Source: Candidatus Tidjanibacter faecipullorum
Lineage (GTDB): Bacteria > Bacteroidota > Bacteroidia > Bacteroidales > Rikenellaceae
Direction of reading: 5' to 3'
Assembly: GCA_019116245.1 (NCBI GenBank)
Contig: DXCC01000032.1
Span: 1 to 48,748, forward strand
DNA length: 48,748 nt
Shown here: positions 1 through 48,748 of the stretch, in pieces
Layout of the letters: the number at the start of each line of letters is the position of its first letter
Numbering within the stretch: the first letter of the stretch is position 1
Made by a program: the position numbers and the translations under genes
Notes under the pieces: generated by a model
The model's database searches: none
Told to the model about the DNA's origin: nothing
What the model saw: only the letters and a program-made list of their open reading frames with translations

Positions 1-594
1 CTTGGTGTAGATGCCGCCGCCGACCCGGGCGAACAGCGCCTGGGTCGAGGCTCCCATGCCGAAGGTCAGCATCGTGGTGGTCAGCACGACCATTTTCTGG
101 GGCCCCTCCAGATCAACGAAACGGCTCAGAATGACATACCACAGCGAAATGTCGAGCAGCCCCAGGCCGACGACCGTGAGTCCCATCACTGCCCCACTGC
201 GGAAGGCAACCTTGAGTCCCCGGTCGAGCGATTGGGAGACGGCATAGGCCGTGCGGGCCGAGGCGTACGTGGCTGTTTTCATGCCGATGAAACCTGCCAG
301 ACCGGAGAAGAAACCGCCGGTCAAGAAGGCAAACGGCACCCAACGGTTCTGAACCCCCAACCCGAAGGCCAGCCAGGCAAAGAAGAGGGCCAGTACGATG
401 AAAACGATGATGACGACCAGATACTGCTGCCGCAGGTAGGCCATGGCCCCTTCCCGCACATAGCGGGCGATCTCCTGCATGCGCGGCGTGCCTTCACACT
501 GACGCTTCATCTGCCGGTAGAAATAGCGGGCGAACCCCAGGGCCGTAACCGCGGCAAGCGGAATCAGCCAAAAGATAGTCGGTGTGTTTTCCAT
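1..594 (-). CDS. hppA: membrane-bound ion-pumping pyrophosphatase, N-terminal part (runs off window)
   Basis: The first 198 codons of a gene that leaves the window at its left edge; the ATG is at 594. The translation starts MENTPTIFWLIPLAAV and continues with hydrophobic helices separated by the segment ARYVREGAMAYLRQQY. It then has the FSGLAGFIGMKTATYASART region that is conserved in H+/Na+-translocating inorganic pyrophosphatases. These integral membrane pumps couple hydrolysis of cytoplasmic pyrophosphate to export of Na+ or H+. The acidic pyrophosphate-binding motifs and the residue separating K+-dependent from K+-independent types lie beyond the window, so ion specificity cannot be read. 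A TAAATTTG -7 box lies 54 bases upstream. Confidence 0.9.
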   Translation of the reverse strand, partial: MENTPTIFWLIPLAAVTALGFARYFYRQMKRQCEGTPRMQEIARYVREGAMAYLRQQYLVVIIVFIVLALFFAWLAFGLGVQNRWVPFAFLTGGFFSGLAGFIGMKTATYASARTAYAVSQSLDRGLKVAFRSGAVMGLTVVGLGLLDISLWYVILSRFVDLEGPQKMVVLTTTMLTFGMGASTQALFARVGGGIYTK

Positions 595-647
595 AAGCCT
601 TTATGTTTTGAAATTGTCGAATCTCTTTCTACCTTCGCGACACTTAA

Positions 648-655
648 CAAATTTA
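648..655 (-). promoter_or_regulatory. Bacteroidota -7 box of hppA
   Basis: The minus strand reads TAAATTTG, an exact match to TAnnTTTG, 54 bases before the hppA ATG. No clear TTTG was found at the -33 position. Confidence 0.5.
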
Positions 656-740
656 CCATTTTTGCGGTTCCGTTCGCGCGCCTTGTTCCACAAAAGAGGC
701 CTCGTGTGGACCTTTTCCGCCATTTGACAACTGTTCCGCT

Positions 741-1286
741 ATGCGAAAAACGACCAACGAAGAGTTGCACCGCCCCACGCCGGAGGCGTATGCCCGAATG
801 CCCAAGATGCCGGTTACGGTGGTGCTGGACAATGTCCGCAGCCTGAACAATGTCGGCTCTTTCTTCCGGACGTGCGATGCGTTTGCGGTGGAGCGGCTCG
901 TGCTGTGCGGCATTACGGGGACTCCCCCTTCGCGCGAACTGCACAAAACGGCCCTCGGAGCCGAACATACCGTGGCGTGGGAATACCGCGAGCGGACGGT
1001 GGATGTCGTTGCCGACCTGCATGCCGCGGGCTGCCGGGTCGTGGCGGTTGAACAGGCCGACGAGGCGGTCTCGCTGGAGGTGTTTCGCCTGGAGCCGGGC
1101 CTCCGCTATGCGCTGGTGTTCGGCAATGAGGTGGACGGTGTGGCGCAGGAGGTGGTCGACTTGTGCGATGGTGCCATCGAAATACCGCAGGCCGGCACGA
1201 AACATTCGCTCAACGTGGCGGTGGCCGGCGGCGCCGTACTCTGGCAGCTTTTTGCCCAATACCGGACACGGCTCCGGCAGGAGTAG
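741..1286 (+). CDS. SpoU/TrmH-family RNA 2'-O-methyltransferase
   Basis: A 181-residue protein of the SPOUT class, which moves a methyl group from S-adenosylmethionine to a ribose 2'-OH in tRNA or rRNA. The three family motifs are present. Motif 1 is around residues 29-44 (DNVRSLNNVGSFFRT), motif 2 is FGNEVDGV at 127-134, and motif 3 is IPQAGTKHSLNVAVAGG at 148-164; the last two form the knotted cofactor site. It lacks the N-terminal RNA-binding extension of RlmB/TrmH, so it is a minimal catalytic domain. The RNA target cannot be deduced. The gene diverges from hppA and is followed 81 bases later by panB, which has its own promoter. Confidence 0.9.
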   Translation: MRKTTNEELHRPTPEAYARMPKMPVTVVLDNVRSLNNVGSFFRTCDAFAVERLVLCGITGTPPSRELHKTALGAEHTVAWEYRERTVDVVADLHAAGCRVVAVEQADEAVSLEVFRLEPGLRYALVFGNEVDGVAQEVVDLCDGAIEIPQAGTKHSLNVAVAGGAVLWQLFAQYRTRLRQE

Positions 1287-1330
1287 ACGGTTTCAGAGGG
1301 ATGGAATCTTTCCCGCTTTCATTTAATTGC

Positions 1331-1338
1331 TATATTTG
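1331..1338 (+). promoter_or_regulatory. -7 box of panB
   Basis: TATATTTG matches TAnnTTTG and leaves a leader of about 25 bases before the ATG at 1368. This supports 1368 over the TTG at 1362 as the start. Confidence 0.55.
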
Positions 1339-1367
1339 CCGAGTTCAACCAACATAACCTATTGCGT

Positions 1368-2183
1368 ATGTCAACCGAAGGAATGCTCCGCCCCGTCACG
1401 ACGCTCCGTCTTACGGAGATGAAGCAGCGCGGCGAAAAGATATCGATGCTCACCGCCTACGACTATTCGATGGCCAAGATTCTGGACCATGCCGGGATCG
1501 ACGTCATTCTGGTGGGCGATTCGGCCGCCAATGTGGTGGCCGGATACGAAACGACCGTCCCGATGACGCTCGACAAGATGATTTACCACGCGCAGTCGGT
1601 GACCCGTGCCGTGGAGCGTGCACTCGTCGTGGTCGACATGCCGTTCGGCACCTACCAGGGCAACTGGAAGGAGGCGCTCAGCTCCGCTGTGCGCATCATG
1701 AAGGAGACCGAGGCCGAGGCGGTCAAGCTCGAAGGCGGTCGCGAGATTCTGGAGTCGGTGGACCGGATCATCAGCGCCGGCATTCCCGTTATGGGACACC
1801 TTGGTCTGACGCCGCAATCGATTCACAAATATGGCACTTATGCCGTCCGAGCTAAAGAAGAGCATGAGGCCAAGAAACTGATCGAGGATGCCCGTCTGCT
1901 GGAGCAGGCCGGCTGTTTCGGCATCGTGCTGGAGAAGATTCCCGCCCAGTTGGCCGGTCGTGTGGCCCGCGAGCTGACCATTCCGGTGATCGGCATCGGG
2001 GCCGGCCGTTATGTGGACGGACAGGTGCTGGTCGCCCACGACATGTTGGGCATCAACAACGATTTTTCGCCCCGCTTCCTGCGCCGCTATGCCAACCTGG
2101 CCGAAATCATGGCCAATGCCTTCAGCAGTTACGTACAGGATGTCAAGAGCGGTTCCTTCCCGTCCGAGGACGAACAGTATTAG
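1368..2183 (+). CDS. panB: 3-methyl-2-oxobutanoate hydroxymethyltransferase
   Basis: A 271-residue cytoplasmic enzyme of pantothenate (coenzyme A) biosynthesis. It transfers a hydroxymethyl group from methylene-tetrahydrofolate to 2-oxoisovalerate to make ketopantoate. The sequence carries the TIM-barrel signatures of the family. [15 protein letters not shown] and [10 protein letters not shown] contribute the metal-binding aspartates, AVKLEGG the glutamate, and [12 protein letters not shown] and VIGIGAG follow. Length is normal. An upstream TTG at 1362 is in frame, but ATG 1368 fits the promoter and gives [10 protein letters not shown]. No panC or panD is adjacent. The gene ends at a bidirectional hairpin shared with the convergent thioesterase gene. 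Confidence 0.95.
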
Positions 2184-2217
2184 TCTTGCCGTCCGGGAGC
2201 GAATCCCGATACAATGC

Positions 2218-2254
2218 AAACGTCCCTTGCTACCGCAGGCAGCAAGGGACGTTT
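2218..2254. terminator. bidirectional terminator between panB and thioesterase genes
   Basis: A perfect 14-bp inverted repeat (AAACGTCCCTTGCT and its complement) encloses a 9-base loop. A-rich and T-rich flanks allow function on both strands between two convergent genes. Confidence 0.8.
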
Positions 2255-2274
2255 CGTATGCATGTGCTGCCGGC

Positions 2275-2673
2275 TCAGCAGTCGAACAGGTCGAGAAACC
2301 ATTGCGGAGCCCGCATGGGACGCCGGGTGTCGGCATGGACGAACACGAGGACGACTTCGCCCGTGTTGATCAGTTCGCCCGCCTCGTTGTAGACCTCGTG
2401 CAGGAAACGGAGCTTGACGCCCGGACGCTCGGCCAGACGGATCCGTACGGTCAGCAGGTCGTCGTAGTAGGCCGGCGCCAGATAGGTGATCCGGATGTCG
2501 TGGACGGGCAGCATCACTCCCCTCGCCTCCATCTCCTTGTAGGTCAGGCCGCGTTCGCGCATCATTTCGGTTCGCGCCACTTCGTAGTAGTTGACATAGT
2601 TGGAGTGATGGACAACACCCATGTTGTCCGTCTCCTTGTAGCGCACTCTGATTTTGACTTCGGATTCCAGCAT
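2275..2673 (-). CDS. YbgC/FadM-type acyl-CoA thioesterase (hotdog fold)
   Basis: A 132-residue single-domain hotdog protein. The N-terminal block RYKETDNMGVVHHSNYVNYYE (residues 11-31) is the 4-hydroxybenzoyl-CoA thioesterase signature, with D16 as the expected catalytic aspartate. The rest follows the YbgC pattern (AYYDDLLTVRIRL, GELINTGEVVLVFV). Such enzymes hydrolyse acyl-CoA or acyl-ACP thioesters in the cytoplasm; the substrate is not evident. It is the last gene of the minus-strand run that begins with dnaN, 14 bases after the RibF-like gene. Confidence 0.88.
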   Translation of the reverse strand: MLESEVKIRVRYKETDNMGVVHHSNYVNYYEVARTEMMRERGLTYKEMEARGVMLPVHDIRITYLAPAYYDDLLTVRIRLAERPGVKLRFLHEVYNEAGELINTGEVVLVFVHADTRRPMRAPQWFLDLFDC

Positions 2674-2687
2674 ATCGGTGGGGTTGT

Positions 2688-3416
2688 TTAGATGAATCGC
2701 AAAAGGTGCCGGCCGCCGATCGCCGGGTCGGCCTCCAGCCGTATGCCCTGCGGCGCAATGTGCAGCACGCCCTCCCGCTTGCCGTCGATGCTTACCCGGT
2801 AGTCTCCGGCCGGGGGCAGCAGTTTGTCCGGATCGGGGGTGATCGCACCGTTGGTTGCCAGATCGGCCAGCAGCGGATAGGGAGCGGTCAGCAGTTCGGC
2901 GGCCCGGGTCATGTCGCCTGCGAGGATGCAGTTGCGGATGATGGTCGAGCTGACCTTCTCCTCGTGCACGTCGTAGCGGCGGATGCGGTGTACCGTAACC
3001 GCCGAGTCGGCTTCCGCAAAATGATCCTGATGGTCACTGCCGAAATGGTGATTGTACCCTACGACCAGGTGACGCATGCCGATGCGCCGGACCAGCACAT
3101 CGCGGATAAACTGATCGGCCCGCAGGGCGGCAAAATCGTGTGTGAAGGTCAGAACAACCACGTCGTCGATACCGGCCTCTTCCAGAAGCAGCAACTTTTC
3201 AGGCAGGGTGTTGAGCAGTTTCACGCCTCCGTGCAGGACGTTGCGCGGATGGGGCCACAGCGTTACCACGACACTTTCGCCGCCGGTAGCGGCAGCCACC
3301 TGGCGCAGTTCGTGCAGCAGAGCCCGGTGACCGTAGTGTACGCCGTCGAACGAACCGACCGTCACCACGGCGTTCGGAATGGGCTGCAGGCCCTCCGTGT
3401 CCCGAAATACGCGCAT
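2688..3416 (-). CDS. RibF-like FAD synthetase-family protein without a recognisable riboflavin kinase domain
   Basis: A 242-residue protein. The N-terminal part has the nucleotidyltransferase signature VTVGSFDGVHYGHRALL (residues 18-34, with the HxGH-type site at H27-H30) and the downstream SSTIIRN motif of bacterial FAD synthetases. Canonical RibF is about 310 residues and ends in a riboflavin kinase domain. Here only about 60 poorly matching residues follow (PPAGDYRVSIDGKREGVLHI), so the kinase motif is absent or strongly diverged. It may therefore adenylylate FMN or another substrate without phosphorylating riboflavin, or work as a paralogue of a full RibF elsewhere. It lies 4 bases after rex in a tight operon. 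Confidence 0.8.
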   Translation of the reverse strand: MRVFRDTEGLQPIPNAVVTVGSFDGVHYGHRALLHELRQVAAATGGESVVVTLWPHPRNVLHGGVKLLNTLPEKLLLLEEAGIDDVVVLTFTHDFAALRADQFIRDVLVRRIGMRHLVVGYNHHFGSDHQDHFAEADSAVTVHRIRRYDVHEEKVSSTIIRNCILAGDMTRAAELLTAPYPLLADLATNGAITPDPDKLLPPAGDYRVSIDGKREGVLHIAPQGIRLEADPAIGGRHLLRFI

Positions 3417-3420
3417 GGTG

Positions 3421-4077
3421 TTACAGTTCGTTGTTGTCTTCGTTGTTTTCCTTGACGAAATAGGCCACCTTTTCGAGCAGGGTCGTGATGTCGTAGTTTT
3501 CCACCACGATGCCCAGTGGAAAGTTGAGCGGTTTGGAGGTGAAGTTCAACACCCCCTTGATGCCCGCATTCACGATCGGTACGACCAGCTCGGCCGCCAC
3601 GCGCGAGGGACACGACAGCACGGCAATGTCGATGCCCAGGCTGGCCACGTCCGTCTCGAAATCGTCCATGCTGTAGCAGGGAATGTCCTCGATTGTGGTC
3701 CCTACTTTGGCAGGATCGACGTCAAAGGCGGCAACGATCTTCAGATTCAGCCCCTTGTTGTTGAAGTAGCGGGTAATGGCCTGCCCCAGGTGGCCCATGC
3801 CGATCACGGCGATGTTCATCGGTTCGGAACTGTCGAGAATCCGGTTGATGAAGTCGATCAGCTCTTCCACGTCGTAGCCCTTCTTGGTATCGCTCGAGAA
3901 TCCGATCAGCATCAGGTCGCGGCGTACCTGTACGGCCGTAATGCCGTGCATGCCGGCCAGCACGTGGGAAAAAATATGGGTGATGCCCTGTTTGTGCAGG
4001 TTGAGCAGGGTGCGGCGGTATTCGCTGAGGCGTTCGATTGTCTTTTCCGGAATGTTGTTTCCAGACATCTTTTCCAT
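3421..4077 (-). CDS. rex: redox-sensing transcriptional repressor Rex
   Basis: A 218-residue DNA-binding repressor that senses the NADH/NAD+ ratio. The N-terminal winged helix includes SEYRRTLLNL and the VRRDLMLIGF recognition region (about residues 51-60). It is followed by a Rossmann fold with GMGHLG at 93-98 for the dinucleotide. The family usually represses fermentative and respiratory genes when NADH is low. It is 12 bases downstream of the LysM gene and 4 bases upstream of the RibF-like gene, so it appears co-transcribed with replication and envelope genes. An alternative ATG at residue 4 (MSGNNIPE) is equally plausible. Confidence 0.93.
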   Translation of the reverse strand: MEKMSGNNIPEKTIERLSEYRRTLLNLHKQGITHIFSHVLAGMHGITAVQVRRDLMLIGFSSDTKKGYDVEELIDFINRILDSSEPMNIAVIGMGHLGQAITRYFNNKGLNLKIVAAFDVDPAKVGTTIEDIPCYSMDDFETDVASLGIDIAVLSCPSRVAAELVVPIVNAGIKGVLNFTSKPLNFPLGIVVENYDITTLLEKVAYFVKENNEDNNEL

Positions 4078-4089
4078 GGGGACAACGGG

Positions 4090-5898
4090 TTAATGCACCG
4101 TGATGGTGTAGTCGTGATTATAGGTGACCAGCGCCCACGAACGGTTGATCCGGTCGCCGGACAGCGAGACGGGCACAAAGTCGTAAGGGGTCTCCAGCGG
4201 CGTCGGGCAGGCCCGCTGGATGGTATTCCACGCGGCCGTACCGTCGGCGGCCGCCTTGCCGAAGAGCATGACGGCATCGTAACCGCGATAGGAGTAGAGG
4301 GTCGGTATGCGGCCGAAGGATGCAATGTAGCGGCGGTCGAACTCGCGCACGGCCTCGTTGCCGCGGTCGGCATGATAGGAGGTGACGAACGAGACGTTCA
4401 ACTTGAAGAAGAGGTTGCGGTCGAGGTTGCGGTAGCGCAGCCATTTCGGGTCACCCACCACGCGGATCGATCCCGTGCGGATCGAGCGGGCCAGCCGGTT
4501 GTTCTGAACGGAACTGAGCGCAGCCAGCACAAGGTCCACACCGGCTTCGTCACCGGCCAGCACCACGAAAACGTTGTTGCTTCCCTTGCCCTGCACCATG
4601 GCATCGATCTGTTCGGAGGGGGTACCCTTGCGGTACACCAGCCGCTGGTAGGGCCGGTTGCCGACCGCCTGCTTCATCTCCCGCTCCAGCTCCGTGTCGG
4701 TTACGCTCGTCGTGATGAAGACGATGTTCGTGGCGCTGTCGAGCAGCTGCTCCATCTTGTCGTACCGGTTGGCGGCAGCGGGCGACATGCGGTAAAGCGT
4801 TTTGCCGTAGTTGTGTTCAAAGTCGGCCAGCGGCGATACGACCGGCGTGCCGGTCCGGCGCGAATAGGCCATCACCGGCGGCAGCATTTCCTCATACACC
4901 GGGCCGATGATCAGATCGGAGTTGCGGAAAGCGTCGTTTTCCACGATCTTTTCCGTCTCGGTGAGCGAATGCTGCGTATCGAAGAGATTCAGCACCATCG
5001 GGTAGCCCGCATCGCGCAGTTCGGCCGCGGCGATGAGCGCTCCCTGCCAGAATTCCATGAAACCGGGGCGCACCGTTCCGTTCTGGGTCAGCGGCAGCAG
5101 CACGGAGAGTGTGGTTACGTCGGAATATTTGTGCGGGCGGAATACGTCGTCCTGGGTCTCGACGGGAACCGGGACGGCTTCGGGCTGTCGGATGGCGGGG
5201 CCGGCCACCTGGGGCTCGGCCGGCCGGACGGTCGGGATGCGCAGCAGCGTACCCGCCTTCAGGACATCCGTCGCATGGTTGGCCTCCTCGATGGCAGCGA
5301 CGGGTACGTTGTACTTGCGACTGATCGAGTAGAAGGTCTCGCCCAATTCAACCAGATGATAGGTGTATTCGTCGGAGACTTCGGACAGGGTCGAGGCAAA
5401 ATCGTCCATCTGCGACATGATCTGCTGGGGCGAGGTCTTGTCCATCTCCGACTTGCGGATCAGCAGCTCCTGTCCGGCCTTGAGGTGGGCCGGATCCAGA
5501 CCGGGGTTGTCCTGGATCAGCGTACCGATGGCCAGCGAATAGCGTTTGGCAATCGCATAGGTGGTCTCCCCAGCCTGCACCACATGGGTGATGAAGGTGC
5601 GCTGCTGTTTGCGCCGCGACATTTTCACCTCGGGCAGCTGCGTGCAGGCCATCCGCACCGTTTCGCCCGCCTGCAGGCCGCGTTCGCGCACGGCAGGGTT
5701 GTCCTTGTAGAACTGCTCCTCGGGAATGCCGTAGAGCCGCGTGAGCGAATAGACCGTCTCCCCCGCCTCAACCGTGTGGAGGTAATAGTCGGTGTCGGCG
5801 ATGCGCACGACCTCCGTGGAACGGACGCCGGGCTGTTGCGCTGCCACCGTACCGGTGAAGCACCACGCCGCCAGAATCGCTATCAGCAATCGTTTCAT
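4090..5898 (-). CDS. LysM peptidoglycan-binding protein with periplasmic-binding-like domain
   Basis: A 602-residue exported protein starting MKRLLIAILAAWCFTGTVAAQQ, a clear signal peptide; the upstream in-frame ATG at 5955 would bury it. Three LysM repeats follow (about residues 35-85, 100-150 and 175-225, each beginning H-V-x-x-GET-x-Y). They should anchor the protein to peptidoglycan. From about residue 260 the sequence resembles type-1 periplasmic ligand-binding domains (LSVLLPLTQNG, DLIIGPVYEE, TGTPVVSPLADF, YRGYDAVMLFG). The combination is common in Bacteroidales, and by analogy with LpoA-like folds may regulate cell-wall synthesis; that role is inference. It lies 34 bases after the exonuclease gene and 12 bases before rex. 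Confidence 0.85.
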   Translation of the reverse strand: MKRLLIAILAAWCFTGTVAAQQPGVRSTEVVRIADTDYYLHTVEAGETVYSLTRLYGIPEEQFYKDNPAVRERGLQAGETVRMACTQLPEVKMSRRKQQRTFITHVVQAGETTYAIAKRYSLAIGTLIQDNPGLDPAHLKAGQELLIRKSEMDKTSPQQIMSQMDDFASTLSEVSDEYTYHLVELGETFYSISRKYNVPVAAIEEANHATDVLKAGTLLRIPTVRPAEPQVAGPAIRQPEAVPVPVETQDDVFRPHKYSDVTTLSVLLPLTQNGTVRPGFMEFWQGALIAAAELRDAGYPMVLNLFDTQHSLTETEKIVENDAFRNSDLIIGPVYEEMLPPVMAYSRRTGTPVVSPLADFEHNYGKTLYRMSPAAANRYDKMEQLLDSATNIVFITTSVTDTELEREMKQAVGNRPYQRLVYRKGTPSEQIDAMVQGKGSNNVFVVLAGDEAGVDLVLAALSSVQNNRLARSIRTGSIRVVGDPKWLRYRNLDRNLFFKLNVSFVTSYHADRGNEAVREFDRRYIASFGRIPTLYSYRGYDAVMLFGKAAADGTAAWNTIQRACPTPLETPYDFVPVSLSGDRINRSWALVTYNHDYTITVH

Positions 5899-5932
5899 CG
5901 TTGTCTGTTCAAAAAAAAGTGGAATCCGCGCC

Positions 5933-6709
5933 CTATTTTTTGTTGAGTGCGGCATCGCGCAGGCGGATCTCCGTAATGACCTTCTTGGTGTATTTCGGGA
6001 AATCGCCGTTCATCATCCAGGCGTAATAGCTCGGCTCCTCGCGGAACACGTCGGCCACGCGCCGTCCCTTGTATTTGCCGAACCCGAAGATTTCGGCCCC
6101 GTCCTTGTCATACAGAATGCGGCCGGCATAGTCGGCGCAACGGTTCTGTTCGGTGTATTTGGATAGATAGTCGATGTCGTTCTCCAGGTCGGGATAACGG
6201 TCGAGCTGTGCTTTCAATACCTCGTAGGTAGCCATCGAATCTGCCTCGGCCGAATGGGCCGCTGTCAGGTCCTTGTCGCAGTAAAAGCGGTAGGCCGCCA
6301 CCAGCGTCCGCTGCTCCTTCTTGTGGAAGATGGTCTGTACATCCACGAAGCGGCACTTCTTGAGATCGATATCCACACCGGCCCGCAGAAACTCCTCGGC
6401 CAGCACGGGAATGTCGAACTTGTTGGAGTTGTACCCCGCCAGGTCACAGCCTTCGATATAGGCGGCCAGCGACTTGGCAATCTGTTCGAAGCGCGGTGCG
6501 TCTTTCACATCCTCGTCCGTAATGCCGTGGATGGCGGTCGATTCCGGCGGGATGGGCATGCCCGGATTGATGCGCCGGGTTTTGATCTCTTCATCCCCGT
6601 TGGGGAAGACCTTGACCAGCGAGATCTCCACGATCCGATCCCGGGCGGCATCCACACCCGTCGTCTCCAGATCGAAAAAGATCAGCGGGCGGTTCAACTT
6701 CAGTTTCAT
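5933..6709 (-). CDS. DnaQ-like DEDDh 3'-5' exonuclease
   Basis: A 258-residue protein with all catalytic residues of the DEDDh exonuclease family. D13 and E15 are in FFDLETTG, D99 in NSNKFDIPVL, and H152 and D157 in AHSAEADSMATYE. The C-terminal 50 residues contain FGFGKYKGRRVADVF, a small module found after DnaQ-like domains in Bacteroidota and resembling the exodeoxyribonuclease X C-terminus. It could be the proofreading subunit of DNA polymerase III or a separate repair nuclease. Its place 12 bases after dnaN favours a replication role. Confidence 0.9.
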   Translation of the reverse strand: MKLKLNRPLIFFDLETTGVDAARDRIVEISLVKVFPNGDEEIKTRRINPGMPIPPESTAIHGITDEDVKDAPRFEQIAKSLAAYIEGCDLAGYNSNKFDIPVLAEEFLRAGVDIDLKKCRFVDVQTIFHKKEQRTLVAAYRFYCDKDLTAAHSAEADSMATYEVLKAQLDRYPDLENDIDYLSKYTEQNRCADYAGRILYDKDGAEIFGFGKYKGRRVADVFREEPSYYAWMMNGDFPKYTKKVITEIRLRDAALNKK

Positions 6710-6721
6710 CGGTCCCGGAGG

Positions 6722-7849
6722 TTAGGCGTTGATCAGCATCGGCATGAGGATCATCAGCGTATCGCAGGGCTGTACGTCGTCATACAGCGGTTTGAACACG
6801 CCCGAACGGGTCGAATCGGCCAGTTCGATGATCACGCTGGGGGTCTCCAGGTTGGAGAGAATCTCGATCAGGAAGGTCGACTTGAAGCCGATCGTCACGG
6901 GCGAGCCTTCGTAGCTGCACGACAGGTTCTCGTTGGCCGAATAGGAGAAGTCCAGATCCTGGGCCGTCAGGTTGATGCGGTTGTCACCGATTTCGAACTT
7001 GATCAGGTTGGTGGCCTGGTTGGAGCAGACGGCCACACGTTTGATGCCGTTCAGCAGTTCGATGCGGTCCACAATCACCTTGTTGGGGTTGTTGGCCGGA
7101 ATCACGGCGTTGTAGTTCGGATAGGTGCCCTCGATCAGCCGGCAGATCAGCGTGCTGTTGCTCAGCGAGAACTTCACGTTCTTGTCATCGAAAGCCACCT
7201 TCACGGTGTCGTCTTCGCGCAACAGCATCGTGCGCAGCAGGTTGGCCGGTTTTTTGGGCAGAATGAACGAGGCAGCGACGTCGTCCCCCTCCTTCTCGAC
7301 CGTATATTTCACCAGCTTGTGGGCATCGGTCGCCACGAAAATGTACTGGGCGGGGGTGATGTCGATGAAGATACCGTTCATCACGGGGCGCAGTTCGTCG
7401 TCGGCCGTGGCGAAGATGGTCTTGTTGATGCCGCCCAGCAGCGTGTCCGCCTCGATCTCGATTTCGCGGGCGGTGTCGGTCAGCGGCTGTACGGAAGGAT
7501 AGCTCATGCCCGACATGCCCGGCAGCGTGATCGATCCCGTCGTCCAGCTGATCTTGATCTCCCACGTGGTTTCGTCAGCCTCGAAGGTCAGCGGCTGCTC
7601 CGAGAACTCCTTCAGCGAGTCGATCAACAGTTTCACCGGAGCGGCGATCACTCCCTCCGACTCCACGCTGTCGGGCGTGACGACAGTGGTGATGGTCGTC
7701 TCGAGGTCGGATGCTGTAACATGCAGTCCGTCTGACTTTATATCGAAGAGAAAATAGTCGAGAATCGGAAGTGTGTTCTTGCTGCTGATAACCTTGGATG
7801 CTGTCGAGAGCGTGGACAGGAGCGACGAGCTGGATATGACAAATTTCAT
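6722..7849 (-). CDS. dnaN: DNA polymerase III sliding clamp (beta subunit)
   Basis: A 375-residue protein of normal length for the beta clamp, the ring that tethers the replicative polymerase to DNA. Recognisable segments are the start MKFVISSSSLLSTLSTASKV, the middle-domain SVSLS-like FSLSNSTLICRLIEGTYPNY, and the closing pattern PCDTLMILMPMLI. In many bacteria dnaN sits beside dnaA. Here it heads an operon with a DnaQ-like exonuclease, a LysM protein, rex and others. A TACTTTTG -7 box lies 29 bases upstream. Confidence 0.96.
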   Translation of the reverse strand: MKFVISSSSLLSTLSTASKVISSKNTLPILDYFLFDIKSDGLHVTASDLETTITTVVTPDSVESEGVIAAPVKLLIDSLKEFSEQPLTFEADETTWEIKISWTTGSITLPGMSGMSYPSVQPLTDTAREIEIEADTLLGGINKTIFATADDELRPVMNGIFIDITPAQYIFVATDAHKLVKYTVEKEGDDVAASFILPKKPANLLRTMLLREDDTVKVAFDDKNVKFSLSNSTLICRLIEGTYPNYNAVIPANNPNKVIVDRIELLNGIKRVAVCSNQATNLIKFEIGDNRINLTAQDLDFSYSANENLSCSYEGSPVTIGFKSTFLIEILSNLETPSVIIELADSTRSGVFKPLYDDVQPCDTLMILMPMLINA

Positions 7850-7878
7850 GATATTTCTGGTTTTGGATTTTTAATTTT

Positions 7879-7886
7879 CAAAAGTA
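7879..7886 (-). promoter_or_regulatory. -7 box of the dnaN operon
   Basis: The minus strand reads TACTTTTG, matching TAnnTTTG, with a leader of about 25 bases to the dnaN ATG. It is the only good promoter match seen ahead of the six-gene run ending at 2275. Confidence 0.55.
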
Positions 7887-7945
7887 GCGATTTTCACCGA
7901 TACGGCCAAACGAATCGGCGGCTTCCCCGCCCTCGTCCGGTGGGC

Positions 7946-8551
7946 CTATTTTTGTTTTTTCGCGACGGGTTTGCGGGTGGCGCTCCCCTTTTTCTTTTTG
8001 CGGACTGACCAGCCGAACCGGCCGATGGCCTTTCCGAGCCGGAAATACTCTCCATGCGCGTAGACGATCGGACGGGCGCGTTCCAGATCGAAGCGGCCGT
8101 TTTCATCCAGGAAGCGTTCGTCGGCCTGTACGTTCACCACTTCGGCGATGAACATGTCGTGGGTGCCCAGCGGCTGCACCTGACGTACCCGGCATTCGAT
8201 CGAGACGGGCGCCTCCTCTACCGTGGGGGCCTGCACGACCGCGCTGTGGCCGGGCGTCAGCCCCATCTCCTCGAATTTGCGGTGATCCCTGCCCGACCGC
8301 ACGCCGCACCAGTCCGTGGCCCGCGCCAACTCCTCGGTGGTCAGGTTGATGACAAATTCGCCCGTGCGCCGTATGATCTCGTAGGAGTGACGTTCGGGAC
8401 GCACCGATATGTAGCACATGGCCGGATCGGAGCAGATCGTGCCTGTCCAGGCCACCGTCATGAGGTTGTACTCTTCGGGGGTTGCTCCGCAGCTGACCAG
8501 TACGGCCGGCAGCGGATAGATCATCGTGCCGGGTCTCCAGTTCTGTTTCAT
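7946..8551 (-). CDS. flavin reductase-like FMN-binding protein
   Basis: A 201-residue protein of the split-barrel flavin reductase family. Typical segments are PLPAVLVSCG near the start, YNLMTVAWTGTICSDPAMCYISVRP for flavin binding, GEFVINLT, and the late HDMFIAEVVNV. It ends in a lysine/arginine-rich tail (VRKKKKGSATRKPVAKKQK), unusual for this family and possibly nucleic-acid- or membrane-interacting. It should bind FMN non-covalently and act as a cytoplasmic oxidoreductase; the partner is unknown. Its ATG overlaps the stop of the upstream Stealth gene (ATGA), so translation is coupled, although no functional link between the families is known. Confidence 0.87.
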   Translation of the reverse strand: MKQNWRPGTMIYPLPAVLVSCGATPEEYNLMTVAWTGTICSDPAMCYISVRPERHSYEIIRRTGEFVINLTTEELARATDWCGVRSGRDHRKFEEMGLTPGHSAVVQAPTVEEAPVSIECRVRQVQPLGTHDMFIAEVVNVQADERFLDENGRFDLERARPIVYAHGEYFRLGKAIGRFGWSVRKKKKGSATRKPVAKKQK

Positions 8552-9579
8552 GCCCTCTCCTCCGCTTGTTGTTTACGCAGGCGTTCGGCCCGCAAGGCCA
8601 GAAAATCGATGCCCAGCCGCTGTCCGATCCAGGCCACAATGCCCAGCTGCTGCTCGGGAGCTCCCATGTCCAGCGAATTGATGCAACAGATTTTGGCGGC
8701 CCGATTGACAATGGCGGCCCGCAGGGACTGGGCTACTTTTTTGATACGTTCCGGCCGCGGCGCCAGATAGATGACGGTCTGTCCCTGCGGACGCAGTACA
8801 CACCGGTTGTGCAGGGCCAGATAGGTGATGAACAGCGACTGCGGATTGAACTGGTGAGGGTTGCGGAAGCGCCAGCGGGCGTTCTCCACCAGCAGTTCCG
8901 GATGCTGCCCGTAGAACTGTTCGAAAAAGCTTCTTTGCAACGGCAGCGAGGCATGGATCATGCGCACGAACCGCTTGCGGGCCTCTCCGCCGAGCACATC
9001 GGCCGCGTTGAGCATGCTGTCCTTGTAGGTAAAGGTGCGATGGCCGTGTTTGGGCAGCCGCAGCCAGCGGACCAGCCGGGCCGTCCAGGTACAGTGCCAG
9101 TAGCCGTAGATGATCGGCTGTCCGGCCTCATCGTACCAGTCGCTTGGCGAAACCGGAGCCACCAGCAACACATCGTCGTTGAAATAGACGAACCGTTCGC
9201 TCAGTCCCGGGATGCGCCACAGCATCGTCTCGATCGAGAGGCTGTTGAAGGTCGGCAGCAGGTCTTCGTAGTCGCGGAAAATCGTCCGGTGGTCCACCAC
9301 CGTGATCGGAATGTGACTTTCCGGGAAGAAGCGGGCCGCAAATCGATCCGCATGGGGATTCTGCGCGTCGGTCACGATATAGATATGGTGCACGAACGGA
9401 GCAAAGCGCAGGATGGAGGCGATGCAGAAGTAGATCTCGCCTACCGAGCGGAATCGGGTGGGTGCAGCTACCTCCGCAAAGGTCTCACCCCGGCCGTTTC
9501 CCAGGAATTTTCTTCGTTTGGCTTTGTGTATCGGGTCTTCTCCATCGACCCAGGTAATCACGATATCAATAGGTTCCAT
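8548..9579 (-). CDS. Stealth-family sugar-phosphate transferase (copy 1)
   Basis: A 343-residue protein with the four conserved regions of the Stealth family. CR1 is IDIVITWVDGEDPIHKAKR at residues 4-22. CR2 spans RFRSVGEIYFCIASILRFAP through IYIVTDAQNP and ETMLWRIPGLSERFVYFNDDVLL. CR3 follows, and CR4 contains NPHQFNPQSLF. Family members move a hexose-1-phosphate onto sugars to build phosphodiester-linked glycans such as capsule polymers. It lacks membrane segments. It lies 4 bases after a second Stealth gene and overlaps the flavin reductase gene by 4 bases. The acceptor glycan is unknown. Confidence 0.88.
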   Translation of the reverse strand: MEPIDIVITWVDGEDPIHKAKRRKFLGNGRGETFAEVAAPTRFRSVGEIYFCIASILRFAPFVHHIYIVTDAQNPHADRFAARFFPESHIPITVVDHRTIFRDYEDLLPTFNSLSIETMLWRIPGLSERFVYFNDDVLLVAPVSPSDWYDEAGQPIIYGYWHCTWTARLVRWLRLPKHGHRTFTYKDSMLNAADVLGGEARKRFVRMIHASLPLQRSFFEQFYGQHPELLVENARWRFRNPHQFNPQSLFITYLALHNRCVLRPQGQTVIYLAPRPERIKKVAQSLRAAIVNRAAKICCINSLDMGAPEQQLGIVAWIGQRLGIDFLALRAERLRKQQAEERA

Positions 9580-9583
9580 ATTG

Positions 9584-10573
9584 TCAATTCATCGAAAAGT
9601 CGATACCGATGCGGCGTGCCATCCAGTCGACAAACCGCTGCCGGTCGGCCTCAGGGGCCTGTTCCAGCGAATTGATGCATCCGAACAGGAGGTGATCCAT
9701 CCGATCGGCCTGGATCAGTTTGCGTTCCATGTATCCGGTCCGGTCGGCCGCAGGCTTCAGGAAGAGGGTGCGTCCTTTCGGAGAGCGGAGTACGCATTTG
9801 TCGGCGCGAACTCCCAGCAGATAGCACAGCTCCTGCGGATTGAACTGATGGGGCTCCCGGAAGCGGGGACGCATGTTTGCGACCAGCGCCTCGGGGTGCG
9901 TGGTAAAATAGTCGGCCAGCACGCTGCGGCGTTGCGCCAACGGTGTGTGGTGAAAATGGAAAAAGAAGGGACGGCCGAGGAGGTCGGCGGCATTCAGCAT
10001 GGCATCCTTGTGTCCGAAGGGGCACTGGCCGTTCCTGCGGGGCTTTACGGTCCGCAACAGCCGGGCCAGGAGGCTGCTGAAGGGGGTACCGTAGCAGACG
10101 GCCCGTCCCCGCGGGTCGAACCAGTCTTCGGGGTGCAGGGGGGCGGCCACGAAGACGTCGTCGTTGAAATAGACGAAATGTTCGCTCAGCCCCGGAATGC
10201 GCCACAGCATCGTCTCGATCGAGAGACTGTTGAACGTGGGCAGACAGGTTTCGTAACCGGCAAACAGGACGGTATGATCGACCACCTCGATCGGAATGCG
10301 GCAGTCGGGAAAGTGGCGGGCGACAAAGGCATCGGCATGAGGATCCTGACCGTCCGTCACGATAAAAATGCGGCGCACGAACGGGGCGAAGCGCACAATC
10401 GAGGCCACGCAATAGTAGATTTCGCCTGTCGAAACGAAACGGGTGTCGCCACCCACGTCGTCGCGGGCAATTTCCGGACGACCGGCATAGCGGGCTCGTT
10501 TGGCGCGGTGGACGGGATCGTCGCCGTCCACCCAGGCGATCACGACGTCTATATCTGTTGGACTTGCTGTCAT
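9584..10573 (-). CDS. Stealth-family sugar-phosphate transferase (copy 2)
   Basis: A 329-residue paralogue of the neighbouring Stealth protein. Its CR1 is IDVVIAWVDGDDPVHRAKRA near residue 8. Its CR2 has RFVSTGEIYYCVASIVRFAP, IFIVTDGQDPHAD and ETMLWRIPGLSEHFVYFNDDVF. CR4 has EPHQFNPQELCYLL. Start choice: the open frame extends upstream, but the ATG at 10573 overlaps the stop of the glycosyltransferase gene (ATGA) and places CR1 at the usual distance from the N-terminus. The two copies differ in the C-terminal half, suggesting an old duplication with different donor or acceptor specificity. Confidence 0.88.
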   Translation of the reverse strand: MTASPTDIDVVIAWVDGDDPVHRAKRARYAGRPEIARDDVGGDTRFVSTGEIYYCVASIVRFAPFVRRIFIVTDGQDPHADAFVARHFPDCRIPIEVVDHTVLFAGYETCLPTFNSLSIETMLWRIPGLSEHFVYFNDDVFVAAPLHPEDWFDPRGRAVCYGTPFSSLLARLLRTVKPRRNGQCPFGHKDAMLNAADLLGRPFFFHFHHTPLAQRRSVLADYFTTHPEALVANMRPRFREPHQFNPQELCYLLGVRADKCVLRSPKGRTLFLKPAADRTGYMERKLIQADRMDHLLFGCINSLEQAPEADRQRFVDWMARRIGIDFSMN

Positions 10574-11403
10574 ACCAGGTTGCGGAATCGTTCGGGAATC
10601 TCCACCACCCACTTGATGCCGAAGGTGGTGGGTTTGTTCAGCGCAAAAATCGGACGGCAGAGGCGCTGCATGCGGCGCACCCACGGTACGGTGCGTTCCC
10701 AGCGGGAGGCCTTGTGTTCGGTGACGATCCGGATCGTGCGGGCCCGTTTGGCAAAGTGTTTCGCCCACCCTTCGGCCAGACGCCCCTGATCGCCGGAACG
10801 CTCCTTCAGCCGGTTGTAGTCCACACATCCGAAATGGACAAGGTACAGATTGGGATCGATGCGGTAATTGTGGTGACGGACCCGGTGGAAACCCGAACCC
10901 CACGCCACCGGCCGGGAGATGACCGACGCTTTCGTGTAGCGCGAATAGAGAAATGCAAACCGGCGCTGCTCCAGGAACGGGCGCGACGGATCGATGGGCT
11001 GCTCCAGCTCCAGGTGCTGCCCGATGTCGAGGCCCAGTCCCGATACGCAGGGCGCGCAGCGGATCTCGCTCAGATAGGCGCGCAGCGGTTTGCCCACCGC
11101 CGGATCGACCACGAGAAATTCGTCCACGTCGGTGCCGATCACCAAGTCGTAGCGGTCGAGCAGTTCGGCCGCCCGGGCCGACAGGAAGTCGATCCGCAGC
11201 CGGTCTGCCCGGGCCACGTTGCCCGCCTTGCGTTCGCAGGCCACCACGTTGGCCCTGCCGCACCACTCCGGCACGGGCTGATCCTTGCCGTCGAGAAAGA
11301 CATAGAGGTTCTCTTCGCCGAGCTGGGCGCCGTAATAGGCGATCCACTTGCGCAGGAAGAAGTCGTCGTTGCGCACCATCGTCACGGCGCATATGTTCTT
11401 CAT
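10570..11403 (-). CDS. glycosyltransferase (GT2/GT92-like)
   Basis: A 277-residue protein starting MKNICAVTMVRNDDFFLRKW, the usual opening of glycosyltransferase 2-like and GT92-like enzymes. A DVDE motif (IGTDVDEFLVV) acts as the expected metal/nucleotide-sugar binding DxD site. Later segments (SGFHRVRHHNY, LYLVHFGCVDYNRL) match the family. The in-frame region upstream of 11403 is poor coding sequence, so this ATG is preferred. It is the first gene of the operon with two Stealth genes and the flavin reductase, and probably adds one sugar of the same glycan. Confidence 0.85.
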   Translation of the reverse strand: MKNICAVTMVRNDDFFLRKWIAYYGAQLGEENLYVFLDGKDQPVPEWCGRANVVACERKAGNVARADRLRIDFLSARAAELLDRYDLVIGTDVDEFLVVDPAVGKPLRAYLSEIRCAPCVSGLGLDIGQHLELEQPIDPSRPFLEQRRFAFLYSRYTKASVISRPVAWGSGFHRVRHHNYRIDPNLYLVHFGCVDYNRLKERSGDQGRLAEGWAKHFAKRARTIRIVTEHKASRWERTVPWVRRMQRLCRPIFALNKPTTFGIKWVVEIPERFRNLV

Positions 11404-11471
11404 AGCCTCTAACAAATAATCGATTGGATGGTTATTGCCGCGACAGCTCCCTGCTGTCGGAAACCATGTTA

Positions 11472-11479
11472 CAAATATA
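11472..11479 (-). promoter_or_regulatory. -7 box of the Stealth operon
   Basis: The minus strand reads TATATTTG, an exact TAnnTTTG match, 69 bases before the glycosyltransferase ATG. No convincing -33 element was seen. Confidence 0.45.
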
Positions 11480-11635
11480 ATACAAACCATCCGGAGCACC
11501 AACTCTTCGACCAAATCCTTCGTTGCGTCCGCCCGGCGGGATGTATCGGATTTTCCTTTTGCGGCATAGGGAAAACCGATCGCGGCGGAGGGGCTGCAGG
11601 CTGAAAAAGATTGCGCCGATCTCGCCATAAATGCG

Positions 11636-11643
11636 TATCTTTG
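11636..11643 (+). promoter_or_regulatory. -7 box of dnaE
   Basis: TATCTTTG matches TAnnTTTG; the dnaE ATG follows 23 bases later. Confidence 0.55.
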
Positions 11644-11665
11644 TCAGGATACAAATCGGCCAGCC

Positions 11666-14600
11666 ATGCCTCAATTCACACATCTTCACGTACATACGCA
11701 GTATTCCATTCTGGACGGAGCCGCGTCGATCCCCTCGCTCATCAAACGGGCCAAGGAGTTCGGCATGACCGCCGTGGCCATCACCGATCACGGCAACATG
11801 TTCGGCGTGAAGGAGTTCTACGATACGGCCAACGCGGCCGGCATCAAGCCGATTCTCGGCTGTGAGGTGTATGTGGTGAAAAATCATCTGGAGAAGGACA
11901 AGGATGAAAAGGCGGGCGACCACCTCATCCTGCTGGCCAAGGATCTGGTCGGTTACCACAACCTCGTCAAACTGGTCTCCTATTCGTGGACGGAGGGTTT
12001 CTACTACAAGCCCCGTATCGACAAGGCGCTCCTGCGCCAGTACCACGAGGGATTGATCTGCAGCTCGGCCTGCCTGGGCGGCGAATTGCCGCAGGCCATC
12101 ATGCGGGGCGACCTGCAGGAGGCGGACCGGATCGTTACGGAGTTCAAGGAGCTGTTCGGCGACGACTATTACCTGGAGCTGCAGCTCCACCGTTCGCTGT
12201 CGGGAGCACCCGATACGGACACGTGCCGCCACCAGGTGGAGGTCAACAAGGTGATCGTCGATCTGGCGGCCCGCCACGGCGTCAAGCTGATCGCCACCAA
12301 TGACGTCCACTTCACGCTGGAGGAGGATGCCGCCGCGCACGACCACCTGATCTGCCTCAATACGGGTCGCGATCTGGACGACCCGAACCGCATGCGTTAT
12401 ACGGGACAGGAGTTTTTCAAGAGTCCCGACGAAATGGCGGCGCTCTTCGAGGATCACCCCGAGGCGCTGGCCAATACGATGGAAATTGCCGACAAGGTGC
12501 AGTGCTACAAGCTGGAGCACAAGCCGCTGATGCCGGATTTTCCCCTGCCCGACGACTTCGCCATCGATCCGGAGGAGTTGCGCAAGGTCTATCTGCGCCG
12601 TTTCGACGGCCAGGTCGAACGGCTGCGCAAGGATCTGAAGGATGCCGACGAAGCCAAGCAGGAAAAGATCAACGGTCAGATTGCGGCCCTGGAGGCCAAG
12701 CGTGCCGCTGCCGAGACAGCTCCCTCGCTGGACGACTTTGCGGCGGGCGACGAGCAGCTGGCCGAATGGCTGACCGTATCGAAACAGTATCTCTACCTCG
12801 TCTCGCTGACCATGGCGGGTGCGCGCGAACGCTACGGCGAACCCGACCAGAAGACGATGGATCGTCTCAACTACGAGTTGCGGACGATCGAATGGATGGG
12901 ATTTCCGGGTTACTTCCTCATCGTGTCGGACTTTATCCGTGCGGCGCGTGCCATGGGGGTTTCGGTGGGACCGGGCCGTGGCTCGGCTGCGGGTTCGGTA
13001 GTGGCCTACTGTCTGAAAATCACCAACATCGACCCGCTGAAATACGATCTGCTGTTTGAGCGATTCCTCAACCCCGACCGTATCTCCCTCCCTGATGTGG
13101 ATGTCGATTTCGATGAGGATGGCCGTGCCGAGGTGTTGCAGTACGTCATCCGCAAGTATGGCAAGAAGCGGGTGGCCCAGATCGTCACGTTCGGTACCAT
13201 GGCGCCGAAACTGGCCATCCGCGATGTGGCCCGCGTCGAGAAACTGCCGCTGGCCGACAGCGACCGGCTGGCCAAACTGGTGCCCGACAAGCTGACACCC
13301 GACAAGGGGGAAACCCCCTTTGAACGTGCCTACAAGGATTCGCCCGAGCTGGCCAAGGAGCGCGAATCGGACAATCCGCTCATACGCAACACACTCCGCT
13401 ATGCCGAAAAACTGGAGGGATCCGTGCGCCAGACGGGCGTGCATGCCTGCGGCGTGATTATCGGTAAGGACGATCTGGAGGAGTTTGCCCCCGTAGCTAC
13501 GGCCAAGGACGCCGATCTGAATGTCGTGCAGTACGAGGGACGCCTGGTCGAAAGCGTGGGCCTGATCAAGATGGACTTCCTCGGGCTGAAGACGCTGTCG
13601 ATCATCAAGGATGCGCTGAACAACATCAAGCGTGTCAAGGGGGTCGATCTGGATATCGACAAGATTCCGCTCGACGACAAGAAAACCTATCAACTCTTCA
13701 GCAAGGGCGAAACGACGGGTATCTTCCAGTTCGAGTCGGGCGGCATGAAAAAATACCTGCGCGAGCTGAAGCCCAACCGGTTTGAGGACCTCATCGCCAT
13801 GAATGCCCTCTACCGGCCGGGCCCTATGGACAAGATTCCGAACTTCATCGCCCGCAAGCACGGCAAGGAGCCGGTGACCTACGAGTTCCCCGACATGGAG
13901 GAGTACCTCTACGACACGTACGGCATCACGGTCTACCAGGAGCAGGTCATGCTGCTGTCGCAGAAGCTGGCCGGCTTCACCGGCGGCGAGGCCGACACGT
14001 TGCGTAAGGCGATGGGTAAGAAACAGCGTGCCACGCTGGACAAGATGAAGCCCAAATTCATCAACGGAGCCGTGGCGCGCGGTCACGATGCCGCCATCTG
14101 CGAGCAGATCTGGACCGACTGGGAAGCGTTTGCCTCCTATGCGTTCAACAAGTCGCACGCCACCTGTTACGCCTATGTGGCTTACCAGACGGCCTATCTG
14201 AAGGCCCACTACCCTTCGGAATTCATGGCCGCCCTGCTGAGCCGCAACCTCTCGAGCATGGACAAGATCGCCTTCTTCATGGATGAGTGCAAGCGCATGG
14301 GCATCAAGGTGCTCGGCCCGGACATCAACGAGAGTATCGAATCGTTCACGTCCGATGCCGAGGGCAACGTCCGCTTCGGACTGGCTGCCGTGAAGGGGGT
14401 CGGCGAGGCGGCCATGCTCTCTATCGTCGAGGAACGGGAGAAGGGCGGCAAGTTCCGCAACATATACGATTTCATGGAGCGGGTCAACATGACCGCCGTC
14501 AACAAGAAGAACATCGAGAACATGGCGCTGGCCGGCGCCTTCGATTCGATCAGCGGCTTCCACCGCAGCAAATTCTTCGCGGCCGATCAGCGCGACCCGA

Positions 14601-15382
14601 ACGGGCCGATCTTCCTCGAGCAGCTCGTACGTTACGGCAGCCGGATGCAGACCGAGCGCAATACGGCCCAGCAGAGCCTCTTCGGCGGCACCGACCAGGT
14701 GGATATCCAGCAGCCGCTCGTGCCGCAGTGTCCCGACTGGAACCGCCTCGAGACGCTCAACAACGAGAAAGCGATGATCGGCATGTACCTCTCGTCGCAC
14801 CCGTTGGACACCTACAAGATTGTCATCCAGCGTTTCTGCAACACCCAGCTCACCCAGTTTGCCAACTTGAATGACCTGAAGGACAAGGATTTCACGGTAG
14901 CCGGCATGGTAACCGAGGTGCAGAATCTCTATACCAAGACGGGCAAACCGTTCGGGCGTTTCAAACTGGAGGACTACAGCGGCCAGCATGAGTTCGTCCT
15001 CTTTGACAAGGATTACGAGAACTTCCGCAAATACCTGTTCAAGGACTACTTCCTGCTGATCAAGGGCAGCGTGCGTCCCCGCCCCTACCGCGACACGGAA
15101 TACGAGGCGAAGATCACCTCCATGCAGATGCTCGACGACGTGCTGGGGGGCATCAGCGAACTGACGCTGAACCTGCCCATCCAGGAGATTACCCCCGATG
15201 CCACCGCCGAACTGACCGAGCGGCTGACGGCCGCCAAGGGCAAAATCAACCTGCGCATCAAGGTGATAGATCCGCATGAAGGGGTTTCGCTGGTCTTCTT
15301 CTCGCGGAAATACAAGGTGGCCCTGACCCAGGAGTTGGTTGACTACCTGGAGAACAGCCAGATCAACTATCGAATCGCATGA
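11666..15382 (+). CDS. dnaE: DNA polymerase III alpha subunit
   Basis: A 1238-residue replicative polymerase. The N-terminal PHP domain begins FTHLHVHTQYSILDG (residue 4 on) and continues with AITDHGNMFG. The palm contains PGRGSAAGSVVAYC near residue 435 and the catalytic aspartates in PDVDVDFDEDGR near 476. Fingers and the clamp-binding region follow (VYQEQVMLLSQKLAGFTGGEAD, AFNKSHATCYAYVAYQTAYLK), then an OB-fold (DFTVAGMVTEV). It is slightly longer than E. coli DnaE because of inserts around residues 310-370. A fused exonuclease domain is not seen, so it is DnaE rather than PolC. The reading frame is uninterrupted, a useful check on sequence quality here. Confidence 0.97.
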   Translation: MPQFTHLHVHTQYSILDGAASIPSLIKRAKEFGMTAVAITDHGNMFGVKEFYDTANAAGIKPILGCEVYVVKNHLEKDKDEKAGDHLILLAKDLVGYHNLVKLVSYSWTEGFYYKPRIDKALLRQYHEGLICSSACLGGELPQAIMRGDLQEADRIVTEFKELFGDDYYLELQLHRSLSGAPDTDTCRHQVEVNKVIVDLAARHGVKLIATNDVHFTLEEDAAAHDHLICLNTGRDLDDPNRMRYTGQEFFKSPDEMAALFEDHPEALANTMEIADKVQCYKLEHKPLMPDFPLPDDFAIDPEELRKVYLRRFDGQVERLRKDLKDADEAKQEKINGQIAALEAKRAAAETAPSLDDFAAGDEQLAEWLTVSKQYLYLVSLTMAGARERYGEPDQKTMDRLNYELRTIEWMGFPGYFLIVSDFIRAARAMGVSVGPGRGSAAGSVVAYCLKITNIDPLKYDLLFERFLNPDRISLPDVDVDFDEDGRAEVLQYVIRKYGKKRVAQIVTFGTMAPKLAIRDVARVEKLPLADSDRLAKLVPDKLTPDKGETPFERAYKDSPELAKERESDNPLIRNTLRYAEKLEGSVRQTGVHACGVIIGKDDLEEFAPVATAKDADLNVVQYEGRLVESVGLIKMDFLGLKTLSIIKDALNNIKRVKGVDLDIDKIPLDDKKTYQLFSKGETTGIFQFESGGMKKYLRELKPNRFEDLIAMNALYRPGPMDKIPNFIARKHGKEPVTYEFPDMEEYLYDTYGITVYQEQVMLLSQKLAGFTGGEADTLRKAMGKKQRATLDKMKPKFINGAVARGHDAAICEQIWTDWEAFASYAFNKSHATCYAYVAYQTAYLKAHYPSEFMAALLSRNLSSMDKIAFFMDECKRMGIKVLGPDINESIESFTSDAEGNVRFGLAAVKGVGEAAMLSIVEEREKGGKFRNIYDFMERVNMTAVNKKNIENMALAGAFDSISGFHRSKFFAADQRDPNGPIFLEQLVRYGSRMQTERNTAQQSLFGGTDQVDIQQPLVPQCPDWNRLETLNNEKAMIGMYLSSHPLDTYKIVIQRFCNTQLTQFANLNDLKDKDFTVAGMVTEVQNLYTKTGKPFGRFKLEDYSGQHEFVLFDKDYENFRKYLFKDYFLLIKGSVRPRPYRDTEYEAKITSMQMLDDVLGGISELTLNLPIQEITPDATAELTERLTAAKGKINLRIKVIDPHEGVSLVFFSRKYKVALTQELVDYLENSQINYRIA

Positions 15383-15441
15383 TACGGGCAACAAAACAAA
15401 CGACAATACGTTAATCATTCACAAACCAAAAAGCTAAGACT

Positions 15442-15759
15442 ATGGCAAAGAACATCGACATGGCTGCGTACAACGAACTCGTAGCCTCCGGCAAACCTTT
15501 TGTAATTGATTTCTGGGCAGAATGGTGCGGTCCGTGCCGTGCATTGGGTCCCGTTATCGAGGAACTCGCTGCAGAGTATGAGGGCAAGGTAGTGATCGGC
15601 AAGTGCGACGTCGATCAGAACAACGACCTGGCCATCAAGTTCGGCGTGCGCAACATTCCGCTCGTCGTATTCGTGAAGGCTGGCGGCGAGATGCAGGACA
15701 AACTCGTCGGCGCATCGCCCAAAGACGCCATCAAGGCCAAAATCGACGCGCTGTTGTAA
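15442..15759 (+). CDS. trxA: thioredoxin
   Basis: A 105-residue thioredoxin with the WCGPC active site at 28-32 and the conserved cis-proline in VRNIPLVVF. It reduces protein disulfides in the cytoplasm. Codon use and length are typical, and no signal peptide is seen. It lies 59 bases after dnaE without an obvious TAnnTTTG box, so it may be co-transcribed. A strong hairpin terminator follows. Confidence 0.95.
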   Translation: MAKNIDMAAYNELVASGKPFVIDFWAEWCGPCRALGPVIEELAAEYEGKVVIGKCDVDQNNDLAIKFGVRNIPLVVFVKAGGEMQDKLVGASPKDAIKAKIDALL

Positions 15760-15779
15760 TCTCGCGACGACAACAAGTT

Positions 15780-15808
15780 GCGGGCGGAACCTTCCTGGTT
15801 CCGCCCGC
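15780..15808. terminator. terminator after trxA
   Basis: A perfect 12-bp inverted repeat (GCGGGCGGAACC and its complement) has a 5-base loop and is followed by TTTG. It stands between convergent trxA and an outer-membrane protein gene. Confidence 0.8.
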
Positions 15809-15836
15809 TTTGTATATGCACCTCCGGATACCCGGT

Positions 15837-17825
15837 CTACTGATACCCCACCTCTTCGGGTTGGGAAGGGATGTAGCGCGGAGTCTGGAGCCGTTGTTCG
15901 CTGGTCAGCTGGATCCATTCGCTGTTGAGCATGCCCGATCGGCCGAAGTTGTAGAACAGACTGAGTTGGAGGGTGCCGAACACCAGCCGTTCGTTGCGCA
16001 GCCGGACCCCTATGCCGACGGTAGCCTGAAATTCGTTGCGGAAGATGTTCGGATCGAAGCCGATGGTGCCCACGTCGCCGAACCCGTAGAGGGCGATGCG
16101 GAAGCCCAGCGGCTGCCAGGGGGTGAAGACCACGGTCTCGGTACTCAACACAATCCGGTTGCTGCCCAGTGAGCTCCTTCCTGCCGCACGCGGCCCGCTC
16201 CGTCCGGTGAACCAGACCGACTCATAAAATCCTCCGAACCGGTTCCACCCCTTCAGGTAATCGATCATAACGAACTGACGGGTAGTGAATCGGCTGTGAC
16301 CAAGCATATTCGTGAAATATTGGATGCGCGCATGCAGCGCCGAGCGGTAGAACCCCAGCCGACGGGCATAATAGCTGCCCACTGCGGCAGAGCCCATCAG
16401 ATAGCCGAACGGCAGAAAGCCGCCCGCCCGGAATGATAGGCCGCCATAGAACCCCGAATAGTAGTCGGCGTTGGAATAGCCGAACGTGGCCTCGGCGCGA
16501 TAGCCCGTAGCCACATACTCGTTGTAGCCGTAGCCGTAGATCAGACTGGTGGTCAGAAACCGTTCCCGATAGAGGCCGAGCGATCCCAGCATGAGATCCG
16601 TGTCATAGAAATAGGGATTCAGCCGATCCCCCACCGGCAGCCAGACGGGATTGCCCGACGCGTCGTTGCCGCCCAGATAGCGGGGGGTGTCGAGCCAGCG
16701 CAGATGGTCGTAGCGGGCCATGCCGTAGAGGCTGGAGGATACGGACGGCAGGTACCACGAGTAACCGGTCCAGAGATTGAGGTGATTGTAGTGGACCATG
16801 TAGTCGCCGGCCACCGTTTCCCGCGGCGTCGCGTAACGGACGTAGAGGGCGTTGCGGACATTTTCGAATGTGCCGCTCACTGCGTAGTCGGTCGGTCGGA
16901 TCAACGGCTTGTTGACCGAGGCCCCGTAGTAGCGTTCGTCGAACGAGCGGCCTGCCGTCACCTCGGCCGCCACAAAGGAACCGAACAGGTTGGGAATCCG
17001 GTAGCGGAACAGACTGCCTTCGTAACGTCCCCGTTTCCAGTCCAGACTGAAGCGATAGCTGAAGCGGTCGCCCGTACCCAGAAAGTTGGCGTCGTAGAGC
17101 TCGCCCCACACCTTGCCCGACAGCCCCTGCGCACCGCCGTCGGCGCTGATACTCCAGTTGTCCTGCGTGAGAATGCGCACGATCACCGCATCGGGATCCG
17201 TCGGGTCGGGCACCACGTCGATGCCGACGTTGGCGATATACTGCCGCGACCGGAGCAGCTGCTTGTAACGAACCACCGTCTCCGCGTCGAACGGTTCGCC
17301 GACCCGGAACAGCAGGTCGCGCCGCACGGTCTGTTCGCGGGTGGTCACGTGGACGGCATTGGCGGCCTTTTCCAGCCAGCTGTGAGCCGGGTCGAACACG
17401 TTTTCCCGCTCGAATTCGATGGCGGCGATGCGCCTGCCGTTCCACAGGCTGTAGAGGGCCGCTTCGTCCACCACCTCCGGTTTCATCACCGAAGCAGGTC
17501 GGACGGGCACAATGACCAGATCATGCACCCAGCTCCAGAAACGATACCGGCGGGCCCAGTCGCGCAACGTGCCGTAAAAGTGTTCCGTACGGTCGGCCTC
17601 GGAGAGACGTTCGGTCTGCCCGCTCCGCAGGGCCGACCGTACGGTGTCGGATACGGCATGCCCCACCGCAATGCGGTCGTCGGGTTGGCTGATCGGTTCC
17701 AGAATCCGCACCTGCAGCGTATCCGGCACGACGGCGGGCGGCGTGGCTGCCCGTGCGGAAACGGTCATTGCTGCCAGTCCCAGCACCCACGCCAACGTGC
17801 GTACGATATGTGCCCGACGATCCAT
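15837..17825 (-). CDS. Omp85/BamA-superfamily outer membrane protein with POTRA-like domain
   Basis: A 662-residue exported protein. A signal peptide (RTLAWVLGLAAMTVSARA) precedes a linker, a POTRA-like segment around residues 160-230 (LFRVGEPFDAETVVRYKQLL, VGIDVVPDPTDPDAVIVRI), then a long beta-barrel rich in alternating aromatic strands. Omp85 proteins insert or translocate proteins or lipids across the outer membrane. A single POTRA and low similarity to BamA argue against it being the essential assembly factor. It does not end in the typical terminal aromatic residue (ends VGYQ). The -7 box sits 7 bases from the ATG, leaving almost no leader. Confidence 0.75.
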   Translation of the reverse strand: MDRRAHIVRTLAWVLGLAAMTVSARAATPPAVVPDTLQVRILEPISQPDDRIAVGHAVSDTVRSALRSGQTERLSEADRTEHFYGTLRDWARRYRFWSWVHDLVIVPVRPASVMKPEVVDEAALYSLWNGRRIAAIEFERENVFDPAHSWLEKAANAVHVTTREQTVRRDLLFRVGEPFDAETVVRYKQLLRSRQYIANVGIDVVPDPTDPDAVIVRILTQDNWSISADGGAQGLSGKVWGELYDANFLGTGDRFSYRFSLDWKRGRYEGSLFRYRIPNLFGSFVAAEVTAGRSFDERYYGASVNKPLIRPTDYAVSGTFENVRNALYVRYATPRETVAGDYMVHYNHLNLWTGYSWYLPSVSSSLYGMARYDHLRWLDTPRYLGGNDASGNPVWLPVGDRLNPYFYDTDLMLGSLGLYRERFLTTSLIYGYGYNEYVATGYRAEATFGYSNADYYSGFYGGLSFRAGGFLPFGYLMGSAAVGSYYARRLGFYRSALHARIQYFTNMLGHSRFTTRQFVMIDYLKGWNRFGGFYESVWFTGRSGPRAAGRSSLGSNRIVLSTETVVFTPWQPLGFRIALYGFGDVGTIGFDPNIFRNEFQATVGIGVRLRNERLVFGTLQLSLFYNFGRSGMLNSEWIQLTSEQRLQTPRYIPSQPEEVGYQ

Positions 17826-17832
17826 ATATTCT

Positions 17833-17840
17833 CAAATGTA
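17833..17840 (-). promoter_or_regulatory. -7 box abutting the Omp85-like gene at 17825
   Basis: The minus strand reads TACATTTG (TAnnTTTG), only 7 bases from the ATG. If used, the transcript would begin at or within a few bases of the start codon. Confidence 0.45.
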
Positions 17841-17977
17841 GTGAAAATTTGGATGCGTCGCGCCCGCAGACCAGGGTTTCGGAAGGGGCTGTCGGCACCG
17901 GTGACCTGCCCGCGGAGAACCCGGTGGAGTCCGTGCGCGGGGCCGGAACAAGGAGACCGCTTATTGCCGGGAACGTG

Positions 17978-18412
17978 TCATTGATCGATGGAGTCGAGCG
18001 AGCGGAACAGAAAGGTGCCGGCATACTCGGCCGCAAAGCCATCCTCCCACTGACCGTCATATTCGAGCGTGAGCGTTACGTTCAGCGGGTGTCCGTTTTT
18101 CTGTCCGCCCGTAGCCCGGTCATAAGCCGCACACAGTTGCCCGGTCGTGTCGACGATCCAGTACGCTTCCCGGCTTCCGGCCGGGACAAACGAACGGACT
18201 TCATGGCCGATGCGCAGTTCGCCCTGCAAGGTATATACGGTGCCGCGTGAGAAGCGGCCAGCTTCGCCCGCATGCGTCGCGAGGCGGCTTTCAACGGTAT
18301 GCTTCGGGGATTCCGACGGTTGAATACTTGATCCGGACTTGCCGTTTCCTCGTCCGCCGCATGCGCACAGGCTGCAGAGCAGCAGGATCATGCCGGTTGT
18401 TTTTGTTTTCAT
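17978..18412 (-). CDS. small lipoprotein, possibly NlpE-type OB-fold
   Basis: A 144-residue protein starting MKTKTTGMILLLCSLCAC. The hydrophobic stretch and cysteine at position 18 preceded by L-C-A form a lipobox, so it should be lipidated. The linker is rich in Gly and Ser. The mature part has RGTVYTLQGELRIGHEVRSF and YWIVDTTGQL, which recall the C-terminal OB-fold of NlpE-like envelope-stress lipoproteins; this assignment is tentative. It ends shortly before a small AT-poor gap and the Omp85-like gene on the same strand. A TACATTCG near-match lies 50 bases upstream. An ATG 12 bases further upstream is also possible. Confidence 0.65.
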   Translation of the reverse strand: MKTKTTGMILLLCSLCACGGRGNGKSGSSIQPSESPKHTVESRLATHAGEAGRFSRGTVYTLQGELRIGHEVRSFVPAGSREAYWIVDTTGQLCAAYDRATGGQKNGHPLNVTLTLEYDGQWEDGFAAEYAGTFLFRSLDSIDQ

Positions 18413-18537
18413 GGCGTGTATCATGCAGGTGAAGTATTGAGATCCCGACCGGCGGGATATGCGAATGTAGCAATATTTACCGGACAGACACCATCGGAAC
18501 ACCGAATACGTGGTCGGCAGAACCGGAAAACTTTGCC

Positions 18538-18545
18538 TATCTTTG
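18538..18545 (+). promoter_or_regulatory. -7 box abutting the gene at 18550
   Basis: TATCTTTG ends 4 bases before the ATG at 18550. Either the mRNA is leaderless or the ATG at 18568 is the real start. Confidence 0.45.
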
Positions 18546-18549
18546 TCAC

Positions 18550-19887
18550 ATGAAGTTCCGTTTTCCCATGCTGTGCACGTGGCCATTGCTGACCATCGCA
18601 CTTTGGCTGCAGCCCTTGACCGCACCGGCGGCGAACCGCCAACCGAAGGCTGCGGAACGGACGGATACGCTGACCTACCGCAAGACCGGGGTCAGTCTGG
18701 TGCCCATTCCGGCCCTGAGCTACAATTCCGACCTCGGCATCCAGCTGGGAGCCATTCTGGATGTCTACTGGTTCGGTGACGGCTCCACTTATCCCGCCTA
18801 TCTGCACAAACTGACCGCCGAAGCCTGTTACTACACCAAAGGCTCCGGCATCTACTACGTCTTTTACGACTCGAAATACTTGCTCCGCAACCTGCGGCTG
18901 ACCGCCTCGGCCAGCTATCTGCCCAACACGATGATGGCCTTCTACGGCTTCAACGGCTATGCCGCGCCGTACGACTCCCGGCAGAATGCCGGTTTCTATG
19001 CCGTGGACCGCAACCTGCTGCGCATCATGGGCGACCTGCAGGGCCGGGTCGCCGGCGCGCTCGGCTGGGCGGCCGGCATCGGCTTTTTCCACTACGACAC
19101 GGGGCGCATCCAGGTCAAACGCTACGACGGACAGACCACCCTGTACGACCTTTACCGCCGCTACGGGCTGATCCGTGACGACGAGAGTCGCGGCGGCAGC
19201 CACATCGAACTGCGTGCCGGACTGGTTTACGATACGCGTGACCACGAACCCGACCCCACGCGGGGCCTCTATGCCGACTGTCTGCTGTACGGTTCGCCCG
19301 ATCTGATCGACCGGCGCGGGGACGGCTACCTGAAGGGCTCCTTTTCGTTCCGCCACTACGTGCCGCTGTGGCAAGACAGACTGACCCTCGCCTACCGGAT
19401 CTGCTGGCAGGGTACCGTGGCGGGCGACGCTCCTTTTTACGTCCAGCAGAACTACGCCACGCTCTTCCCGCGCCAGATCAATTCGGATATTCTGGGCGGG
19501 TTGCTCTCGCTGCGCGGCATCCTCTACAACCGGGTCGTGGGGGACGGCATGGCATGGGCCAACGTCGAACTGCGGTGGCGTTTTCCGTCGTTTCGCCTCT
19601 TCGGACAGGAGTGGTACATTGCGCTGAACCCCTTCTTCGATGCCGGACTGGTCACCGCCCCCTACCGATTGGATGAAATGATTGCCATCGGGAAGGACCT
19701 CTCGATCCCCGAAGCGGATCGTAATCTGATCTATAGCGGCACGCAGGAGAACCTTCACATGAGCTCCGGCCTCGGCATCAAGTTCGTCATGAACCGCAAC
19801 CTGGTCCTGGCCATCGACTACGGCATGGCCCTCGACCGGCGTGACGGACGCGACGGCCTCTACCTGAACATCAACTATGTCTTCTGA
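18550..19887 (+). CDS. Omp85/surface-antigen-type outer membrane beta-barrel protein
   Basis: A 445-residue protein with an N-terminal hydrophobic stretch (LCTWPLLTIALWLQPLTAPAA) serving as signal peptide, and a barrel with no POTRA domain. Diagnostic C-terminal segments are YDTRDHEPDPTRGLYAD, ILGGLLSLRGILYNRV, WANVELRWRF and the final LNINYVF ending in phenylalanine. These match the bacterial surface antigen (D15) domain. Such short proteins form barrels in the outer membrane; function is unknown. Starts at 18550 or 18568 are both possible, and the second would give about 18 bases of leader after the -7 box. Confidence 0.78.
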   Translation: MKFRFPMLCTWPLLTIALWLQPLTAPAANRQPKAAERTDTLTYRKTGVSLVPIPALSYNSDLGIQLGAILDVYWFGDGSTYPAYLHKLTAEACYYTKGSGIYYVFYDSKYLLRNLRLTASASYLPNTMMAFYGFNGYAAPYDSRQNAGFYAVDRNLLRIMGDLQGRVAGALGWAAGIGFFHYDTGRIQVKRYDGQTTLYDLYRRYGLIRDDESRGGSHIELRAGLVYDTRDHEPDPTRGLYADCLLYGSPDLIDRRGDGYLKGSFSFRHYVPLWQDRLTLAYRICWQGTVAGDAPFYVQQNYATLFPRQINSDILGGLLSLRGILYNRVVGDGMAWANVELRWRFPSFRLFGQEWYIALNPFFDAGLVTAPYRLDEMIAIGKDLSIPEADRNLIYSGTQENLHMSSGLGIKFVMNRNLVLAIDYGMALDRRDGRDGLYLNINYVF

Positions 19888-19906
19888 CCCTCCCCACACA
19901 AAGCAA

Positions 19907-19934
19907 AGCGGCGGAAGTTTGCTCTTCCGCCGCT
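19907..19934. terminator. terminator between barrel gene and ispF
   Basis: A perfect 11-bp stem (AGCGGCGGAAG and complement) has a 6-base loop between two convergent genes. Confidence 0.75.
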
Positions 19935-19955
19935 ATCTGTCGTGAATGGGCAATG

Positions 19956-20444
19956 TCACTCGGCTGCACGGATCAGCGCCACGGCATGGGCCTCGACACC
20001 CTCCTCCCGGCCGACAAAGCCGAGTCGTTCGGTCGTCGTGGCCTTGACGGAGACGCACGACACATCCACGCCGAGCCGTTCGGCCAACCGCTGCCGCATC
20101 GTGTCGATGTGGGGGCGCAGTTTGGGACGCTGCATGGCGATCGTCACATCCACATTACCCACCTGCCAGCCGTGTTCGGCGAGCAGTGCCACGCACCGGT
20201 CGAGCAGCAGCAGGCTGTCGATGCCCTTGAATTCGGCCGACGTATCGGGAAAGTGCAGCCCGATGTCGCCCAGCGCAGCCGCCCCAAGCAACGCGTCGCA
20301 CAGGGCATGAACGGCCACGTCACCGTCCGAATGGGCGACGCACCCCTTCTCGTGTTGCAGGTCCACGCCGCACAGCCGCAGCGGCAAGCCGGCCGCCAGG
20401 GCATGCACATCGTAACCGTGGCCTATTCTGAATGGTATTTTCAT
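19956..20444 (-). CDS. ispF: 2-C-methyl-D-erythritol 2,4-cyclodiphosphate synthase
   Basis: A 162-residue enzyme of the MEP isoprenoid pathway, which cyclises CDP-methylerythritol 2-phosphate with release of CMP. The start MKIPFRIGHGYDVHAL carries the metal ligands D12 and H14. Other family blocks are AHSDGDVAVHALCDALLGAAALGDIGLHFPD and the CMP-binding VSVKATTTERLGFVGREEG. The ATG at 20444 is preceded by AGAGGAGGATCACC, an unusually strong Shine-Dalgarno for this phylum. That decides the start against the longer open frame. Confidence 0.95.
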   Translation of the reverse strand: MKIPFRIGHGYDVHALAAGLPLRLCGVDLQHEKGCVAHSDGDVAVHALCDALLGAAALGDIGLHFPDTSAEFKGIDSLLLLDRCVALLAEHGWQVGNVDVTIAMQRPKLRPHIDTMRQRLAERLGVDVSCVSVKATTTERLGFVGREEGVEAHAVALIRAAE

Positions 20445-20600
20445 GGTGATCCTCCTCTGGTTTTCCATGCAAGGTAGCGATATTTTCCGTAACTTTACCT
20501 CTGATCCGGAAACGGACGCCAAACGAAATTACCAACACACGAACAACGGTTCGCAAGCGTCGCTCCGACTGCTACCGAACCACAATACAACCAAACAGTT

Positions 20601-22052
20601 ATGTCTGAAATTCGCAATCTCGAGCCGAAAGCCGTCTGGACGATCTTCGATGAGATCAACCAGGTGCCCCGCCCCTCCAAGAAGGAGACGAAGATCATCG
20701 CCTATCTGGAGGAGTTTGCCCGCAAGCACAACATTCCCTACAAGAAGGACGGCGCCGGCAACATCGTAATGTACCGCAAGGCCACCCCGTCGATGGCCGG
20801 CAAGCCGACGATCGTCCTGCAGAGCCACATGGACATGGTCTGCGAAAAGGAGGCCGACCGGACGATCGACTTCATGAACGATCCGATCGAAACCTACATC
20901 GACAACGGCTGGGTCAAGGCCCGCGGCACGACGCTGGGTGCTGACGACGGCATCGGCATGGCTACCGCGCTGGCCCTGCTTACCACGGAGGGACTCGAAC
21001 ATCCCGATCTGGAGGCCCTCTTCACCGTCGATGAGGAGACGGGACTGACGGGTGCCTTCAATCTTGGCGAGGAGATGCTCACGGGCCACTACCTCATCAA
21101 CCTCGACTCCGAGGACGACGGCGAGATCTTCATCGGTTGCGCCGGCGGCATTGACACCGTGGCTACGTTCACCTACCGCCGCGAGCAGACGCCCGAGGGT
21201 ATGGTATGGATGCGCGCCCGCATCTCGGGCCTGAAGGGCGGCCACTCCGGTGACAACATCAACGACGGACTGGCCAACTCCAACAAGCTGATGACCCGTC
21301 TGCTGCTGGCCGGTTCCGATCGTTTCGGCCTGCGGCTGAACCTCTTCGACGGCGGCAACCTGCGCAACGCCATTCCCCGTGATGCTCAGGCTCTCTTCGG
21401 CGTACCGGCCGCACAGGCCGATGCCTTCCGCCGCTATGCGGCCGAGCTGGCCGAAATCTTCCCGGCCGAGTACAAATATACGGACGAGAACGTACGCCTG
21501 GAGGTAACCGATGCCGAGCGTCCCGCCTATGTCATCGATCTGCCCACCCAGCAGGCGCTGCTGCTCGCGCTGCAGGGCGTGGCCAACGGCGTGCTGGCCA
21601 TGAGCTACTCGCTGCCCGGTCTGCCGGAGACCTCTTCCAACCTCGCTTCCGTCAAGTTCGTCGGCGAGGATCACATCGTCGTGACGCTTTCGCAGCGTTC
21701 CTCGGTCGAGAGCGCCAAGGAGAATGCGGCCAGAACCATCGGCGCCATCTTCCGGTTGGCCGGAGCCACCGTCGAGCACGGCGAAGGTTATCCGGGCTGG
21801 GCTCCCGACCCCTCCAGCCACCTGCTCAAGGTTGCCGAGAACGCCTATGAGCGGCTGTTCGGCACGACTCCGAAGGTGCGGGCCATCCACGCCGGTCTGG
21901 AGTGCGGCCTCTTCCTCGAGAAGTACCCGCACCTGGAGATGATCTCCGTAGGCCCGACCATGCGCGGCGTTCACTCGCCTGACGAGCGACTGGAGATTGC
22001 GGCCGTAGAACGTTTCTGGAAATACCTGATCGAGATCCTGCGCACCATCTGA
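20601..22052 (+). CDS. pepD: aminoacyl-histidine dipeptidase (M20 family)
   Basis: A 483-residue cytosolic metallopeptidase. The zinc-binding segments are VLQSHMDMVCEK, TLGADDGIGMA, FTVDEETGLTG and INLDSEDDGEIFIGCAGG, with a late IHAGLECGLF. These are characteristic of PepD, which cleaves Xaa-His dipeptides such as carnosine, and other unspecific dipeptides. Length is normal and the frame intact. A TAACTTTA sequence at 20490 resembles a -7 box. The gene is followed by a strong hairpin. Confidence 0.93.
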   Translation: MSEIRNLEPKAVWTIFDEINQVPRPSKKETKIIAYLEEFARKHNIPYKKDGAGNIVMYRKATPSMAGKPTIVLQSHMDMVCEKEADRTIDFMNDPIETYIDNGWVKARGTTLGADDGIGMATALALLTTEGLEHPDLEALFTVDEETGLTGAFNLGEEMLTGHYLINLDSEDDGEIFIGCAGGIDTVATFTYRREQTPEGMVWMRARISGLKGGHSGDNINDGLANSNKLMTRLLLAGSDRFGLRLNLFDGGNLRNAIPRDAQALFGVPAAQADAFRRYAAELAEIFPAEYKYTDENVRLEVTDAERPAYVIDLPTQQALLLALQGVANGVLAMSYSLPGLPETSSNLASVKFVGEDHIVVTLSQRSSVESAKENAARTIGAIFRLAGATVEHGEGYPGWAPDPSSHLLKVAENAYERLFGTTPKVRAIHAGLECGLFLEKYPHLEMISVGPTMRGVHSPDERLEIAAVERFWKYLIEILRTI

Positions 22053-22093
22053 TCCGCGCACGGAACGGTTTGAGCGGGCCGACACGGCCCGAT

Positions 22094-22135
22094 ACGAAAA
22101 GTCACGAGTTGAACCTACGGCTCGTGACTTTTCGT
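22094..22135 (+). terminator. terminator after pepD
   Basis: A perfect 15-bp inverted repeat (ACGAAAAGTCACGAG and complement) has a 12-base loop and A- and T-rich stem ends. Confidence 0.8.
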
Positions 22136-22141
22136 GTAACC

Positions 22142-22328
22142 GTCCCCACACCCTCCGTCCCCTGCTGATAATGAACCGCACCCTGCTTTGCCCCGGGCTG
22201 TGTCGTGTACCGCCGTGTATGTCCAAAGCGACACGACGGGCGGCTGTTACAGCTACACCAATCGATTGACAGCCCAAAGCTTACCGATCAACAACTCCCT
22301 GTTGCTGATCGAGATCTACGACAGGTAA
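22142..22328 (+). pseudogene. possible 3' remnant of a protein-coding gene
   Basis: The gap between pepD and the next gene contains an open frame of about 60 codons without an ATG start. Its last part reads VYVQSDTTGGCYSYTNRL then TAQSLPINNSLLLIEIYDR before TAA at 22326-22328. The composition (hydrophobic end, balanced polar residues) looks like real protein, unlike random high-GC frames nearby. It may be the tail of a gene whose front was deleted. No family is assigned. The rest of the gap to 22432 shows nothing recognisable. Confidence 0.25.
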
Positions 22329-22432
22329 CAAACTGATCTGCAAGTCCAACCGACCGATGGGCATCGGTTCGGGTTCGCTCGTGCCGGGGGCCGCATGGCG
22401 TTTCGGATAGTGGGGCGACGGGCTGCAAACGA

Positions 22433-22466
22433 CAGGGCGCACCTCCCGACAAAGAGGTGCGCCCTG
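22433..22466 (-). terminator. hairpin after the small outer-membrane gene
   Basis: A perfect 13-bp stem (CAGGGCGCACCTC and complement) has an 8-base loop, 24 bases past the stop of the gene at 22490. A T-tract is weak on the minus strand and stronger on the plus strand. Confidence 0.6.
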
Positions 22467-22489
22467 CTTGTTTTGCGTTGCGGGGACGA

Positions 22490-22999
22490 TCAGAAGTGGA
22501 AGCCCAGCTTCAGGCCGACCAAGTTGGCATACTCTCGAGTATCCAGGATATACCCGTAGCCATAATATTCGTAGAACAGCGACACGTTGAGCCCCAGGTT
22601 CCGATTGAACTGGAAATGGAGACCGAATTCGGGACGCATGAGCCATCCGCCCGTCGTTCCGTAGAAATAGTCCAGTTTGGTGCCGAGGTCAATGCCGGCC
22701 ATGAGGTCGACTCTCCTCGCGACGGGGAAATAGCCCTTCACATCAACGAACAGCGGAATCAGGAAGGCCTCGTCGCCCAGCGAGACGGAAAGGCCGAGAC
22801 CGGCGCCGACGAAGAGGTTGCGCGAGAAGCGGATGCCGTTCACAATCTCCAGATTGGCATACCCTACTTCATTGTACGCATCGAGACCGCACATCAGGTC
22901 GACTTCGCCCTGATAGTCGAACACTTTGGGAGCTTGTGCCGAAGCACACAGCGGGGCAAGCGCAAAGAGCATCGCCGCCATCGACAGCAGTTTTTTCAT
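22490..22999 (-). CDS. small outer membrane beta-barrel protein
   Basis: A 169-residue exported protein starting MKKLLSMAAMLFALAPLCASAQA (signal peptide ending at ASAQA). The mature part alternates hydrophobic and polar residues in about eight strands (VDLMCGLDAY, LFVGAGLGLSVSL, FLIPLFVDVKGYF, PEFGLHFQFNRNLGLNVSLF) and ends LKLGFHF with a terminal aromatic. This matches OmpX/OmpW-like eight-stranded barrels of Bacteroidota. Function is unknown. A TATCTTTA near-consensus -7 box lies at 23065-23072. Confidence 0.75.
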   Translation of the reverse strand: MKKLLSMAAMLFALAPLCASAQAPKVFDYQGEVDLMCGLDAYNEVGYANLEIVNGIRFSRNLFVGAGLGLSVSLGDEAFLIPLFVDVKGYFPVARRVDLMAGIDLGTKLDYFYGTTGGWLMRPEFGLHFQFNRNLGLNVSLFYEYYGYGYILDTREYANLVGLKLGFHF

Positions 23000-23149
23000 A
23001 GGTAGGTGAGTTTGGTTATGTGTTCAAAGGTTTGTTCTGCCCGTTTTGTATTCGGGCTGGAGTATAAAGATAGCCCATTCCGCAGAAAGAAGCAAAAACT
23101 ATTGTTCTCGGGCGGAGTGCCAAAATCGTTGCACACAGAAAACAGAAAA

Positions 23150-23174
23150 CGGCGGAGCCACGCATCGTCCGCCG
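23150..23174 (-). terminator. terminator after the cobalamin adenosyltransferase gene
   Basis: On the minus strand CGGCGGA pairs with TCCGCCG around an 11-base loop. TTTTCTGTTTTC follows, so it is a plausible intrinsic terminator 18 bases past the stop. Confidence 0.7.
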
Positions 23175-23192
23175 CCTCTGTTGATAACTCCG

Positions 23193-23714
23193 CTAACGAT
23201 CTATGCCGTTGCGAGAAAGGACTCCTTGCGTGTAGTAATGCTTTATCTCCTGCATGTCGGTCACCAGATCGGCGGCCTCCACCAAGGCCGGCGGGGCATA
23301 GCGTCCCGTAACCACCACCTCGATGTGCGGATTGCGCGCGCGGATGTCGGCCAGCACCTGATCCACATCCAGTAGTTCGTAGTAGAAGGCGATCGAAAGT
23401 TCGTCGAGGATCACCACGTCGAACCGGTCGCTCCGCAACACCTCGCGGCAGGTTTCCCAGCCCGCTTCGGCGGCGGCACGGTCTTCGGGAGCGGCCGGCC
23501 GGTTGATGAAGCAGCCCCGGCCGTACTGATGGATCTCGATGCCGTCGAAGTGCTCCGCGACGGCCGTCTCGTTGTATTGCATGCTCTTGACAAACTGGGC
23601 CACGAAGACCCGCTTGCCGGCGCACAGCGCCCGCAGGGCCAGCCCGAAAGCCGCCGTTGTCTTCCCCTTGCCATTGCCCGTATAGACGTGCAGATATCCT
23701 TTTTCCGGTTCCAT
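23193..23714 (-). CDS. cobO: cob(I)yrinic acid a,c-diamide adenosyltransferase
   Basis: A 173-residue CobA/CobO/BtuR-type enzyme that transfers the adenosyl group of ATP to reduced corrinoids, making coenzyme-form B12. The P-loop GNGKGKTT is at residues 13-20, followed by AFGLALRALCAGKRVFVAQF and the conserved DVVILDELSIAFYY. The start MEPEKGY places the P-loop correctly. A longer frame upstream would cover its promoter, TATCTTTG at 23744-23751. In this window of B12 uptake genes it probably adenosylates salvaged corrinoids. Confidence 0.93.
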   Translation of the reverse strand: MEPEKGYLHVYTGNGKGKTTAAFGLALRALCAGKRVFVAQFVKSMQYNETAVAEHFDGIEIHQYGRGCFINRPAAPEDRAAAEAGWETCREVLRSDRFDVVILDELSIAFYYELLDVDQVLADIRARNPHIEVVVTGRYAPPALVEAADLVTDMQEIKHYYTQGVLSRNGIDR

Positions 23715-23743
23715 AGTGTGCGCTTCTCCGTATCGTGCGGAGA

Positions 23744-23751
23744 CAAAGATA
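23744..23751 (-). promoter_or_regulatory. -7 box of cobO
   Basis: The minus strand reads TATCTTTG, 30 bases before the cobO ATG. It faces away from a second TATCTTTG for the divergent gene. Confidence 0.55.
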
Positions 23752-23772
23752 GCCATTCCGCCGGTTTGTGCT

Positions 23773-23780
23773 TATCTTTG
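23773..23780 (+). promoter_or_regulatory. -7 box of the DUF2284 gene
   Basis: TATCTTTG lies 6 bases before the ATG at 23787, leaving little or no 5' leader. Confidence 0.5.
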
Positions 23781-23786
23781 TTCATC

Positions 23787-24374
23787 ATGATCCGAGACAT
23801 TACCCATACCTTCGCCTCGCTCGAGGCCACCGATTACCTAACCCGTTACCGGGACGTGGAACGATTCAGCGCCTGCTGCCGGGCCTGTGACCGGTATGGC
23901 CGCATGTGGGGCTGTCCTCCTTTCGAGGAGGATCCGGTCGTCCAGTTGGCCGGCTGCCGCAGCGTGCGGCTGGTTGGCACCACCGTCGGGCTGACCGACG
24001 AGGTACGCCACCGGCCGACTGCGCCGGCCGAACAGTTCGACCTCTCCTACCGGATCCTGCGCGAGGTGCGCCGCACGCTGGACGTACAGCTGTTGGACGC
24101 CGAACGCCGCCGACCGGGCAGCCGGGCCTTCTTCGCCGGCAGCTGCTCGCTGTGCCATCCGGAACGATGCGCCCGAGCCGACGGTCTGCCCTGCCGGATG
24201 CCCGACCGGGCCCGACCGTCCCTCGAGGCGTGGGGATTCGACCTGGTGCATACCGCCTCGGAACTGCTGGGGCTGACCATGTGCTGGAGCGACAACCTCG
24301 TCCTGCCCCCCTACTTTACCTGCATCAGCGCTCTCTTCACCCCCGACGAACCCGATCCGTCACCGCTATGGTAA
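23787..24374 (+). CDS. DUF2284 predicted metal-binding protein
   Basis: A 195-residue protein rich in cysteines arranged as in DUF2284. The first group is C30, C31, C34 and C43 (ACCRACDRYGRMWGCPPF) and the second is C120, C123, C128 and C136 (GSCSLCHPERCARADGLPC). The spacing suggests bound metal or an iron-sulfur cluster; this is the family expectation and is not shown here. The stop overlaps the start of the PP-loop ATPase gene by 7 bases, implying coupled translation. It is transcribed divergently from cobO. Function is unknown; a role in corrinoid chemistry is suggested only by position. Confidence 0.8.
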   Translation: MIRDITHTFASLEATDYLTRYRDVERFSACCRACDRYGRMWGCPPFEEDPVVQLAGCRSVRLVGTTVGLTDEVRHRPTAPAEQFDLSYRILREVRRTLDVQLLDAERRRPGSRAFFAGSCSLCHPERCARADGLPCRMPDRARPSLEAWGFDLVHTASELLGLTMCWSDNLVLPPYFTCISALFTPDEPDPSPLW

Positions 24375-25072
24375 CCCGTCCGAAAGCCGTTTTCAACTGG
24401 AGCGGAGGCAAGGATTCCGCCCTGGCACTGCTCGAGACGCTCCGTGCGGGCACCTGCGAAGTCGTGGCCTTGCTCACAACCGTCAATCGCGACACGCGCC
24501 GTTCGACCATGCACGCCATTCCGGAAGCGCTCCTGCGCGCCCAGGCCGATAGCATCGGCCTGCCGCTCCATGTGGTCGATCTGGCTCCGGCAGGAGAGAT
24601 GGCCGGATACGACGCCGCCATGCGGCAGGCGGCCGATCATTTCCGGGCCGAGGGGGTCACCCGGTTCATTTTTGGCGACATCTTTCTGCACGACGTACGC
24701 CGCTGTCGGGAGGAGCAGTTGGCGCCGTGCGGCATGACGGTCGAGGAACCGCTCTGGGGCTACTCGTCGCAGGAGGTGATGGAACGCTTTCTGGCTTCGG
24801 GTCTTGAGACGGTCATCGTCACCACATGGGCCGAAAAACTGGGTCGGGAATATATCGGTCGCCGCCTGGACCGCACCCTGCTCGAAGGATTGCCTGCCGG
24901 TGTGGATCCGTGCGGCGAGAACGGCGAGTATCATACCCTTTGTTACGACGGTCCCCTGTTCCGTCATCCGGTGGCTTTCCGGTTGGGCGAACCGTTTCTT
25001 TTCTCCCATGAGGTGGGTATGGCGGACGGCTCGCGGCAGACGTTCTCCTATTGGTTTGCCGCCATCCGGTAA
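24368..25072 (+). CDS. Dph6-like PP-loop ATPase (diphthine-ammonia ligase family)
   Basis: A 234-residue protein with the PP-loop SGGKDS at residues 12-17 and the family C-terminal signature CGENGEYHTLCYDGPLF. Eukaryotic and archaeal relatives amidate diphthine on elongation factor 2, but bacteria lack diphthamide. Bacterial members must therefore use another substrate, probably through an adenylate intermediate. It overlaps the DUF2284 gene, so both proteins are likely made together. It ends 4 bases before the stop of a convergent gene, with no terminator between. Confidence 0.85.
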   Translation: MVTRPKAVFNWSGGKDSALALLETLRAGTCEVVALLTTVNRDTRRSTMHAIPEALLRAQADSIGLPLHVVDLAPAGEMAGYDAAMRQAADHFRAEGVTRFIFGDIFLHDVRRCREEQLAPCGMTVEEPLWGYSSQEVMERFLASGLETVIVTTWAEKLGREYIGRRLDRTLLEGLPAGVDPCGENGEYHTLCYDGPLFRHPVAFRLGEPFLFSHEVGMADGSRQTFSYWFAAIR

Positions 25073-25076
25073 GGCA

Positions 25077-26290
25077 TCAGAACGCCTCGCCCATGCTGAA
25101 TACCACGCCGCCCGACTGACGGCCGAAGCCGTAGTCGACGCGCAGATTGATGTTGTGCTTGAATTCAAAGCGGATACCGACGCCGTAGGTGGGCAGCAGA
25201 TCGCCCCAGCGCAACTGGTCGAAACCGGAAAATACCGTACCGCCTCCGTACCACACGACCACGCCGAGCCGCCGGGTGATGGACTGACGCAGTTCAACCT
25301 GGGCCGCCACGAGATGGTTGTCCGTATAGCGTCCTTCGTAATAGCCGCGCATGCGCCAGCGGCCGCCCAGCTGTTCGCGCAGGGTCCACGGCAGGTCGTC
25401 CGATCCGAAACAGCCGTACAGGTCGAAGGCCAGCAGACCGCCCCGCCAGACGGGCTGATAGTAGTCGGCCGTCACCGTGGTGCGCCACAGCGTGCGGCCG
25501 TAGTTGCCCAGTCCGGCCGGATAGACCGACTGGCAGACCGAGAGGTAAACGCCCCGCCGGGGATTGGGAATGAAGTCGCGGGAATCGTATTCGAGCGACA
25601 CCCCCACGCCCGTATTCAGATAAGCAGTCCGCTGCCCCAACAGGTAGGCCGGATCATCGATGCTCACCGCCCGGACGTAGCGCAGGTCGATCCGCGCACC
25701 GACAAAAAGGTGACGCAGCGGTTCGTATTGATAGTGGAGACGGGTCTGCACCTGTCGGCGCGTGTATGCGATGACGGGATTGACGTCACACGCTGCCCGG
25801 GAGATGCCCCAGAAGTCGAGCGGTTTGTTCTGCAGGCTCACCAGCCAGGAGAGCCTGGACCGGCGCCCCTTGAAATAGTTGTGCCCCTCGGCCGTGAGCA
25901 GATAGGCACCGCGCAGGGTTACGCTGCCCGAAAGCATGGCATCGGAGGGCGGCATGAGCGAATCGGTGCGGTCGAGCCGGTAGAGTCCCGTGGCCATGCC
26001 GCCCAGTCCGAGCCCCGTCTCCCAGGCATAGGAAGGCAGAAAGGCAAAGCTGACGTCCAGCCGTTTCTCGAACGTACGGTCTTCGTGGCCATAGAGAAGG
26101 CGCCGCCAGTAGTTGTCCTTCGGGTGCGGGGTACCGAATCGACGGCCACGGTCACACTGTCGCGCCGACCTCCGGCTGCGGTCGGGCGGAACATGCCACT
26201 GCCGCGCACCGTGGCCGCACTCAGCCGCGAAATGCTCTCCAGCAGACACATCAGGCAGAGCAACACCGTCCAAAGCACCGTTCTTTTCAT
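25077..26290 (-). pseudogene. Omp85/surface-antigen-type barrel gene, frameshifted
   Basis: The start at 26290 gives a signal peptide (MKRTVLWTVLLCLMCLLESI) and reads to about codon 53 (VTVAVDSVP). The frame is then lost at the run of four C (26128-26131). From there the protein continues in another frame to 25077: PHPKDNYWRRLLYGHEDRTF, the strand segment YDSRDFIPNPRRGVYL, LGGRWRMRGYYEGRY and a C-terminus ending in phenylalanine. Restoring one C would give about 404 residues of an Omp85-type barrel. It may be a real mutation, a programmed shift or a sequence error. It forms an operon with the broken gene 13 bases upstream. Confidence 0.75.
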
Positions 26291-26303
26291 CCGCTTCCGC
26301 TCT

Positions 26304-26969
26304 TTACCGTTCCGCACGTTTCTGGCCGAAACGATACCCTACTCCGATGCTTACCGAATGGGGTAGCAGCGTCAGCAACGACCGGTTGGCATCCAGCACA
26401 TTCACCACATCGACCCGATAGCCCACCTGTATCTGTACGCCGCACGGCAATTCCACGCCCAGCATGGCGCCGACGGCCGAATTGCGGCTCTTCATGGCCG
26501 ACAGGGCAGACGGCCCCTTCTTGCGGTACAGATCCAGCCGGACATGGTCGTTGGTCAGCCAGGCGCAGTAGCCGAATTCGCCGACCATGCCGGCGCCCGC
26601 ATACCATTGCAGGGAGGCCATGCGCCACTGATAGCCCACATAGAAGGAGATCTCCTCGCCGCCGTACTGATAGGTGTTCGAAACATGCAGCACCTCCATC
26701 TTTGACCATTTGTAATGGAAGAGCAGTTCGCCCTACAGGAAAAAGTTTTCGGGCAAATCGAAGCGGACAAAGCCGCCCAGCGTGGCGCCGGGGCGCATGT
26801 GGCTGAAAACGACATTCGACTGTCGGACGATGAACCCCGACAGGTTGGCTTCGCTGCGCACACCCCACGACACGCGTGACTGGCCGTGCAGTGTGCCGCA
26901 GGCCAGCACCAGCAGCAGACCCAGGGCCAGCGACCGTGCGCTTCCTCTGCGCAAACTATTTGTATTCAT
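26304..26969 (-). pseudogene. outer membrane beta-barrel protein gene interrupted by an in-frame TAG
   Basis: The frame opens at 26969 with MNTNSLRRGSARSLALGLLLVL, a signal peptide. It runs to FDLPENFFL and meets TAG at 26733-26735. The same frame then continues without further stops to 26304 (GELLFHYKWSKMEVLHV to VSIGVGYRFGQKRAER). Together the parts make a 220-residue barrel-like protein. A single C-to-T change of a CAG glutamine codon would explain the stop. A second ATG at 26699 could give a signal-less fragment. It has its own -7 box and lies just before the frameshifted barrel gene. Confidence 0.75.
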
Positions 26970-27015
26970 GACAAACCGAACTTGTACGGACATCCGACGG
27001 GATGCATCCGACAGG

Positions 27016-27023
27016 CAAAAATA
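27016..27023 (-). promoter_or_regulatory. -7 box of the broken barrel operon
   Basis: The minus strand reads TATTTTTG, 46 bases before the ATG at 26969. It lies just downstream of the terminator of the B12 operon. Confidence 0.5.
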
Positions 27024-27068
27024 CGATTTTTTCGGCGAGCCTGCCTTCCGCCGAACCGGCAAAACGGA

Positions 27069-27107
27069 ATCCCCCGCGGTCGCACAACGCGGTACGGCGC
27101 GGGGGAT
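27069..27107 (-). terminator. terminator of the B12 uptake operon
   Basis: A 10-bp perfect stem (ATCCCCCGCG with CGCGGGGGAT) is followed on the minus strand by TCCGTTTTG. It lies 34 bases after the stop at 27141. Confidence 0.65.
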
Positions 27108-27140
27108 GCGTTCCGGCGTCCGGTACATGGAACCGGCGGG

Positions 27141-28880
27141 CTATTTCAGCAGATTGTAGTCGTAGATGCCGAACACCTCGGTGGAGACCTCGCCCAGCCA
27201 GCCGGCCTTGGCATTCACGCCGGTCTGCACCTTCACGAAATCAATGTAGCGAAGGTTGGCCGGACGGCCGTCATAGGTTACCGCATTGTCGATTTTGAAA
27301 TGGTTGGCGTTTACGCCGGCGTTGTGGTTGTCGTCGTCGCTGAGGCGGTCCGTCTGGCTGAAGTTGTCAGCATAGCCCCATTCGTAGTCCTGATTCTTCC
27401 AGAAGGTCTCCGACACCATCTCGGTGCGCGGCTTGAGTTTGCGCCCCACCAGCGTATAGGAGTCAGCCTCCACCCAGGCCGGATAGTAGTAGTCCTGCCG
27501 GTGGAACGAGGCCAGGTAGTCGATTTGTCCCGTATTGCCCTCGTTGTCGCTCCACGAAACGGGCTGGCCGGGAGCCTGGGGACGGTAGTAGGTCACGGCG
27601 TAGTCGCAGCGCGTCTCCGCCCCGCCCCACTCGCAGCCCTTCAGCTCGTACCAGGTGTCGTCCGGCAGTCCGTTGCCGTTCTCGTCCTGCATGACCCAGA
27701 CGATGCCGGGTTCGGATGAGTTCGTGAAGGAGTTGCCCTCCACGCGCAGGTTGTAGCCGCCGTCGTTCTCGATGCTGTGGTCGAATCCCACGACCAGACT
27801 GCCGCCGAAACCGCCGAGCGACACGTAGGCCTGCTCCGCCATGCGGCTGTCGGCATAGGCACACGCCTCGTCCATGGTCAGCGCGGTGTAGTGCTCGTTG
27901 ACGAACTGGCCGGGGGCGGCCGCAAAGGCATACACCCTGTTCCAGCCCGCCTGTCCGGAAGAGCTCCGACGATAGGTGCCTTCCGGCGGGCAGCAGTTCA
28001 CCGTGAAGGTCTGCGTACGCGTGGTGTAGGAGTTGGTCATGGTCACCTCCACGGTATGTTCGCCCTCCGCCGAGGGGGTATAGGCAAAGACGAAGGCCGG
28101 ATTGCCGCCCGCATAGCGGGTATCCACGGCGGTTGCTTCGGCCGGTTGGCCATCCACCGCGAACGTATAGGTGGCGTCAAAGGCATTTCCGACCGCGTAG
28201 GGACGGATAAACACCGTGCGTCCGAGCGACACGTTGTAGGTGGTCTGCTCGAACTGCCACGTGAAGGCCATCTGCTCCTGCGTGCAGACCCGCACCGTGA
28301 ACGACAGGGTGTCCGTACCGTCCTCGTTGGCGGCCGTAAAGGTTACGGCATACTCGCCGACCGTTTCGCCGACAAAGGTATAGAACTGATCGGTCGACAC
28401 CTCCACACCGTTCACCTGCCACGAGAAGGTGGAACCCTCGGCATTGTTGACGGCAGGCTGGAGGGGCAGCTCCTCGCCCTGCAGCAGCGAGAAGCCCTGC
28501 GGGGGCACGACAAAGGTGATGGTCGGGAATTTGAGCGGCGCCACGTCGATCCGGATCTCCAGCTGGGCCTGGCCGTGATCGGTGATGACCTCGAAGACCA
28601 GGTAGGCCGAGCCGGCCGTCACGCCGACATAGGTGAACGACAACTCCTCGCCCACCACCTCGCCGTCGAGCGTCCAGCGGTAGGTGGCATCCTCTCCCGC
28701 ATGCTCCACGATCGGTGTGATGGTCACCGGTTCGTTGACCTTGGTGCGGAAGATGGGCTCCTCCTGCTCCAGCGTGATGACGGGCGGTGCGGAGGAGCGG
28801 CGTCCCTCGATTTTCGTGCAGGAGCCCAGCATCGCAGCGACGGCCAGCTCCAGCAGCAACAGTTTGAAAAGGGTTTTCAT
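27141..28880 (-). CDS. PKD-like surface lipoprotein of the B12 operon (BtuH-like candidate)
   Basis: A 579-residue lipoprotein (MKTLFKLLLLELAVAAMLGSC, lipobox LGSC). Three immunoglobulin/PKD-type repeats follow at about residues 30-115, 115-200 and 200-295, each ending in a pattern like GxYxVTFTAxNEDG. The C-terminal domain starts at GWNRVYAFAAAPGQFVNE and has the blocks SLGGFGGSLVVGFDHSIEN, GNGLPDDTWYEL and FVKVQTGVNAKAGWLGEVST. The same domain recurs in the protein at 40819, also under a cobalamin riboswitch. Linkage to BtuB and BtuG suggests a surface B12-binding role similar to BtuH; that identity is inferred from context and needs a sequence comparison. It is last in the operon, 24 bases after the BtuG-like gene. 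Confidence 0.72.
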   Translation of the reverse strand: MKTLFKLLLLELAVAAMLGSCTKIEGRRSSAPPVITLEQEEPIFRTKVNEPVTITPIVEHAGEDATYRWTLDGEVVGEELSFTYVGVTAGSAYLVFEVITDHGQAQLEIRIDVAPLKFPTITFVVPPQGFSLLQGEELPLQPAVNNAEGSTFSWQVNGVEVSTDQFYTFVGETVGEYAVTFTAANEDGTDTLSFTVRVCTQEQMAFTWQFEQTTYNVSLGRTVFIRPYAVGNAFDATYTFAVDGQPAEATAVDTRYAGGNPAFVFAYTPSAEGEHTVEVTMTNSYTTRTQTFTVNCCPPEGTYRRSSSGQAGWNRVYAFAAAPGQFVNEHYTALTMDEACAYADSRMAEQAYVSLGGFGGSLVVGFDHSIENDGGYNLRVEGNSFTNSSEPGIVWVMQDENGNGLPDDTWYELKGCEWGGAETRCDYAVTYYRPQAPGQPVSWSDNEGNTGQIDYLASFHRQDYYYPAWVEADSYTLVGRKLKPRTEMVSETFWKNQDYEWGYADNFSQTDRLSDDDNHNAGVNANHFKIDNAVTYDGRPANLRYIDFVKVQTGVNAKAGWLGEVSTEVFGIYDYNLLK

Positions 28881-28904
28881 GACTATGGATCAATGTAGGG
28901 TTTG

Positions 28905-30080
28905 CTATTCCAGTTCGTCGAGCGGCACCAGCCTGCGGTCCGTAAAGACGATGTGGGCCGGGATGTCGCCGGTGGTGACGGACCATTTCCGCACGCCGTT
29001 CCGGTCGTAACAGTGGAGCCGGCCGGGGGTGACGTAGTCCTTGGCGTCGGTGACGAAAAATTCACCCGTGTCGGGATTGACGGCGATGCCGTAGGGGACG
29101 GTAATCTCCGCCTCCGTGCCGTCCGTGATGAAGTTGCGGGTCAGGATGGTCTTCGTGCGCGTATCCACGATGGCGTACGAGGTAGCGAAGGTCTCCGTGT
29201 ACCAGCTCCACTCCGTGCTGTAGACATAGAGCGAGTCGCCCGCCAGCGTCATGTTGGAGTTGGGCAGCAGATGGAATACGTCCGTCACCTTGTCCGTACG
29301 GCTGTCGATCACGTAGGTTTTGGAAGGGGTATCATAATAGTCGCCGCGCGAGGAGACCCAGATGTTGCCGTAGCGGTCGAGTTCCAGCCGGTGCAGATTG
29401 ACCGCCACGTCGATTTTCCGGATCTCCCGGAACGTATTCAGATCGATCACCGACACGGTACGGTCGTAGTCGGGCACGCGGTAGCCGCCCGAATTGGCCA
29501 CATAGAGCTTGTCGTCGACAACGACCATCTCCTCGGGCTGGTAGCCCACCACACAGGTGTCAATCACCTGCAGCGTGGTGGTATCGACCTTGGCCACATA
29601 GCCCAGCCGGGCGTTGGGGTCGATCTGCACGGGGCCCGCATAGGAGGAGACGTAGGCGTAGCCCTCCTTGAAGACGACGTAGCGACAGTTGGGAATCGAC
29701 ACGGTGGCCAGGTGGCGGGCCGTGGTCACGTCCATCACCTCGACAAAGTGGCTGCAGTTGATGACAGCGTAGAGCTTGTTGCCGTAGATCTGGATGTCGT
29801 TGCCCACGTCGCCCAGTTCGTGCTGGACGTCGGGGTTGCGTTCGGCAAAGATGTTGCGCGAATAGATGCCCGTTTCGTAGTCGTAGTAGTCGAGCGTCGC
29901 CTTGTTGCTGCCCATGTTGCCTTCGTTGAGCAGGAAAAAGCCCTTGACCGATCCGTCGAGGTGGGTGGGCGGCGTGACGGGAATCTGGGTCGACGGCAGC
30001 ACGGGTTCTCCCTTGCGGCAGGCCGCAAAGGGCAAGGCCACCAGACAGGCGATCAGCAGATAGCGCATGCTTCTTTTCAT
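28905..30080 (-). CDS. btuG: BtuG-type cobalamin-binding beta-propeller lipoprotein (DUF5074-like)
   Basis: A 391-residue lipoprotein starting MKRSMRYLLIACLVALPFAAC (lipobox FAAC). The mature protein opens GFFLLNEGNMGSNKATLDYYD and then repeats propeller-blade motifs (NKLYAVINCS, RYVVFKEGYAYVSSY, DKLYVANSGGY, YGNIWVSSRGD). This pattern belongs to the YncE/DUF5074 group that includes BtuG, the surface lipoprotein that captures B12 with very high affinity and caps BtuB. Its ATG overlaps the stop of the BtuB-like gene (ATGA), supporting a 1:1 complex. Confidence 0.85.
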   Translation of the reverse strand: MKRSMRYLLIACLVALPFAACRKGEPVLPSTQIPVTPPTHLDGSVKGFFLLNEGNMGSNKATLDYYDYETGIYSRNIFAERNPDVQHELGDVGNDIQIYGNKLYAVINCSHFVEVMDVTTARHLATVSIPNCRYVVFKEGYAYVSSYAGPVQIDPNARLGYVAKVDTTTLQVIDTCVVGYQPEEMVVVDDKLYVANSGGYRVPDYDRTVSVIDLNTFREIRKIDVAVNLHRLELDRYGNIWVSSRGDYYDTPSKTYVIDSRTDKVTDVFHLLPNSNMTLAGDSLYVYSTEWSWYTETFATSYAIVDTRTKTILTRNFITDGTEAEITVPYGIAVNPDTGEFFVTDAKDYVTPGRLHCYDRNGVRKWSVTTGDIPAHIVFTDRRLVPLDELE

Positions 30081-32179
30081 AACGTAAGACTCAGAATGAT
30101 TTTGAAATTGGTGCCCGGCATCGGATAACACTGCACGACCTCGTACTGCTGGTTGAAGAGGTTGTTCACCTCCAGGGCCACCCGCAGCGACATGTTTTTC
30201 AGGGCAATGTCGCGCGACAGGGCAATGTCGCTCGTGTACCACGGCTGGGCGTAGTTTTCGATCGTATTGGCGGCCTGTTCGTAGCGCTCGCCGGTGTAGA
30301 TGAAGCTGTAGTTCAGGTGCCATGCCCCGTAGCTGACGTTCACAATGGCCGAACCGCTGTTCCACGGGATGTAGGGAATCTGGTCGCCGTAGAAGGGGCT
30401 GGTCGGGTCGGTCAGATCCTGCGCCTGCTGGTAGGTATAGGAAAGGCGGGCATTCACGGCCCAGCGGCCCCGGGTCCAGCATCCGTCCAGCACCACGTCC
30501 ACCCCCTTGATCTCCACATAGCCGAGGTTGATCATCGTCCAGCGGAACTGGTTGGAGGTCGGCATGGCCACGATCTTGTTGTCCACCTGGTTGTAGTAGA
30601 CGTCGGCCTGGGCATTCAGCCCCAGCTCGCCTTCCCCGACGGGCCACGTCTTGCCGTAGGTCATGCCCAGGTCATACTGGGTGGTGTATTCCGGTTCCAG
30701 GCTGATGTTGCCGATGAAGGTGTAGTAGAGATCGTTGAACGTGGGCATCCGGAAGATGCGCTTGTAGAAGGCCCGGATCTGCCAGTCCTGTCCGGCCAGC
30801 GGGCGATAGGAGGCGACGAGGGTCGGAGTCAGCTTGTCCTTGTCGGCGGCCGCTTCCCCCTGCCGGCGGACGATGTCGGTCACGTGGGTGTAGAGCAGAC
30901 TCCCCTGCAGCGACACGCGCCGCAGCTGCAGGGAGGTGGCGGCAGCCGTCAGCACGGTCCACCGCTGCGGATAGACGAAATCGACCAGATCGGCATCCAG
31001 CGTGTTGAACTGGGCATCCACCGCCACATTGGCGCTCCACCACGGGGTGATGGAGAAGATGTTGGCCGCCGAGAGGTAGGCCTCCTGCTGGCGATAGCGG
31101 TTGTCGACATACATGGTGGTCACATCCAGCCGGGGATCGGAGAGGTAGTGGAGGAAGTCGTAGGCATACTTGCCCGTCACCTTGAGGGAGTAGAACGGCT
31201 TCAGCCGCTTGCGCAGGGCCCCCTGCAGGAAGAAGTTCGTGTCCCACTGGCGGTCCTGGTGACGGAACTTACCGGGTTCCTCGCGCACGACGGCCCCCGG
31301 GTAGCCCCGTTCCGAATCGTAGAAATAGGCCTTGGCCCGCCACTCCCCGTCGTTCAGGTCGCCGAACAGCGCCGCCTCGGCCCGGAAGAACCGTACGTCG
31401 CCGTTTTTGCGGACTTCGGTCGTGTCGTAGCCGTCCACCTTGGCGTAGCGGAACTTGTATTCGCCCGACGTGTAGAGATACTCCGCATTGAACGAGCCCC
31501 GCACCCGGTCACCGAACCGGTGTTCCCACAGTACGGAGGGGTCGATCGTCTTGAACGAACCGCCCTTGAGGGTAAACTTCAGGTTGTCGTTCCGCAGCGA
31601 ATCGAACACCGGACGGCGCGTCTCGAAATAGACGGCGCTGGCCGAAGCAAAATCCTTGGCCGTCTGGAAAATGGCACTCTTCTGGCCGTTGTAGATCGAA
31701 ACGGGCTCCATGTTGTCGAGCGAAAAGCGTCCCAGATCGACCACGCCGTTCTGGGCATTGCCGATCTGCACGCCATCGAAGAAGACGCCCACGTGCTGGC
31801 TGCCCATGCTGCGGATATTGACCGTCTTCAGACCGCCGATGCCGCCGTAGTCCTTGAGCTGCGCTCCCGAGAAATAGCGGATGGCATCGGCTATGCTGTA
31901 ACTGTTCAACTGGCGGAGCGTCTCGCCCTCGAGCGTCTGCGAGGAGATCACCTCGTTGCGACGCGGCGCGGTGACCACGATCTCCTCGATGCGCCGCTCG
32001 CCGGCTACCGACGTCCGGGACGAATCGGCCGGCTGCTGGGCGAAGGAAACGGCTCCCCACAACAGCCCCGGCACCGCGATCAGCCGCCGCACCCGATAAC
32101 GGAAACGGGAAGCCGTCCCTTTCGGACAGCTTCCCTCGTTCCGTCGTCTATGTCGGATTGTACTACGCATCATCCGCAT
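30077..32179 (-). CDS. btuB: BtuB-type TonB-dependent receptor for cobalamin
   Basis: A 700-residue outer membrane transporter. After an arginine-rich N-terminus and the signal segment RLIAVPGLLWGAVSFAQQ, a TonB-box-like EEIVVTAPRR precedes the plug (YSIADAIRYFSGAQLKDYGG, VNIRSMGSQHVGVFFDGVQIG). A large barrel follows, ending near VNNLFNQQYEVVQCYPMPGT. TonB energy drives B12 across the outer membrane. Position downstream of a cobalamin riboswitch and beside btuG fixes the substrate with good confidence. The start is uncertain: ATGs at 32179, 32173 and 32170 all give a long basic n-region. It is the only TonB receptor in the window. Confidence 0.9.
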   Translation of the reverse strand: MRMMRSTIRHRRRNEGSCPKGTASRFRYRVRRLIAVPGLLWGAVSFAQQPADSSRTSVAGERRIEEIVVTAPRRNEVISSQTLEGETLRQLNSYSIADAIRYFSGAQLKDYGGIGGLKTVNIRSMGSQHVGVFFDGVQIGNAQNGVVDLGRFSLDNMEPVSIYNGQKSAIFQTAKDFASASAVYFETRRPVFDSLRNDNLKFTLKGGSFKTIDPSVLWEHRFGDRVRGSFNAEYLYTSGEYKFRYAKVDGYDTTEVRKNGDVRFFRAEAALFGDLNDGEWRAKAYFYDSERGYPGAVVREEPGKFRHQDRQWDTNFFLQGALRKRLKPFYSLKVTGKYAYDFLHYLSDPRLDVTTMYVDNRYRQQEAYLSAANIFSITPWWSANVAVDAQFNTLDADLVDFVYPQRWTVLTAAATSLQLRRVSLQGSLLYTHVTDIVRRQGEAAADKDKLTPTLVASYRPLAGQDWQIRAFYKRIFRMPTFNDLYYTFIGNISLEPEYTTQYDLGMTYGKTWPVGEGELGLNAQADVYYNQVDNKIVAMPTSNQFRWTMINLGYVEIKGVDVVLDGCWTRGRWAVNARLSYTYQQAQDLTDPTSPFYGDQIPYIPWNSGSAIVNVSYGAWHLNYSFIYTGERYEQAANTIENYAQPWYTSDIALSRDIALKNMSLRVALEVNNLFNQQYEVVQCYPMPGTNFKIILSLTL

Positions 32180-32200
32180 GCGATTTTCGGATTCGCCGCA

Positions 32201-34255
32201 TTACAGGGCCATGAAGGTTTCGGAGAAACGATAGGCGAAATCGACTCCGGCCGGGCTGGCCTCATTGAAGTCGTACACCTGCACCGGCTCGCTGAGCGAA
32301 GCGGGGTTGAACACGCTGATGCGCGTGGTCATGTAGGCGATCGACTGCCCCACATAGATGTATCCCGTCGTGGGGTGAACACCCGGATAGCCGTAGATCG
32401 AATTGTAGCCGGAGAAGGTGATGTAGTCTCCCTCGAGGGTATGTGTCTCGTAGTTGAAGCGGTCCAGTGCCAGCATCGAGAAATCGCTGCCGGTTGCCAG
32501 GTAGAGATAGGGCTCCTTGAAGCTGGCGCACAGGTTGACCGAGGGCTGCCAGGTGGCCACGCTGAATGAGGCATCCTCGGGCAGTTCACACAGGTACACC
32601 GTCTGACCGTCGTGATCGATGCCGGTGATTTGGGCGCCGGCGGGAGCGCCGGCACTGTTCGGCGAACCGGTAAATTCACCCGACAGTACCACGTGGAAGT
32701 TGCCGTCGGCTCCCTTGGCCACGCCTTTTACCTGGCGGTTGGGGAAATCGACCCGTTTGACAATCTGCTCCGTAGCCGGATCGATGAAGACCAGCGCATT
32801 GGCCAGGGCCGCCACGATCTGGCCGCGGGAGGCCCACATGCGGCCCTTCAGCGCACCCTGTTCGGCAAACGTGCCGAAGGTGCCCGCGATGTCCTGCGAG
32901 GAGAGCGTACCGCTCTTCAGATCGAAGGTCTTGATGCCCGAATTGTATTCCATGGCCTCGTCCACATACTGGATGAAGGCCTTATCGCCGATGACGGCCA
33001 GATGCTGCGGACAGCCCAGGCTGCTCTTGGCGTGGTCGGCATTGAAATTCAGATCATTGTAGGCGTTCTGCAACTTCATCGTGTGGGCATCGCACACCGC
33101 GATCTGTCCGTCGCCGCCCCTCGAATTGCCGTTCTGGTTGAGCAGTACGATCCGGTCGCCGGCGATCCACATGTCCTGCAGCACATTGCCCGGCGAGCGG
33201 CCGTCGTTGGCCTCTTCATACACGTGTTCGTAGAAGCGGCCGTACTGGTCGATGTAGCACAGCGTACCGTTCTGGTTGCTCATGTTGCCCTCCATCACGA
33301 CGAAGGCGCCTTCCGGATGGGTGTAATCCACCACATAGACCTCCTGTACGGCCATCAGCGTCTGGCCGTTGTTCGAAAGGCCGATCACGGAAACCTTGCC
33401 GTCCAGTGCCGTGCCGGCCGAATAGGCGGCCGGAGCCGAGATCGTCACCGTAGCTGCCTTGTAGTCGAGCGATGCGGACCAGCCGGCCGGTGCGGCCAGC
33501 ACTTCGGCATACTGCATGCCTTCGAGGGTCAGCGATACGGTGGTTTGGGCGCCATAGCGCAGCGCCACGGGCAGCCCGTCCTCGGTAACGGCAAAGGCCA
33601 GTACGGCCCGGTCGATCGGCAGCGTGAGCTGCGTGCCGTTGGCCAGCGTGAAGATCACGCTACCCTCCTGCTCCGTTACGTTCTGGAAGAACGACGAATC
33701 GCCGTTGCCCGTAGCCTGAATGTTGCCCGGAATGCGCTCCGGTCCCGAGCCGTAGTCAACGGTCCAGTAGCCCTCGCTATCGACACCCATGACCGGAGTC
33801 ACGCCCGACGCACCATCCTTGCCGCTGACCGGCAGCTTGTTCGAGCCGTCCGTCAGCCAGTCGGTCTGACCGTCCGTCGTGATCGTCCAGTAGTAAACGC
33901 CGTCGGTATCCTGTTTGACGCCGATAACGGGAGCATCCTGGCCGTTGGCTCCGGTTTGGCCGTTCTGACCGTCCTTGCCGTTCTTGATGACGAGCGGCTC
34001 GGTGCGGCCGCTGATGGTCATTTCATAGCCGTCGGCCGTGGAGACAATCTCCGTGATGACACCGCCCTGCTGGAGCGTGGCGATGATGGTGTTCATCGAC
34101 TCGATGTCGCTGTTCATGGCTTTGACGGTCTTCTCCAGCGCCGTCAGACGGCCGTCGAGATCATCGACCTTGTTCCAAAGTTTGCTGTCGTCGTAACAGC
34201 CCGTCAGACCGAGCGCTACGGCCACGCAACAGAGGATCGTAAAGATTCTTTTCAT
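32201..34255 (-). CDS. DUF4988 stalk plus beta-propeller lipoprotein, first gene of the B12 operon
   Basis: A 684-residue lipoprotein (MKRIFTILCCVAVALGLTGC). The N-terminal 60 residues form a predicted coiled coil (KLWNKVDDLDGRLTALEKTV). Collagen-like glycine-rich turns follow (GKDGQNGQTGANGQDAP) with paired repeats of the type YYWTITTDG and GYWTVDYGSG. This is DUF4988-like and probably a trimeric stalk. From about residue 330 a propeller of the BtuG/DUF5074 type follows (GAFVVMEGNMSNQNGTLCYID, GNVLQDMWIAGDRIVLLNQNG). Start at 34255 because it gives the lipobox; the longer frame has no signal. It follows the riboswitch by about 300 bases. It probably binds corrinoids at a distance from the membrane (inference). 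Confidence 0.82.
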   Translation of the reverse strand: MKRIFTILCCVAVALGLTGCYDDSKLWNKVDDLDGRLTALEKTVKAMNSDIESMNTIIATLQQGGVITEIVSTADGYEMTISGRTEPLVIKNGKDGQNGQTGANGQDAPVIGVKQDTDGVYYWTITTDGQTDWLTDGSNKLPVSGKDGASGVTPVMGVDSEGYWTVDYGSGPERIPGNIQATGNGDSSFFQNVTEQEGSVIFTLANGTQLTLPIDRAVLAFAVTEDGLPVALRYGAQTTVSLTLEGMQYAEVLAAPAGWSASLDYKAATVTISAPAAYSAGTALDGKVSVIGLSNNGQTLMAVQEVYVVDYTHPEGAFVVMEGNMSNQNGTLCYIDQYGRFYEHVYEEANDGRSPGNVLQDMWIAGDRIVLLNQNGNSRGGDGQIAVCDAHTMKLQNAYNDLNFNADHAKSSLGCPQHLAVIGDKAFIQYVDEAMEYNSGIKTFDLKSGTLSSQDIAGTFGTFAEQGALKGRMWASRGQIVAALANALVFIDPATEQIVKRVDFPNRQVKGVAKGADGNFHVVLSGEFTGSPNSAGAPAGAQITGIDHDGQTVYLCELPEDASFSVATWQPSVNLCASFKEPYLYLATGSDFSMLALDRFNYETHTLEGDYITFSGYNSIYGYPGVHPTTGYIYVGQSIAYMTTRISVFNPASLSEPVQVYDFNEASPAGVDFAYRFSETFMAL

Positions 34256-34559
34256 TTGCGTTTGTCTTTTATTGTGAAACAATGCGTAGGCATCTTTCGC
34301 TGACAAACACGACTGACGGAAGAAGAGCAAGGCTTCGGACCCGTGACACGACCGGACCTGCCGCACCGCGGCAACCAGATATCCGGAGACGACAACCGAC
34401 CATTCGACCGTAATCGGGTTTGTCGCACGGAATTGCCGAACCGCTGCTGAAGACCGATTACGGAATTGCGAAACTGTAACTGAATATGGGTACTGTCCGA
34501 AAAACCGTCGTATCGGCTCTCATTCACCGTAAGAGCAAATCCGTGTCATCGACAGCAAA
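34256..34559 (-). other. leader between cobalamin riboswitch and first gene
   Basis: About 300 bases of transcribed leader without a convincing gene. It contains a 10-bp inverted repeat (CCGTAATCGG at 34408-34417 and its complement at 34454-34463) and two nearby copies of CGGAATTGC. An ATG-initiated frame at 34527-34252 covers most of it, but its composition does not look coding. Confidence 0.4.
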
Positions 34560-34760
34560 GGCAGGTCTTCTGACTTGTTCCTGTCTGGGCGCCTTCCCGA
34601 TTCGCTTGCGGAATCAGTGGCCAAGAATGCCCGGACCTGTTACGGGAGACGTCGTACGCCTCACCGGGAACTTACAGCAGCGGGAACTGTTGCCGATTCT
34701 CACGGCATTCCCTTTTAATCCTCGCCGCAGCCCCTTCCAGGGAGCGGCACCGGAACCGAT
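34560..34760 (-). promoter_or_regulatory. cobalamin riboswitch of the BtuB operon
   Basis: On the minus strand the B12-aptamer blocks occur in order: GGTTCCGGTGCC, GGATTAAAAGGGAA, GAGAATCGGCAACAG, CCCGCTGCTGTAA, and near the 3' end GTCAGAAGACCTGCC. TACCTTTG at 34767-34774 would start transcription at its 5' edge. Adenosyl- or other cobalamin binding should switch off the four downstream uptake genes. Confidence 0.93.
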
Positions 34761-34766
34761 GCGTTG

Positions 34767-34774
34767 CAAAGGTA
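34767..34774 (-). promoter_or_regulatory. -7 box ahead of the cobalamin riboswitch
   Basis: The minus strand reads TACCTTTG (TAnnTTTG), a few bases before the aptamer 5' end. Confidence 0.6.
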
Positions 34775-34839
34775 ATGTTTTTTTCAGAAACCAAGCGATC
34801 GGACCGTTTTTTTTGTCCGGACCGCCTGCGGAGCCGGTC

Positions 34840-37560
34840 TTAAAGGCCGGTGATGCGCTTGATGTCATTCAGAATGTTGAGCGCCTGCAGCGGTGTGAGG
34901 GAGTCGATGTCCAGCCCGCGGATTTGGTCCCGGATCTGGATCAACACCGGATCCTCCAGCTGGAACATGCTGAGCTGAATGTCGGGTGCGTGCTCCGCCT
35001 CCTTCCGCCCGCGTCCGCGCCGGGGACGTTCCGCCGCAGCATCCGCCTTTGCGGCCGAACCGACCACATCGCCATGGGGCGCCCCTTCGCGATCGGCCCG
35101 CTCCAGCGACGCAAGAATCGCTTCGGCCCGCTCGACAACCTGTACCGGCATGCCGGCCATCTTGGCCACATGGATACCGAACGAATGCTCCGTGCCGCCG
35201 CGCACCAGTTTGCGCAGGAACAGAATCGTGCGGTTCACCTCCTTGACGGCCACATTGTAGTTCTTGACGCGCGGCAACAGTTCCTCCAGGGCATTGAGCT
35301 CGTGATAGTGGGTGGCGAACATCGTTTTGGCACGCGCCGTCGGATGGTTGTGGATGTACTCCACCATGGCCCATGCGATCGACATGCCGTCGTAGGTGCT
35401 CGTGCCGCGGCCGATCTCGTCGAGCAGGATCAGACTGCGGTCCGAGAGGTTGTTCATGATGGCCGCCGACTCCAGCATCTCGACCATGAAGGTACTCTCG
35501 CCCTGGGAGATGTTGTCGCTGGCGCCCACCCGGGTGAAGATCTTGTCCACGATGCCGATGTGGGCCGAGGCGGCGGGAACGAACGAACCGATCTGCGCCA
35601 TCAGCACGATCAGGGCGGTCTGGCGCAGCAGCGCCGACTTGCCGGCCATGTTGGGACCCGTAATCATCATGATCTGCTGGGTCTCGTCGTCCAGATAGAC
35701 ATCGTTCGGAATATATTGCTGGCCGATCTCCATCAGTGTCTCGATGACCGGATGGCGGCCTTCGCGAATGTCGATCACCTTGTCGTCCGACAGTTCGGGA
35801 CGGACATAGCTGCGCTCCGTGGCCATTACGGCAAACGACCGCAGGCAGTCGATGCGGGCCACCACGGCTCCGTCGTGCTGGAAAGCGGCGATCGCCCGGG
35901 CCAGGTCCTCGACCAGCCGGGTGTAGATGCGCAGCTCGATGGCCAGCATCTTCTCCTCGGCGCCGAGAATCTTCTCCTCGTACTCCTTGAGTTCCTGGGT
36001 TACGTACCGCTCGGCCGAGGTGAGGGTCTGCTTGCGGATCCAGTCGGCCGGCACCTTGTCCTTGTGGGTGTTGCGCACCTCGATATAGTAGCCGAATACA
36101 TTGTTGAAGCTCACCTTGAGCGAAGGAATGCCGGTCGCCTCACTCTCACGTCGTTGGATCTCGGCAATCACATCCTTGCCGTGGCAGGCGATGCGGCGCA
36201 GGTCGTCCAGCTCGAGATCGACCCCGTCGGCGATGATGCCTCCCTTCTGGATCTGGTTGTTCTGCGGATCGGGATAGATTTCCCGCTCGATGCGGCTGCG
36301 CTGCTCCTCGCAGCGGTCCAGTCCGGAGGCCAGCTCCTGCAGGGCGGGATGGCCGCTTCCCTCCAGCAGGTCGCGCAACTCACCCACCGCTCCGAGCGAC
36401 AGCTTGAGCTGCACCAGTTCGCGCGGCGTGATGCGCTGGGTGGCAATGCGCGAGGAGAGCCGCTCCAGGTCGGCAATGCGGTCCAGCAGTTCGCCGGTCC
36501 GCTCGCGCAGGTCGGCATCCCCGTGGAACGCCTCCACCCCGTCGAGCCGCCGGTTGATGCGATCAATGTCCTTGATCGGCAAGGCGATCCACTGTTTCAG
36601 CAGACGGCCTCCCATCGGGGTCACCGTCCGGTCGATCACATCGGCAAAGCCGCACCGCTCCCGCAGCGAATTGGACGAGAACAGCTCGAGGTTGCGGATC
36701 GTAAAGCGGTCGATCCACACGTATTGATCTTCGTCAATGCGCGAAATGCCGGTAATGTGGCCGGTCTGTTTGTGCTCCGTGAAATCAAGGTAGTAGAGAA
36801 TGGCGCCGGCGGCCGAGATGCCGCTGGTCATCGTATCGATGCCGTACCCCTTCAGCGAGGTGGTTCCGAACTGCTTGCAGAGTTTCTCGCGGTTGATGTC
36901 CTCGGCGAAAACCCAGTCGTCGAGTTTGTAGGTATAGTTGCGCGTGCCGAAGGCCTGCGTGAAACGCTCCTCCCAGCCGCGCTGGTAGATGATCTCCTTG
37001 GGGGCCAGGTTCGAGATCAGCTTGTCCACGTAGCTGTCCTTGCCCTCGGCCACATAGAATTCGCCCGTCGAAAGGTCGAGAAAGGCCACTCCGGTGGTCT
37101 TCTTGCCGAAATAAACCGAAGCCAGAAAGGTGTTCTCCTTGGAGGAGAGCACGTTGTCGTTCATCACCACGCCCGGCGTCACCAGTTCGATGACCCCCCG
37201 TTTGACGATGCCCTTGGTGACCAGTTTCGGGTCCTCGAGCTGTTCGCATACGGCCACCCGTTCGCCCGCCCGCACCAGTTTGGGCAGGTAGGTGTCCAGG
37301 GCATGGTAGGGAAATCCGGCCAGTTCGACATAGCTGGCCGCGCCGTTGGCCCGCCGCGTGAGGGTGATGCCCAGAATGCGGCTCGCCTTGATGGCATCCT
37401 CGCCGAAGGTTTCGTAGAAGTCGCCCACCCGAAACAGCAGCACGGCGTCGCTGTGGACGGCCTTGACGGCATAGTACTGCTTCATCAGCGGGGTTTCGAC
37501 ATACTTTTTACCTTTCTTCTCGCACGCGTTCTCTTCCATGGGGCTTCGATTTTCTGCCAT
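34840..37560 (-). CDS. mutS: DNA mismatch repair protein MutS
   Basis: A MutS of 906 residues from ATG 37560, or 899 from ATG 37539. The mismatch-binding Phe-x-Glu motif is in [13 protein letters not shown]. The ATPase has Walker [33 protein letters not shown], Walker [17 protein letters not shown] and [10 protein letters not shown]. The C-terminus keeps a low-complexity linker before a final helical segment. It recognises mismatches and recruits MutL. A TAATTTTG -7 box at 37565-37572 would start transcription almost on the first ATG, so the second ATG ([10 protein letters not shown]) is a good alternative start. Confidence 0.96.
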
Positions 37561-37564
37561 TGTG

Positions 37565-37572
37565 CAAAATTA
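37565..37572 (-). promoter_or_regulatory. -7 box of mutS
   Basis: The minus strand reads TAATTTTG, 5 bases before ATG 37560 and 26 before ATG 37539. It favours the latter or a leaderless message. Confidence 0.5.
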
Positions 37573-37631
37573 GAAAATCTCCCCGAAAACCGAACGGCGG
37601 GCGGCCCGTTGTATTTTGACCGGAATATCCC

Positions 37632-37639
37632 TATTTTTG
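37632..37639 (+). promoter_or_regulatory. -7 box of the gene at 37688
   Basis: TATTTTTG matches TAnnTTTG, 49 bases before the ATG. Confidence 0.5.
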
Positions 37640-37687
37640 TTGGCAACGCTGACGGTCTCCGTGCAGCGCCCATCCATCGCACGACAC

Positions 37688-38446
37688 ATGAACCGCAAGA
37701 TCAAAGCGATTTACAACGCAAATCGCAACTGGTGGGACAGCTTCACCAGCTGCTTCATAGGAACCCTGTTGGGCATTGGCATCACCTTCTGGGTGTCCGG
37801 CGCCATCGCCCACCGCGAGAAGGTGGAGACGGAGCGGCGCATTCAGCTGCTGACACTCGACGATCTGCAGGGCAACATCGCCTCGCTCAAGGCGCAGGGC
37901 GAGGTCATGCTGCAGACGGACTCCCTGTTCCAGCAGGCATTGGCCTGCTACCCTGACCGTCTGGATGAGATCTCCGCCGATTTGGCCGGTCGCATCTATT
38001 CCGCAGTCCTGACTCCCAGTCAGTACAGCGGCACCCGGATGGCGGAAACCATGTTCACCGACAACATCGAGGTGTGGAAATCGATCGACGATCTGTCGGT
38101 GATCCGCATCATCGGCGATACCTTTGTCATGCAGAACGACATGGCCGCCTGCCTCGACCGACTCAACGGGATCAAGGAACGGCTGCTGACCAACATCGGG
38201 CATCAGCAGGCCGTGCTGGATTTCAATGACCACCACGAAGCCATGCGGTGTTTCTTCGGCACCAAGGAGAACCTGAACCTGCTCATGCAGTTCCAGATGC
38301 AGAGCCATGTGCTGCATCTGGGCACACAGCTCCTCGACGAAATGTTGACCCGCATCAAGGAGAAACTGGGGATTACCGACGAGGAACTGGCCCAGCTGTA
38401 CGACAAGCGCTACGAGATGGAGGTATTCGAATCACACTCCTTTTGA
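37688..38446 (+). CDS. hypothetical protein with one N-terminal membrane helix
   Basis: A 252-residue protein. Residues about 15-40 (WDSFTSCFIGTLLGIGITFWVSGAI) form one transmembrane helix after a basic n-region. The rest is soluble, charged and largely helical, with possible coiled-coil stretches near RRIQLLTLDDLQGNIASLK and the C-terminal KLGITDEELAQLYDKRYEME. I do not recognise a family with confidence; similar one-helix proteins occur across Bacteroidales. The start at 37688 is preferred over the upstream in-frame ATG at 37616, which precedes the promoter. It is followed by a small terminator hairpin. Confidence 0.75.
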   Translation: MNRKIKAIYNANRNWWDSFTSCFIGTLLGIGITFWVSGAIAHREKVETERRIQLLTLDDLQGNIASLKAQGEVMLQTDSLFQQALACYPDRLDEISADLAGRIYSAVLTPSQYSGTRMAETMFTDNIEVWKSIDDLSVIRIIGDTFVMQNDMAACLDRLNGIKERLLTNIGHQQAVLDFNDHHEAMRCFFGTKENLNLLMQFQMQSHVLHLGTQLLDEMLTRIKEKLGITDEELAQLYDKRYEMEVFESHSF

Positions 38447-38449
38447 CCT

Positions 38450-38466
38450 GCCGTCTTCCGGACGGC
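38450..38466 (+). terminator. small terminator after the gene at 37688
   Basis: GCCGTC pairs with GACGGC around a 5-base loop and is followed by TGTCGTTTT. Confidence 0.5.
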
Positions 38467-38473
38467 TGTCGTT

Positions 38474-39001
38474 TTACACGATCGGGTCGCCGCAATAGTC
38501 CCGCCGCCGGCAGGCCCGGCACCGCTCCCCCATCCAGATGCTGTCGAACTGATGCATGGCCGGTGCGACGATCGCCGCCTCGTCCGAAAGAATGCCGCAT
38601 TCGAAATTGCGGGTGGCGGCCGATTTCATGCCGATGCCGGCTCCCGTCAGATTGGCCGATCCCAGATAGACCTCGCGACAGTCGAAAATCATCATCTTGG
38701 CATGCAGCCGCGGACACAACACCCGCTCCAGCCGGGCGGCCAGCACGGGATAGCGGTCGAACTCCTGCCGGAAAATCGGGCCCGGCTCCTTGGCATGCAT
38801 GAGCCGCACCTCCACGCCCCGATTCAGCAGACCGGCCAGCACTTCCAGAAACGGTACGGTGCGTGCCGCACGGCCCGCCGCCCCGGCGACATGGAGATCC
38901 TTGATATCCGCCGTCGCAATCCACAGACTGCGTTTCACAACGGCCACTTTGGACAGCACGTCCGTGTAATGTTCGGCATCGGCAATATAACGGGTGGGCA
39001 T
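38474..39001 (-). CDS. single-HKD phospholipase D-like protein
   Basis: A 175-residue protein with one HKD motif: H100, K102 and D107 in LHAKMMIFDCREVYLGSAN, followed by NLTGAGIG. One motif is half of a phospholipase active site, so the enzyme should work as a dimer, as Nuc-type nucleases do. There is no signal peptide. The C-terminus has three cysteines (C161, C164, C170 in ERCRACRRRDYC) that could bind metal. Substrate could be DNA or phospholipid. The longer open frame upstream is not supported; ATG 39001 lies downstream of the TATCTTTG box. Confidence 0.8.
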   Translation of the reverse strand: MPTRYIADAEHYTDVLSKVAVVKRSLWIATADIKDLHVAGAAGRAARTVPFLEVLAGLLNRGVEVRLMHAKEPGPIFRQEFDRYPVLAARLERVLCPRLHAKMMIFDCREVYLGSANLTGAGIGMKSAATRNFECGILSDEAAIVAPAMHQFDSIWMGERCRACRRRDYCGDPIV

Positions 39002-39070
39002 GGCAGCAGTAGTTGTATTTGAAGGATGTCCGGTGTGTGGCATGTGGCCAACCGGCTCCGCTCGGAGATA

Positions 39071-39078
39071 CAAAGATA
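39071..39078 (-). promoter_or_regulatory. -7 box of the HKD gene
   Basis: The minus strand reads TATCTTTG, 69 bases before the ATG at 39001. Confidence 0.5.
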
Positions 39079-39285
39079 CACACTCGGCGGCGTCATCGTG
39101 CCATACGCAAACGCCCCGTACGCCCGACCGTTCACGTAGCGTTCCAATCCGTATTATTTGCCGAAATGTGCCCCATTTCCGACTGCCGTCTGGATCATCT
39201 ACCTGGGGCAATCCTCCACGTCGAAACACATATATTCATGATTATTAATAATTTATAAATATTCGAATTTTTGACAAAAGAATCG

Positions 39286-39293
39286 TAAATTTG
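39286..39293 (+). promoter_or_regulatory. -7 box of the YczE-type gene
   Basis: TAAATTTG matches TAnnTTTG in an AT-rich region, 22 bases before the ATG at 39316. Confidence 0.6.
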
Positions 39294-39315
39294 CATTCCG
39301 AATAAAACAGGTAAC

Positions 39316-40068
39316 ATGTCAAACACCAATCACCAAACCGAAAAACAAAAAATACTCTCTTTCTGCTGGCAACATTTTCTACTTCTCCTCGCACTTGACC
39401 TCATGACCCTCGGGGTCGCGCTGTGTGTACGCTCCAATCTGGGCAGCAGCGTTATCTCATCCCTTCCTTATGTGCTCTCCCTGGCAGGCCCCGTCAGCTT
39501 CCTGCCGGAATGGACCATTGGCCACTACACGATCTTGATGAATTTCGTCTTTGTCATTTGCCAGATTCTGATTCTGCGCAAACAGTTTGAACTCGTCCAA
39601 CTCTTTCAGCTGCTCGTCGGCTTTGTGTTCGGCTGGCTGATCGACTTCAACATGTGGCTGACCGATTTCCTGACCTGCGAGACGCTGGTGTCCCAGATCC
39701 TGACCCAGCTGGCCGGCTGCACCGTGATGGGCATCGGCATCGCCTTCGAGATCAAATGCGGCTCCGTGACCATGCCCGGCGAAGGCATCTCCATTGCCGT
39801 CAGTCGGGTCAGCAAGCTCCCCTTCCCGAAGGCCAAAATCATCGTCGACACGACGCTGGTCATCATTGCCGTCGTGGCCAGTTTCATCTTCTTCGGCCGT
39901 TGGATTTGGAGCGCCGTGGGCATCGGCACGATGTTTGCCATGGTGTACGTCGGGCTGGTCGTAAAACACACCATGCCGCATATAAAATGGTTCGACCGGG
40001 TGCTGGCTTACGTCCCCGGATTCCACCGTTACCTGGTCGGCCTGCTGCGATTCATTACCAAGAATTAG
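39316..40068 (+). CDS. YczE/YitT-type (DUF6198-like) membrane protein
   Basis: A 250-residue integral membrane protein with about five or six helices. These lie around FLLLLALDLMTLGVALCV, HYTILMNFVFVICQILIL, LFQLLVGFVFGWLIDF, LAGCTVMGIGIAFEI and TTLVIIAVVASFIFFG. Conserved features include the LGSSVISSLPYVLS loop and CGSVTMPGEGISIAVSR. The family is widespread and mostly uncharacterised; transport of a small solute is possible but unproven. It is monocistronic, with its own promoter and a strong terminator. Confidence 0.8.
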   Translation: MSNTNHQTEKQKILSFCWQHFLLLLALDLMTLGVALCVRSNLGSSVISSLPYVLSLAGPVSFLPEWTIGHYTILMNFVFVICQILILRKQFELVQLFQLLVGFVFGWLIDFNMWLTDFLTCETLVSQILTQLAGCTVMGIGIAFEIKCGSVTMPGEGISIAVSRVSKLPFPKAKIIVDTTLVIIAVVASFIFFGRWIWSAVGIGTMFAMVYVGLVVKHTMPHIKWFDRVLAYVPGFHRYLVGLLRFITKN

Positions 40069-40091
40069 CTATCGGGCTTCCCGTAAACCAC

Positions 40092-40120
40092 AGGGGGCAA
40101 ACACATCGTGTTTGCCCCCT
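40092..40120. terminator. terminator after the YczE-type gene
   Basis: A perfect 13-bp stem (AGGGGGCAAACAC and complement) has a 3-base loop and is followed by TATT. Confidence 0.8.
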
Positions 40121-40303
40121 TATTCGTTGAGCGCGCCGCCATGCCGGCCACCCCTTCCGCGTGCGCCTGTTCGATGCGTTTCTGCCATCTGTCCTGCGCT
40201 TTCCCCGCAGCAAACCGCTCCTGCGCCGATGCGGACAGCCGCAGGCTCTCCGGCGCAACGTTCAAAAAAGTCATCTATTCTTTCGTCCTTGAAAGAAATG
40301 TCG

Positions 40304-40311
40304 TACTTTTG
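40304..40311 (+). promoter_or_regulatory. -7 box ahead of the second cobalamin riboswitch
   Basis: TACTTTTG matches TAnnTTTG. TTTC, one base off TTTG, lies 19 bases upstream at 40281-40284, a good -33 position. Confidence 0.6.
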
Positions 40312-40317
40312 CCGCCG

Positions 40318-40483
40318 ATTGGTTCCCAAGGGCCCTTCGGGTCTCGAGGATTAAAAGGGAATCGGGTGAAAATCCCGGACAGTCCCGCTGCTGTGAAGCT
40401 CCGCCAACCGCTCGAATTTCTGTCAACCACTGATCATGTGTATCGGGAAGGTTTCGGGTGGGGAGTCAGTCAGAAGACCTGCC
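40318..40483 (+). promoter_or_regulatory. second cobalamin riboswitch
   Basis: The aptamer blocks occur in order on the plus strand: ATTGGTTCCC, GGATTAAAAGGGAATCGGGTG, AAAATCCCGGACAG, CCCGCTGCTGTGA and GTCAGAAGACCTGCC near the 3' end. It has the same family of conserved blocks as the aptamer at 34560 but different stem sequences. It should repress the three surface-lipoprotein genes downstream when B12 is plentiful. Confidence 0.93.
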
Positions 40484-40818
40484 ATCACTTTTGTTTTTAA
40501 CCGAACTCGCGGACAGGGCGGTTGAATGTACGAAATAAATGCTTCATCCATTTTTCAGGCTGTACAAGCCGTTGATGCTCCTTGTCGGGGGTGAGTTGTT
40601 CTGTTGCTGCGGTCCGGACGGCAGCGGAATGCTCCGGCCTGACCGTGTCGCCAAAAGCGGCAGCCATCCCGCATATCGGCCGCTCCCGGTTCATGCCTCT
40701 CCGGAGCGCCATGCCCTTGTCTGCAGCAGCAACAGCTTCCGAAAGATCCGTACAAGCACGCTGTCCCGCAACTGGACAACAACCAATCGAAAACAACCAA
40801 ATTTACAATCACATACGC
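40484..40818 (+). other. leader between the second riboswitch and its first gene
   Basis: About 335 bases with no convincing gene. Two ATG frames cross it but have non-coding composition. A T-rich run (CACTTTTGTTTTT) follows the aptamer directly and could belong to an expression platform. Confidence 0.4.
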
Positions 40819-41832
40819 ATGAAACAGATTGCTTTCTTCAACGGAAGGGCCGCCATGGCCTTGCTGCTGATCGGCTGTGCGACCGCCTGTGAAAAACAGG
40901 ATACGCCTCCCGACAGCGCCCCTACTCCGTATGTCACCCGCGTGGTGGAGTTCCGCCCGGCCGTGGGTCAGTTCACCAACCTGCTGCCCGAATATGAACC
41001 CGGCGACACGCAGGAGACCATGAACCGCAAGGCGCTCGAAGCGATCGGGAACAACAACCGGGGCATGATTTCGCTCGGCGGTTTCGGCGGCTATGTCATC
41101 GTCGGTTTCGATCACACGATCGAGAACAGGAGCGGTCTGTGCGATTTCCGCGTCCTGGGCAATGCCTTCCAGGCCAGCGGACAATCCGAATACGGCAGCT
41201 GTGAGCCCGGCGTGATCCAGGTGGCCTACGACGCCAACGGAAACGGCCGGCCCGACGAGGAGGAGTGGTACGAGATTGCCGGAAGTTCCTATCCGGTCAG
41301 CAACGAATCCTGGCTGGATCGGGCCGCCGAGGCAGGCAATGACACCCGGACCATTCTGGACTACGAAATCACCTACTATCGCCCCGCATCCGAACCCGGC
41401 GCGCCGACCGCACAGTATATCCGCTGGGAAGACAATCAGGGCCGCAGCGGCTACAAGGCCATGAACGGCTCGCACCGTCAGTCCTATTACCCGCAATGGA
41501 TTACGGAGGATCACATCACCTTCCGCGGTACGCGGCTGCCGGAAAACGGCATCGACATCAGTACCAACGGCACCTACTTCGCGCTTTACCGCTTCGCATA
41601 CGGCTATGCCGACAACGACCCCAATAGCAGTGACCGGTCGGCCATCGACATCGACTGGGCCGTCGATGCAGCCGGACAGCCTGCCCGGTTGCCCGGCGTG
41701 GACTTCATCCGCATCCACACCGGGGTAAACCAGGAGAACGGCTGGCTGGGCGAATGCTCGACGGAAATCATGGGCGTGGAGGATCTGCACCTGCTCGACG
41801 TTCAGATCGCCAGCGAAACAGTCACACAATAA
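40819..41832 (+). CDS. BtuH-like surface lipoprotein, short form
   Basis: A 337-residue lipoprotein (MKQIAFFNGRAAMALLLIGC; the lipidated cysteine is C20 or C24). The mature part is one domain homologous to the C-terminal half of the protein at 27141. Shared blocks are VVEFRPAVGQFTN (AFAAAPGQFVN there), ISLGGFGGYVIVGFDHTIEN, NGNGRPDEEEWYE, ITYYRP and FIRIHTGVNQENGWLGECST. It lacks the PKD-like repeats. Position directly under a cobalamin riboswitch suggests corrinoid binding at the cell surface. It heads an operon with two propeller lipoprotein genes, one broken. Confidence 0.78.
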   Translation: MKQIAFFNGRAAMALLLIGCATACEKQDTPPDSAPTPYVTRVVEFRPAVGQFTNLLPEYEPGDTQETMNRKALEAIGNNNRGMISLGGFGGYVIVGFDHTIENRSGLCDFRVLGNAFQASGQSEYGSCEPGVIQVAYDANGNGRPDEEEWYEIAGSSYPVSNESWLDRAAEAGNDTRTILDYEITYYRPASEPGAPTAQYIRWEDNQGRSGYKAMNGSHRQSYYPQWITEDHITFRGTRLPENGIDISTNGTYFALYRFAYGYADNDPNSSDRSAIDIDWAVDAAGQPARLPGVDFIRIHTGVNQENGWLGECSTEIMGVEDLHLLDVQIASETVTQ

Positions 41833-41860
41833 CACAGACATTTACCAATAACGCAATACG

Positions 41861-43309
41861 ATGAAAATGAAAAAAAGTATGGAGTCTGCTGCTGTTTGCA
41901 GCAGTTCTGTCAATGGGAAGTTGCTCAAAAGAGCATGAACCGGCTGCTCCGGTATTGGAATGGACGACGGATATCGCCACCGAAGCGCCCCTCTTTGTCG
42001 TTCCCGAAACGACGGTAACGATTGGCTATGCGGCCCAGCATGTGCAGGCCATTACGACAGATGCCCTGCCCGACGGCTGGAACGTCCGGGTGGACGAAGA
42101 GGCCCAGGCAATCGTCATTTCGGCCACGGCCGATGCCGAAACCCGGGCTACGCTGACCGTTACGGCCGTCGGCGAAGGGGACCGGACCGTTTCGCAAAGC
42201 GTGGCACTCTACTGTCTGAATGCTTTCGACGATCCGAACGGCACGTTCGTACTCAACGAGGGCAACATGACCACGGAGAACGGCTCGCTGACCTATATTT
42301 CACCCGAAGGATACGTATGGGCCGACGCCTACAGGACGGTGAACGGCACGGAACTGGGCAATGTGGCTCAGGACATGGCCTTCTGTGACGGCAAGATTTA
42401 CGTCATTTCGCAGAACGGCAACGAGAATGCCGTAGGCGCAACTTTCGAAAACGACGGCATGCTGGTCGTCATGGATGCCAGGACGCTGAAGAAAACGGCC
42501 GCCTATACGAATCAGGATCTGGCCCAGCTCGACTGGCCGACCCACATTGCCGTACTCGACGAACAGCACATCTACATCCGCGACAATGCGGGTATCTACC
42601 GTTTCGATGCGACCACCCGGCAGCTGACGTTTGCGAGGGATCCGAAAAGGCCCCCAAAAGCCGATTCGTGACGATGAACGGCAAGGTATACACCTACCTC
42701 TCGGGCTATTCGAGCAAGCTCCTCGAGATTTCGGCGGACAACGATGCCGTCGTGTCGATCCGGTTTCCCTATAGTGTTCCCTGCATGATCAACCGCGTGC
42801 TGGGCATTCAGGGGGCCGAGGACGGCCGGATGTGGGTGATGACCTCTACGGCCACAACCGTCGGCTCGGGCCAGATCGCCATCGGCAAGTTCAATCTCTC
42901 GGACCAGACGATGATCCAACGCCGGATCAGTGTCGAACCGGGCGTAGGCTCCTCGGGCGAGGCTTTTGCCGCCTCCGGCAACAACCTCTCCTATGCCGAC
43001 GGGGTGACGGTCTACTGCCTGCCCTTTGACTAAAGCGAGGATCTTAAGGCCGACTCGGGCCTCGATGCCGAACAGTGGATGGTCGATCTGTCGGCGCTGG
43101 ACAAGAATGCCGGCATGCGCTACAACGGGCTGGGCGTGCACCCTGCCTCGGGCCGCGTCTACATCAACACGATCAAATCGTTTGCCCTCTTTGACCAGAA
43201 CCAGATCTGGGGCTTCGATTTTGCCGCCAGTGCGGAAGCTCCGGCCGTCAAATATGAGAACTGTACCCGATTCCCGGCCGGTTTCTACTTTCCGCCCGTT
43301 CGTAAATAA
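41861..43309 (+). pseudogene. BtuG-like propeller lipoprotein gene with three disruptions
   Basis: Three lesions interrupt one gene of about 483 codons. First, a run of seven A at 41870-41876 shifts the frame: six A would give MKMKKVWSLLLFAAVLSMGSC, a proper lipoprotein signal. Second, near 42632-42636 a base is missing, so the frame changes between RQLTF and EGSEKAPKSRFV. Third, TAA at 43031-43033 interrupts CLPFD and SEDLKADSG. Around these, propeller motifs match the intact paralogues (FVLNEGNMTTENGSLTYIS, GNVAQDMAFCDGKIYVISQNG, RFPAGFYFPPVRK). It lies between two intact genes of the riboswitch operon. Confidence 0.8.
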
Positions 43310-43318
43310 CCTGTTCAA

Positions 43319-44593
43319 ATGACACGACCTATGCACAACAGATGGATTGCCGCCCTTTTCACGACGGGCGTACTGCTCATGACTTGCGGATGTACGAAAG
43401 AGACCGGTCCGGGCGGAAGTGGCCCGGGAGGTGACGGATCGGGCGCCTCCCTCGGCGGATATGCCTCACCCGATGGCGTACTGATTCTCAACCAGGGGGC
43501 TCCGCGCCTGGAAAACGGCTCGGTGACCTGGATTGCGCCCGACGGCACGGTCGAACAGAACGTCTATCGCCGGATCAACGGTTCGACCTGCGGCAATACG
43601 GCACAGGATCTCTACCTGCAGGGGGATAAGATCTATATCTTGAGCAACAATAACGCAGTGCCTGATCTGGGAAACAGCGAGCCCGGCGACGGTTCGATCG
43701 TCATCGTCGATGCCGAGACCTTCCGCCGCGAAAAGGTGTTCCGCTTCGAGGATCTGCTGTTTCACAAGCCGGAAGGTTCGCTCGAAACGGTGGACATGCT
43801 GCCGTTGGCCACCCCGCTGGAAAACCTGGCCGTCATCGACGAACACAACCTCTTTCTGGCCGACGGTCAGGGCATGTTCCGCCTCGACACCGAAACGGGC
43901 GTGCTGACACTCGTGGAGGGCGGCTACCATTTCGGAAATCAAGGCAATACGATCGAGACCGTGGTAGCTACGCGCGGCATGACCGTCATCGGCGATCATC
44001 TCTACTGTGCCGGCGGCGGCTTCTGGACCAACACGCAGCTTTTCGAGTTTACCAAGAATTGCAATGAAGTCACCCGCACGCTCGATCTCTCGGGAGAATT
44101 CATCAGCGGCATCTGCCGGACAGGCGATCACGAGATCGTCGTGGCCACCTGCGGCCGCGCCGGATCCCTGAAGAGCTACCTGACCTTTGTCGACACCGAG
44201 ACCATGACCGCAACGCTGGAGAAGCCGATCAATGCCGATATTTCGGCCAACCTGATGAATTCTTCGGGTGTCACGCTCGCAGGCGACTATCTCTACTTCA
44301 CGGGCGGAACGTTGACAGTCAGCCGTATCTCCCTCAAGACCTGGAAAGTCGAGGAATACATTCAGGTCAATCAGGACGCGCCGCAGGCCCGGTATCTGAC
44401 CTGTAATGTGGTGGCCGATCCAAAGAAGAACCTGCTCTATGTCTCGGTTTCGAACGATCTGAACGAAGCAATTGTGTCCGACGGGCAGGTCCTGGTCTAC
44501 GATTGCAGCGGGGATACGCCCCAACTGGTCATGCGGCTCGAAAATCAGGCCAGTTACCCGGTGAACATTTATCCGATGTCGCAGTTCGAATAA
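43319..44593 (+). CDS. BtuG-like propeller lipoprotein (DUF5074-like)
   Basis: A lipoprotein of 424 residues, or 420 from the ATG at 43331. The signal HNRWIAALFTTGVLLMTCGC gives a lipobox cysteine, and a glycine-rich linker follows (GPGGSGPGGDGSG). The propeller begins GVLILNQGAPRLENGSVTWI and continues GNTAQDLYLQGDKIYILSNN, LAVIDEHNLFLADGQG and LLYVSVSNDLNEA. It is similar to the broken gene upstream and to the propellers of the other B12 operon. It probably binds corrinoids on the surface under riboswitch control. It starts 9 bases after the pseudogene stop and is followed by a terminator. Confidence 0.82.
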   Translation: MTRPMHNRWIAALFTTGVLLMTCGCTKETGPGGSGPGGDGSGASLGGYASPDGVLILNQGAPRLENGSVTWIAPDGTVEQNVYRRINGSTCGNTAQDLYLQGDKIYILSNNNAVPDLGNSEPGDGSIVIVDAETFRREKVFRFEDLLFHKPEGSLETVDMLPLATPLENLAVIDEHNLFLADGQGMFRLDTETGVLTLVEGGYHFGNQGNTIETVVATRGMTVIGDHLYCAGGGFWTNTQLFEFTKNCNEVTRTLDLSGEFISGICRTGDHEIVVATCGRAGSLKSYLTFVDTETMTATLEKPINADISANLMNSSGVTLAGDYLYFTGGTLTVSRISLKTWKVEEYIQVNQDAPQARYLTCNVVADPKKNLLYVSVSNDLNEAIVSDGQVLVYDCSGDTPQLVMRLENQASYPVNIYPMSQFE

Positions 44594-44620
44594 CCGCTAC
44601 ACCGGCGTACAACACATTCG

Positions 44621-44650
44621 AACGGGCCATATGGTAGCATATGGCCCGTT
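44621..44650. terminator. terminator of the second riboswitch operon
   Basis: A perfect 13-bp stem (AACGGGCCATATG and complement) has a 4-base loop and is followed by TGTCG. The 280 bases from here to 44933 hold no gene; TATCTTCG at 44892-44899 resembles a -7 box. Confidence 0.8.
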
Positions 44651-44933
44651 TGTCGTGTTGGGATGCATCAAGGCGCCTGCAGCCGTGTACCTGCTGACGG
44701 TCCGGCGAATTGCGGTACGACGGTCCTGTCCGGACAAAACCGACGCCACGGCACATCCGTAACGAAAAAATGACAACCCGGGAGGATCCCCTGCGATGCC
44801 GTGGCATCATTGTCCGCATGCATCCGATTCTGTTAAATGAAACGAATATCACAAATCGTGCATCCACAATTCCGATTATCATCATGTTTTCGTATCTTCG
44901 TTTTAAATCAACTTGAAAAGAAAGGGGGACGAT

Positions 44934-46727
44934 ATGAAAAAGATTTACATCCTGCTCACCTTACTCGCTGTCATGGCCGTCGGTTGCACCAAAGTACCGG
45001 AAACTGCTGGTCCAGAACCCGTGACGGATCAATTCGACCCGGCCTTTGCCGCCGAATTGCAAAAACGCGGCTACATTGCCGATGCACAGCACATTACCCC
45101 GGACGAAGTGGCCGCCATTACGGAGCTCGACCTCTCGGCGGACGATGAGAACGGAGACCCGCTGCGCTCGCTGCGGGGCATCGAATATTTCAGTGCGTTG
45201 CAGGTTTTGTCCTGCAACGGACACCAGCTTGAGGAGTTGGACCTGCAGGCCAATACGGTCCTGGTCTCGTTGAATTGCAACCATAACTGGTTGACTACCC
45301 TGGATCTGAGTCACAATCCTGCCTTGACCACCTTGCACTGTCAGGGGAACGATCTGACCGAACTGAACGTGAACGGCAATCCGGCCCTGGTCACATTGAA
45401 CTGTTCATGGAACGACCTGACTTCCCTGGACGTAAGCCACAATACGGCCTTGGAAACATTGATTTGCAACGACAATGCCTTGACCGCCCTGGACCTGAGT
45501 CACAATACGGCGCTGACTTCGCTGAACTGCCATAGCAACGTCCTGTCCTCGCTGGAAGTCAGCGGAAATACCCTGCTGGAGGTATTGGACTGTTCATGGA
45601 ATGCCCTTACTTCCCTGGACGTAAGTCAACACACGGCCTTGACGTCATTGGACTGCACCAGCAACACCTTGACCACCTTGAATACCGACAATGCGACCGC
45701 TCTGACTGCGTTGGCCTGTAGCGGGAATTCATTGACTACGTTGGACATCAGCGGTAATCCGGCGCTGGTGGAATTGAATTGCGAAGGGAATTTCCTGACC
45801 TCGCTGGATGCCAGCCGCAATACGGCCCTGGTCACGTTGAGCTGCAATTCCAACGCGTTGGCCACCTTAAACGTCAGCAACTGCCCGGCCCTGACGACAT
45901 TGAACTGCAGTAACAACAATGTCCTGTCCACGCTGGATGTAAGCGCCAATACGGCATTAACCTCCTTGAACTGTAGCAACACTACCCTGACTGCGCTGGA
46001 TGTCCGAAACAATACGATGCTGGTCGACCTGCAGTGCGACAACAATGCACTGACCGCATTGGACTTAAGCAACAATACGGCGCTGGTCACCCTAATCTGC
46101 GACTTCAATAGGATTCCTTCGCTGGATCTGACCGGCCTGACCGCACTGACGACGCTGACGTGCAGTTGGAATGCCTTGACCTCGCTGGATGTCAGTCACA
46201 ATACGGCACTGACCTCATTGGCTTGCTCCTACAATTCATTGAGCGTGCTGGACACAAGCCACAATACGGCGCTAACCTCGTTGGCTTGCTCCAGCAATTC
46301 ACTCAGCGTGCTGGACACAAGCCACAATACGGCGCTGACCTCGTTGGCTTGCTCCAGCAATTCACTCAGCGTGCTGGACACAAGCCACAATACGGCGCTG
46401 ACTTCATTGTCTTGTGACAACAATTCACTGAGCGTACTGGACATAAGCCACAATACGGCCTTGACGTTATTGGACTGCTCATACAACGCGTTGACTGAGT
46501 TGAATGTTCATGAAAACACGTTGCTGACAATGCTGTATTGCAATAGCAATCAACTTCAATCCATGGATATCAGCAACAATACGGCCTTGGAATATTTCGC
46601 CTGCGACAATAACCCGGGTGACGGGACTCAGTTCCCGGTAGATGCCTGGTTTGACGATACGGCGATTCCGCAGTATTTCACGACCGGCAGTTGGATGGGT
46701 ATCACCATTACCTACCGGAAGAAATAG
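44934..46727 (+). CDS. leucine-rich-repeat surface lipoprotein
   Basis: A 597-residue lipoprotein (MKKIYILLTLLAVMAVGC, lipobox AVGC). After a short globular start (FAAELQKRGYIADAQHITPDE), more than 20 tandem 21-residue leucine-rich repeats follow, of the form TSLDVSHNTALTSLxCSxNxL. A capping segment ends QYFTTGSWMGITITYRKK. Such proteins present a curved binding surface outside the cell; ligands may be host proteins, glycans or other bacteria. Four repeats near residues 422-505 are almost identical at DNA level. ATG 44934 is preceded by AAAGGGGGACGAT, a strong Shine-Dalgarno, so it is preferred over ATG 44913. Confidence 0.85.
   Translation: MKKIYILLTLLAVMAVGCTKVPETAGPEPVTDQFDPAFAAELQKRGYIADAQHITPDEVAAITELDLSADDENGDPLRSLRGIEYFSALQVLSCNGHQLEELDLQANTVLVSLNCNHNWLTTLDLSHNPALTTLHCQGNDLTELNVNGNPALVTLNCSWNDLTSLDVSHNTALETLICNDNALTALDLSHNTALTSLNCHSNVLSSLEVSGNTLLEVLDCSWNALTSLDVSQHTALTSLDCTSNTLTTLNTDNATALTALACSGNSLTTLDISGNPALVELNCEGNFLTSLDASRNTALVTLSCNSNALATLNVSNCPALTTLNCSNNNVLSTLDVSANTALTSLNCSNTTLTALDVRNNTMLVDLQCDNNALTALDLSNNTALVTLICDFNRIPSLDLTGLTALTTLTCSWNALTSLDVSHNTALTSLACSYNSLSVLDTSHNTALTSLACSSNSLSVLDTSHNTALTSLACSSNSLSVLDTSHNTALTSLSCDNNSLSVLDISHNTALTLLDCSYNALTELNVHENTLLTMLYCNSNQLQSMDISNNTALEYFACDNNPGDGTQFPVDAWFDDTAIPQYFTTGSWMGITITYRKK
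46198..46449 (+). repeat. near-identical 63-bp tandem repeats in the LRR gene
   Basis: Four consecutive units of 63 bases (one 21-residue repeat each), with the anchor CACAATACGGC recurring at 63-base steps. Units two and three differ at very few positions, unlike repeats elsewhere in the gene, which indicates recent duplication. Confidence 0.85.
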
Positions 46728-46777
46728 CGGCTCGGCCGGACGGTGGCTCCTCATTCCGACAGGCCCGGTTTGCAACG

Positions 46778-46810
46778 AGAGAGGAATGGCGGTCAGCGTC
46801 GTTCCTCTCT
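46778..46810 (+). terminator. terminator after the LRR gene
   Basis: AGAGAGGAA pairs with TTCCTCTCT around a 15-base loop and is followed by TCTGTTTGG. From here to 47047 nothing recognisable was found. Confidence 0.55.
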
Positions 46811-47047
46811 TCTGTTTGGCACCCTTGTACGGACGCTTACTCCCGACAGCAGGCGGAGGGAACAACTATATGAACCGAAATGTTTTTTAATCATTCTCCT
46901 TTCGCATCCGGCCGTCCACCCGTTTTCCATCCATTCAACAAGATTAAGAAGAGAACTACACGGGCATGCTTTCGGATAAAATTATTATCCGCAACTCCCC
47001 TGCCGGCACACGGCCGCCTACCCCTATTTTCCGATGCTTGCATGTAT

Positions 47048-47089
47048 CAACATAGAAAGGGCAACCTTTTAGTTGTCCTTTTTATGTTG
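47048..47089. terminator. long hairpin at the left side of the AT-rich island
   Basis: An 18-bp stem (two G-T pairs, otherwise perfect) runs from CAACATAGAAAGGGCAAC to GTTGTCCTTTTTATGTTG with a 6-base loop. It may end minus-strand transcripts or mark an element boundary. Confidence 0.6.
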
Positions 47090-47129
47090 TCAACAGACGT
47101 ATCTTGAGGTACTCACCTCCAAAACGAGC

Positions 47130-47312
47130 TTAATTATTCTCAACATTGCAGAAATTGATACGTTTTGGATCAATATGTTCTACAATGGTCAATGAAAGTT
47201 GCGCCGACACACCGCACCGTCTGAAGGGGATGCTGTGAAATGAGGAAGCAAACAAACATTGTTCGATTTGAGATGAGTTGGAGGAAACGATTATGTATCC
47301 CTCCTGCCCGAT
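47130..47312 (-). pseudogene. non-ATG reading frame covering repeat copy A
   Basis: Downstream of the membrane protein gene on the same strand, an open frame of about 60 codons without ATG ends at TAA 47130-47132. It reads QEGYIIVSSNSSQIEQCLF, later RRCGVSAQLSLTIVEHIDPK and NFCNVENN. It overlaps the element repeated at 48601-48678, where the related frame has stops. It looks like the end of a formerly longer gene or a conserved mobile-element end; no family is assigned. Confidence 0.3.
47151..47226. repeat. diverged direct repeat, copy A
   Basis: About 75 bases, beginning GAAATTGATA and ending GCACCGTCTGA, align with copy B at 48601-48678. I judge roughly three-quarters of positions identical by eye (shared TACAAT..TCAATGAAA, TTGCGC, GCACCGTCTGA). 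Both copies lie 45-60 bases to the right of a long perfect hairpin. Confidence 0.65.
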
Positions 47313-47322
47313 TTATTGCTAA

Positions 47323-47931
47323 TCAAGGTTGCATACCGTCATACCTGTATTTCAGTTGGTTAATGATATTATCGCAAGTTCTAAGCACTTTCCTGTCAAT
47401 ATAATACTGGATACAAATACCAGCGATAACCGCAACACCCATGAAGATTATGGCGGCGATGCCTCGTTCCGGGATGCGGAATGTGCTGTGGATTTCAGGC
47501 AATATGAAGCACATAAGGCCAACCACCAGAACCCATGAAACGGTATTAACAATCATGTAGTTTCGTTTGAATTTTCTTAATCTGGTGACTGTTGAGAGTA
47601 TGTCGTCTGTGCCGTATTCTATTTTTCCGAGTTTATGGTATATGAATACATATCCAATTATCATCAGTACATAAAATACCGCAATCATACCAGTAAGGCG
47701 CAAGTCCAGTCCCTTGACATAGGAAGCTACCAATGTGATAAGTATCGCTGCACTTACACCAACTATAGTGGCTATTCTGTGTGAATCCAGCACATTGACA
47801 TTGTGCCGTACAACTATTTCCATAAGTTGTCGATTGATTATCGTTTGTTTGTCCATATCTGCCTTGAGACGCTCATAATCCGCTTTCATTTGCCAGAGTT
47901 CGTCATGCATGGATAAATTGTTATTCTGCAT
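47323..47931 (-). CDS. membrane protein next to ECF sigma factor, possible anti-sigma factor
   Basis: A 202-residue protein. The N-terminal 45 residues are soluble and helical (MHDELWQMKADYERLKADMDK). Two pairs of transmembrane helices follow at about residues 56-98 (TIVGVSAAILITLVASYV, GMIAVFYVLMIIGYVFIY) and 132-170 (TVSWVLVVGLMCFIL, AAIIFMGVAVIAGICIQYYI). It lies 10 bases after the sigma gene, a usual place for an anti-sigma factor, but no zinc-binding anti-sigma motif is seen, so the role is inferred from position. Codon use is AT-rich compared with the rest of the window. Confidence 0.7.
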   Translation of the reverse strand: MQNNNLSMHDELWQMKADYERLKADMDKQTIINRQLMEIVVRHNVNVLDSHRIATIVGVSAAILITLVASYVKGLDLRLTGMIAVFYVLMIIGYVFIYHKLGKIEYGTDDILSTVTRLRKFKRNYMIVNTVSWVLVVGLMCFILPEIHSTFRIPERGIAAIIFMGVAVIAGICIQYYIDRKVLRTCDNIINQLKYRYDGMQP

Positions 47932-47941
47932 AGCCTTTTAC

Positions 47942-48424
47942 TTAGATGTTCATTTTCTTAAGTTCCTCCTTGATCCTGTAGAGCTGGAAGGAGACATTCT
48001 TCACGGAAATGCCTATAACAGCCCCGATTTCTTCATAAGACAACCCCTCAAGCCATAAGAGAATCAGGGCACGGTCAACAAGTCCTAGACGGTTTATCCG
48101 ATCATACAAACGTCTTACTTGTAGCGTCCTGTCGCTTATTTCCGCAAAGAAATCAACATCGATGCTTAACGGAATACGGGTGATTCTCTTCCTTTTTCTT
48201 TTCTGTCCGTTAATGCACGTGTTGAGGCTTACGCGGTAGATCCAGGTTTTGACATCCGACTCTCCGCGGAATGTGTCATATCCTTTCCAAAGCTTGACCA
48301 GCACATCTTGAAAAAGGTCTTCCGCCTCCTCTCTGCTTCCGGAAAACATATAGCAGACAGTATAGACAACCGTCTTGTGCTTTTCTATCAATCGGGTAAA
48401 TTGCTGTTCCTTTTGTTCCATCAT
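47942..48424 (-). CDS. ECF-type RNA polymerase sigma factor
   Basis: A 160-residue sigma-70 family protein. Region 2 covers about residues 9-70 (VVYTVCYMFSGSREEAEDLFQDVLVKLWKG, then DVKTWIYRVSLNTCINGQKR). Region 4 covers about 105-155 (LVDRALILLWLEGLSYEEIGAVIGISVKNVSFQLYRIKEEL) with the helix-turn-helix. It directs RNA polymerase to a small regulon, probably controlled by the membrane protein encoded just downstream. The gene is markedly AT-rich and is flanked by repeats, suggesting transfer. Confidence 0.92.
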   Translation of the reverse strand: MMEQKEQQFTRLIEKHKTVVYTVCYMFSGSREEAEDLFQDVLVKLWKGYDTFRGESDVKTWIYRVSLNTCINGQKRKRKRITRIPLSIDVDFFAEISDRTLQVRRLYDRINRLGLVDRALILLWLEGLSYEEIGAVIGISVKNVSFQLYRIKEELKKMNI

Positions 48425-48515
48425 GCTTTCAGATTTCTATTATATTAGACAACAGCGGATCTGAAAAACTATAAATTATCGGCCATATTTTATGTCATTT
48501 GAGGCGGTTAAACAA
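48425..48515. other. upstream region of the sigma gene
   Basis: An AT-rich stretch that should hold the sigma promoter. TAGTTTTT-type sequences occur on the minus strand, but no exact TAnnTTTG was found. No gene was seen. Confidence 0.35.
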
Positions 48516-48554
48516 ATTAAGCCCTGTCAATCTGTTTGATTGACAGGGCTTAAT
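48516..48554. terminator. long perfect hairpin right of the sigma gene
   Basis: A 17-bp perfect stem (ATTAAGCCCTGTCAATC and complement) has a 5-base loop. On the minus strand it is followed by TTGTTTAACC. It probably ends a minus-strand transcript entering from the right edge. Confidence 0.75.
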
Positions 48555-48600
48555 CGTAACTTTCGCGTTGCAAATTACACTAATATTCCTCCTCGTTGAA

Positions 48601-48678
48601 GAAATTTATCTGTATTGATTATCAATGCATTATACAATAATCAATGAAATTGCGCAAACAAACTGCACCGTCTGAGAC
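48601..48678. repeat. diverged direct repeat, copy B
   Basis: Same orientation as copy A at 47151-47226, beginning GAAATTTATC and ending GCACCGTCTGA. Stops interrupt the minus-strand frame seen in copy A. The last 70 bases of the window after it hold nothing recognisable. Confidence 0.65.
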
Positions 48679-48748
48679 GGGCTGAGGCGACAGGAGGAAA
48701 TGGTGGACAAGCAAATTGTATCAAATCTTTATTCTACTGAAATATAGA

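Follow-up and report, generated by a model that had tools for sequence, protein, structure and literature searches.

The window (the whole 48,748-nucleotide stretch of DNA analysed here) contains two operons that are likely to make up one of the BtuB-BtuG-BtuH-BtuK systems with which Bacteroidota scavenge corrinoids, switched on when cobalamin is short. The minus-strand operon encodes K (a stalked propeller lipoprotein), BtuB, BtuG and a BtuH with PKD domains. The plus-strand operon, which has no receptor, comprises genes for a single-domain BtuH and for a propeller lipoprotein, K2, with a broken propeller gene between them. Protein families, contact residues, folds and synteny all support corrinoid capture by BtuB, BtuG and BtuH, as an earlier note on this DNA had suggested. 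The corrinoid-capture system itself is already known; what is new is a single stalk with swappable heads.

Cobalamin riboswitches precede both operons

The RF00174 covariance model, whose gathering score is 31.5, matches both of the B12 aptamers that the earlier note had claimed. The riboswitch of the plus operon (positions 40318–40500, plus strand) gives a full-length match with 91.9 bits (E = 1.3e-21), and that of the minus operon (34543–34775, minus strand) is matched over model positions 1–189 of 189 with 88.1 bits (E = 1.6e-20). A failure of the aptamers to fold to this model, which the earlier note had named as counting against its reading, did not occur. When corrinoid is absent, both riboswitches would permit expression of their operons. 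The minus leader folds more strongly than its shuffled counterparts (z = −2.79), and despite this no expression platform was identified in it. An obvious terminator or a strong fold in the plus leader, from the riboswitch to BtuH, was considered and rejected, given one weak hairpin and a fold z of −0.47. A terminator-like hairpin of 13 pairs (40092–40120, plus strand) separates the plus operon from the gene upstream of it; it comes from a consensus scan that yielded 2 sites in the plus-operon region against 1.2 in shuffles.

Receptor, BtuG and BtuH of the minus operon

BtuB (30077–32179, minus strand) is a TonB-dependent corrinoid receptor of the BtuB1 type with plug and barrel domains, and its best solved match is BtuB1 (8blw_A, E = 5.5e-125). 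Its score on the NCBIfam model TIGR01779 (93.8 bits) is below the model cut-off of 599.7, as is that of a second BtuB on contig C13 of the same genome. The receptor adjoins BtuG (28905–30080, minus strand), a DUF5074 propeller lipoprotein that matches the propeller of 8blw_B (E = 4.5e-43) and falls in a clade of 10 BtuG rows with support 100/99 in a tree of 41 rows. The residues of BtuG2 that contact B12 include Trp194, Trp272 and Tyr316. The BtuH of this operon (27141–28880, minus strand) is BtuH2-like and carries PKD/Ig-like domains (PKD_3 in Pfam); it retains seven of the eight B12-contact residues of BtuH2, the exception being Y510F. The plus-operon BtuH (40819–41832, plus strand) is a lipoprotein that also matches the H domain of 8blw_B (E = 5.4e-69) and retains seven of the eight residues as well, with W511F as the exception. 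Thus, the two proteins described earlier as having a common C-terminal domain are both BtuH (7biz_A, E = 8.9e-106 for the minus-operon protein; 7biz, E = 3.5e-40 for the plus-operon protein). Throughout, the label lipoprotein denotes a by-eye reading of signal sequences.

K is a DUF5074 propeller on a DUF4988 stalk

K (32201–34255, minus strand; 684 aa) matches DUF4988 (1e-41) and DUF5074 (3.1e-54) in Pfam. The DUF4988 stalk spans residues 26–213 and is followed by a predicted beta-sandwich (approximately 230–308) and the DUF5074 propeller (315–673). In the AF2 model, the propeller blocks are mostly at 80–95 pLDDT and the stalk is low; a heptad pattern has hydrophobic residues at 11 of 12 a/d positions. 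A PDB fold search with the propeller model places BtuG entries, BtuK1 or 3dsm, which is cited as a BtuG structure (PMC6143338), in all of the top 19 positions (E = 2e-16 to 1.8e-13), and the first match beyond them has an E of 2.4e-10. Identity to BtuG and BtuK1 in the structure alignments is only 14–17%, and a single-sequence search of the PDB with the propeller gave no match at E 0.01. Profile A1 ranks BtuG2 (5.9e-9) over BtuK1 (4.5e-5). The 41-row tree sets K apart from BtuG and, when rooted at the midpoint, has BtuK1 and BtuK2 on the same side as K, as long branches whose joins may be false according to the program's warning. K lacks the N-terminal PKD-like domain of the L092 BtuK1 (PKD_3, 26.4 bits at a cut-off of 26.3) and has DUF4988 there instead.

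K2 (43319–44593, plus strand) is a second DUF5074 lipoprotein (Pfam, 4e-20). Its AF2 model is modest, with a mean pLDDT of 66.6, and the top 18 fold matches are likewise BtuG entries, BtuK1 or 3dsm, the next match being at 1.9e-9; a single-sequence PDB search returns BtuG3 alone (E = 0.007). K and K2 are thus propellers of the BtuG/BtuK fold, both encoded in B12-riboswitch operons. The comparison of propeller and C-terminal domains with characterised proteins that the earlier note had called for yields BtuG/BtuK1 folds and two BtuH proteins with seven of eight contact residues each, and the searches did not place the lipoproteins in families unrelated to corrinoid binders, the outcome that would have spoken against it. 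K appears to work like BtuK, though it is not classed as one. K would bind B12 with its propeller head, and the coiled-coil, Gly-rich stalk probably holds this head off the membrane. We found no description in the literature consulted of a long DUF4988-type stalk on a B12 catcher.

The plus operon lacks the receptor of a larger operon in relatives

The broken propeller gene (approximately 41860–43306, plus strand) encodes an N-terminal domain and DUF5074. It contains frame changes within approximately 41860–41913 and 42640–42668 and an in-frame stop at 43031–43033, and intact copies are present in all five relatives examined. DUF5074 matches and reading frames confirm the earlier count of three intact propeller lipoproteins and a broken one. 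Both frame changes fall, by eye, at single-base runs, so part of the damage may be assembly error; the break could also be a sign of decay.

The DNA comes from a gut-dwelling member of the Alistipes family (Rikenellaceae). Among its relatives, L109 and L110 have a full operon in the order B-G-H-K-K, and the window K2 groups with that of the receptor-bearing operon of L109 (support 97/74), so that the receptor-less form may have arisen once or more than once. L111, L112 and L066 have the same receptor-less layout as the window, and the gene broken here is open in all three. Relative to the B-G-H-K-K operon, the plus operon is a form without a receptor. K2 is 70% identical to the L111 copy. Relatives of the plus-operon BtuH (52–75% identical) occur, among the matches listed, in 16 of the 199 further Rikenellaceae genomes covered by the search, whereas none of the 22 other genomes of the same genus has one, so that recent horizontal gain and loss of the plus operon both fit. 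A plainly foreign composition was rejected for this operon, as the difference in G+C (0.58 versus 0.61) is too small.

Which receptor does the plus operon serve? The earlier statement that there is one receptor stands within the window and fails for the genome, given that contig C13 carries a BtuG-BtuH-BtuB cluster with the second BtuB, which excludes a single receptor for the whole cell. The C13 BtuH has four of the eight BtuH2 contact residues, and no Rfam riboswitch was found at this cluster up to E 1. No BtuB of the window's type was found in L111, L112 or L066, where the best match that covers most of the receptor has 25–27% identity; these genomes are 99, 84 and 88% complete, so that BtuB can be called firmly absent in the first alone. 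Because of this absence, delivery to another receptor, which the C13 BtuB makes possible, is the better of the two ideas in the earlier note. The plus operon would supply the window BtuB, the C13 BtuB or both. In the proposed route, BtuG would cap BtuB and pass corrinoid to it, and the BtuH proteins and K propellers would be extra catchers at the surface, or on vesicles, that hand corrinoid to BtuBG.

The DUF4988 stalk carries exchangeable heads in relatives

The same stalk bears a DUF4465 (BtuJ-type) head in relatives, and all 12 loci examined lie under cobalamin riboswitches; eight distant DUF4465 proteins are reported to bind B12 (PMC13398666). Conversely, the K-type propeller is retained with varying N-terminal parts: DUF4988, a module that matches nothing in Pfam (as in a scan of the N-terminal parts of L054 and L071) or next to nothing. 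Many of the K matches listed span the stalk only. We tentatively propose, at somewhat less than even confidence, that Rikenellaceae possess stalked corrinoid catchers, in which one coiled-coil/collagen-like, probably oligomeric DUF4988 stalk bears either a propeller or a BtuJ-type jelly-roll head under cobalamin riboswitch control, and that these catchers and receptor-less binder operons together form a capture layer serving BtuBG in trans, off the membrane or on vesicles.

Alternative explanations

The plus operon might instead be a decaying remnant of the full B-G-H-K-K operon that contributes little, as the missing BtuB and BtuG and the three lesions in one propeller gene would suggest. We consider this rather improbable, given that the riboswitch, BtuH and K2 are intact, that K2 and BtuH are 66–70% and 69–75% identical to their nearest relatives, that three relatives retain the receptor-less layout with the broken gene's counterpart open, and that part of the damage may be assembly error. 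It is unlikely that the K propellers bind no corrinoid and serve in structure or on vesicles, a role proposed for BtuL, or are non-binders like BtuK2, leaving BtuG and BtuH as the sole binders. BtuK1 binds cobalamin tightly, and BtuK2, similar to BtuK1, and BtuL do not bind it (PMC12751083); therefore, a BtuK-like propeller is not necessarily a binder. K is also remote in sequence from BtuK1, and DUF4988 stalks are not confined to such proteins, that of K resembling the N-terminus of BT3328-family lyases. However, both propellers have B12 binders as their nearest folds, the propeller is conserved while the N-terminal part varies, and the B12-binding DUF4465 family occupies the same slot on the same stalk.

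Specialisation of the binders for different corrinoids, the other idea of the earlier note, appears quite unlikely, even with three BtuH, two BtuG and two intact K in one genome as divergent paralogues. A tryptophan of BtuJ1 stacks on the lower ligand (PMC13398666), so some binders may sense it. However, the lower ligand is what varies among cobamides, and BtuG2 leaves it exposed, without contact, and also binds cobinamide (PMC10404256); BtuH2 has a weak contact with it (PMC8941943). Published structures thus speak against different preferences, and broad binding is likelier.

Comparison with known systems

B12 is contested in the gut, and catchers that hold it almost irreversibly have to hand it to the transporter. 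Receptor-less catcher operons and stalks that swap two unrelated binding folds are natural test cases; such genomes suggest that catching and transport are separable and that, besides its fold, the placement of the head matters. They also offer a likely role for members of DUF5074 and DUF4988.

BtuJ/DUF4465 proteins (PMC13398666) resemble the stalked catchers in that relatives place a BtuJ-type head on this stalk, likewise behind a cobalamin riboswitch, and differ in fold, a jelly-roll unrelated to the propeller of K; no DUF4465 was found by Pfam in the ten window proteins or pieces scanned. BtuH2 (PDB 7biz; PMC8941943) shares the C-terminal B12-binding domain with the window BtuH proteins, and 27141–28880 also shares its PKD domains, whereas 40819–41832 lacks them. 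BtuK1 (PDB 9s6c) is, like K, a DUF5074 propeller lipoprotein from a riboswitch operon with BtuB1 and is among the nearest folds of K, whereas K is 14–15% identical to it, has another N-terminal module and is placed with BtuK through long branches.

The closest comparison is B12 locus 1 of Bacteroides thetaiotaomicron (btuK1-btuK2-btuH1-btuB1-btuGH-btuJ1; PMC12751083, PMC8941943). A B. thetaiotaomicron-like genome reads riboswitch-K1-K2-H-riboswitch-B-GH-J, and its K1 contains DUF5074 and matches the solved BtuK1; a riboswitch followed by K-B-G-H or K-H-B-G is found in Rikenellaceae and Porphyromonas somerae. Locus 1 and the window have in common a leading riboswitch, a DUF5074 K before BtuB, BtuG and BtuH domains, and surface lipoproteins. 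The window differs in that BtuG and BtuH are separate genes, BtuH bears PKD domains, K has a DUF4988 stalk in place of the PKD-like domain, BtuJ is missing from the operon and, close by, there is a separate H-K-K operon with no receptor. In Rikenellaceae, the window locus is the equivalent of locus 1 of Bacteroides.

Riboswitches, operon layout and protein identities

Both B12 aptamers proposed in the earlier note match the cobalamin riboswitch model over its full length in cmscan, at 91.9 bits on the plus strand (40318-40500) and 88.1 bits on the minus strand (34543-34775), and they are the only matches in the whole window at the gathering threshold. Downstream of the minus riboswitch, the minus strand encodes the stalked propeller lipoprotein K (32201-34255), BtuB (30077-32179), BtuG (28905-30080) and a PKD-BtuH protein (27141-28880). 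Downstream of the plus riboswitch, the plus strand carries BtuH (40819-41832), a broken propeller gene (about 41860-43306) and the propeller gene K2 (43319-44593). A terminator-like hairpin of 13 pairs (40092-40120) lies between the preceding gene and the plus operon. The minus leader from the riboswitch to K (34255-34543, minus) is more stably folded than its shuffles (z -2.79). About 320 bases past the plus operon, a leucine-rich-repeat protein with a lipoprotein-like start, as judged by eye, is encoded at 44913-46727 (plus); leucine-rich-repeat or receptor-L proteins also occur within the B12 operons of three relatives (L050, L054 and L073).

The receptor matches the solved BtuB1 (E 5.5e-125); for the window BtuG, the match is to the propeller of BtuG1 (E 4.5e-43). 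The C-terminal domain that the earlier note had seen shared by two proteins proved to be BtuH: 27141-28880 matches BtuH2 (7biz) at E 8.9e-106, and 40819-41832 matches 7biz at 3.5e-40 and the H domain of BtuG1 at 5.4e-69. Eight B12-contacting residues are named for BtuH2 (PMC8941943, in excerpt). Transferred via the 7biz alignment, seven of the eight are identical in each window protein and four in the genome's third BtuH, on contig C13; as a yardstick, BtuH1 of a B. thetaiotaomicron-like genome retains five. B. thetaiotaomicron BtuH1 binds cobalamin with a Kd of 11 nM by SPR (PMC12751083, in excerpt).

To which family do the propellers of K and K2 belong? Pfam places DUF5074 in all three intact propeller proteins and in the opening fragment of the broken gene, whose final part also matches DUF5074 in a genome-wide profile search. 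With single-sequence searches of the PDB, the K propeller has no match at E 0.01, and K2 has BtuG3 as its sole match (0.007). AlphaFold models, built from input alignments of 10 sequences, reach a mean pLDDT of 77.8 for K, where most propeller blocks score 80-95 and most of the stalk scores under 65, and 66.6 for K2. In Foldseek searches with these predicted models, the top 19 of 1809 PDB matches to K are BtuG1, BtuG2 or BtuG3 entries, BtuK1 (9s6c) or 3dsm, followed by a roughly thousandfold drop in E-value and unrelated propellers; the top 18 of 1346 matches to K2 come from the same set. The 3dsm entry, titled Bacteroides uniformis in the PDB, is cited as a BtuG structure (PMC6143338, in excerpt). 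In a tree of 41 propellers, the window BtuG falls inside the BtuG clade. The opposite side holds K, K2 and the broken gene's intact copies, and BtuK1 and BtuK2 join that side on long branches with unsure placement.

A shared stalk with two kinds of head

Residues 26-213 of K are DUF4988 (Pfam, E 1e-41). Residues 23-62 follow a heptad pattern, with hydrophobic residues at 11 of 12 a/d positions versus 2 of 28 others, and a short Gly-X-Y run is visible by eye after this stretch. A similarity between the stalk and the N-terminal end of BT3328-family hyaluronate lyases scores below the cut-off of that model. A near full-length K match is present in at least 11 of 200 genomes, own included. Relatives retain the propeller while the N-terminal part varies: it may be DUF4988, it is a module that Pfam does not recognise in L054 and L071, and it is almost missing in L057, L064 and L075. 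Domains on BtuH proteins vary too, with PKD in L117 and the fimbrillin-like Mfa_like_1 in L119. In two relatives (L050:5028-5969 and L054:15356-16333) the first gene after the riboswitch encodes a DUF4988 stalk alone, of 313 and 325 aa respectively, and in each case a leucine-rich-repeat protein comes next.

The same stalk is fused to DUF4465 in L117 and L116, as the first gene after the riboswitch and before BtuB, BtuG and BtuH. DUF4465 is the BtuJ family of B12-binding jelly-rolls, and PF16819 proteins neighbour its genes (PMC13398666, in excerpt). The L117 protein has a whole-length match in at least 14 of 200 Rikenellaceae genomes; 12 of these 14 loci were fetched (L116, L117 and L128-L137, leaving out genomes G024 and G014), and all 12 carry both Pfam domains and a same-strand upstream cobalamin riboswitch. 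In 11 of them no recognised operon gene comes before the fusion; in L133 (5363-10222) it follows BtuB and BtuG. Among 13 stalk-propeller loci (the window, L049-L053, L055, L056, L058-L060, L062 and L073), all but L049 have such a riboswitch, that of L055 being truncated by the contig end, and both domains are recognised by Pfam in 10 and by full-length match in three. Both sets were picked by protein match, so their counts measure context rather than frequency. The order in L137 (riboswitch, stalk-DUF4465, BtuB, BtuG, BtuH) is that of the window minus operon, apart from the exchanged head. Nowhere in the literature searched, which excluded preprints and most subscription papers, did we find a B12-binding head described as carried by a DUF4988 stalk.

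A binder operon without its own receptor

The single receptor of the earlier note holds within the window but not genome-wide. The 1.86-Mb assembly (99.75% complete) encodes a second BtuB on C13, in the order guaA (as we presume the gene before BtuG to be), BtuG, BtuH, BtuB; the BtuG-BtuH-BtuB cluster (L013:6347-10645) has no Rfam riboswitch up to E 1. The third of its three cobalamin riboswitches (G000:C4:2045-2257, also L014:2045-2257) precedes nrdD (2373-4502), an anaerobic, B12-independent ribonucleotide reductase. Methylmalonyl-CoA mutase is encoded on C2, and on C32 a PF01497 protein adjoins a BtuC-like permease scoring below the BtuC cut-off. A 979-aa open frame (G000:C7:21489; L125:103-3042) lies above the Pfam B12-binding cut-off and resembles radical SAM methyltransferases below their cut-offs.

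Among the matches listed, BtuH proteins at least 52% identical to 40819-41832 occur in 16 of 199 other Rikenellaceae genomes and in none of the 22 that share the window's genus. Inspection of all 16 neighbourhoods showed a cobalamin riboswitch in 15, the exception being the 3.7-kb contig L122, and BtuB within the fetched stretch in 12, that of L121 being of the C13 type; the fetched stretch of L120 has no BtuB. L109 and L110 read riboswitch-BtuB-BtuG-BtuH-K-K, and L111, L112 and L066 read riboswitch-BtuH-K-K, as in the window. The window's broken gene is open in all five of these relatives. In the genomes of L111, L112 and L066 (G046, G167 and G192, two of them just 84 and 88% complete), no match spanning most of the window BtuB exceeds 27% identity; therefore, their BtuH-K-K operon would need to supply the other type of receptor. 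G022 and G154 have window-BtuB matches at 60-65% identity. A binder operon lacking its own receptor is thus a recurring layout. Lone DUF5074-like propeller genes directly follow cobalamin riboswitches at L057:9037-10290, L061:9239-10474 and L064:8985-10211 (Pfam check for L057 and L064 only), and the fetched stretches contain no match to BtuB, BtuG or BtuH.

Proposed mechanism and comparison with known systems

The analysis establishes the aptamers and the gene content, the conservation of contact residues and of the operons, and the folds as predicted. We propose that low corrinoid would derepress both operons, that the binders would capture corrinoid at the cell surface and that captured corrinoid would pass to BtuG and then to BtuB, with the DUF4988 stalk probably acting as a spacer. 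Specialisation of the binders for different corrinoids finds no support in the published structures of BtuG2 (PMC10404256) and BtuH2 (PMC8941943).

The Porphyromonas somerae order is riboswitch-K-BtuB-BtuG-BtuH. L092, reached by a search with the solved BtuB1 stretch, is presumably from a Bacteroides, with 85% identity in the BtuB1 stretch, and reads riboswitch, K1, K2, H1, riboswitch, B1, GH, J1. In its K1 a PKD-like domain accompanies DUF5074; this protein matches 9s6c (E 8e-188), and its K2 matches 4r5o. Operon 1 of B. thetaiotaomicron has this gene order as published, including the internal riboswitch (PMC12751083, in excerpt), and a similar double riboswitch is found in the Rikenellaceae locus L053, before K and before BtuB.
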